A stretch of 34,304 nucleotides of DNA from Bacteroidales bacterium (GTDB lineage: Bacteria; Bacteroidota; Bacteroidia; Bacteroidales; VadinHA17). The position numbers and the translations under genes are program-made. The stretch is from NCBI GenBank assembly GCA_025454755.1, contig JALONV010000028.1, positions 1 through 34,304 of the forward strand. Reading direction: 5' to 3'. The notes beneath the pieces are model-generated. The model saw only the letters and a program-made list of their open reading frames with translations, did no database searches and had not been told where the DNA came from. Below, in pieces: positions 1-34,304 of the stretch. The first letter of the stretch is position 1; every line of letters starts with the position of its first letter.

Positions 1-248
1 TACCAGATAATCAATCTGATTTTGACCGAAAGCGCAGCGAAGTGAGGAATCTCCCTCTCAAATACCAGATAATCAATCTGATTTTGACCGAAAGCGCAGA
101 GGAGTGAGGAATCTCCCTCTCAAATACCAGATAATCAATCTGATTTTGACCGAAAGCGCAGAGGAGTGAGGAATCTCCCTCACAAATACCAGGTATTCAA
201 CATGGTATCTAACTGACAATACAGCGCAGTGAGGAATCTCCCTGCCTT
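1..248. repeat. 62-bp tandem repeat, four units
   Basis: Units start at 1, 63, 125 and 187, an exact 62-bp period. The first three are nearly identical (GCGAAGTG in the first against GAGGAGTG in the next two). The fourth keeps only its first bases and the GCGCAGTGAGGAATCTCCCT end. The window begins inside or at the edge of the array, so more copies may lie upstream. The GCGCAG...GTGAGGAATCTC phrase resembles short intergenic repeats I associate with Bacteroidetes genomes. No coding potential was seen. Confidence 0.9.
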
Positions 249-260
249 TTGACTTTTATT

Positions 261-350
261 TCGATCCGATTCTAATCTCACATTTCATTTTTATTATCTA
301 TTGTATCGATCCGATTCTAATCTCACATTTCATTTTTATTATCTATTGTA
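261..350. repeat. 45-bp perfect tandem duplication
   Basis: The 45-bp segment starting TCGATCCGATTCTAATC at 261-305 is repeated without change at 306-350. It lies in an AT-rich spacer about 55 bp upstream of the broken isomerase gene, so any promoter of that gene may lie in or just after it. A perfect copy suggests a recent duplication. Confidence 0.9.
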
Positions 351-406
351 TTATTTTTATCCTCAATATTAATTAGCAATAAGTATAACTAAAGATAAAT
401 CAACCC

Positions 407-1194
407 ATGAAAAACAGACAATCACGAAGAGATTTCCTGAAGATTACTGCTGCAGGTGCAATCGGTGCTGCATTTCTTTCACAGTACGGATGCAAAAGCA
501 TGCCTAAGATTGGACTCCAGCTTTACACAATCAGAGATGCTATGGCAGCTGACGTCCCGGGATCTTTAAAAATTGTATCGGATATCGGATATAAATATGT
601 TGAGCTTGCCGATTATGCAAACCGGAAATTCTACAATTACACTCCAGCCGATTTTCTGAAACTGGTTCAGGACGTCTGCAGCCATGGATAGTTGAAGAGA
701 TGCGTACATCAATCGCCAGCTATCAGAGGATGGCGGAAAACTGGAATAAGATAGGGGAGGTGATGAAGGAGTTCGGGATACAGTTTGGATATCATAACCA
801 TAATTTTGAATTTGCGACGGTTGAAGGAAAGATTCCATATTTCGATGTAATGCTTGCCGAACTTGATAAGGATCTCGTGACCATGGAACTGGACATGTTT
901 TGGGCGACAAAAGCCGGACAAAACCCTGTTGAGCTTTTTAAAAAGTATCCTGGCAGATTTAAACTATTCCACCTGAAGGATATGTACACAAAGCAAGACC
1001 CATTCTATGATGTGATCAAGGATGATATTGCACCAGTCGGCGAAGGAGTGATAGACTTCAAACCGATAATTGCGGCAAAGGATATCGCAGGTATGGAATA
1101 TATGATTGTTGAGCAGGACCAAAGCAGAAACAACACTATTCTCGAAGATATAAAAACCAGCTTTGTAAACCTGACGACAAAAATACTGGTATAA
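407..1194 (+). pseudogene. Sugar-phosphate isomerase/epimerase, broken by an internal deletion
   Basis: Two consecutive reading frames belong to one xylose-isomerase-like TIM-barrel protein. The first (407-691) has a twin-arginine type signal (SRRDFLK followed by a hydrophobic stretch) and the strand IGLQLYTIRD. It ends at a stop just after LVQDVCSHG. The second (ATG at 700, stop at 1194) carries the C-terminal half with the metal-site-like segment FGYHNHNFEF and GEGVIDF. Reading the second frame upstream of its ATG gives QPWIVEEM, which continues the family sequence, so the ATG at 700 is internal. The family normally has roughly 40 residues between these halves, so an internal deletion with a frame change is the simplest explanation. 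A product, if made, would be a 94-residue exported fragment. It stands alone, facing a HAD gene. Confidence 0.75.
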
Positions 1195-1199
1195 ATAAA

Positions 1200-1289
1200 A
1201 GGCATCAGGCGTCAGGCATCAGGCAACAGGTACGGAAATATCGTATTTTGCCTGTCGCCTGTCGCCCGACGCCTGACGCCTGACGCCTA
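1200..1289. repeat. Long inverted repeat of AGGCGTC units, possible bidirectional terminator
   Basis: The left arm (about 1201-1230) and right arm (about 1250-1288) are built from degenerate CAGGCGT/CAGGCAT units and are largely complementary, giving an imperfect stem of about 30 bp. The element fills the space between two convergent genes, so a role in ending transcription from both sides is plausible. There is no clean T-tract. Confidence 0.6.
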
Positions 1290-1298
1290 TAGCCGGGG

Positions 1299-1898
1299 TT
1301 ACCAGTTCGAATCATACCACGATCTCACATCTGTGACAATCATTCCTCCAAGCCTGGCAGCTTCAATACCCAGATCGCCGTCTTCGAAAACCTCGCAATA
1401 CTGAGGGTCAATGTTCATCAATTCAGCGCACTTCAGGAATGTTTCGGGGTGAGGCTTGAAATTATCGACGTCGTTCGCTGTAACGATTATTTCAAAATAT
1501 TGTCTCAGACCGGTTATTTCGAGAGTCCTTAATACCGCAGTCCTGTGTCCGCCTGTGCCTACAGCCATGGGAAGTTTTTCAAAGTATTTCTTGACAATGT
1601 CAGCTACCGGTTTTATAGGTTTTACCAGATGCTGGACACTATAAAACTGCTCAAGCTTCTCCTCCATTATATCATCCACTGTGACTTTACCTTCCAACCC
1701 ACATGACCTGATTATCTCGGAAGCAATAAACCAGCCGGGACTTCCTGTATGCTTGCGGAGAAAAGCAGGGTCGATATCTGCGCCGTATTTATTGCAGGCT
1801 TTTTTCCATCCGTCGAAATGAAAAGGCATTGTATCGGCAAGCGTTCCGTCAAGATCGAAAATAAGACCTTTTACCCCGGGTTTGATATCGTATTTCAT
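1299..1898 (-). CDS. HAD-superfamily phosphatase, beta-phosphoglucomutase-like
   Basis: A 199-residue soluble HAD hydrolase. Motif I is DLDGTLADT, with the nucleophile D15 and acid D17. The alpha-helical cap begins at MPFHFDGWKKAC. Motif II is in VGTGGHRT, the motif III lysine is in NFKPHPE, and motif IV is in FEDGDLGIEAA. This arrangement fits the beta-phosphoglucomutase/fructose-1-phosphatase subfamily (YqaB-like), which acts on small sugar phosphates. The substrate cannot be told from sequence. The gene is monocistronic, ends against the inverted repeat at 1200-1289, and is separated from the next minus-strand gene by about 165 bp. Length is normal for the family. Confidence 0.85.
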   Translation of the reverse strand: MKYDIKPGVKGLIFDLDGTLADTMPFHFDGWKKACNKYGADIDPAFLRKHTGSPGWFIASEIIRSCGLEGKVTVDDIMEEKLEQFYSVQHLVKPIKPVADIVKKYFEKLPMAVGTGGHRTAVLRTLEITGLRQYFEIIVTANDVDNFKPHPETFLKCAELMNIDPQYCEVFEDGDLGIEAARLGGMIVTDVRSWYDSNW

Positions 1899-2064
1899 CC
1901 GTTATAAAATGTGCAAATATAATAGAATGATCATACAAATTAAAAACAGCCGTAATTAACGCTCAGTAACCGAAGATTTAAGCAGACGAGGCAGGTAATA
2001 TGTTATATCACAGCAAACGGACAAGTGAACTGCTCTGGGGAAATACGTCTGATTACAACGGTAT

Positions 2065-2658
2065 TTACTCTTTGAAAAATACTTCTATTTCAGAACTATT
2101 CTTGATCAGGTCCATTTTCCTGATCTTTACCTTTTCGATCTTTTTCCCTGTTCTTCCCGAAAGATCTTGTAAAAGTTCTGATTCCCTGGCAGGATTGAGC
2201 AAATCGAATTTGTCATATGAAATAACAAAGGAGGCCAGACTGTTATTTTTCAGGAACAATTCCAGGATAAATGCTGCCACAAGTATTATTGAATTAATAA
2301 CTGCAGCTCCAATTACAGGTGGCGGAATTTTTGCCTGGGAATTTATCAGCGACAGACCTATCACAAGGAAAATATAGGTCATATCTTTGGCTGTATAATT
2401 GATGGTTCTGAACCTCAGGATCGCAAATATTGCAAACAATCCCAGTGCCATGCCAAGCTGTATCTCAACAGTTTCAAGAATGGAACAGAGAAAGAAGATC
2501 ACAATTCCCAGAAGGAAATAGGAAAAGAGATATTCGGCCTTCCCTGTAAAACGGTAGTAGATTACCCGTATAAGTATAAAAATGACAAACAGGTTGACAG
2601 TGAACCTTAAAAGTATACTTTGAAGGGTCACTTCATTTACAAGTGATTCTAAGATCAT
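2065..2658 (-). CDS. DUF4956 family membrane protein
   Basis: An integral membrane protein with about four N-terminal hydrophobic helices (for example LFVIFILIRVIYY and LLGIVIFFLCSILE). These are followed by the family signature around MALGLFAIFAILRFRT and a cytoplasmic C-terminal domain of about 70 residues. The segment FAILRFRTxxxxxKDMTYIF is the best diagnostic. I prefer the ATG at 2658. The longer reading frame, from 2733, overlaps the upstream gene by 50 bp and adds a non-membrane extension. DUF4956 proteins often sit next to CotH-like proteins and VTC-type polyphosphate polymerases. Here the CotH-like neighbour is present (25-bp gap), but no VTC gene is visible. Its function is unknown. 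Confidence 0.75.
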   Translation of the reverse strand: MILESLVNEVTLQSILLRFTVNLFVIFILIRVIYYRFTGKAEYLFSYFLLGIVIFFLCSILETVEIQLGMALGLFAIFAILRFRTINYTAKDMTYIFLVIGLSLINSQAKIPPPVIGAAVINSIILVAAFILELFLKNNSLASFVISYDKFDLLNPARESELLQDLSGRTGKKIEKVKIRKMDLIKNSSEIEVFFKE

Positions 2659-2683
2659 AGTATGAAAAGATATTGGTAAACAA

Positions 2684-3736
2684 TTATTTGCAATCCTGCA
2701 GCAATTTATAAACAATAGTGTTCTTCTTGTCAAACATGTTGAAAAAACTTTCCAGATAGCCTGTCATAACTTTTTTGTCAGACTTCTTCAGATAGGGGAA
2801 TTCATTTATTATCGAATAGAACTCAGCCTCTTTCGCTCTGAACTCTACAAGCGCCTGCATAAATTCTTCACGCGTCCGGCAGATTCCCTGGTAGTGACGG
2901 TCGGTTATGTCAACGATTGGCAATCCTTCCACAGGTATTGCATAGGGAGGCTGAACAAATCCTGAATAATCAAAATCATATGGTACTATTGCTCCAAGGC
3001 TGGGATCATTTGAGAAAGGCTGTGAGAGGATTACAACATTCTGGAGGCGTTGAACTGACCAGTCGTAATTACCGATCATATAGTTAAATATTGCCACCCT
3101 GTTCAGAATATCAGGCTTCATGTTACCCTGGTTCAATCCTTGTGTCTTAATTTCGGTGGAATTTATCCGCGCTGCCAGAAATTCAACCGGTTCGATGGCA
3201 AAAGCATATCCCGTGAATGGTTTAGCCTGCTTTTTTGTATTTATATAATTGATTTTCATAAGCCTTACCCTGAAACTGTAATCTGTAAGGCTGTTGAAGA
3301 GTTTGTATGCCACATACTCTTTCAGCACACATTCAGGATTGACTATATTACAATGGGTGACCAGCTTTATTTTATCAATATTTCTGAACTGGTCGCCAGA
3401 ATTCTCATTCTTTTTCAGATTCAACCTGATCGGGGGGAACTCGCAATTGTTTCTCCTGAAGTTGCCCCTCGATCTCAGTTTTACTTTTTTTATGATAGTA
3501 TCGTGGTTTTCTGTATAATATGTTAAAATAGCATCCTGGTATTCCTCATCCGGCTTTACCTTCCTGAAATAGCTTATGTCGAACTGAAGGGTGATTTCAA
3601 GAAGCTGGTCGGTGTCGAACAATCCTGCCTGGTTGCTGGGCAAGAAACCGGAAAGTTCAATAGAATCATTCTGTGAATAAGCCTGTAAGAAGAGTGAAAA
3701 GAAGGCGATCAGGTTTATGATCAATGTTTTTCTCAT
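2684..3736 (-). CDS. Exported CotH-like (atypical kinase fold) protein
   Basis: A protein of about 350 residues with an N-terminal signal peptide (RKTLIINLIAFFSLFLQAYSQ). Start choice is between ATG at 3751 and ATG at 3736. The latter begins directly with the signal peptide and is preferred. Numbered from 3751, features recalling CotH-type kinases are KVKLRSRGNFRR (90-100), KLVTHC (129-134), the probable catalytic/metal segments GNYDWS (227-232) and PYDFDYSG (257-264). Known CotH proteins are secreted protein kinases of spore coats. In Bacteroidetes the substrates are unknown. It lies between transketolase and the DUF4956 gene with very short gaps, so the three are probably co-transcribed. 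The family assignment rests on motif resemblance only. Confidence 0.6.
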   Translation of the reverse strand: MRKTLIINLIAFFSLFLQAYSQNDSIELSGFLPSNQAGLFDTDQLLEITLQFDISYFRKVKPDEEYQDAILTYYTENHDTIIKKVKLRSRGNFRRNNCEFPPIRLNLKKNENSGDQFRNIDKIKLVTHCNIVNPECVLKEYVAYKLFNSLTDYSFRVRLMKINYINTKKQAKPFTGYAFAIEPVEFLAARINSTEIKTQGLNQGNMKPDILNRVAIFNYMIGNYDWSVQRLQNVVILSQPFSNDPSLGAIVPYDFDYSGFVQPPYAIPVEGLPIVDITDRHYQGICRTREEFMQALVEFRAKEAEFYSIINEFPYLKKSDKKVMTGYLESFFNMFDKKNTIVYKLLQDCK

Positions 3737-3756
3737 AAAAGGAATAATCATTCAGA

Positions 3757-5799
3757 CTATTTACTGTTTCCGTAAAGTAATTCTTTAACCTGCCGGTAAA
3801 CATTTTCACCGGTAAATCCCAGTTTTTCGTCGAGTATTTTGTAGGGAGCAGAGTATCCGAAACTGTTTACGCCCCAGATCTTTCCTCCCGGGCCCACAAG
3901 CCCCAGAAGTGTTACCGGTAAGCCGGCCGTAAGTCCGAAAACAGGAATATTGTCAGGAATAACGGATTTGCGGTAACCTTCACTCTGAAGCCTGAAGAGT
4001 CCTTCAGAAGGAGCAGAAACGATCCGTACGTTCAGGTTATCCTTTTTCAGCAAAGCAGCTCCTTCCACAAGCGTTGCCACTTCAGAACCGCTGGCAAGCA
4101 GTATAATGTCTGGTTTATCTTTACAATCCTGAACTATGTATGCTCCTTTTTCAGACTGAAGAGCATCACTGAACCTGTCATTCCTGTCGAAAGGGAGATC
4201 TTTTATGTTCTGGCGGGAAAGTATAAGAGCTGTGGGTGTTTTACGGTTTTCGATTGCCATCTTCCAGGCAATGTTTGTTTCAAGCGAATCAGCAGGCCTG
4301 AGAACGAGCATGCTGTTCTCTCCATGATGGTTTTTGAGATGCTCCATGAGCCTTATCTGTGCTTCCTGCTCTACAGGCTGATGTGTCGGTCCATCCTCGC
4401 CTACACGGAATGCATCGTGAGTCCAGATATATTTTACCGGAAGTCCCATGAGGCATGCAAGACGTACCGCCGGCTTCATGTAGTCGGAGAAGACAAAGAA
4501 TGTACCGCAGGCTGGAATTACGCCTCCGTGAAGGGCCATTCCGTTCATAACAGCAGCCATTGTGAGCTCTGCTACGCCTGCCTGAAGAAACGCTCCTGAG
4601 AAATCACCTTTTGTAAAGGCTTTTGTATTTTTCAGGAAGCCATCAGTTTTGTCTGAATTTGAAAGGTCGGCGGATGCAACCACCATATTTTCAATCTTTT
4701 TCGCGAGAACACCCAGGACAACCGAAGAGGCAGCTCTTGAGGCTGAATTTTCTTTTTGCTGAATTGCCTTGTAATCAATTTCGGGAACGCTTCCCGAATA
4801 AAACATATGGAGCTTCTGGTTGAGATCTTTATTGGATGCTGCCCAATCTGCCTTCTTGTTTTTCCATTCTGCAGCATGACGGCGTTTCGCGTCAAGGACT
4901 TTTTTATAATGATCCTTTACTTCATCAAAGATCCTGAAAGGATTTGAAAGATCACCGCCAAGATTTATAAGCGATTTTTCGAATGAGCCCCCTGCTTCGC
5001 TCACAGGCATCCCGTGTGTAGATGTTTTTCTTTCAAAGCTCTTCCCTTCATTGTCGAGCAATCCTTTGCCCATTATGGTCTTGCCGATAATAAGCTGAGG
5101 TTTATCCTTTGCCCTGACTGCATCTGAGAGGGCTTTTCTTATCTGGTCATGGTCATTACCGTCAATAGTAACAACATCCCATCCCCATGCCCTGTATTTC
5201 ATTGCAGTATCCTCGATGGTCACTGCCTTCGTTTCTGTGCTCAGTTGTATATCGTTGGAGTCGTAGAACATTATCAGGTTGCTGAGTCCGAGAAATCCTG
5301 CAAGTCTTCCGGCTCCCTGTGATATCTCCTCCTGAACGCCTCCGTCGGAAATGAATGCATATGTTTTGTGTGAGAATAATTCGCCGAATCTTGAAGCCAG
5401 GAATCTTTCGGCAATCGACGCACCAACAGCCATAGTATGTCCCTGGCCGAGAGGACCTGAAGTGTTTTCAATGCCGCGGGTGATATCTAATTCCGGATGA
5501 CCGGGAACAGGGCTTCCCCACTGCCGGAATTGCATGAGCTCTTCGACTTTGAAATGACCAGTTAATGTCAGCATTGAATAGAGCATCGGAGACATATGAC
5601 CCGGATCAAGGAAGAACCTGTCACGATTGATCCATGCAGGATCACCGGGATCAAAGTTCAGAAATTCAGAAAAAAGTATATGGATAAAATCAGCGCCACC
5701 CATTGCGCCGCCGGGATGGCCTGATTTAGATTTCTCAACCATCGACATCACCAGGATACGAATATTATCAGCTGCTCTCTTATTTACATCAAAACTCAT
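3757..5799 (-). CDS. tkt: Transketolase
   Basis: A full-length 680-residue thiamine-diphosphate enzyme of the non-oxidative pentose phosphate pathway, which moves two-carbon units between ketose and aldose phosphates. The N-terminal signature is KSGHPGGAMGGAD (25-37). The thiamine/Mg segment is ISDGGVQEEISQ (150-161), with serine where many families have glycine. Further segments are NTSGPLGQG, IEDTAMKYRAWGWDV and the pyrimidine-binding part with HDAFRVGEDGPTHQP. The C-terminal domain ends in FGYSAPYKILDEKLGFTG. The downstream CotH-like gene begins within about 25 bp. A candidate -7 box lies about 30 bp upstream. No sign of damage. Confidence 0.97.
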   Translation of the reverse strand: MSFDVNKRAADNIRILVMSMVEKSKSGHPGGAMGGADFIHILFSEFLNFDPGDPAWINRDRFFLDPGHMSPMLYSMLTLTGHFKVEELMQFRQWGSPVPGHPELDITRGIENTSGPLGQGHTMAVGASIAERFLASRFGELFSHKTYAFISDGGVQEEISQGAGRLAGFLGLSNLIMFYDSNDIQLSTETKAVTIEDTAMKYRAWGWDVVTIDGNDHDQIRKALSDAVRAKDKPQLIIGKTIMGKGLLDNEGKSFERKTSTHGMPVSEAGGSFEKSLINLGGDLSNPFRIFDEVKDHYKKVLDAKRRHAAEWKNKKADWAASNKDLNQKLHMFYSGSVPEIDYKAIQQKENSASRAASSVVLGVLAKKIENMVVASADLSNSDKTDGFLKNTKAFTKGDFSGAFLQAGVAELTMAAVMNGMALHGGVIPACGTFFVFSDYMKPAVRLACLMGLPVKYIWTHDAFRVGEDGPTHQPVEQEAQIRLMEHLKNHHGENSMLVLRPADSLETNIAWKMAIENRKTPTALILSRQNIKDLPFDRNDRFSDALQSEKGAYIVQDCKDKPDIILLASGSEVATLVEGAALLKKDNLNVRIVSAPSEGLFRLQSEGYRKSVIPDNIPVFGLTAGLPVTLLGLVGPGGKIWGVNSFGYSAPYKILDEKLGFTGENVYRQVKELLYGNSK

Positions 5800-5830
5800 C
5801 AGAATGTTTTTATTAGTTAATATACATCAG

Positions 5831-5838
5831 CAAAATTA
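5831..5838 (-). promoter_or_regulatory. Candidate Bacteroidetes -7 promoter box for tkt
   Basis: On the minus strand this reads TAATTTTG, a full match to the Bacteroidetes -7 consensus TAnnTTTG. Transcription would start roughly 25 bp before the tkt ATG. I could not find a convincing -33 TTG at the usual distance, so this is a weak call. Confidence 0.35.
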
Positions 5839-5879
5839 AAGTTATTTGTTAGAAATGACTTTTATATATGCATATAAAA

Positions 5880-5948
5880 AATCTGCGATAATCTGCGCGA
5901 TCTGCGGGAAATAAATTCTCCCGCAGATTTCGCTGATCTTCGCAGATT
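5880..5948. repeat. 30-bp imperfect inverted repeat (ATCTGCG-rich)
   Basis: Arms 5880-5909 and 5919-5948 are complementary apart from a few central mismatches, with a 9-bp loop. Each arm contains repeated ATCTGCG/ATCAGCG words. It lies between the end of the hydrogenase operon (5966) and tkt (5799), where it could end transcription of the long operon. Similar intergenic repeats occur elsewhere in the window, so it may instead be a dispersed repeat. Confidence 0.65.
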
Positions 5949-5965
5949 ATGAAAAGCAGAAATTG

Positions 5966-6385
5966 TTACAAGTACTTCCTGTCCTCGTCAGGTACCTCGA
6001 AATACTTGTCGTAGATCTTTACATCTGGTCCCGATTTCTGTTCTACCTTGTTCCCTCTGATCTTGAAAGTGCATTTTTCCCCGCCTATTCCGGAGAAATA
6101 GATGTTGGATTCCTTTCCATCATCTTCTTTCATAAGGATCCTTACCATGTGCAGGTATTTCATGCTGTTCAGCTGAGCTCCGCAGATAGGGCAGTTAAAA
6201 ATGTATTCTTCTCCATCCTTCATCTCGAATGAAGGGTGAGTGGTTCTGGTGTAGTTCCCGAGTTCAGGATTAAGATAAACCAATCCTCGTTGATTACGGT
6301 CGTGAAGAGATGTAGCAGCAAGTATAATGGAAGTTTTGCCATTCAGGGTTCCCTTGCAAACTTTGCATTGAAATTCTACAGCCAT
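5966..6385 (-). CDS. Small zinc-ribbon protein at the end of the hydrogenase operon
   Basis: A 139-residue soluble protein with two CxxC pairs, C7/C10 (QCKVCKG) and C65/C68 (NCPICGA). Spaced like this they could form one zinc ribbon. The C-terminal half is mixed strand/charged and has no family I recognise. The start is well supported: an AAGGAGGT Shine-Dalgarno sequence lies 6 bases before the ATG, unusually strong for this group. It starts 3 bp past the end of the maturation protease gene, so it is part of the same transcript. The position suggests an accessory or assembly role for the hydrogenase, but that is inference. Confidence 0.7.
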   Translation of the reverse strand: MAVEFQCKVCKGTLNGKTSIILAATSLHDRNQRGLVYLNPELGNYTRTTHPSFEMKDGEEYIFNCPICGAQLNSMKYLHMVRILMKEDDGKESNIYFSGIGGEKCTFKIRGNKVEQKSGPDVKIYDKYFEVPDEDRKYL

Positions 6386-6388
6386 ATG

Positions 6389-6841
6389 TCACCTCCTTTT
6401 ATTTATAAGTTTAATTATAGAATCTGCAATTTCCTTTACAAGATAGGATAAATTTTCGCCAAAGTCAAGATTTGCAGGCTGGATTCCCAGAATAAAAACA
6501 GGCATCCTGAAGAAGTCTTTGAGCTTTTTCAGCGAAATATTGTGTGTGTTATATGTTAAATCCTGTACCTGATTTATATTTAGTAATTTATATATCCCTG
6601 CTTCTTCTCCGAGATCCATGCAATCTATGAGGACAAGTATATCGGGATTCAGGCTGTTGATCTTTCCAATGTAGTTTTCTATACTCACCTCGACTGTAAG
6701 GGCCGATACATTATCTGTTTCTTCAAGATTCCTGCTTATGTAGACACCGGCGCCGTCATCGCTTTTAAGAATATTACCGATCCCGACAAAAAGAATTTTC
6801 CTGTCTTCTCCCCTGAGAAGGGAATAGAGGTCGTTAAACAC
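6389..6841 (-). CDS. [NiFe]-hydrogenase maturation protease, HycI/HyaD family
   Basis: A 150-residue endopeptidase that removes the C-terminal tail of the hydrogenase large subunit after nickel insertion. The N-terminal strand ILFVGIGNILKSDDGAG (16-32) carries the first metal-binding acidic residue. D73 and D76 lie in LIDCMDLG, and H100 lies in NTHNISL. The DDGAG and THNISL forms resemble the HycI type that serves group 4 enzymes. Its substrate is clear from the operon: the large subunit at 13277 has a 34-residue tail after DPCYCCTER, as in E. coli HycE. It overlaps the upstream ferredoxin-subunit gene by 8 bp, which points to translational coupling. Confidence 0.9.
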   Translation of the reverse strand: MFNDLYSLLRGEDRKILFVGIGNILKSDDGAGVYISRNLEETDNVSALTVEVSIENYIGKINSLNPDILVLIDCMDLGEEAGIYKLLNINQVQDLTYNTHNISLKKLKDFFRMPVFILGIQPANLDFGENLSYLVKEIADSIIKLINKRR

Positions 6842-7454
6842 CTTTGTATAAGTATTTTACAAGAACCTGCCTCATGCAGTTTGGGCAGATGATATTGAAC
6901 ATATCCTTTCTCTTGAGTGTGTCGTGTATTTCAACATCGATATCCTGTCCTTCCGCGGTTCTTAGCTTTTGATTGAGCATATTCAGGTTCAGGATTGATG
7001 AGAAGGCTTTTGGGCCGAGCTTCCTGTGCATATAATGAAGATGCTCCCTGGTAGTTATAATTGCGCCGCAGTTTTTGCAGATGAGAAGCTCTTTCTCCTG
7101 ATATTCAACATTTTTCTGTCTGTCGAAGACAGCCAGATCAAAGATCTTATCGGAAAGAATGACTCCTTTAAGAGTAATACAATGATCCTGGCATAAACCG
7201 CAGAATATGCATTTCCCGTAGTCCCTTTTTATCGTTCTGATGCCTTTCTCCCTGTCGTCGGTAAAGGTAATTGCATGAGGGGGACACACATTTGCGCATG
7301 TCTCACATCCGACACAATTCTCATTATCTACAACCGGTTTTCCCCTGAACTTTTCAAAAGGCACATGAGGTTCCTTTGGGAATTTAGATGTATATGCCGG
7401 AGTTACCAGTGATACGACAGCCTCTTTTAGTTCACGCAATTTTGGATACTTCAT
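6834..7454 (-). CDS. Group 4 hydrogenase NuoI/HycF-like 2x[4Fe-4S] subunit with extra zinc-type C-terminus
   Basis: A 206-residue electron-transfer subunit. Two ferredoxin motifs are complete: C47/C50/C53 with C57, and C82/C85/C88 with C92 (CVGCETCANVCP, CIFCGLCQDHC). The position matches MbhN/HycF/EchF, which pass electrons to the NuoB-like subunit. The second motif ends CITLKG rather than CP. The C-terminal half (about 120-206) holds two further CxxC pairs, C126/C129 and C190/C193, which look like a zinc-binding or rubredoxin-like site. HycF-type proteins can have a similar extension. It overlaps the protease gene by 8 bp and mrpG by 4 bp. Confidence 0.85.
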   Translation of the reverse strand: MKYPKLRELKEAVVSLVTPAYTSKFPKEPHVPFEKFRGKPVVDNENCVGCETCANVCPPHAITFTDDREKGIRTIKRDYGKCIFCGLCQDHCITLKGVILSDKIFDLAVFDRQKNVEYQEKELLICKNCGAIITTREHLHYMHRKLGPKAFSSILNLNMLNQKLRTAEGQDIDVEIHDTLKRKDMFNIICPNCMRQVLVKYLYKGV

Positions 7455-7768
7455 TTCACTGCATCTTTATAATCGTCCTTTACGGTTCTCTTGTCAAGTT
7501 TTGCGCCGAAGTGATATGCACCGCGAATTAATGCATGAGCTGCCACGGTTGAACTGAAAAAGATAATCGGTATAGCAAATAATGCTTTAAAAAACGCATC
7601 GCTTATTCCAAAATGAATAGCTACCCCGATCAATATGCTGCAGCAACCCAGGGTTACACATTTTGTAGCTGACTGCAGCCTGTTATAGACATCAGGCAGA
7701 CGGATAAGTCCTATGCATCCGAAGATGTTGAACAAAACGCCGATGCAGATAAAAATAGCAGTTGCCAT
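7451..7768 (-). CDS. mrpG: Mrp antiporter subunit G (MbhC-like)
   Basis: A 105-residue membrane protein with three hydrophobic helices. The family signature is GCIGLIRLPDVYNRLQSATK (17-36), followed by PIIFFSSTVAAHALIRGAYHFG. MrpG is a small structural subunit of Na+/H+ antiporters and of Mbh-type hydrogenases (MbhC). It is the last gene of the Mrp set, overlaps the ferredoxin-subunit gene by 4 bp, and starts 1 bp after mrpF. Confidence 0.93.
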   Translation of the reverse strand: MATAIFICIGVLFNIFGCIGLIRLPDVYNRLQSATKCVTLGCCSILIGVAIHFGISDAFFKALFAIPIIFFSSTVAAHALIRGAYHFGAKLDKRTVKDDYKDAVK

Positions 7769-7769
7769 A

Positions 7770-8036
7770 TTACTCGTTCAATTTTTTTCCTGTGAGGTAT
7801 TTTGCAAGAGTAAGTGTTCCGATAAAGCTCAGGATGATCCAGGCTATACCAATGTCCAGAATGAAGGATTTCTCTGTCTGAACAGATATTATTGCACATA
7901 TTCCGACGACAAGAATCCCGAAAATGTCAATCCCGACCATCCTGTCAGGAATTGTGGGGCCGCGAATGATCCTGTACAAACAGACGCTGCTCAACCCTAT
8001 CTGTATGTAAAGCAATATGTTAAGTATTTCAGTCAT
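7770..8036 (-). CDS. mrpF: Mrp antiporter subunit F (MbhB-like)
   Basis: An 88-residue, three-helix membrane protein. The signature YRIIRGPTIPDRMVGIDIFG (21-40) is typical of MrpF/MnhF. It contributes to the small-subunit part of the antiporter module (MbhB in Pyrococcus). It overlaps mrpE by 4 bp and mrpG follows after 1 bp, so the small Mrp subunits are tightly coupled. Confidence 0.93.
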   Translation of the reverse strand: MTEILNILLYIQIGLSSVCLYRIIRGPTIPDRMVGIDIFGILVVGICAIISVQTEKSFILDIGIAWIILSFIGTLTLAKYLTGKKLNE

Positions 8037-8518
8037 TCGATTATATTTTTAATGTATTTTTCAAATTTGCCTGTGATAATGCTTGTATAAACCTCAGGAT
8101 CATCTGATCTTACATAAATCCAGTGTACAAAAAGATAATCGTCGATGATATCAACAGATATTGTACCCGGAGTCATAGTGATTGAATTTGCAAGAAGCAT
8201 TCTTGCCAGCTCTGACTTCAGCGAGGTTTTTACTTTTACTATTCCCGGCTTTATAGGCATTGCCGGGTGAAGAACCCTGTAGGCAACATCAAAGTTGGCT
8301 TTTATGCATTCCCAGGTAAATACAACCAGGTAAACCAGGAACCAGAAATAACGTTTTGGCTGAACAAGCTTGTATACACTGGTTATAAAGTACCTTGTAA
8401 AAATAAGGGAACAGATCAGTGAAGCCACTGATCCGACAATAAGGTTGGGAACACTCAGCCTGAATGTCAGGAGGAGCCAGAAAATAAGGGATAATATGAA
8501 TACTGTAACGTATCTCAT
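8033..8518 (-). CDS. mrpE: Mrp antiporter subunit E (MbhA-like)
   Basis: A 161-residue protein with two N-terminal membrane segments and a soluble C-terminal domain. Family segments include the SVPNLIVGSVASLICS stretch, YLVVFTWECIKANFDVAYRVL, and the later ANSITMTPGTISVDI with the WIYV strand. MrpE/MbhA is needed for assembly and stability of the antiporter part. It abuts mrpD directly (no gap) and overlaps mrpF by 4 bp. Confidence 0.93.
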   Translation of the reverse strand: MRYVTVFILSLIFWLLLTFRLSVPNLIVGSVASLICSLIFTRYFITSVYKLVQPKRYFWFLVYLVVFTWECIKANFDVAYRVLHPAMPIKPGIVKVKTSLKSELARMLLANSITMTPGTISVDIIDDYLFVHWIYVRSDDPEVYTSIITGKFEKYIKNIIE

Positions 8519-10057
8519 TTAATTTCCGGTTATTATTGATGAATATTTTGATGGATCCATCAGTATATCAATTGCAGGTGTCAGCACCAACTCACGGATC
8601 CCGGGGATGACCAGCAGGCTTAACAGTACACACAGAATGCTCATGATAACCATACTGAATATCATGGGGAAGGGAACCTCCTTTATCTTCCTTTCATTGA
8701 CAGCATCAGTTTTATTGTAAAACGCATAGCGCTGGAATTTCAGGAAGGACGCAAGCGTAATTATGCTAACAATGACAGCTAGGAGAGCGACAAAGTAAAA
8801 CCTGGCCATAATGGCAGCAATTATAATGATAAGCTTGCTGAAGAATCCATTGAAGGGAGGTATTCCCGAAATCGACATCGATGCAATAAAGGAGGTGGCA
8901 GAGGTGGCAGGCATGAATTTCGACAAGCCCCCCATCTCATGAAGGTCACGTGTGCCAATTGTATACTCTATTGCACCTGCATTGAGAAAAAGCAAACCTT
9001 TGAATGCGGCATGATTTATCAGGTGGAAGACACCGCCGGTAATTGCGAGGGCTGCCACTTCAGGTTTTTCTCCGCGCGAAATAAGGATCATACCGATGCC
9101 GGCAGACAGTACAACATACCCCATCTGGCTTATACTGTGATATGCCAGCAGACGCTTGATGTCCCACTGTCCAATCGCAAGGAAGACTCCAATAACCATC
9201 GACAGGGTACCCAGTGTGGTGATGAGGATCGACATTCCTTCGGTGATCGCGAACATATTAAAGAACAGCCTGATGATCACATAAATGCCTACTGCTTTAA
9301 TGAGTACTCCCGACAGCATCGCTGAAATGGGAGAGGGGGCAGATGAATGTGCATCGGGCAGCCAGGCATGGAACGGTATGATGGCCGCCTTGAGACCGAA
9401 CCCGCTCAATATAAGTATCTGTGCAAAAAGGTAAAATGACTTCTCATATCCGCTGCTCATGGATGCTTTTATATCAGCAATATTCAGTGTCTTTGTTTTC
9501 CAGTATATCAATCCTATTCCAAATAGTATTATGAATGAGGCTATACCACCGAGGACCTGGTACTTGAAGGTTGCCTCTAGCTCGTTCTTTTCGACTCCGA
9601 AAGCAACCAGCGCATATGCTCCGATTACAGAGATCTCGAGGAAAACAAAAATATTGAACAGGTCGCCGCTCAGTACAACGCCGTTCATTCCGGCAACCAT
9701 GAGGCAGAAAAGTGCATAGTAATAATTCTCCGCAGTATATCTTTTTATATAGGAGATGGAATAAAATACCGACAGAAATCCGACAATGTTTATTATACAA
9801 AGTACAATCACTGTAAAACCATCCATTACCATGTAAATCCCGATCGGGACGCCGTTAACCGGCTCCCATCCCCCGACTTTATAGAGCGACAGTTTACTGC
9901 CTGTTGTAATCAGTGAATAGATACTGAAGATAAGAAGAATAAGAAGTATGAGGGAAGCAAAGTACTTATTGAAATCCTTTATGAATCTTCCGAGGATCAT
10001 TATCAGGAAAGCTCCTGCAAGCGGAATGGCTACAAATAATGGTATCAGCGGATTCAT
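8519..10057 (-). CDS. mrpD: Mrp antiporter subunit D (NuoM/N-like, MbhH-like ion channel)
   Basis: A 512-residue, multi-helix ion-translocating subunit. The conserved TM5 glutamate is present (E141 in NIFVFLEISVIGAYAL), as is the TM7 lysine (K223 in GFGLKAAIIPFHAWLPDAH). LLAYHSISQMGYV and the discontinuous-helix region SGIPPFNGFFSK are also intact. It corresponds to MrpD/MbhH, the antiporter-like subunit closest to the hydrogenase in known Mbh. The residues needed for ion transport appear complete, unlike in the NuoL-like subunit at 11408. A 3-bp gap separates it from mrpC. Confidence 0.93.
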   Translation of the reverse strand: MNPLIPLFVAIPLAGAFLIMILGRFIKDFNKYFASLILLILLIFSIYSLITTGSKLSLYKVGGWEPVNGVPIGIYMVMDGFTVIVLCIINIVGFLSVFYSISYIKRYTAENYYYALFCLMVAGMNGVVLSGDLFNIFVFLEISVIGAYALVAFGVEKNELEATFKYQVLGGIASFIILFGIGLIYWKTKTLNIADIKASMSSGYEKSFYLFAQILILSGFGLKAAIIPFHAWLPDAHSSAPSPISAMLSGVLIKAVGIYVIIRLFFNMFAITEGMSILITTLGTLSMVIGVFLAIGQWDIKRLLAYHSISQMGYVVLSAGIGMILISRGEKPEVAALAITGGVFHLINHAAFKGLLFLNAGAIEYTIGTRDLHEMGGLSKFMPATSATSFIASMSISGIPPFNGFFSKLIIIIAAIMARFYFVALLAVIVSIITLASFLKFQRYAFYNKTDAVNERKIKEVPFPMIFSMVIMSILCVLLSLLVIPGIRELVLTPAIDILMDPSKYSSIITGN

Positions 10058-10060
10058 GTT

Positions 10061-10399
10061 TTACCCTCTTAAGTTTTTTATCTCTCTGATATCGAATGTC
10101 CCGTATTTCCTGTAGATCCTTATTATAACTGCCATCAGCATTGCTGTTGTGGCCAGCCCGATTACAATCGCAGTCAGCACGAGCGCCTGTGGAAGGGGAT
10201 CGACATATATCTTTACCGGATCGGCCGGATCAACTATCGGGGCAACACCACCATCGATATATCCTATCAGAGCAAAGAACAGAAACGTGCTGAACTCCAT
10301 GATCGACAATGAAATAGCAATCTTAATCAGGTTCCTCCTGGTGATTGCTCCATAGAGCCCGACAAGAAATAATATAAAACACATCCAATAGGCTATCAT
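10061..10399 (-). CDS. mrpC: Mrp antiporter subunit C (NuoK-like, MbhG-like)
   Basis: A 112-residue, three-helix NuoK homologue. The first helix precedes RRNLIKIAISLSIMEFST, and the signature DPLPQALVLTAIVIGLATTA (67-86) is characteristic of MrpC/MnhC. In Mbh it is MbhG, next to the MrpD-like channel. It overlaps mrpB by 4 bp and is followed by mrpD after 3 bp. Confidence 0.95.
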   Translation of the reverse strand: MIAYWMCFILFLVGLYGAITRRNLIKIAISLSIMEFSTFLFFALIGYIDGGVAPIVDPADPVKIYVDPLPQALVLTAIVIGLATTAMLMAVIIRIYRKYGTFDIREIKNLRG

Positions 10400-10833
10400 T
10401 CTTTCATTTCTTCTTTAAATATTACCAGTGCAAGAAAAATAGTCAGGATCGATGCGGCAACTTCAATCCCGACAAATATGTTGTAAAGAGGCAGCATTCC
10501 AGCGCTGATCAGCTGGCCTAAAGTGCCTTTTGGCATCCAGTTCATGAAAAAGATCCTGGTTCCGAGCAGAAGTCCTGAAAGAGCCAGCAGCAGGACTGTC
10601 AGTATAGCCAGGTTCTCGTACAGTGTCGATCCTGTCTCTTCCTTCATGAGTTTTACAAAATCACTTCCAAACGCCAGTATGAGCAGGATAAATGAACCGG
10701 CAAGAATAACTCCGCCGGCAAATCCGCCACCGGGAGTAAGATGACCATGTATTATAACATAAATGCCATACATAAAAACCATCCCCGCAATAAGCTGGGT
10801 TGTCTTCTTTACTATGGTCGTCATCCCTTTCAT
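10396..10833 (-). CDS. mrpB: Mrp antiporter subunit B (MbhF-like)
   Basis: A 145-residue, four-helix membrane protein. The sequence HGHLTPGGGFAGGVILA (29-45) is the MrpB/MnhB signature. It matches MbhF of membrane hydrogenases. The gene is separated from the split-MrpA C-terminal gene by a 33-bp spacer made of TCTTTTATCTT-like repeats, and overlaps mrpC by 4 bp. Confidence 0.94.
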   Translation of the reverse strand: MKGMTTIVKKTTQLIAGMVFMYGIYVIIHGHLTPGGGFAGGVILAGSFILLILAFGSDFVKLMKEETGSTLYENLAILTVLLLALSGLLLGTRIFFMNWMPKGTLGQLISAGMLPLYNIFVGIEVAASILTIFLALVIFKEEMKE

Positions 10834-10866
10834 TAGTCTTTTATCTTTGGTCTTTTATCTTTTATC

Positions 10867-11394
10867 TTACTTCTTCCCCTTTATTCTCAATATCGTAAGA
10901 ACACCCAGAACTGCAGTTACCAGGACTGTAGCCTCGCCAAGTGTATCATATCCCCTGAAGTCGAAAACAACTCCTGTCACAAGGTTGGCGCTGCCTGTTT
11001 TTTCAGTCGCCCCTTCGATATACGGACCAGCCATACGCAGAGTGCTTTTTCCGAACTCATCGAGAGATGAAACCGAGATTATGAAAAAGTAAAGCATGAC
11101 GCCTAAAATCAATGCGCTAAGGGTCATGGATACATAACCTTGCGGATCCGGCTTTGAGAATTTCTCTTCCCTGGAGCTGTCGAGTACCACAGCAACCATT
11201 ATAATAAGGGTAATTGTCTCAACAACGATCTGTACTATTGCCAGGTCGGGTGCTTTCAGAAGAAGGAAGCAAATTACCAGCCCATAACCCACTATTCCGC
11301 ATGCTATTACAGCTGAAAGGAGATCTTTCGCATGTATCGCGTACAAGGCTCCGATTATCATCAATCCGGTTATAATGGCAATGGCGATTTCCAT
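10867..11394 (-). CDS. MrpA C-terminal part: MbhD-MbhE-like fusion (DUF4040 plus MrpB-N-like)
   Basis: A 175-residue membrane protein with two joined modules. Residues 1-80 match MbhD/DUF4040 (HAKDLLSAVIACGIVGYGLVI, then LLKAPDLAIVQIVVET). Residues 90-175 match MbhE, the part near the C-terminus of MrpA (VTGVVFDFRGYDTLGEATVLVTAVLGV). In full Mrp antiporters both are fused to the NuoL-like part as MrpA. Here they form a separate gene 13 bp after the NuoL-like gene, so MrpA is split. In Pyrococcus Mbh the two modules are separate genes and the NuoL-like part is absent. Confidence 0.88.
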   Translation of the reverse strand: MEIAIAIITGLMIIGALYAIHAKDLLSAVIACGIVGYGLVICFLLLKAPDLAIVQIVVETITLIIMVAVVLDSSREEKFSKPDPQGYVSMTLSALILGVMLYFFIISVSSLDEFGKSTLRMAGPYIEGATEKTGSANLVTGVVFDFRGYDTLGEATVLVTAVLGVLTILRIKGKK

Positions 11395-11407
11395 TTGATA
11401 CAGTTAT

Positions 11408-13267
11408 TTATATCATAATAAGCAACATAATGATAAGTCCTGCGCACACCCAGATTATATATCCGGGCAATACACCCGTATGCGCTTCGCTGAAAAGATT
11501 GCTGAGCCAGAGAACAAAGCGCCTCGAGAGATCATATATATCAAACACTTTCTCCTCAGCCTTCTTATATATGGCTGAGAAGAATTTAAATTCACCTATG
11601 GTCTTGTAAAATTCCGTAGTCGCATATTGGGTCCTGTCCTGGATTTTTTCACCGCCAATAAAGCTGTCTTCTGTCCGGAACCTCTTTATATTAAGCGCCA
11701 GGTATATTATTATGCCAACAGCTATTGAAATGATTACAAGTAACGATACAAGCGATGAATTCCAGAATCCCGGGAACTCAAATGTGCCTGATACCGGCAT
11801 GAATAATTTTGGTACTATTATTCCTGTGGCAAACACACCGAAGACAACACACATGAGAGCAAGCACAGCAAGAGGAAGCCACATCACAACAGGAACTTCC
11901 CTGACTTTTTCAAGTTCAGGTCTGCGGCGGCTTAGGAAGATACCTCCGATGAGCTTGATAAAGCTTGCAAGTGTGAGTGCTGATCCAAGCACTGCAAGAG
12001 CCAACCATAACACCCATAGCTTGCTGGCTATGCCTGCACCGGACCCAAATTCAATTATACCCTGGTAGATCATCCATTTTGAAGCAAATCCGTTAAACGG
12101 AGGTACCCCGGATATAGACATTGCAAAGATAAGAGTGGAGATGAAAGTCACTGGCATTGCTTTCGCCAGACCACCGAGATCATCGATTTCTTCCTTCCCT
12201 GTCCTGTATTCAACGCACCCTGCTGAAAGCAATAATCCGCTCTTGTATATGGCATTGTTCACCATATGGAATAATCCTGCAGCAACACCTATCATGGAGC
12301 CAAGTCCAAAACCGAGGATCATATACCCGACCTGGGAGACTGCATGAAAGCCGAGCAGTCGTTTGTAATTATGCTGCACCAGTGCCATCATCACTGCGGT
12401 TATGATAGAAATAACTCCGATCGATAAAAGCAGAACTCTCAGCCACCCGGTCATTGTGAACATACCTGTGGTTATCCTGGCCAGAAAATATATGCCAAGC
12501 AACTTATCGAGCGATGCCGGAAGGTATGCCGACGAAGATGCCGGAGCGCATTTTGTATAATCAGGCACCCATGTATGCAATGGGAATGCACCGGCTTTGG
12601 TAAAGCTTCCTGTCAACAACGCAAGAAATGCTACTACAGTCAGGATATTTGTTGTAGGGATGGAGACTTCCGATATGCTCAGCGAACCGGTTACCTTCCA
12701 GATGATGGCGATGCCAAGGATCATTATACTGTCAGAGGCGCCAATCAGGATAAGCGTCTTCTTGGCAGCTGCGGAACTCTCATCGTCATGACCATGAATA
12801 AGTTTGTATAAAGTCAGTCCAAGCGCACCCCAGAATGCAAGGAACAGCAGCATGTTGTCAGCCAGGACAGCTCCATATGCACATCCAAGCGTGATCAGGA
12901 AATAAGGGTAATAATTCTTTACTCTTCCTTCTTTAATATAGGCCAGTGAATATAAGTTGATCAGGACTGCGAAAATGCTTATAAATATAATTATCAGCCT
13001 GCTGAGGTTGTCGGAGTTGAATGAAACATATTCCAGAACATCGGGAGGAATATTAATGCCGAAGAAATCAAATCCTGATGTACGTGCAATTTCGCCAAAC
13101 CTGTAAACCTGGTCTCCGAAGGTATATATTGAAGTTGACAGACCTCCCGCATTGATAATTATCAGCAATGAGATTATGCCTTTGACCGTCCTTAGTTTAT
13201 CCGGTATAAGTAAGAGCAGGAGACCGACGACAATCGGCAGAAACAATAAGCTGAAAATTAGATCCAT
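11408..13267 (-). CDS. NuoL/MrpA-N-like proton or sodium channel subunit
   Basis: A 619-residue subunit with about 16 hydrophobic helices. NuoL-family features are the TM7 lysine (K224 in GSFTKAGAFPLHTWVPD), LLGFHAVSQVGYMILG, FHMVNNAIYKSGLLL and ISGVPPFNGFASKW. The C-terminus has extra helices joined by a charged segment (FRTEDSFIGGEKIQDRTQYA), as in NuoL/MrpA. The TM5 glutamate expected after FW is absent: the sequence reads FLAFWGALGL (143-152), so that position is glycine. The gene follows the large-subunit gene after 9 bp and precedes the MbhD-MbhE fusion, exactly where MrpA belongs. Transport activity cannot be assumed given the missing glutamate. Confidence 0.9.
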   Translation of the reverse strand: MDLIFSLLFLPIVVGLLLLLIPDKLRTVKGIISLLIIINAGGLSTSIYTFGDQVYRFGEIARTSGFDFFGINIPPDVLEYVSFNSDNLSRLIIIFISIFAVLINLYSLAYIKEGRVKNYYPYFLITLGCAYGAVLADNMLLFLAFWGALGLTLYKLIHGHDDESSAAAKKTLILIGASDSIMILGIAIIWKVTGSLSISEVSIPTTNILTVVAFLALLTGSFTKAGAFPLHTWVPDYTKCAPASSSAYLPASLDKLLGIYFLARITTGMFTMTGWLRVLLLSIGVISIITAVMMALVQHNYKRLLGFHAVSQVGYMILGFGLGSMIGVAAGLFHMVNNAIYKSGLLLSAGCVEYRTGKEEIDDLGGLAKAMPVTFISTLIFAMSISGVPPFNGFASKWMIYQGIIEFGSGAGIASKLWVLWLALAVLGSALTLASFIKLIGGIFLSRRRPELEKVREVPVVMWLPLAVLALMCVVFGVFATGIIVPKLFMPVSGTFEFPGFWNSSLVSLLVIISIAVGIIIYLALNIKRFRTEDSFIGGEKIQDRTQYATTEFYKTIGEFKFFSAIYKKAEEKVFDIYDLSRRFVLWLSNLFSEAHTGVLPGYIIWVCAGLIIMLLIMI

Positions 13268-13276
13268 TTCTTATTA

Positions 13277-14470
13277 TTAATCATTGTCCCTTATATCATT
13301 AGTTCTTTTAACTGAAAGATTGATCAGTTCTTCAGCGTTCATCAGCTTCTTACCTGAATGAACATCGTAGGCAACAGCCATACGTTCAGTACAGCAATAG
13401 CATGGATCGACGGCAGCAAGTGAGATCGTAGCATCGGCAATAGTCTGTCCTATGCATGATTTCCGGAACGTTGCAATATTCACATAGCTTGGAGCTCTTA
13501 TCTTATGGCGTGCAGGAGAGCTGGATCCATCGGAAACTACAAAATGAAAAACCTCCCCCCGGGGAGCTTCAGCCCGTCCGTTACCTGTTCCCTCAGGTAT
13601 TTCAGTCACTTTTACCGATATATCCCCTTCCTTTTCCTTTTTAAGACCTTCGAGGCACTGCTCGATTATTGATATTGATTCATACATCTCCAGCAATCGC
13701 ACCTCTGCCTTGGCAAATACATCTCCTGCCTGTGCTGTAATAACTTTCCAGTTAACCAGCGGATAGGCGGCATAAGGATCATCTTTGCGGATATCAATAG
13801 CAAGACCTGATGCCCTGGCAGTGGGCCCTACAGCGGCATAATCAATGACATCCTGTTTTGTGAGAATGCCTACTCCCCTGGTTCTGGCGTGTATTACCGG
13901 ATCGTCCATTACGGCTCCTGTAAGAAGATCTGCTTTCTTCTTAAAGTCATCCAGGACTTTCTGAATGGCAGGTATTTTTGTCCCTTCTATATCTCTTCTG
14001 ACACCCCCGACCTTGAACATTGCATAGCTGTTACGGTTCCCGGTGATCATTTCAAAGATATCAAGGATGGGCTCACGGTATTTCCATGCCCACATGAACA
14101 CGGTATTATAGCCAAGAAAATGTCCGGCAAGACCCACCCACAGAAGATGACTGTGTAAGCGTTCCAGTTCTCCGATTATTGACCTGATGTATTTGGCCCT
14201 GTCCGTTATTTCTTTTCCAACGATCTCTTCAACTGCATTGGCAAATGCAAACGGGTGTGATGTGGAACAGATGCCGCAGATTCTTTCAACCAGGAAGAAA
14301 ACCTGTTCGTAAGTCTTTGATTCACTGAGTTTTTCAATACCCCGGTGGTTGTATCCGGTTTCCCACTTGATATCCTTGACGATCTCACCGTCACAGTAAA
14401 GCTTGAATAATTCAGGTTCCTCCTGCAGGGGGTGATATGGTCCGATCGGTATGAGTGTCTTTTTGCTCAT
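13277..14470 (-). CDS. Group 4 [NiFe]-hydrogenase large (catalytic) subunit
   Basis: The catalytic subunit, about 397 residues. Numbered from the ATG at 14470, the N-terminal nickel motif is ERICGICS (C65, C68). The C-terminal motif is DPCYCCTER (C357, C360), so all four Ni-Fe ligands are present. This separates it from NuoD and from the hydrogenase-derived Mbx-type proteins. The 34-residue tail starting MAVAYDV resembles that of HycE and should be removed by the protease encoded at 6389. Overall it matches MbhL/EchE/HycE-C. The reading frame is open to a GTG at 14482. I prefer the ATG at 14470, preceded by AGAAGAAG. The NuoC-like gene ends just upstream. Confidence 0.95.
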   Translation of the reverse strand: MSKKTLIPIGPYHPLQEEPELFKLYCDGEIVKDIKWETGYNHRGIEKLSESKTYEQVFFLVERICGICSTSHPFAFANAVEEIVGKEITDRAKYIRSIIGELERLHSHLLWVGLAGHFLGYNTVFMWAWKYREPILDIFEMITGNRNSYAMFKVGGVRRDIEGTKIPAIQKVLDDFKKKADLLTGAVMDDPVIHARTRGVGILTKQDVIDYAAVGPTARASGLAIDIRKDDPYAAYPLVNWKVITAQAGDVFAKAEVRLLEMYESISIIEQCLEGLKKEKEGDISVKVTEIPEGTGNGRAEAPRGEVFHFVVSDGSSSPARHKIRAPSYVNIATFRKSCIGQTIADATISLAAVDPCYCCTERMAVAYDVHSGKKLMNAEELINLSVKRTNDIRDND

Positions 14471-14484
14471 CTTCTTCTGCACTC

Positions 14485-14922
14485 TTATTTAAACTCTTTC
14501 CTGTATGGATAAACACCTTCTGCCCAGTTGCCTTCCGATATCAGCTTCTCCTGGTTAGGATGATTCAGGAAATTGATCCCGAACAGCTCATGCATCTCCC
14601 TTTCTATCCAGTTTGAAGCGTTGAACATATTTGAAAGCGATTCTATCTGCGGTTTCTCTTTGTCAAGAATAACATGAACGTTAAGTATGAGCCCTGTATC
14701 ATCCTTGCTGAAATGATAATGGATCTCAAATCCCTTCTTCGTATGTAATGCTGATGCTATTATGAACCTGAAGCCAGCTGTTTTATACAGATAATCCGCA
14801 ACATTCAATATCGATTCAGGTTTGATGGTGATGATAACACGTTTTTCATTCTTCACCGCCTCTCCAAGAATCTCAGTTCCGTATTTCTTCTTAAACTCCT
14901 CTATTATTGTTTTTGTACTCAT
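14485..14922 (-). CDS. Group 4 hydrogenase NuoC-like subunit
   Basis: A 145-residue soluble subunit homologous to NuoC/MbhK/EchD. The best segment is ASNWIEREMHELFGINFLNHP (120-140), which is the NuoC signature, followed by GVYPYRKEFK. It has no cofactor and binds the large and small subunits together at the membrane surface. In HycE this domain is fused to the large subunit, and here it is separate, as in Mbh and Ech. The gene ends just before the large-subunit gene. Upstream is a 60-bp spacer containing TTACCGATTACCGATTAC repeats. Confidence 0.92.
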   Translation of the reverse strand: MSTKTIIEEFKKKYGTEILGEAVKNEKRVIITIKPESILNVADYLYKTAGFRFIIASALHTKKGFEIHYHFSKDDTGLILNVHVILDKEKPQIESLSNMFNASNWIEREMHELFGINFLNHPNQEKLISEGNWAEGVYPYRKEFK

Positions 14923-14939
14923 CTGTTTTTCTTGTACCG

Positions 14940-14982
14940 AACCTTACCGTTTACCGATTACCGATTACTGATTACCATTTAC
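14940..14982. repeat. Short degenerate minisatellite inside the hydrogenase operon
   Basis: A run of TTACCGATTACCGATTACTGATTACC-type units, about seven bases each, fills the spacer between the NuoB-like and NuoC-like genes. A comparable run built from TCTTTTATC lies at 10835-10866. Both interrupt an otherwise tightly packed operon. No stem-loop or promoter match was obvious. Confidence 0.6.
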
Positions 14983-15396
14983 CTATGAATTATTCACCAG
15001 CTTCACAATCCCCGCAATTATTGCCTCCGGTTTAGGAGGACATCCGGGTATATATGCGTTTACAGGAATTATTTTGTCGACCGGACCTGCAAAAGTCATC
15101 CCTTCCGCGAAAATTCCACCAGTGCAGCCACATGCTCCTATTGCAACAACAAGTATTGGTTTTGGAGCCTGGTTATATATCTCAAGCAGCCTTTCCTTAT
15201 CACGTCTGTTTATTGAACCATTTACAAGCAGTACGTCTGCATGTCTTATGCTTCCAACCAATAATATACCAAATCGCTCCAGATCGTGTCTGGGTGTCAG
15301 GCAGTCAAGGATCTCAATATCGCAATTATTGCAGGAGGCTCCTCCAAAGTGGAAGACCCAGAGTGACTTTTTAAAGCAATAACTTTTAAAACCCAT
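14983..15396 (-). CDS. Group 4 hydrogenase small subunit (NuoB-like)
   Basis: A 137-residue electron-transfer subunit carrying the proximal [4Fe-4S] cluster. Likely ligands are C22 and C25 (GASCNNCDIEILDC), C89 (GACGCTGG) and C119 (PGCPPKPE), matching NuoB/MbhJ/EchC. It has no medial or distal cluster domains and no Tat signal, which is typical of group 4 and rules out uptake hydrogenases. It follows the NuoH-like gene after 10 bp. Confidence 0.94.
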   Translation of the reverse strand: MGFKSYCFKKSLWVFHFGGASCNNCDIEILDCLTPRHDLERFGILLVGSIRHADVLLVNGSINRRDKERLLEIYNQAPKPILVVAIGACGCTGGIFAEGMTFAGPVDKIIPVNAYIPGCPPKPEAIIAGIVKLVNNS

Positions 15397-15406
15397 GACT
15401 CAAGTA

Positions 15407-16339
15407 TTATAAACCAAATGCAATAAGTACCAGTGCAATTACAGCTATCAGGTTCATCCAGATCATGAAGAAGCTGATCGCCTGCTTGATCTTTACCCTG
15501 GGATTTGTGTTCCTGATAAGGGTAAGGGCAAGCACAACTCCAAGAACTTTAAGTATAGCCCACAGGATGTTAATCCCATGCAGATTGAATCCGCTCATCA
15601 GCATAGCAACAATCAGTGCCGGCAGAATGAAGAGCATTATGTATTTGGCAAGCTTGATCATAGCATAGGCAGCTCCGGAATACTCTATGAAGATACCTTC
15701 GGTGATCTCCGTCTCTGCTTCCGGCATGTCGAAAGGAACAAGGGCAAGCTTGGCCTGAATGCAAAATATCGCAACAATAAATAAAAGTACTCCGGAGATG
15801 CTTCCGATGAACGGAGTTCCTTCCTGTTGAGTTTGTATGATAGTGTTTAGATCAAAATGCTGTTCGCATTTCATAATAATACCTGCAATAACAAGTATGA
15901 ATGTCATCTCGTACCCGAGGATCAGCTTCATTTCCCTTGATCCGCCCACTGCAGCAAGTGGATTTCCCGATGCAAGTGCGCCTATTATATATGAGAACGA
16001 AGGGATTGTAAGGAGATAAAAGATCACGAGAAGGTCGCCTTTGAAACCGGTATTGATACTGAACAGAGGCAGAAGGATGAAAACCGAGGCCAGAGTTGCA
16101 CCGATAACTGCAAAAATCGGGGCCAGAAGGAATAAAAGCGGCGAACCATGTCTGGGAAGAATCGTTTCCTTAACCAGCAGAAGCTTGAAGAAATCATAGA
16201 ATGGCTGGAGGAGGGGAGGCCCCTTGCGGAACTGAACCCTGGCAGTGATCTTCCTGTCGAACCATGAAAGGAAAGCTCCGATTGTTGCTGCGAACAGCAA
16301 TCCGGGGAAGACAAAGAAATAAAACAGACTCACTGCCAT
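15407..16339 (-). CDS. Group 4 hydrogenase membrane anchor (NuoH-like)
   Basis: A 310-residue integral membrane subunit with about eight helices, homologous to NuoH/MbhM/EchB/HycD. Signatures are DRKITARVQFRKGPPLLQPFYDFFKLL (near 28-54, the quinone-site-like loop of complex I) and FDMPEAETEITEGIFIEYSG, whose acidic residues start the proton path. It anchors the soluble hydrogenase arm to the antiporter part. The upstream ferredoxin-type gene ends 7 bp before it. Confidence 0.95.
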   Translation of the reverse strand: MAVSLFYFFVFPGLLFAATIGAFLSWFDRKITARVQFRKGPPLLQPFYDFFKLLLVKETILPRHGSPLLFLLAPIFAVIGATLASVFILLPLFSINTGFKGDLLVIFYLLTIPSFSYIIGALASGNPLAAVGGSREMKLILGYEMTFILVIAGIIMKCEQHFDLNTIIQTQQEGTPFIGSISGVLLFIVAIFCIQAKLALVPFDMPEAETEITEGIFIEYSGAAYAMIKLAKYIMLFILPALIVAMLMSGFNLHGINILWAILKVLGVVLALTLIRNTNPRVKIKQAISFFMIWMNLIAVIALVLIAFGL

Positions 16340-16346
16340 TTGCCTT

Positions 16347-16847
16347 TTATTTGGTTTTTTCTGTAATATACAGGTACTCTTTTACAAGCACTTTTTCGTT
16401 CAGGGCATATATGTTCTTTTCAGGAGATTCCGATTCCCCGGTAAGTGTTACTGTCCCTTCAGGACAAGCAGCAATGAACTTTTCAAGCTCTTTCGGATCA
16501 TTCAGATCATAGAACAGATCCTTGTTCCTGTGGTGTTTGAAGAAATCGGTCATCATGGTTCCGAAAGGGCAGATTGTGACGCATGATTTGCAAGAGACGC
16601 AAAGATTGGTATGCCGCTCAATGACTCCGTCCTTATCCTTTTCAAGGGCATCTGCAGGGCAAACGGCAATGCATGGGGCATCCTCGCATTTCCTGCAGGT
16701 AAACCTGAATGTGGCAAGCTCGCGTATCGTCTTTAATCCATTATTATTGGCCGATGGATAGAAGTATGCCTCCGGTAATGCCATGGCTGAATTTTCTGCC
16801 ATGACAGCCCTGAGCTTAATCATATCTATGAGTATCCTTTGGGCCAT
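16347..16847 (-). CDS. 2x[4Fe-4S] ferredoxin-type electron-transfer subunit (HycB/HydN-like)
   Basis: A 166-residue protein with two complete cluster motifs: C51/C54/C59/C63 (CRKCEDAPCIAVCP) and C83/C86/C89/C93 (CVSCKSCVTICPFG). The CxxCxxxxC spacing of the first motif is that of HycB/HydN/DmsB-type subunits. These typically bring electrons from a partner dehydrogenase. Here it sits between the NAD(P)H module genes and the membrane core, a logical bridge between the two (inference). A 10-bp gap separates it from the upstream cyclic-nucleotide-fold gene. Confidence 0.85.
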   Translation of the reverse strand: MAQRILIDMIKLRAVMAENSAMALPEAYFYPSANNNGLKTIRELATFRFTCRKCEDAPCIAVCPADALEKDKDGVIERHTNLCVSCKSCVTICPFGTMMTDFFKHHRNKDLFYDLNDPKELEKFIAACPEGTVTLTGESESPEKNIYALNEKVLVKEYLYITEKTK

Positions 16848-16857
16848 TTTTTAATAC

Positions 16858-17325
16858 TTAAAGAATTAACTGATTCATTAGCTGGAAGCGCGTGTCACTT
16901 AACCGGTGTGAAATAGTTTGTGCAATCTTTGCCATTGTCTTGAATCCAAAATCGCAGTCTTTTTCGATTTCTTTATTGAGTTTCCTTGCATCTATCGATA
17001 TTACTTTTGCAGGGGTTATTGCCATCACCCAGGCTGTCGAAATATATGGGCTGAAAACGGCAGACCAGGAAAAGAGCTGTCCTTCATCAATAGTGCCCAG
17101 ATGGATACGTTTTTCATGTGCAAGGCTGATGCCCAGTGAAAGTGTCCCTTCAAGGAGTATAGCCACATCTTTAAGTTCATCATACTGTTCGAACAGGATA
17201 TCCTTGACTTTAAACTCTTTCATCGTGCACATCTGCAGAATTATCTTCAGCTGTTCCTCTGTATAGCCCTCAAGGAACCTGATTTTTTTCAGATCCTCAA
17301 TTGTCAGTTTTGTATTCTCACTCAT
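16858..17325 (-). CDS. Cyclic-nucleotide-binding-fold protein without DNA-binding domain
   Basis: A 155-residue protein that is almost entirely a Crp-type beta-roll: FLEGYTEEQLKIILQMC, then a DILFEQYDELKDVAILLEGTLSL strand pair, and IDEGQLFSWSAVFSP where the phosphate-binding cassette would be. The C-terminal helix (TMAKIAQTISHRLSDTRFQLMNQ) resembles the Crp dimer helix, but the protein stops there, without a helix-turn-helix. The usual cassette arginine and serine pattern is not evident, so it may not bind cAMP. It lies inside the operon between the flavin subunit and the ferredoxin-type subunit. A protein-level regulator or assembly role is more likely than transcription control (inference). 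Confidence 0.75.
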   Translation of the reverse strand: MSENTKLTIEDLKKIRFLEGYTEEQLKIILQMCTMKEFKVKDILFEQYDELKDVAILLEGTLSLGISLAHEKRIHLGTIDEGQLFSWSAVFSPYISTAWVMAITPAKVISIDARKLNKEIEKDCDFGFKTMAKIAQTISHRLSDTRFQLMNQLIL

Positions 17326-17365
17326 TTTTTCTTCGTTTTTGAAAAGTTCTCATGAGCCCGACATT

Positions 17366-18193
17366 TTATTTCCATATATCAGGTGTATTCTTCAATTCAT
17401 CATATGTAAAAACGGGTCCGTCTTTACATACAAAGTATTCACCCATCATGCAATGACCGCATTTCCCAAGTCCGCATGACATATTTTTCTCCATCGAGAG
17501 GTAAATCTGTTCATCTTTATATCCCATCTCCAGGATTCTCAGAGTTCCAAACTTCATCATGACGGGAGGTCCGCAAACCACTGCAATAGATTTTTCAATG
17601 TTAACTTTTACCTTATCCAGTAGCTTTGTTGCAACACCTACAGATTCATTCCATCCTTCTTCAGCTTTATCGACAGTACGGTAGGCTTCGAATTTTTCTA
17701 TACTGTTAAGCCTCGCAAAAAGAGGCTTGTAGATACAGTCAGAAGGTGTCTTGGATCCATAGCATAAAATGACTTTTTCAAGATTGTCTTTGATGTGTTC
17801 CAGCGCATAAAGCAACGATCTGATAGGAGCGAGACCGCAGCCTCCTCCCAGGATAAGTACCTCCTTGCCAAAAAATGATTCAACCGGATAGCCTCTGCCA
17901 TATGGTCCCCTGATACCCATGTAAGCGCCGGGTTTCAGGTTATGCATATATTCAGTTACATATCCTGTCTTCATAACCGTTACTTCAAGCCTGTCGGTTA
18001 TTTGGGGTGAGGATGACGGAGTGAATGGTGCTTCACCGATACCGTCGACGGATAACTCGATGAACTGGCCGGTTTTAAAAGAAAATTCATGCTCAGGGAT
18101 AAGCACAAAGGTCTTTATCAAAGGTGATTCTTCAATGACCTCTATCAGCTTTGCCTTTAATGGCTTATATATATTCTTATCATAAACCATCAT
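17366..18193 (-). CDS. FAD/NAD(P)-binding hydrogenase gamma subunit (HydG/AsrB-like)
   Basis: A 275-residue flavoprotein of the ferredoxin-NADP reductase type. The FAD site is around EAPFTPSSSP (54-63), the NAD(P) loop is LGGGCGLAPIRSLL (115-128), and CGPPVMM comes before the C-terminus. The [2Fe-2S] motif is C240/C245/C248/C256 (CGLGKCGHC...C), as in dihydroorotate dehydrogenase electron-transfer subunits. It matches the gamma subunit of sulfhydrogenases and AsrB of anaerobic sulfite reductase, which exchange electrons with NAD(P)H. NADH and NADPH preference cannot be separated by eye. It directly abuts the beta-subunit gene. No sulfite reductase gene is nearby. Confidence 0.9.
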   Translation of the reverse strand: MMVYDKNIYKPLKAKLIEVIEESPLIKTFVLIPEHEFSFKTGQFIELSVDGIGEAPFTPSSSPQITDRLEVTVMKTGYVTEYMHNLKPGAYMGIRGPYGRGYPVESFFGKEVLILGGGCGLAPIRSLLYALEHIKDNLEKVILCYGSKTPSDCIYKPLFARLNSIEKFEAYRTVDKAEEGWNESVGVATKLLDKVKVNIEKSIAVVCGPPVMMKFGTLRILEMGYKDEQIYLSMEKNMSCGLGKCGHCMMGEYFVCKDGPVFTYDELKNTPDIWK

Positions 18194-19189
18194 CTATGAT
18201 TTAGCCAGTTCCATGAATATCTCATTCTTGTTTATTTTGCCGATGCATGCTTCTATGCATCTCCCGCAACCCGTGCAGGCTGTGGATCTGAATTTTGCCG
18301 ATTTCCAGGCATATTTGCACATATACCTGTTCCTGAAGCGATTATGCAGTTCATGCAAAGCATCCTCACCTCCGGCGACCCTTTCAAATCCGGGATACTG
18401 ACAGGCATCCATCTGCTTCACTTTTTCGAATCCCGGCTTGTCTATGAGCAGGAAGCAGGTACAGGTCGGGCATATTGTTGTGCAGGCTCCGCATGAAACA
18501 CAGCGGGCAGAATGCTTTTTCCACACTTCTTCACCTGCATCCCTGACAAGCTTGCCTGTGGTTACAGAATCAGGCAATCCCTTGTTAGCCGCTTTGAGAC
18601 TCGTTTCAGTCATCAGATGCTCTTTCTCAATGGATGATAATAATTTGGCAGTATCAGCGGAAGATGAAGCCGGGATATCTTTAACGAAATTTTCTCCTTT
18701 ACCAGAAATGATCCTTATGATAATTTTCCCGTTCAGGGATATTATTGCCAGGTCTGCAGTGCCTGTAGCATACGGAGTGATATTATAAGAGAGGCAGTGA
18801 CAGTGTTCCTGTATCCCAAAACAATCCGATGAAATTAATATTGTGTTTTCACGCCGCTGGCTGTAGAAAATATCCATGAAGTCCTTATCGAGGTAGATCT
18901 CATCCAGGAGCTTCAATCCTTCAATATCACAATTAGGGGTGCCGATTATAACCCTGGGCTTCCCGGGTGGGCCTCCGGATGTCACATTTTCCAGGACGGG
19001 AAGGAAAAAGCTCTTAAGTGGTGTGGAAGGTTTTGGTTTGTTATATGTGATTGCAGCAATATTATTATGCTGTATCAACTCATAATCCTGGCCGAATTCG
19101 TCACTTATGGCAGCAAAGACAACATGGGAAACAAGCAACTTCTCAAGAAATCTATCCCACTCCTCCTTATCAATAATTAAATGATTCAT
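18194..19189 (-). CDS. Iron-sulfur hydrogenase beta subunit (HydB/AsrA-like)
   Basis: A 331-residue protein and the first gene of the operon. The C-terminal ferredoxin-like domain holds two [4Fe-4S] motifs: C230/C233/C236/C240 (CVSCGACTTIC) and C305/C308/C311/C315 (CTGCGRCIEAC). Extra cysteines in the N-terminal half (C87, C123, C130, C132) may bind a further cluster. It resembles the beta subunit of Pyrococcus-type sulfhydrogenases and AsrA, the partner that passes electrons between the flavin subunit and the hydrogenase. Its ATG is 2 bp from a Rex-like palindrome, so expression is probably under redox control. Confidence 0.88.
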   Translation of the reverse strand: MNHLIIDKEEWDRFLEKLLVSHVVFAAISDEFGQDYELIQHNNIAAITYNKPKPSTPLKSFFLPVLENVTSGGPPGKPRVIIGTPNCDIEGLKLLDEIYLDKDFMDIFYSQRRENTILISSDCFGIQEHCHCLSYNITPYATGTADLAIISLNGKIIIRIISGKGENFVKDIPASSSADTAKLLSSIEKEHLMTETSLKAANKGLPDSVTTGKLVRDAGEEVWKKHSARCVSCGACTTICPTCTCFLLIDKPGFEKVKQMDACQYPGFERVAGGEDALHELHNRFRNRYMCKYAWKSAKFRSTACTGCGRCIEACIGKINKNEIFMELAKS

Positions 19190-19190
19190 T

Positions 19191-19210
19191 TATGTGACAA
19201 GATTCACATA
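19191..19210. promoter_or_regulatory. Rex-type operator upstream of the hydrogenase operon
   Basis: The palindrome TATGTGA-CAAGAT-TCACATA has perfect 7-base arms. It fits the Rex core TGTGA-N6-TCACA, which is also the classical Crp core. The divergent gene at 19378 encodes Rex, so Rex is the simplest reading. The site lies between the candidate -7 box and the operon start codon, where a bound repressor would block initiation. Confidence 0.7.
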
Positions 19211-19241
19211 TAAAATTAAAATCAGTATATATAAAAGACAA
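19211..19241 (-). promoter_or_regulatory. Candidate promoter of the hydrogenase operon
   Basis: On the minus strand a TTG at 19239-19241 and a TAATTTTA box at 19211-19218 are 20 bp apart, which fits the Bacteroidetes TTG-N19-21-TAnnTTTG pattern with one mismatch in the last base. The Rex-like palindrome begins immediately downstream. The region is very AT-rich, so chance matches are possible. Confidence 0.4.
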
Positions 19242-19376
19242 TAAAAAATGCAATAATTTTCCACGAATATAATTATATAATTAGTTAATTAACATGTAAT
19301 CAATTAGATAGATAAATATTTTTATATTAAAGAAGAATTATTTAACTTGCAAAATGAAAATATAAAAATGAAATGA

Positions 19377-19392
19377 TGTGAAACAATTCACA
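19377..19392. promoter_or_regulatory. Rex-type operator overlapping the rex start codon
   Basis: TGTGAA-ACAA-TTCACA is a perfect 16-base palindrome, matching the inner part of the Rex consensus TTGTGAAnnnnTTCACAA. It overlaps the GTG start codon of rex (19378) and the first codons. This would give autoregulation of rex and control of the hyp genes behind it. Confidence 0.7.
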
Positions 19393-20061
19393 AAATACAT
19401 AATTAAAAACAGTCTGAAAAGAATATTTCTTTATCGGGCCTGCCTCTCAAGACTCAAGTTGATGGGGGTTGAAAAGGTGTTTTCATATACTCTGGCAAAC
19501 GAGACCGGAGTGACCTCAGAGCAGGTCAGAAAAGATTTCTCGGAGTTCGGTATTAAAGGCAATAAAAAGGGAGGCTATAATACAAATGAACTCCTTGAAG
19601 TCATGGAAAATATCTTTCACCGGAACAAGGAACACAATATTATACTTATCGGAATGGGAAACCTGGGGATCGCATTGTCGAAGCATAGCCAGTTCATTCA
19701 GAGGAATATGAATATTGTTGCGACTTTTGATATAGATCCCTTCAAGCAGAAAGTACGCTCCGATATCCCTGTATATTCATTGTCGCGGCTTAAGGAGATA
19801 ATCGACAGATTTAAGGTGAAGGTGGCGATACTCGCAGTTCCTGAGATCTCTGCCCAGGAGGTTACTGATGAACTGGTGCGCCTTGGCATAAAGGGGATCG
19901 TGAATTTTGCCCCGGTGCTTCTGAAGGTTCCTCAGGATGTGATAATTAATAATGTGAACCTGTGCAATGAGCTGGAAAGCGTAATTTATTATGTGCACCA
20001 GCAGATAAAAGCTGACGGATCCAAAAACCTCGAGTTATTATACAAGGGTATGAAATATTGA
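19378..20061 (+). CDS. rex: Redox-sensing transcriptional repressor Rex
   Basis: A 227-residue NADH/NAD sensor. The N-terminal winged helix (about 10-75) contains SYTLANETGVTSEQVRKDFSEFG and KGGYNTNELL. The Rossmann domain begins IILIGMGNLGIAL (88-100) with the GxGxxG motif, followed by FDIDPFK. The C-terminal swapped helix includes ELESVIYYVHQQI. Rex proteins repress fermentative and H2-related genes when NADH/NAD is low and let go when NADH rises. The start is GTG. No in-frame ATG precedes it, since a stop lies three codons upstream. The gene is divergent from the hydrogenase operon and overlaps hypF. Confidence 0.92.
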   Translation: MKQFTKYIIKNSLKRIFLYRACLSRLKLMGVEKVFSYTLANETGVTSEQVRKDFSEFGIKGNKKGGYNTNELLEVMENIFHRNKEHNIILIGMGNLGIALSKHSQFIQRNMNIVATFDIDPFKQKVRSDIPVYSLSRLKEIIDRFKVKVAILAVPEISAQEVTDELVRLGIKGIVNFAPVLLKVPQDVIINNVNLCNELESVIYYVHQQIKADGSKNLELLYKGMKY

Positions 20062-22292
20062 TCAAAGGGCTGGTGCAGGGCGTGGGATTCCGTCCCTATA
20101 TCTGCAGACTCGCAGTTAAGCATGGTCTTTTTGGTGAAGTGGACAACAGAACTGATGGTGTATCCGTAATCGTCCAGGGAGACCTGAAAACAGTCGACCG
20201 CTTCAGCAATGATATACTTCAAAATGCTCCTCCTGCTTCACAGATAAAATCCATCGAGATAAACGAAACAAAATTCCCGCGATACAACAGCTTCAGAATT
20301 GCTGCAAGCAGGAATATCGAAAACCAGATCACTGAAGTGAGCCCCGACATAGCTGTTTGCCAGGAGTGCCTCGATGACATGAAAAATGATCCCGCAAGAA
20401 TTGACTATCCATTTATCAACTGTACTAATTGCGGCCCCAGATTTTCTATTATTGAAGCGCTTCCGTATGACAGGCCAATGACTTCAATGAGAAGCTTCAG
20501 GATGTGTGAAAAATGCAAAAGGGAATATGACGATATCCTTGACCGGCGCTTCCATGCACAGCCTGTAGCATGCAACTCATGCGGACCCTCTTATCATTAT
20601 AAAACTCCTTCACTTAACATTGCCAGCTTCAGGAAGATAATTGAGAAAATCTCTGCTCAGATCACTTCAGGCAAAACCATTGCAGTAAAAGGTCTCGGTG
20701 GATATTTCCTTATGTGCGATGCACTGAATGATGATGCCGTAAAAAAACTCAGACAGAAAAAACACCGCGATGCAAAACCTTTTGCCGTCATGTTCAGGGA
20801 TATTGCTGCAGTAAGAAAATACTGCTTTCCGGATGCTGATGAGGAAAAAGAACTGGTTTCATGGAGACGTCCGGTTCTCATTTTAAGGCAGAAAGAGGTT
20901 CTGGCTCCTTCAGTAAGCAATGGCCTTAGAACAACCGGAGCAATGCTTCCATACATGCCATTTCACTACCTGATGTTCAGATCGTTAAAGACACCTGCCG
21001 TCGTTCTTACCAGCGGTAATATCTCCGATGATCCAATAATTACTGACGATGCAGAAGCAGAGAACCATCTGCTGCCAATAGCCGATTCATTGCTGAGCTA
21101 TAACAGGAATATCATAAACCGGACAGATGATTCGGTGGTCAGGTTCATCAATCATAAACAAAGTATTATACGACGTTCACGCGGCTTTGTTCCACGTCCG
21201 GTTGATCTTAAACTCTTTTCAGAAGGGATCCTTGCCCTCGGGGCAGAACAGAAAAACAGTTTTTGCCTGGGCAAGGGCTTCCAGGCAATAATGAGCCAGT
21301 ACATCGGCGATCTGAAAACTCCTGCAACTTATGAATTCTTTGCGGAGACCATAAATCGGTTCTCTGATCTTTTCAGGTTCACTCCGGCGAGCATTGCCTG
21401 CGATCTTCATCCTGATTACCTCTCAACCCAGCATGCAGAACGGCTCGAAAAAGATCTTAATATCCCCTTGTTCAGGATACAGCACCATCATGCACATATC
21501 GCCTCATGCATGGCTGAATTGGGGTTGGACGAGGAAGTGATCGGCATCAGCCTTGATGGAACCGGCTTTGGCACCGACGGGAACGCATGGGGAGGAGAAT
21601 TTATGATCGCTGACCTTAAAGGATTCCGGCGGATAACTCACTTCGAAAATATTCCGATGCCCGGAGGCAATAAAGCAATATTGGAACCATGGAGGATGGC
21701 ATACTCGTACCTTTATAAATATTTTGGCGACAGTTTCGATTATATGTCAATTCCTCTTTTCAAATCAATTCGTCCGGATAAGCTTGCTGCAGTCAGGGAA
21801 TTGCTGGTCAAAAAAATAAATGTTCCGCTAACCTCAGGAGCAGGCCGTCTCTTTGATGCAGTTTCAGCACTGCTCGGCCTCTGTCCTGTCGAAACATTTG
21901 ATTCGGAAGCACCTATGCGGCTTGAATCGGCAATAGTGCGTAAGATTGATGAATCATATCCTTTCACAAGTGATGTATCGATAAGTTTCCGTGATACATT
22001 TAAAGCAATTATAGAAGATCTGCCCCGGTTAAAAGTACCGGATATAGCTGCAAAATTCCACAATACTGTTGCACAGGTAATACTTCAGTCTGCAATTAAA
22101 ATAAGAACTGATGCTTCGCTTACCAAAATTGTTCTTTCGGGAGGGGTTTTTCAGAATAAATATCTTCTTGAAAAATCAACCGATTTGCTGAAGAGAAACA
22201 AATTTATGGTATTTTCAAATCATCTTGTGCCGTCAAATGACGGAGGGATATCACTTGGACAGCTGATAATTGCTGCAAAAAAAATAAAATAA
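20058..22292 (+). CDS. hypF: Carbamoyltransferase HypF
   Basis: A 744-residue enzyme that makes the thiocarbamate precursor of the cyanide ligands of [NiFe] centres from carbamoyl phosphate. Domains in order are: acylphosphatase (GLVQGVGFRPY, 4-14); two zinc fingers (C101/C104/C122/C125 and C150/C153/C172/C175); a YrdC-like domain (about 190-375, KGLGGYF and VLTSGNISDDPI); and a Kae1-like transferase domain with HHHAH (476-480), DGTGFGTDG (500-508) and LSGGVFQNKYL. It starts with TTG overlapping the rex stop codon by two bases. The open frame continues eight residues upstream as YEIL, resembling the missing first strand, so the true start may be another non-ATG codon. Confidence 0.96.
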   Translation: MIKGLVQGVGFRPYICRLAVKHGLFGEVDNRTDGVSVIVQGDLKTVDRFSNDILQNAPPASQIKSIEINETKFPRYNSFRIAASRNIENQITEVSPDIAVCQECLDDMKNDPARIDYPFINCTNCGPRFSIIEALPYDRPMTSMRSFRMCEKCKREYDDILDRRFHAQPVACNSCGPSYHYKTPSLNIASFRKIIEKISAQITSGKTIAVKGLGGYFLMCDALNDDAVKKLRQKKHRDAKPFAVMFRDIAAVRKYCFPDADEEKELVSWRRPVLILRQKEVLAPSVSNGLRTTGAMLPYMPFHYLMFRSLKTPAVVLTSGNISDDPIITDDAEAENHLLPIADSLLSYNRNIINRTDDSVVRFINHKQSIIRRSRGFVPRPVDLKLFSEGILALGAEQKNSFCLGKGFQAIMSQYIGDLKTPATYEFFAETINRFSDLFRFTPASIACDLHPDYLSTQHAERLEKDLNIPLFRIQHHHAHIASCMAELGLDEEVIGISLDGTGFGTDGNAWGGEFMIADLKGFRRITHFENIPMPGGNKAILEPWRMAYSYLYKYFGDSFDYMSIPLFKSIRPDKLAAVRELLVKKINVPLTSGAGRLFDAVSALLGLCPVETFDSEAPMRLESAIVRKIDESYPFTSDVSISFRDTFKAIIEDLPRLKVPDIAAKFHNTVAQVILQSAIKIRTDASLTKIVLSGGVFQNKYLLEKSTDLLKRNKFMVFSNHLVPSNDGGISLGQLIIAAKKIK

Positions 22293-22519
22293 TGTGTCTT
22301 AGCATTCCGGCAAGGATATTATCGATTAATGGCAAAATGGCAGAAGTCTCCGCAGGCGGATCCATTTTTAAAGCAGGCCTCCATATAATAGAAGATGCCA
22401 GACCGGGCGATTATATACTTCTGCATGCCGGATTCGCCATCCAGAAAATAAGCGAGGAAGAAGCCGTAGAAACACTAAGGATTATTGAAGAGATGAATAA
22501 TTCCCTGAATGATATATGA
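22292..22519 (+). CDS. hypC: Hydrogenase maturation chaperone HypC
   Basis: A 75-residue chaperone of normal length. It begins MCLSIPARI, with the essential cysteine at position 2. It carries iron with its CO and cyanide ligands between HypD and the hydrogenase large subunit. Its ATG shares a base with the hypF stop (TAATG) and its stop overlaps the hypD start, which fits translational coupling of partner proteins. Confidence 0.96.
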   Translation: MCLSIPARILSINGKMAEVSAGGSIFKAGLHIIEDARPGDYILLHAGFAIQKISEEEAVETLRIIEEMNNSLNDI

Positions 22520-23604
22520 TGAAATACATAGATGAATACAGGGATAAAAAACTGATATCGGGTCTGGCAGATCTGATAGCAAGGTCTGTGAGGCAGAAAT
22601 ATATATTTATGGAAGTGTGCGGAGGCCATACAAATGCCATTCACAGGTTCGGCATCTCCGCACTTATCCCTGACTGCATCAGGCTTATATCTGGTCCTGG
22701 CTGTCCGGTTTGCGTAACAGGTAAAAGCTTCATTGACAAAGCTGTTGCCATATTAAAACTTGAAAACATAATTATCGCGACCTTCGGCGATCTGATCAGA
22801 GTCCCTGGTTCAGCTTCCTCGCTGGAAAAAGAGAGATCATCAGGCTCAGATATAAGAATAGTCCTTTCGGCTCTTGAGGCACTGGAGATAGCAAAACTTA
22901 ATCCTGAAAAGAAAATAGTATTCCCGGGCATAGGTTTTGAAACGACTGCGCCGGGAACAGCTGTGGTTATAAAGCTGGCTGAGAAAGACCATATTGGAAA
23001 CTTCTTTCTGTTAAATGCTCATAAGGTTATGCCGCCTGCAATGGAAGCAATTATCAGGGATGGAACAAATATTGACGGCTTTATCTGTCCGGGCCATGTC
23101 GCTGCAATAACAGGTTCATCCATATTCAATTTCATCCCTGAAAAATATAACCTGGGATGCTGTGTCACAGGCTTTGAACCGGCTGATCTTATGCAGTCGA
23201 TCCTGATGCTTGTGCGGCAGAAAAACAATAATTCGCCAAAAGTGGAGATCCAGTATAACAGGGCGGTGACAGAAACAGGCAATCTGTTGGCGCAGAAGAA
23301 TTTATCTGAGGTTTTTGAACCGTGCGATGACTGCTGGCGTGGCTTCGGCGTAATTCCTGACAGCGGGATGAAACTTCAAAAAAAATATGAAAAATTTGAC
23401 GCAGATAAGGTTTTTTCGCCTGTCATTAGTTACACGGAAGATGATGGTTCATGTATATGCGGGGAGATCCTCAGGGGAATAAAGTCTCCTGCCGATTGTC
23501 CTCTTTTCGCCACCGTTTGTGTCCCGGAAAACCCGACAGGAGCCTGTATGGTGTCAAATGAAGGTACTTGCAATACGTGGTTCAGATATAAAATAAATGG
23601 ATGA
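22516..23604 (+). CDS. hypD: Hydrogenase maturation scaffold HypD
   Basis: A 362-residue iron-sulfur scaffold on which the Fe(CN)2CO unit is built, in complex with HypC. Cysteines C35 (MEVCGGHT), C63 and C66 (GPGCPVC) are in place, as are GFETTAPGTA and ICPGHVAAITG. The C-terminal [4Fe-4S] segment is CICGEIL ... CPLFATVC ... GACMVSNEGTC. It starts with two consecutive ATG codons at 22516 and 22519, either usable. The end overlaps hypE by 8 bp. Confidence 0.96.
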   Translation: MMKYIDEYRDKKLISGLADLIARSVRQKYIFMEVCGGHTNAIHRFGISALIPDCIRLISGPGCPVCVTGKSFIDKAVAILKLENIIIATFGDLIRVPGSASSLEKERSSGSDIRIVLSALEALEIAKLNPEKKIVFPGIGFETTAPGTAVVIKLAEKDHIGNFFLLNAHKVMPPAMEAIIRDGTNIDGFICPGHVAAITGSSIFNFIPEKYNLGCCVTGFEPADLMQSILMLVRQKNNNSPKVEIQYNRAVTETGNLLAQKNLSEVFEPCDDCWRGFGVIPDSGMKLQKKYEKFDADKVFSPVISYTEDDGSCICGEILRGIKSPADCPLFATVCVPENPTGACMVSNEGTCNTWFRYKING

Positions 23605-24604
23605 GATTATTACACTGAATCAGGGAAGCGGAGGCCGACAGACACTCAAACTTATCGATGGGGTGTTCAGGAAATACTTTGGAATGCCGGAGCCTCTTAC
23701 CGATTCTGCAATCATTAAAGATGCTGGCGGAACGATCACATTTACCACTGATTCGTATGTTGTGGATCCGATCTTTTTCCCGGGAGGCAACATTGGAAGG
23801 CTTGCCATATGCGGCACCGTAAATGATCTTGCTGTGTCGGGAGCGGTCCCAAAATATATCTCGGCTGCATTCATCATTGAAGAAGGATTACCCTTGAAGG
23901 ATCTGATAGCAATAGTTGAATCAATGGCCGGCGAAGCAGAGAAAGCAGGAGTAAGGATCGTTACCGGAGATACCAAGGTTGTTGAGAAGGGGAAATGCGA
24001 TAAACTGTTCATAACAACTTCAGGGACAGGTATTCTGGATCCATCCAGGGAGCATATCAGCAGAGGCGAAAAAATCAAACAGGGAGATAAAATTATCATC
24101 AACGGACCTGTAGGCAATCATGCGCTGGCAGTTCTTGGCGCACGCAACAAATTGAGCTTCACCACCCCTGTCGTCTCCGACTGTGCTTCGCTGAATGGAC
24201 TTACAGGAAGGATCATGGAGGAAAGCAAAGGCATACTTTTCATGCGCGACCTTACCAGGGGAGGGCTTGCTGCTGTGCTGAACGAACTTGCAGGGATGAT
24301 CAGGATGGGAATAAGAATTGATGAAGCCTCGGTCCCGGTCGATGAACCTGTAAGAGGAATATGCGAGATGCTCGGATTCGATCCGCTCTATCTTGCCAAT
24401 GAGGGTAAATTAATAGTGGTGACAGAAAGCAGTGAAGCTCAGAAAGTCCTGGATATCATGAGATCAGTTACATCAGGCAAGAAAGCGGCGATCATAGGGG
24501 AAGTAATTCTGGATAAAAAAAATCTGGTAACGCTGGATACCTCTGTAGGGGGGAAGCGCATACTCGATATGCCTTCAGGAACGCAACTGCCAAGAATATG
24601 CTAA
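23597..24604 (+). CDS. hypE: Hydrogenase maturation dehydratase HypE
   Basis: A 335-residue ATP-dependent enzyme of the PurM/SelD fold that turns the carbamoyl group on its own C-terminal cysteine into a thiocyanate for HypD. The N-terminal segment LNQGSGGRQT and the ATP-binding GDTKVVEKG are present. The protein ends in PRIC, the expected reactive C-terminal cysteine. It overlaps hypD by 8 bp and hypA follows after 10 bp. No irregularities. Confidence 0.96.
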   Translation: MDEIITLNQGSGGRQTLKLIDGVFRKYFGMPEPLTDSAIIKDAGGTITFTTDSYVVDPIFFPGGNIGRLAICGTVNDLAVSGAVPKYISAAFIIEEGLPLKDLIAIVESMAGEAEKAGVRIVTGDTKVVEKGKCDKLFITTSGTGILDPSREHISRGEKIKQGDKIIINGPVGNHALAVLGARNKLSFTTPVVSDCASLNGLTGRIMEESKGILFMRDLTRGGLAAVLNELAGMIRMGIRIDEASVPVDEPVRGICEMLGFDPLYLANEGKLIVVTESSEAQKVLDIMRSVTSGKKAAIIGEVILDKKNLVTLDTSVGGKRILDMPSGTQLPRIC

Positions 24605-24614
24605 TGATCAGGCC

Positions 24615-24931
24615 ATGCATGAGTTAAGGATAGCAGAAGATCTTTCGGCAATCGTGCTTGAAGCAGCAGGAAACGCAAAGCTTGAAAAAGTTTCAAAAGT
24701 GAATATCATTTTCGGACAGATGATCCAGATAGTACCTGATATTTTTGAATTTGCGTTCAGAGAATGCGTACGCGAGACAATTGCCGAAAACGCAAAAATC
24801 AGTATGGAGATTATGCCGGTAAAGATGAAATGCAGGGGATGTGGAAATGATTTCAGCGTGAAGGAGGATCGTCTGATCTGGAAATAATTAATGGTAAAGA
24901 ATTGTTCATTAAAAGCATAGAAGGAGAATAG
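24615..24931 (+). pseudogene. hypA: Nickel metallochaperone HypA, frameshifted
   Basis: The open frame (24615-24887) encodes 90 residues. It begins MHEL, with nickel ligand H2, and reaches the first zinc pair C73/C76 (MKCRGCGNDFSVKE), then runs into DRLIWK and stops. Normal HypA is about 113-117 residues with a second CxxC. The missing end is still there in another frame: from 24866 to the TAG at 24929, the frame reads GSSDLEIINGKELFIKSIEGE in pieces, a typical HypA C-terminus. A short deletion of roughly 25 bp has therefore removed the second CPxC and changed frame. As read, the product lacks half of its zinc site. HypB starts 2 bp after the old stop. A sequencing or assembly error is possible. 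Confidence 0.8.
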
Positions 24932-24933
24932 AT

Positions 24934-25581
24934 ATGGAAATAAAAATTATGAAGAATATCCTCGACAGGAACCAGAACAAGGCAAATGAAGTCAGGAGCC
25001 TGCTTGCATCGCATAAAGTAGTTATGGTGAATATCATCAGTTCTCCGGGAGCCGGCAAGACGACATTGCTCGAACGGACGCTGGAAGAATTAAATTCAAA
25101 GTTCAGGATCGGGGTTATTGAGGGTGACATAACAACCGACAGGGATGCACGCCGGCTGCAGAAGTTCGATATTCCTATCGTGGTCATAAATACCGAAGGA
25201 GGCTGTCATCTCGATTCGCACAGCATATCAAAAGTACTTGGTTCATTTGACCTTAATAACCTTGATGTTCTTTTTGTTGAGAATGTAGGCAACCTTATCT
25301 GTCCTTCACAATTTGACCTTGGCGAAACATTCAAGCTGGCCGTAGTCAGCACGACCGAAGGCGACGATAAACCCGGAAAATACCCTATGCTTTTCAGGGA
25401 AGCCAGGGCTGTATTGCTGAATAAAACGGATCTGATCCCCTATACAAATTTCAATCTTGAAAATTTTAAAAATGATCTTGCAGGTATCAATGCCAGGGTC
25501 CCGATGTTTGAGATCTCATGCACAAGGGGCGATGGAATGAAGGAGTGGTTTGAATGGATCAGCAGTCAGGTCAGAACTTAA
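24934..25581 (+). CDS. hypB: Nickel-inserting GTPase HypB
   Basis: A 215-residue GTPase that hands nickel to the large subunit together with HypA. The P-loop is SSPGAGKTT (36-44), and the base-recognition motif is NKTD (163-166). The metal site at the dimer interface is kept: C91/H92 (GGCHLD) and C123 (NLICPSQ). The N-terminal CCGxxC and histidine-rich stretches of some HypB proteins are absent, which is common. An AGAAGGAGAATAG stretch just upstream supplies a Shine-Dalgarno sequence. The 3' end overlaps the convergent barrel-protein gene by 11 bp. Confidence 0.95.
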   Translation: MEIKIMKNILDRNQNKANEVRSLLASHKVVMVNIISSPGAGKTTLLERTLEELNSKFRIGVIEGDITTDRDARRLQKFDIPIVVINTEGGCHLDSHSISKVLGSFDLNNLDVLFVENVGNLICPSQFDLGETFKLAVVSTTEGDDKPGKYPMLFREARAVLLNKTDLIPYTNFNLENFKNDLAGINARVPMFEISCTRGDGMKEWFEWISSQVRT

Positions 25582-26287
25582 ATCCGCATGTAATGTCGAG
25601 ACGATTGAGATTGAGTTTATCGATATATATATCATCTACCCGGAAAATATGTACGGTTTTTATATGCGAATACCTGTATCCGAGCTGGATGTATGAATCG
25701 AATCTGCCGTATGGCCACGATATTCCCAGTCCGGTGCCAAAAGTTGATCCTGTCTTGTTATCTACTCCTGAATAATCACTTCCTTCATCTGCTTCCAGAT
25801 TGAACAGTGCACCTCCCTTTACATAACAGAAAGGTGACTGACGCTTCTTACTGAAGTTAACTTTATATTCTGCAAAGAGCGGCATCATTTTGTTTTCATA
25901 ACGTTCGTAGCCAATTCCCGCGCTTATTGAATGGATCCTGTTTATCGTATATGTCAGCATTGGGGTGAATGAGAAGAGAATAAAGGAAACATTTCCAGAT
26001 CCGAACAGCGTCCCGCTTTGTATAGTAAATCCAATGCCTTCCGGTCTCCAGTTTTCCAGGTCCTTCTTGATTTTATGTCCAAAAACGAATCTGTCAACTT
26101 CATTCACCGGGAATGTGAATATAAGACCGTCAGTTGTCCTGACAGAATAATGAGTTTGTGTTTTTTCCAGGATTTTGCCCCAGACCACACTGCTGTTTTT
26201 AAGGTAAAGAGTATCCGGAAGCTGTTGACTATTTAGAGTGAGTAAATTGAATATCAGTGCTATGATTGATAATATAATTCTTTTCAT
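25571..26287 (-). CDS. Exported beta-barrel-like protein, LKNGS family, copy A
   Basis: A 238-residue paralogue of the next three genes. It has a signal peptide of about 20 residues ending near LNSQQ. Next is a short strand-rich module with DTLYLKNSSVVWGKILEK...VRTTDGLIFTFPVNEVDRF (about 25-68), then a C-terminal domain of alternating strands ending in DITCGFKF. The final phenylalanine and the strand pattern suggest an outer-membrane beta-barrel. Function is unknown. It is 5 bp downstream of copy B, so the two are probably co-transcribed. No catalytic motif was seen. Confidence 0.75.
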   Translation of the reverse strand: MKRIILSIIALIFNLLTLNSQQLPDTLYLKNSSVVWGKILEKTQTHYSVRTTDGLIFTFPVNEVDRFVFGHKIKKDLENWRPEGIGFTIQSGTLFGSGNVSFILFSFTPMLTYTINRIHSISAGIGYERYENKMMPLFAEYKVNFSKKRQSPFCYVKGGALFNLEADEGSDYSGVDNKTGSTFGTGLGISWPYGRFDSYIQLGYRYSHIKTVHIFRVDDIYIDKLNLNRLDITCGFKF

Positions 26288-26292
26288 GCATT

Positions 26293-27210
26293 TCAGAATT
26301 TAAATCCCAGGGTGAGATCAATAATATTGTACTTATAGGCATAAACATGTCTTTTGTAGCCTGCGTTAAAGACTACATTTGCATAACTTGTATAGGCATA
26401 TCTATAGCCGGCCTGGATGTGAAATTCTCTCCTGCCAGCTGGTAATGAAAGTCCGAACCCGGAACCATATGACCAGCCGGATGTAAGGATCGGGTCAAAA
26501 TCCTGATTACCCTCTGCTCCATTCTGAGGATAAACTGAAATTAGTCCGCCTCCTCTTGCATAAAAGAAAGGTGTGGATCTTCTTTTGAAAAAATTGATCT
26601 TGTATTCCATAAACAGTGGTGCCATAAGTACATTGTAGAATTCCAGTCCCGTACCGACACTCAGTGAATGGATATTGAAAAATGTATATGTGATCATGGG
26701 AGTTATTGAAAACAAAATATGTGGATCATTATGCATTAAAATATTATCACAATATGATTTCTCCGAAAATGCAATCAGGACTCCGGCCTGCAGAGTAATA
26801 CCCAGACCTTCAGGCCCGGGTGGTTCAACTTGCTTTTCAACCTGATCAGGTGTAAAGATAAACCGGAATCCATCGGCAGTTTTTATAAGAAACCTTTCCT
26901 TAGACTTCTCAATGAGCTTTCCATATACTACACTGCCGTTTTTCAGGTACAGAATGTCAACAGACTTTTCCGGTTCATGTTTTCCAGGAAATGCTCTTGA
27001 GACGAATCTGTCAACCTCTTCGTTAGAGAATATGAACTGGCGCCCGTCAACTGTCTGGATATTGTATTGATTTTCAGTGTTTCCCTTAATTGTACCATAT
27101 ATAATACTGCCATTTTTAAGATATAGCGTATCAAGGGATTGTTGGCCGGGAACCTGGGATGAAATGAATATCAGTAATATGGTAACAATCAGGAAATTTT
27201 TCATAATCAT
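26293..27210 (-). CDS. Exported beta-barrel-like protein, LKNGS family, copy B with doubled N-terminal module
   Basis: A 305-residue paralogue with a signal peptide (MKNFLIVTILLIFISSQVPGQ; ATG at 27210 or 27204). It differs from its neighbours in having the short strand module twice: first DTLYLKNGSIIYGTIKGN...EEVDRF, then DILYLKNGSVVYGKLIEK...DQVEK. The barrel-like part follows and ends IIDLTLGFKF. The second module is closer to the module of copy C, so it may have come from a duplication or exchange between neighbours. Function is unknown. Confidence 0.75.
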   Translation of the reverse strand: MIMKNFLIVTILLIFISSQVPGQQSLDTLYLKNGSIIYGTIKGNTENQYNIQTVDGRQFIFSNEEVDRFVSRAFPGKHEPEKSVDILYLKNGSVVYGKLIEKSKERFLIKTADGFRFIFTPDQVEKQVEPPGPEGLGITLQAGVLIAFSEKSYCDNILMHNDPHILFSITPMITYTFFNIHSLSVGTGLEFYNVLMAPLFMEYKINFFKRRSTPFFYARGGGLISVYPQNGAEGNQDFDPILTSGWSYGSGFGLSLPAGRREFHIQAGYRYAYTSYANVVFNAGYKRHVYAYKYNIIDLTLGFKF

Positions 27211-27309
27211 TTAATTACTATTATGAAATTCCCATTATAAAATTACGACTAAACAATGAATTATAGCCTGATAATCAGAATTATTATTCGATGGGCTAAG
27301 GTTTTTCAT

Positions 27310-27326
27310 ACCCTCGCAGAGGGTCG
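27310..27326. repeat. Short hairpin with TCGCAGA loop
   Basis: ACCCTCGCAGAGGGT followed by CGAATT. It belongs to the same hairpin family as those at 28151-28324, with a loop variant TCGCAGA for TCGTAGA. It lies just downstream of the stop codon of the minus-strand gene at 27346, so it would be in the 3' part of that transcript. Confidence 0.7.
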
Positions 27327-27345
27327 AATTGAAGTCTATAAATGT

Positions 27346-28065
27346 TCAGAATTTAAAACCAAAAGTAATATCAAAACGGTTAACATGATATCTGTATGTG
27401 TATGTATCCGGCGAACCTCCCTGATAGCTTGTAATTTGTTTTGTGTATGCATGTCTGTACCCGAGCTGTACGTATGAATCATACTTCCCGAAGGGCCATG
27501 ATAACCCAAGTCCTGTACCGAATGTATGGCCGGGTAAGTAATCAATGTTGTAATAATCGTCTCCTTCGTCAGATTTATAATTAAAAAGGGCCCCTCCTTT
27601 AATGTAGTAGAATGGAGAGAGACGGTCCCTTGTGAAACTCAGCTTATATTCAGCAAACAGGGGCATCATTACTTCCTCATATAATTCGGCACCCGTTCCA
27701 ATGCTTATCGAATTTATTTCATTTATGGTATAAGTGATCATAGGAGTGAATGAGAAGAGCAGAAAAACGAGCTCCTCTCCCGATCCGATCAGCATCCCGC
27801 TTTGCATTGTGAATCCCAGACCATGAGGTCTTCCAACTGCCTTTTCTTCGCCATGAGCTAGAAAATATCTATCCACCTGATCCGGCGTAAAACTGAATCT
27901 GAATCCTTCGGCAGTTTTAATCAGAAAGACATCTTTGGATTTTTCTACAATTTTGCCATATGCCACACTGCCATTTTTCAGGTACAGGGTGTCAACTGGT
28001 TTTTGTCCATAGACCTGTAATGAGATGAAAATAAATGTTATGGCAACTACCAGGAAGTTTTTCAT
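27346..28065 (-). CDS. Exported beta-barrel-like protein, LKNGS family, copy C
   Basis: A 239-residue paralogue with a clear signal peptide (MKNFLVVAITFIFISLQVYGQ) that is very like the one in copy B. A single module DTLYLKNGSVAYGKIVEK...IKTAEGFRFSFTPDQVDRY is followed by the strand-rich C-terminal part, which ends FDITFGFKF. The segments HGLGFTMQSGMLIGSGEE and FSFTPMITYTI are shared with copies A and B. It is flanked on both sides by spacers containing the 17-bp hairpins. Function is unknown. Confidence 0.75.
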   Translation of the reverse strand: MKNFLVVAITFIFISLQVYGQKPVDTLYLKNGSVAYGKIVEKSKDVFLIKTAEGFRFSFTPDQVDRYFLAHGEEKAVGRPHGLGFTMQSGMLIGSGEELVFLLFSFTPMITYTINEINSISIGTGAELYEEVMMPLFAEYKLSFTRDRLSPFYYIKGGALFNYKSDEGDDYYNIDYLPGHTFGTGLGLSWPFGKYDSYVQLGYRHAYTKQITSYQGGSPDTYTYRYHVNRFDITFGFKF

Positions 28066-28150
28066 AACTGTTCATTTACTGTTAAGGAACTTTCAACATA
28101 AAATTACAACCTTTACTGTAAAATAGAACTAATCAAGTGAATTTTAATTT

Positions 28151-28324
28151 GATGGTCTACGACCATCCGGAACATTACTCCGGGCAAAATTGCTACAATA
28201 ATTTGATGGTCTACGACCATCGGCCGATGATTAGAAATTGCCAATTTAAGATCCTCGTAGAGGATCGAATTATTGTAGTAGATAGAGATATCTGATTACT
28301 CCTTCCAGACCCTCGTAGAGGGTC
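28151..28324. repeat. Cluster of four 17-bp hairpins with shared core and different stems
   Basis: Palindromes at 28151-28167 and 28205-28221 (both GATGGTCTACGACCATC), at 28250-28266 (GATCCTCGTAGAGGATC) and at 28308-28324 (GACCCTCGTAGAGGGTC). Read in the matching orientation, all share the core TCGTAGA flanked by five-base arms that differ but stay complementary, followed by GAAT or AAAT. A CATCGGCCGATG palindrome overlaps the second at 28219-28230. The 280-bp spacer between copies C and D holds nothing else that I can see. Confidence 0.85.
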
Positions 28325-28345
28325 GAATAAGAATTATTCAGAGGA

Positions 28346-29068
28346 TCAGAATTTGAATCCCCATTTCATCTCGAGGCGATAAAAATTGGCATGGTATGTA
28401 TATTTAACAGGGAATGTCGAATAATAAGTGTTTTCCTCGGTATGAACCAGGTATCCATACCTGTATCCGAATTTAATATAGGACTCAAAATCCTTTATTG
28501 GCCAGCGGAATCCTGTACCGCCGCCAATAGTCCAGCCTCCTTTATAGTCTTCATCCCCTTCGGTACCTCCCAGCGGAACAAGCGCGCCTCCTCTTACATA
28601 CATAAATGGTGATACATTCTTTTTAATGATCCTGAACCGGTACTCAAATGTAAGCGGAAGATAAAAAGCATCATATAATTCTGTGCCTGTCACAAAACCC
28701 AATGTATGACTGTTTGCGATCGTGTATGTCACCATCGGATTAAATGCGAAGAGCAGCGGGAAATTATAGTCTGATGAACCAACAAGCATGCCACTCTCTA
28801 TGCCAAAACCAAATCCATCAGGATCGCTTATCTTTATTTCTGTTGGTTCAGACTTTGCGGCAAGAGTGAATTTTTCAACTTCACCAGCAGAAAAATTGAA
28901 TAAGAATCCATCAACAGTCTTTATTTTATACATATTATCCTTCACCTCCATGATCTTTCCGAAAACAATGCTGCCATTTTTCAGGTAGAGTGCATCCTCT
29001 CCTTTCTGGGCATTTGTCTGTAATGAAATAAAGGTGAGTATTAAAAAAAGGAGCAGAGACTTTTTCAT
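28346..29068 (-). CDS. Exported beta-barrel-like protein, LKNGS family, copy D
   Basis: A 240-residue paralogue, the most divergent of the four. Signal peptide MKKSLLLFLILTFISLQTNAQ, module DALYLKNGSIVFGKIMEV...IKTVDGFLFNFSAGEVEKF, then a barrel-like region (ESGMLVGSSDYNFPLLFAFNPMVTYTI, in parts shared with the other copies) ending RLEMKWGFKF. It is the 5'-most gene of the minus-strand cluster and lies divergent from the LVIVD lipoprotein gene. Function is unknown. Confidence 0.75.
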   Translation of the reverse strand: MKKSLLLFLILTFISLQTNAQKGEDALYLKNGSIVFGKIMEVKDNMYKIKTVDGFLFNFSAGEVEKFTLAAKSEPTEIKISDPDGFGFGIESGMLVGSSDYNFPLLFAFNPMVTYTIANSHTLGFVTGTELYDAFYLPLTFEYRFRIIKKNVSPFMYVRGGALVPLGGTEGDEDYKGGWTIGGGTGFRWPIKDFESYIKFGYRYGYLVHTEENTYYSTFPVKYTYHANFYRLEMKWGFKF

Positions 29069-29078
29069 AAGAGCCTGG

Positions 29079-29107
29079 TTTGGTTCATGGGTTTAGCATG
29101 ATTTTTG
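29079..29107 (+). promoter_or_regulatory. Candidate promoter of the LVIVD lipoprotein gene
   Basis: TTTG at 29079-29082 and GATTTTTG at 29100-29107 are 17 bp apart, close to the Bacteroidetes TTTG/TAnnTTTG layout but with a shorter spacer and one or two mismatches. The start codon is 29 bp further on. A weak candidate only. Confidence 0.25.
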
Positions 29108-29135
29108 CTTAAATTTACATGATAAACCTGACATT

Positions 29136-30416
29136 ATGAAAACAAAAATCATTCCATATATAGTAATACTTTTTTCATTCACATTTCTTTTTACTTCGTG
29201 TAATGAAACAACCTATAAGATTTATACAGGGAATGCACCGGTTTTTATGACTTATAACGAACTGCGGGCGGCAGTTGCTACTGAGCAGGATGTGGAACTT
29301 GAAAATCCCGGCAAAATATATTTCAAGGATGATTTTATTTTCATTGTGGAAGAGAGAAAGGGAATACATGTCTTTGACAACAGTAATCCATCGTCTCCGG
29401 TCAAAAGAACATTTGTATCCATTCCGGGGGTTGTCGATATCTCCATTTCCGGCAATATACTTTATGCTGACAGTTACATAGATCTGGTTGTTCTTGACCT
29501 TCAGGATATCAATAATATCCATGAGGTCACCAGGGTTAAAGATATTCTTCCATATGCTGTTCCTCCTGCCGATAATGATTACCCGATGGCCTGGGTTGAT
29601 GAGAATAAAGGCGTTGTTACAGGCTGGGAAGTAAAAAAGATAAGGGAAGCATCTGAACACTATAATCCTATGTACCCAATCTATAAGCAGGAGGATTTTT
29701 ATGACCAGGTGAGTGCTTCCGGAGCTTCTTCAGGAGTGAGCGGCAGCGGAGTAGGAACAGGCGGATCAATGGCCAGGTTTGGTATAAAAGGGAACATCCT
29801 GTATATATTGGGTCAATATGAGATAAAGATTCTTGATATTACCAGTAAGACCAATCCACTGCTTAAGGGATCAACATATTCTGTTTGGGGTTCTGAAACA
29901 ATGTTCCTTACAGACAAATACATGTTCATCGGCACAACTACCGGTATGATAATCTTCGACCTTTCCATTCCGCTTTCTCCTCAGCAAAATAACTTTTTTA
30001 CCCATGCAAATAGCTGCGATCCGGTTATCGTCGATGATACTCTGGCATACATCACTCTCAGAACCGGAACAACTTGCGGAGGTTCTACAAATGTCCTTTC
30101 TGTTGTAAATATCAAGAATATCGACTCTCCAAAGCTCGTCATGACTTACTCGATGACAAATCCCCACGGCCTTGGGAAGGACGACGATCTCCTTTTTATC
30201 TGCGATGGGAGTGCCGGGCTGAAAATTTTTGATGCCGCCGATCCTAAAACGATAACCAGTCATCTGATCAAAGCATATTCCGATATCCATGCCTATGATG
30301 TTATTCCTTTTAACGGTATCCTTATCCTGATTGGGGATGACGGACTTTATCAGTATGATTATTCGGATATAATGAATATATCACTCCTGAGTTCGATTGT
30401 TATTCCAGGTAGATGA
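29136..30416 (+). CDS. LVIVD-repeat (beta-propeller-like) lipoprotein
   Basis: A 426-residue lipoprotein. The signal peptide ends in the lipobox FTSC (C22), so it should be anchored to a membrane and may be surface-exposed. The rest is built of repeated strands of the LVIVD type: KDDFIFIVEERKGIHVFDNSNP, SGNILYADSYIDLVVLDLQD, KGNILYILGQYEIKILDIT and DDLLFICDGSAGLKIFDAADP. This kind of repeat is thought to form a propeller. A low-complexity serine/glycine stretch (GASSGVSGSGVGTGG) lies near 195-210. No partner or ligand can be inferred. It is monocistronic and ends in a terminator region. Confidence 0.85.
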   Translation: MKTKIIPYIVILFSFTFLFTSCNETTYKIYTGNAPVFMTYNELRAAVATEQDVELENPGKIYFKDDFIFIVEERKGIHVFDNSNPSSPVKRTFVSIPGVVDISISGNILYADSYIDLVVLDLQDINNIHEVTRVKDILPYAVPPADNDYPMAWVDENKGVVTGWEVKKIREASEHYNPMYPIYKQEDFYDQVSASGASSGVSGSGVGTGGSMARFGIKGNILYILGQYEIKILDITSKTNPLLKGSTYSVWGSETMFLTDKYMFIGTTTGMIIFDLSIPLSPQQNNFFTHANSCDPVIVDDTLAYITLRTGTTCGGSTNVLSVVNIKNIDSPKLVMTYSMTNPHGLGKDDDLLFICDGSAGLKIFDAADPKTITSHLIKAYSDIHAYDVIPFNGILILIGDDGLYQYDYSDIMNISLLSSIVIPGR

Positions 30417-30436
30417 TTTCATTTCTTGTTTGTAAT

Positions 30437-30556
30437 GACCCCCATCCCCCCTAAAGGGGGGCTAAAATCCAATATACTTTTTTAATTGTGGGATGGTTTT
30501 ATGCCCCCTTCAGGGGGCAAGCCATCAGCTTGTATGCTGATGGCTTGGGGGTTTTT
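30437..30556 (+). terminator. Terminator region: three stacked hairpins and a T-tract
   Basis: Three GC-rich hairpins follow the lipoprotein gene: a CCCCCC-TAAA-GGGGGG stem near 30445-30461, GCCCCC-TTCA-GGGGGC at 30503-30518, and a perfect 11-bp stem AAGCCATCAGC / GCTGATGGCTT at 30519-30546 with loop TTGTAT. The last is followed by GGGGG and six T. The final hairpin is a strong intrinsic terminator. It isolates the lipoprotein gene from hydC. The rest of the 322-bp spacer is AT-rich. Confidence 0.8.
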
Positions 30557-30677
30557 TGCATTTGCAGAAAATTATATAACATTAGCGTCATCATATTTTT
30601 GTTTAGTTTCATTCTAAATTAGTAACCATGACTTTTGTAAGCTTTTTTTGAAAAGTATTGTTATTAAATTAACAGCG

Positions 30678-30704
30678 CCTTTAATAAAGGATTAATTGTA
30701 CAAT
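30678..30704. promoter_or_regulatory. Two small palindromes upstream of hydC
   Basis: CCTTTAATAAAGG (30678-30690) and ATTGTACAAT (30695-30704) are perfect palindromes about 35-60 bp before the hydC start codon. Either could be a regulator site. Neither matches the Rex core seen at 19191 and 19377. AT-rich DNA gives such palindromes by chance, so confidence is low. Confidence 0.3.
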
Positions 30705-30738
30705 AAACATTATTTAATTACCTAAAAATCAATAAGAA

Positions 30739-31206
30739 ATGTACCAAGTAGGAAATCTTGTCAAGGAATTATCCGACAAGCATGGCCGTGAAAAAGAGAG
30801 TCTTATGCCTATTCTCCAGGGAATAGTTGAAAGGCATAACTATCTAACAGATGAGGCTATGGTTGAAGTTGCAAAGGAACTGGATATTTCCGCAGCTGAA
30901 GTGTATGGAACAGCCTCTTTTTATACCTTTCTCGACACACAGGTCAGAGGCAAATATGTGATAAGAGTCTGTAAGACAATAACATGCTCAATGAAGGGGA
31001 AGGGCGAAATTATCCAGACCCTGGAAGACATGCTGAAAATAAAGGTTGGTGAAACAACCTCCGACAGAATGTTCAGCCTGATCGAAACCAACTGTATCGG
31101 ATGGTGCCATAAAGCCCCGGCAATTCTTATAAATGAAATGCCGTATACAGAGCTTTCGCCGGAGAAGGTTGTGGAAATAATCAAGGGTTACATGCAAAAA
31201 AAATAA
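30739..31206 (+). CDS. hydC: NADH-linked [FeFe]-hydrogenase subunit HydC (NuoE-like)
   Basis: A 155-residue thioredoxin-fold [2Fe-2S] protein. The four ligands are C78 and C83 (VCKTITCSMKG) and C119 and C123 (TNCIGWC), the NuoE/HydC pattern. The N-terminal helices (ERHNYLTDEAMVEVAKEL, AAEVYGTASFY) also match. It is the first gene of hydC-hydB-hydA and forms a complex with the flavin subunit HydB. A 12-bp gap separates it from hydB. Confidence 0.94.
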   Translation: MYQVGNLVKELSDKHGREKESLMPILQGIVERHNYLTDEAMVEVAKELDISAAEVYGTASFYTFLDTQVRGKYVIRVCKTITCSMKGKGEIIQTLEDMLKIKVGETTSDRMFSLIETNCIGWCHKAPAILINEMPYTELSPEKVVEIIKGYMQKK

Positions 31207-31218
31207 TTTCTCAACGAC

Positions 31219-32379
31219 ATGGAAAATAAAGGACTAAATAAGGTAGATCTTATATTCGAGAAGGTAGATCCAAAAGAAGTTCTGACCAAAGCTTACAAAA
31301 TGAGCAGAGAGCAGATAATTCAGGATATCCTTGACTCAGGGCTCAAAGGACGCGGAGGCGCTGGATTCCCTACCGGATTAAAGTGGAAATATACCGCTGC
31401 CGAGAAAGAACCGGAAAAATATATCGTATGCAATGCCGATGAAGGCGAACCCGGAACTTTCAAAGACAGGGAAATACTCGACAGGGCAGCCTACAAGGTA
31501 TACGGAGGAATGGCAATTGCCGGAAAAGCAATCGGGGCTGGCAAGGGCGTAGTATATCTGCGTGGCGAATACAGGTTCCTTCTTCCTCAATTGATGATAG
31601 AGCTTGAGAAATTCCATAAAATGATCAAAGAGATCGGATATGATTTCAAAATCAACTATTGCCTGGGCAGCGGAGCATATATCTGCGGCGAAGAGAGCGC
31701 TCTCTTTGAGTCAGTGGAAGGTGGCCGTGGTGAACCACGTAATAAGCCGCCTTACCCGACAACATCAGGAATTTTTGGAAAACCCACTTCAATTAATAAC
31801 GTCGAAACTCTGGTTACGGCAATGATGATCATCAAGCACGGACCTGCCTCTTACAGCCAGCTTGGTACAAAAGATTCAAGAGGATCAAAAGTATTCTCCA
31901 TATCAGGCGATACACCCACTCCCGGGATCTTTGAACTGGAGCTTGGTATGTCGGTGCTTGAATTTGTAAAGGAATTTGGCGATGGCGACACAAAAGCCGT
32001 TCAGGTTGGAGGCGCTTCAGGATTTTGCGTTCCAAGGAAAAAATTCGCAAGTACTGTCATAGGCTTTGAAGGCGTTCCTACAGGCGGATCAATGAAGCTC
32101 TTTAACAGCTCAAGATCAATGTATAATGTTCTCCATAACTACCTGGATTTCTTTGCTGAAGAATCATGCGGGCAATGCACTCCCTGCAGGGTTGGTTGCC
32201 AGCAGCTTTTAAAAGGCGTTGAAAAAGTCAAGAAAGGTGAAGTCAAGTCCACATACCTGAATGAGCTTCTGAAGCTTGCCGACACAATGAAAGTTGCAGC
32301 AAAATGCGGCCTTGGACAATCGGTGGGCAATGCCTTCAGAACTATTGTTGAGAACTTCAGGGAAGAGATCATTTACTAA
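31219..32379 (+). CDS. hydB: NADH-linked [FeFe]-hydrogenase flavin subunit HydB, compact form
   Basis: A 386-residue NuoF-like subunit that binds FMN and NAD(H). The glycine-rich FMN/NAD region is GLKGRGGAGFPTGLKW (41-56), followed by CNADEGEPGTFKDRE (71-85) and GAYICGEESALFESVEG (152-168). The [4Fe-4S] ligands are C317, C320, C323 and C363. Bifurcating HydB proteins such as that of Thermotoga are roughly 600 residues, with an N-terminal [2Fe-2S] thioredoxin-like domain and a C-terminal two-cluster ferredoxin domain. Both are absent here, and the frame is complete at both ends. It may therefore work as an NADH-linked enzyme without ferredoxin (inference). Confidence 0.92.
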   Translation: MENKGLNKVDLIFEKVDPKEVLTKAYKMSREQIIQDILDSGLKGRGGAGFPTGLKWKYTAAEKEPEKYIVCNADEGEPGTFKDREILDRAAYKVYGGMAIAGKAIGAGKGVVYLRGEYRFLLPQLMIELEKFHKMIKEIGYDFKINYCLGSGAYICGEESALFESVEGGRGEPRNKPPYPTTSGIFGKPTSINNVETLVTAMMIIKHGPASYSQLGTKDSRGSKVFSISGDTPTPGIFELELGMSVLEFVKEFGDGDTKAVQVGGASGFCVPRKKFASTVIGFEGVPTGGSMKLFNSSRSMYNVLHNYLDFFAEESCGQCTPCRVGCQQLLKGVEKVKKGEVKSTYLNELLKLADTMKVAAKCGLGQSVGNAFRTIVENFREEIIY

Positions 32380-32399
32380 CTCATAAAAATTCCGAAATA

Positions 32400-34181
32400 A
32401 TGATAAATCTGAGAATAAACGACATAAAGGTTTCAGCACAGCCGGGAACAACAGTTCTTGAAGCTGCCAGGAAACTGAATATCAATATACCCACACTTTG
32501 TAATCATCCCGACCTGTGTGTTGCAGGAAACTGCAGGGTATGCGTGGTTGAACAAACAGGCGCGAGGACACTCATTGCTGCTTGCGCAATGCCTGTCTCC
32601 GAAGGGATGGATATTCATACCAACACACTGAAAGTCAGGAACGCGCGCAAGCATATTGTAGAACTGCTTCTTTCTGAGCACAGATCGGATTGCACCAAAT
32701 GCTACAAAAACCAGAAGTGCGAACTACAGGCTCTTGCAAACGAATTTGCATTCGGTGATACGATATTCCTTGATCTGGTGGAGGATCATAAATATTCTAT
32801 CGACAGATCTTCACCTGCCTTTATAAAGGACGACAGCAAATGCATCCGCTGCCAGCGCTGCGTGAGAACATGTTCACAGCTGCAGCATATTTCTGCAATT
32901 GCTGTTGCAAACAAAGGACTGCATCAGAAGATATCCTCGTTCCACGACAGGCCTATGAGCCACGTGGTCTGCACAAACTGCGGACAATGCGTAAACCGTT
33001 GTCCTACGGGAGCACTTGTTGAAAAGACATCTATTGACCAGGTATGGGATGCTATCTATGATCCTGATAAACATGTAGTTGTTCAGACAGCTCCTGCAGT
33101 CAGAGTTGCCCTTGGAGAAGATTTGGGCTACGACCCCGGAGAAAGAGTTACGGGTAAAATGGTAACTGCATTGAGACAGCTGGGCTTTGATTCGATCCTT
33201 GACACTGACTTTACAGCCGACCTCACAATTATGGAAGAGGGGACAGAGCTTCTTACCCGGCTCAAGAAGATACTTGTTGACGGCGACAAAAAACTTGCAC
33301 TTCCGATGTTCACATCATGTTCACCTGGCTGGATAAAATTCATAGAGCATAAATATCCTGAATTCCTGCCTAATCTTTCGACCTGCAAATCACCACAGCA
33401 GATGTTCGGCGCACTGGCAAAGACTTTCTATGCCCAGAGAATGAAGGTCGATCCTTCAAAGATTGTTTCGGTATCAATAATGCCATGCACTGCCAAGAAA
33501 TATGAAGCCGAAAGACCGGAGATGAGAGCGAGCGGGTATAAAGATATTGATTTTGTCTTAACAACCCGTGAGCTTGCAATTATGATCAAGCAGGCCGGGA
33601 TCGACTTCAAAAACCTGGAGCCATCGCATTATGATTCTATAATGGGAGAGTCGACCGGCGCGGCAGTCATCTTCGGTGCCACCGGCGGTGTTATGGAAGC
33701 TGCACTGCGTACTGCTTATGAGATAGTGACAGGCAGGGAAGTGCCGTTCAAAAACCTGAATATAACTCCTGTACGTGGTATGGATGGAGTGAAGGAGGCC
33801 ACGATTAAAATAGAGGGATGCCTGCCGGAATGGAAATTCCTTGAAGGAGTAGAACTCAAAACCGCTATCGGGCATGGACTTGTCAATGCAAACAAGATCA
33901 TGAGAAGGGTAAGGGAAGGAAAAGCTCCATGGCACTTTGTTGAGATAATGGCTTGTCCGGGCGGATGTATCGGAGGCGGCGGTCAGCCAATACCTACAAG
34001 CATGGAGATCAGGAAGAACCGGATGAAGGCTATCTACTCGGAAGATGAGCATATGGTACTTCGTAAATCGCATGAAAATCCAGATGTGATAGGCATCTAC
34101 AAGGAATTCCTTGGTAAGCCGAACAGTCATGTATCACATGAACTGCTTCATACACACTACACGGAACGCGATAATTACTAG
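32400..34181 (+). CDS. hydA: [FeFe]-hydrogenase catalytic subunit HydA
   Basis: A 593-residue catalytic subunit. Clusters from the N-terminus: [2Fe-2S] with C34/C45/C48/C62; His-ligated [4Fe-4S] with H94/C98/C101/C107; and two ferredoxin clusters C148-C158 and C191-C201. The H-cluster motifs are TSCSPGW (305-311), MPCTAKKYE (361-369) and EIMACPGGCIGGGGQP (515-530). The first differs from the common TSCCPxW. The C-terminus SHVSHELLHTHYT is the usual small-subunit-like end. There is no further C-terminal [2Fe-2S] domain. The HydE, HydF and HydG maturases needed for the H-cluster are not in the window. Confidence 0.95.
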   Translation: MINLRINDIKVSAQPGTTVLEAARKLNINIPTLCNHPDLCVAGNCRVCVVEQTGARTLIAACAMPVSEGMDIHTNTLKVRNARKHIVELLLSEHRSDCTKCYKNQKCELQALANEFAFGDTIFLDLVEDHKYSIDRSSPAFIKDDSKCIRCQRCVRTCSQLQHISAIAVANKGLHQKISSFHDRPMSHVVCTNCGQCVNRCPTGALVEKTSIDQVWDAIYDPDKHVVVQTAPAVRVALGEDLGYDPGERVTGKMVTALRQLGFDSILDTDFTADLTIMEEGTELLTRLKKILVDGDKKLALPMFTSCSPGWIKFIEHKYPEFLPNLSTCKSPQQMFGALAKTFYAQRMKVDPSKIVSVSIMPCTAKKYEAERPEMRASGYKDIDFVLTTRELAIMIKQAGIDFKNLEPSHYDSIMGESTGAAVIFGATGGVMEAALRTAYEIVTGREVPFKNLNITPVRGMDGVKEATIKIEGCLPEWKFLEGVELKTAIGHGLVNANKIMRRVREGKAPWHFVEIMACPGGCIGGGGQPIPTSMEIRKNRMKAIYSEDEHMVLRKSHENPDVIGIYKEFLGKPNSHVSHELLHTHYTERDNY

Positions 34182-34200
34182 TGAAAATATACTTTAAGAA

Positions 34201-34236
34201 AAGCCGTCCTGAGCGTAGCCGAAGGACGGCTTTTTT
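34201..34236 (+). terminator. Intrinsic terminator of the hydCBA operon
   Basis: AAGCCGTCCT (34201-34210) pairs perfectly with AGGACGGCTT (34223-34232) around a 12-base loop GAGCGTAGCCGA, followed by a T-run. It lies 20 bp after the hydA stop codon. Adenines before the stem could also let it work from the other side. The last 68 bases of the window contain an ATG at 34281 that could start another gene, but too little is visible. Confidence 0.85.
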
Positions 34237-34304
34237 ATTGTCATCAAAATATCATAACTTTCCGTTAAAATGTATCAGCCATGGAAACCCACTACAACTG
34301 GAAG

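Follow-up and report, generated by a model that had tools for sequence, protein, structure and literature searches.

In a draft genome of a Bacteroidales bacterium (GCA_025454755.1), AsrA- and AsrB-like genes of an NAD(P)H module stand at the head of a gene set for a group 4 membrane [NiFe] hydrogenase with Mrp antiporter subunits, which raises the question of whether the products could form one NAD(P)H-linked, ion-coupled complex. The window analysed here is the whole stretch of 34,304 nucleotides at positions 1–34,304 of contig JALONV010000028.1.

Gene content of the operon

The initial annotation had described a single packed minus-strand operon between 5966 and 19189, and this description held. 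Nineteen genes run on the (-) strand from 19189 to 5966 with intergenic gaps of -8 to 60 bp, and every claimed part was there: SHI-type beta and gamma subunits, a HycB/CooF-like ferredoxin, a group 4 [NiFe] core, an Mrp set, a HycF-like ferredoxin and a HycI-type protease, together with a zinc-ribbon-like protein. The first gene (18194..19189; all operon genes are on the (-) strand) encodes a 331-aa AsrA/SHI-beta-like Fe-S subunit, whose NCBIfam scores (ShyB 135 bits, AsrA 114, HydB 112) are all under the cut-offs. The beta subunit of P. furiosus SHI (9nez_B) was its sole PDB sequence match at E ≤ 0.001, its AlphaFold model compared with 9nf0_B at a TM of 0.72, and 16 Cys were invariant in all 64 aligned rows. 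The second gene (17366..18193) encodes a 275-aa AsrB/SHI-gamma-like FAD/NAD(P)-binding subunit with a [2Fe-2S] motif (PF00175, PF00970 and PF10418; TIGR02911 at 208 bits, under the cut-off), with SHI gamma (9nez_C) as the top PDB match and the four cluster Cys kept in 69 of 69 rows. These Pfam and NCBIfam profiles and best PDB matches bear out the earlier assignment of AsrA/HydB-like and AsrB/HydG-like genes to the operon start. One PDB entry of the SHI structure among these best matches is titled NADPH-bound. The AsrB-like subunit carries a Lys (GSK) invariant in 69/69 rows, near a position that we take to be one often contacting the 2'-phosphate. Such a residue would be compatible with NADPH, while the Rex gene speaks for NADH. 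Beta and gamma subunits of SHI type are a mark of group 3b sulfhydrogenases, and such an enzyme is ruled out by the catalytic part, the large subunit being group 4/NuoD-like and not group 3.

A HycB/HydN-like ferredoxin subunit, Fd1, with two [4Fe-4S] motifs (16347..16847, 166 aa) was identified by profiles, PDB and blastp. Its best PDB match was 9mqx_E, with HycB (7z0s_B) third, blastp gave HycB/HyfA, and 8 Cys were invariant in 67/67 rows; we presume that the label CooF-like applies to it as well. A gene for a 155-aa cNMP-binding-domain protein (16858..17325), overlooked in the initial annotation, sits between the AsrB and Fd1 genes. PF00027 was its only Pfam match, with no DNA-binding domain detected by Pfam. 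The gene is facultative, present in 22 of 68 loci. Among the 41 loci without it whose AsrB–Fd1 gap was measured, 37 have a gap of at most 23 bp.

The Ech/Mbh/HycE-type membrane core with intact Ni-Fe ligands that had been proposed was confirmed. It comprises a NuoH/HycD-like anchor (15407..16339, 310 aa; PF00146, E 1.1e-64), a NuoB/MbhJ/HycG-like small subunit (14983..15396, 137 aa; PF01058; top PDB match MbhJ, 6cfw_J), a NuoC/30-kDa-like subunit (14485..14922, 145 aa; PF00329) and the [NiFe] group 4 large subunit (13277..14482, 401 aa; PF00374 and PF00346), whose best PDB matches were MbhL (284 bits) and HycE (270 bits). The four Ni-Fe Cys of the large subunit (RICGIC and DPCYCC) were invariant in 63/63 aligned rows, while the stricter pattern RICGICSxxH matched only 56/63. 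DPCYCCTER, also found in 63/63 rows, departs from the published group 4 L2 motif [DE][PL]Cx[AGST]Cx[DE][RL] in having Cys at the [AGST] position (PMC7886697). It is read as a variant of that motif, which is a consensus pattern; the ligands themselves are intact. The phylogenetic placement called for earlier was obtained in part: in a tree with few references, one Mbh reference and long-branch warnings, the large subunit grouped among group 4 hydrogenases, separated from the NuoD of complex I (split support 100/99), was not joined to MbhL, and took no supported place relative to MbhL, HycE/HyfG and the G030 paralogue. Complex I itself is ruled out by the Ni-Fe ligands and by the lack of NuoE/F/G in the operon according to Pfam.

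The Mrp arm consists of a 619-aa antiporter-like subunit resembling NuoL and the N-terminal part of MrpA (11408..13267; PF00361; TIGR00940 224 bits, under the cut-off), a 175-aa MbhD+MbhE-like protein that aligns to C-terminal MrpA positions (10867..11394; PF13244, PF20501), MrpB/MnhB (10396..10833; PF04039), a MrpC/NuoK-like subunit (10061..10399; PF00420), the 512-aa antiporter-like MrpD (8519..10057; PF00361), MrpE (8033..8518; PF01899), MrpF (7770..8036; PF04066) and MrpG (7451..7768; PF03334). The set is full, as first annotated, if the 619-aa and 175-aa proteins are read as a split MrpA. Mrp-type subunits of this kind are shared with group 4d Mbh.

The predicted HycF-like ferredoxin follows the Mrp genes. 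This 206-aa HycF/NuoI/MbhN-like subunit, Fd2 (6834..7454), has two [4Fe-4S] motifs and a C-terminal Cys/His site, its top PDB match is HycF (7z0s_F), and its 8 cluster Cys, as well as 4 additional Cys, are kept in 55/55 rows; it is distinct from Fd1. A HycI-type maturation endopeptidase (6389..6841, 150 aa; PF01750; TIGR00072 77 bits, above the cut-off) comes next and, contrary to the initial annotation, is not the last gene. The operon ends with a conserved 139-aa zinc-ribbon-like protein (5966..6385), in which C7, C10, H50, C65, C68 and C105 are invariant in 43/43 rows. This protein is present in 41 of 52 loci, and a PDB fold search gave no match for it at E ≤ 0.001.

Conservation of the operon and other redox enzymes in the genome

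The suggested search for the same gene order was carried out on 80 loci, the best 80 of 393 relatives, with the loci reaching far enough as denominators. Since any tblastn match was scored as present, broken gene copies are included in the counts. AsrA was found in 59/60 and AsrB in 63/64 testable loci, Fd1 in 68/68 and MrpG in 52/53, and the Fe-S and Ni-Fe Cys were invariant across aligned rows. The gene order recurs in related genomes and also in another class, where the large subunit is 56% identical, a recurrence beyond chance. Among testable loci, asrAB was absent from a single one of the 80 (L100), whose operon is itself broken: it retains the hydrogenase core, but Fd1 is truncated and no Mrp gene follows MbhD/E.

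Whether the beta and gamma subunits could instead serve another hydrogenase had been raised by the initial annotation, and no alternative client for them was detected in the draft genome. No group 3b large subunit was found there, nor a complex I NuoD. Apart from the large subunit of the operon, just one NiFe large subunit was detected, in an Mvh/HdrA/QmoC-like cluster. A PyrK-like protein was the only AsrB-like protein besides the operon copy, and AsrC gave 7 weak matches and none above the cut-off. These absences are not final, since the assembly is a draft in 160 contigs with a completeness of 97.8%. The operon does not match an AsrABC sulfite reductase, as profile searches found no AsrC in it. 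For the balance of NADH and ferredoxin the genome already carries genes of a HydABC-type [FeFe] hydrogenase as well as Rnf, so that the need for an NAD(P)H-linked membrane hydrogenase is not obvious.

Predicted Rex control and the proposed function

A gene for the redox-sensing repressor Rex (19378..20061, (+) strand, 227 aa; NF003996 211 bits, cut-off 138) is divergent from asrA and heads a rex-hypFCDEAB set. The maturation genes hypF, hypC, hypD, hypE, hypA and hypB (20058..25581, (+) strand) match TIGR00143, 00074, 00075, 02124 and 00073 above the cut-offs, and hypA matches TIGR00100 under it. Scored against what we take to be the Rex operator consensus, one palindrome lies upstream of asrA (19192..19209, 2 mismatches) and another overlaps the rex start (19376..19393, 1 mismatch); over the whole window at 3 mismatches, Rex-like sites showed no excess (16 observed, 20.7 expected). 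In the relatives, a candidate site, mostly the symmetric ATGTGA-N6-TCACAT, lies near -22 of asrA and a second near -205. Such palindromes occur upstream of asrA in 53/61 loci, against a mean of 1.7 and a maximum of 6 in 200 shuffles, and rex is divergent from asrA in 53/61 loci as well. It was not found beside asrA in the other 8, which include L087, near a contig end, and both named isolates, Labilibacter sediminis (L095) and Marinilabiliaceae bacterium JC017 (L097); L095 keeps hyp genes beside asrA. The tie of rex and Rex-like palindromes to asrA is new here. Rex is a sensor of NADH/NAD+ whose repression is relieved at high NADH, and the hydrogenase operon is most likely induced at high NADH, judging from these predicted sites. 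This would fit an NADH-consuming direction.

Gene composition, the co-conservation of asrAB, the lack of another detected client and Rex together point to a membrane hydrogenase linked to NAD(P)H and support the first interpretation in part; ion pumping, assembly and NAD(P)H coupling we infer from sequence, as we do activity, cofactor, ion and direction. The genes probably specify a single membrane complex that acts as an NAD(P)H:H+ oxidoreductase (hydrogenase) and couples this reaction to ion movement; the complex is most likely reversible and would act on Na+/H+. NAD(P)H would give a hydride to the FAD of the AsrB-like subunit, and single electrons would pass from the AsrB [2Fe-2S] cluster through the AsrA-like clusters, then the HycB/CooF-like and HycF-like ferredoxin subunits, and finally the small subunit, before reaching the Ni-Fe site at which H+ and H2 would be interconverted. 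The redox reaction would be coupled through the NuoH-like anchor to the two antiporter-like subunits and the Mrp set (Na+/H+). The layout would be that of a formate-hydrogenlyase/Mbh machine in which the diaphorase part of a group 3b enzyme takes the place of the donor enzyme.

The computed energy of NADH → H2 is +18 kJ/mol at 1 bar H2, and at 1e-4 bar it is -4.7 kJ/mol (E(NADH) -320 mV) or +3.0 kJ/mol (-280 mV). Since this reaction is uphill when H2 is moderate and comes close to equilibrium when H2 is low, a redox valve working near equilibrium is expected. As NADH accumulates, the enzyme would produce H2 from NAD(P)H, with inward ions pulling if needed, and in reverse it would make NAD(P)H from H2 with ion extrusion. 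More specifically, and tentatively, the operon may encode a respiratory complex that oxidises NADH and reduces protons, complex I-like in function with H+ as terminal acceptor, with an SHI beta/gamma module and a full Mrp arm, a Rex-controlled valve by which anaerobic Bacteroidota would spend or gain a Na+ gradient to balance NADH/NAD+ and H2.

Fermenters produce both ferredoxin and NAD(P)H, and the operon holds two distinct ferredoxin-type subunits, as would suit a confurcating or dual-input hydrogenase. In such an enzyme reduced ferredoxin would donate through the HycF-like or the HycB-like subunit and NAD(P)H through AsrB, with a single Ni-Fe site receiving both, or ferredoxin would cover the cost of NAD(P)H. 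Mrp-linked 4d relatives take ferredoxin according to the HydDB table. However, Pfam detected no flavin-binding subunit in the operon other than AsrB, which gives no indication of flavin-based confurcation as in HydABC or Nfn. Electrons from ferredoxin could still enter without bifurcation; on balance we consider this scheme unlikely. Uptake as the physiological direction, in which H2 oxidation would reduce NAD(P)+ and drive Na+/H+ extrusion, is consistent with the complete Mrp set, with the computed downhill course of H2 → NAD+ at high H2 and with the reversibility of group 3b enzymes in the HydDB table. It appears improbable all the same, given its little computed yield at low H2 and Rex palindromes that imply induction at high NADH, the wrong sign for an NADH-making enzyme. 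Finally, an ordinary ferredoxin-linked, Mbh-like hydrogenase whose co-transcribed asrAB serve a soluble sulfhydrogenase, sulfite reductase or other enzyme would agree with P. furiosus Mbh being the best solved structure for the large and small subunits, but is very improbable given that the search of the draft genome gave no such client and that, among testable loci, asrAB is absent from L100 alone.

Relation to known systems and significance

The NAD(P)H-linked membrane hydrogenase favoured here shares its Ni-Fe core and Mrp-type subunits with P. furiosus Mbh (group 4d, PDB 6cfw), to which the Bacteroidales operon adds AsrA, AsrB and a HycB-like subunit and, in place of the one antiporter-like subunit of Mbh, has two. 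Its beta and gamma subunits resemble those of P. furiosus soluble hydrogenase I (group 3b, PDB 9nez/9nf0), which differs in its group 3 catalytic subunits and in lacking a membrane arm. The modular path from donor through HycB-like, HycF-like and small subunits to the large one is that of E. coli formate hydrogenlyase HycBCDEFG (group 4a, PDB 7z0s), where formate dehydrogenase is the donor and the hyc operon lacks an Mrp set. A group 4 cluster on Azospirillum plasmids (L133 and L134; large subunit 45% and 44% identical) likewise joins a ferredoxin and a donor enzyme to a group 4 core, but the donor is an aldehyde:ferredoxin oxidoreductase, with two antiporter-like subunits and no Mrp set annotated.

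The make-up was first annotated as having no known well-characterised example, and no such combination was found among characterised enzymes, although a similar gene set has already been described in Saganbacteria RX5A (PMC6349859). There, a group 4 [NiFe] region combines Mrp-like subunits, cooF, asrA and asrB with a molybdopterin oxidoreductase; its authors propose an Mbh-like function and name Zixibacteria and Omnitrophica as relatives, and in the parts of that paper considered here an NAD(P)H link and Rex are not developed (PMC6349859). As for an already known NAD(P)H-linked group 4 clade, in the HydDB table NAD(P)H coupling is assigned to groups 3b/3d but to no group 4 class, and group 4 hydrogenases are listed as ferredoxin-, formate- or CO-linked or undetermined. 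Group 4g is described as heterogeneous and uncharacterised (PMC7886697).

The hypothesis is testable because the isolates L095 and L097 carry the operon. If it is true, fermenting Bacteroidota could draw on an ion gradient to drive electrons from NADH onto protons, with possible consequences for the supply of H2 in anoxic sediments. Furthermore, the operon would be an independent case of complex I modularity, in which a related membrane machine is combined with a different NAD(P)H module.

Organization and conservation of the operon

The window is a whole contig (C47) of a draft genome (2.9 Mb, 160 contigs, 97.8% complete). Its minus strand carries 19 genes between 19189 and 5966, separated by intergenic gaps of −8 to 60 bp. 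Transcription proceeds from AsrA-like, AsrB-like, a cNMP-binding-domain protein and a two-cluster ferredoxin (Fd1) to NuoH-like, the small subunit, NuoC-like and the large subunit, followed by an antiporter-like gene (N part of MrpA), an MbhD/E-like gene (C part of MrpA) and MrpB, C, D, E, F and G. The last three genes encode another ferredoxin (Fd2), a protease of the HycI type and a zinc-ribbon-like protein of 139 aa. The genes rex, hypF, hypC, hypD, hypE, hypA and hypB lie divergently on the plus strand. The initial annotation described a hybrid operon joining AsrA and AsrB (AsrAB) to a group 4 hydrogenase core and Mrp, and gene content and order at the locus verified this description. Scans for internal signals returned 42 promoter-like sites, where shuffled sequences gave 34.2 (sd 6.3), and 9 terminator-like sites, where they gave 10.4 (sd 3.5), counts that weigh neither for nor against internal starts. 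One promoter-like match was located upstream of asrA (19300–19272, minus strand). HydCBA-type [FeFe] hydrogenase genes (30739–34181, plus strand; PF01257, PF01512 and PF02906) were also observed approximately 5 kb past hypB.

Conservation was evaluated using one protein as the query of genome contigs, and the best 80 of 393 relatives were examined as loci. Presence was defined as any tblastn match with E ≤ 1e-3 on the correct strand, so partial or broken copies, such as AsrA of locus L083, are included, and the denominators are the loci extending far enough by distance limits of our choosing. Among these best 80 of 393 relatives, AsrA was present in 59/60 loci, AsrB in 63/64, Fd1 in 68/68 (one copy, in locus L100, being truncated), Fd2 in 52/53, MrpB in 64/65, MrpC in 63/64, MrpE in 57/58, MrpF in 55/56 and MrpG in 52/53. 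MrpD was counted in all 60 loci, but its count in L100 is a cross-match to the other antiporter-like gene; HycI was found in 51/53 loci, the last gene in 41/52 and the cNMP-binding-domain protein in 22/68. The exception was L100, in which AsrAB is missing, Fd1 is truncated and the Mrp genes are absent after MbhD/E. This locus is a chromosome record that retains the hydrogenase core, and its state was read as decay or misassembly.

The gene order, which was also sought in other genomes, recurs in relatives and, without the cNMP gene, in genome G326 of another class, whose large subunit is 56% identical. The gap between AsrB and Fd1 was at most 23 bp in 37 of the 41 measured loci lacking the cNMP gene. 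Chance clustering of the genes was ruled out by the tight gaps, the co-presence across loci and the same order in G326. By our count in the whole-genome sample, the large subunit was detected at E < 1e-200 in 21 of 35 other genomes of the genus; with the genome studied here included, it was detected at E ≤ 1e-120 in 21/393 genomes of the order and at E ≤ 1e-75 in 2/395 genomes of the phylum. Taken together, the locus and whole-genome counts indicate that the operon is a patchy yet coherent unit within Bacteroidota.

Two accessory genes were also considered. The cNMP-binding-domain protein (16858–17325), in which no DNA-binding domain was detected, may be a regulatory subunit. The 139-aa protein at the operon end (5966–6385) has invariant Cys/His residues and no Pfam match; its fold (model mean pLDDT 75) gave 226 PDB matches at E ≤ 10 and none at 0.001, and it is perhaps an assembly factor.

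Phylogeny and active site of the large subunit

The large subunit (13277–14482) contains the motifs RICGIC and DPCYCCTER, and among solved structures it scores highest against MbhL (284 bits) and HycE (270 bits). The initial annotation regarded it as part of an Ech/Mbh/HycE-type core. In a tree of 28 rows it formed a clade of its own together with that of G326 (100/99), and this clade was split from complex I NuoD (100/99). Its branching among MbhL, HycE/HyfG, Azospirillum enzymes and a paralogue lacking AsrAB was loose, with 81/60 at the nearest join, and long branches were flagged by the tree program. The Ni–Fe cysteines were invariant in 63/63 aligned rows; rows with less than 85% coverage or with stops were excluded from all counts of invariant cysteines. 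Misannotation of a complex I subunit was ruled out by these cysteines and by the split from NuoD. In addition, the L2 motif DPCYCCTER has an additional Cys right before the last Ni–Fe ligand in 63/63 rows, a position at which the L2 consensus published in PMC7886697 has A, G, S or T. This active-site residue may be a signature of the clade.

A second group 4 hydrogenase with three antiporter-like subunits, whose large subunit is 44% identical, was observed in another genome of the genus (G030, locus L108, 7763–17806); an AsrAB match was absent from that stretch.

Proposed electron input modules and related systems

The single PDB sequence match of AsrA at E ≤ 0.001 was the beta subunit of P. 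furiosus soluble hydrogenase I (SHI), and the SHI gamma subunit was the top of 25 PDB matches of AsrB. As modelled by AlphaFold (mean pLDDT 78.6, pTM 0.81, portions of the Fe–S region below 50), AsrA aligned with the NADPH-bound SHI beta chain with a TM of 0.72, and its second structural match was an F420-dependent sulfite reductase (E 0.013). Fd1 is HycB/HydN-like, with the hydrogenase Fe–S subunit 9mqx_E as top PDB match, and can also be labelled CooF-like; Fd2 is HycF-like by PDB match. Cluster cysteines were invariant in AsrA (16 Cys, 64/64 rows), AsrB (69/69), Fd1 (67/67) and Fd2 (55/55).

Because AsrAB match SHI beta/gamma and both ferredoxins are formate hydrogenlyase-like, we infer as most likely a path in which electrons from NAD(P)H, which may be NADH or NADPH as far as the AsrB residues show, would enter FAD and the [2Fe-2S] cluster of AsrB, pass through the AsrA clusters to Fd1, and continue through Fd2 and the small subunit to Ni–Fe. 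The NuoH-like subunit and the antiporter-like ones would link this redox reaction to the movement of Na+/H+ by the Mrp arm.

Alternatively, AsrAB could serve another hydrogenase, which, combined with separate transcription of the two genes, was one of the cases that the initial annotation named as refuting its proposal. A second NiFe large subunit is encoded in the genome at locus L107 (8048–15694), among genes resembling MvhD/VhuG/VhuA, HdrA2 and QmoC. The genome also has five [FeFe] hydrogenase matches and a complete Rnf set. No alternative client for the AsrAB pair was found in the draft genome. The AsrB-like proteins were the operon's own and a weaker one on contig C85, which was read as PyrK-like; AsrC gave seven weak matches, none over the cut-off, and complex I NuoD was not found. 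These absences are not final, since the genome is a draft. The Mvh/Vhu-like hydrogenase of L107, with its HdrA2-like and QmoC-like neighbours, lies in a bacterial genome.

In the HydDB classes, as far as the consulted entries describe them, NAD(P)H coupling belongs to 3b/3d, Mrp linkage is given for 4b/4d, and 4g is listed as undetermined. According to PMC7886697, no 4g enzyme is characterised. The Mrp-linked group 4 hydrogenase described for a Saganbacterium in PMC6349859 has asrA, asrB and cooF. AsrAB are not mentioned for the Mrp-linked 4g enzymes of Cloacimonadota and Omnitrophota in the accessible part of PMC8542988. Another donor-swapped version occurs on Azospirillum plasmids (L133, 4871–14065; L134, 1773–11065), where the group 4 core is accompanied by an aldehyde:ferredoxin oxidoreductase and a 4Fe-4S ferredoxin. 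In the text consulted from a largely open-access literature, neither the Bacteroidales operon nor control of it by Rex was found described.

Proposed Rex control and probable direction of the reaction

The divergent rex gene product scored 211 bits against a cut-off of 138. A second Rex in the genome (contig C37) is 34% identical and lies near three [FeFe] hydrogenase matches (16687–26539). Two Rex-like palindromes flank the rex–asrA intergenic region. Over the whole window, with 3 mismatches, Rex-like sites showed no general excess (16 vs. 20.7 expected). In 61 of the 80 loci the asrA start and the DNA ahead of it could be used; rex was divergent from asrA in 53 of these 61 and was not found beside it in 8, including both named isolates, Labilibacter sediminis and Marinilabiliaceae bacterium JC017. 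A Rex-like site (≤ 2 mismatches) occurred within the rex–asrA region in 54/61 loci and within 250 bp upstream of asrA in 53/61, with at least two sites in 44. The mean of 200 Markov-shuffled sets for the asrA upstream sites was 1.7 (maximum 6), and upstream of six other genes such sites were found in 0/69, 0/80, 2/69, 1/68, 3/65 and 0/43 loci; as the loci are related, the site counts are not independent. Across loci the arms of the sites were constant and the middle bases varied, and most sites at −22 (ATGTGA-N6-TCACAT) depart from the Rex operator consensus at the same two end bases.

Rex-controlled genes are derepressed when NADH is high. Rex senses NADH/NAD+, according to PMC5317091. The calculated cost of NADH to H2 is 18 kJ/mol at 1 bar H2, and at 1e-4 bar the value is −4.7 or +3.0 kJ/mol for an E(NADH) of −320 or −280 mV, so that a coupled enzyme could run in either direction. 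The analysis strengthened the reading of a putative NAD(P)H-linked membrane hydrogenase, which is plausible, and the Rex sites suggest that the enzyme is made at high NADH, which would favour H2 production.
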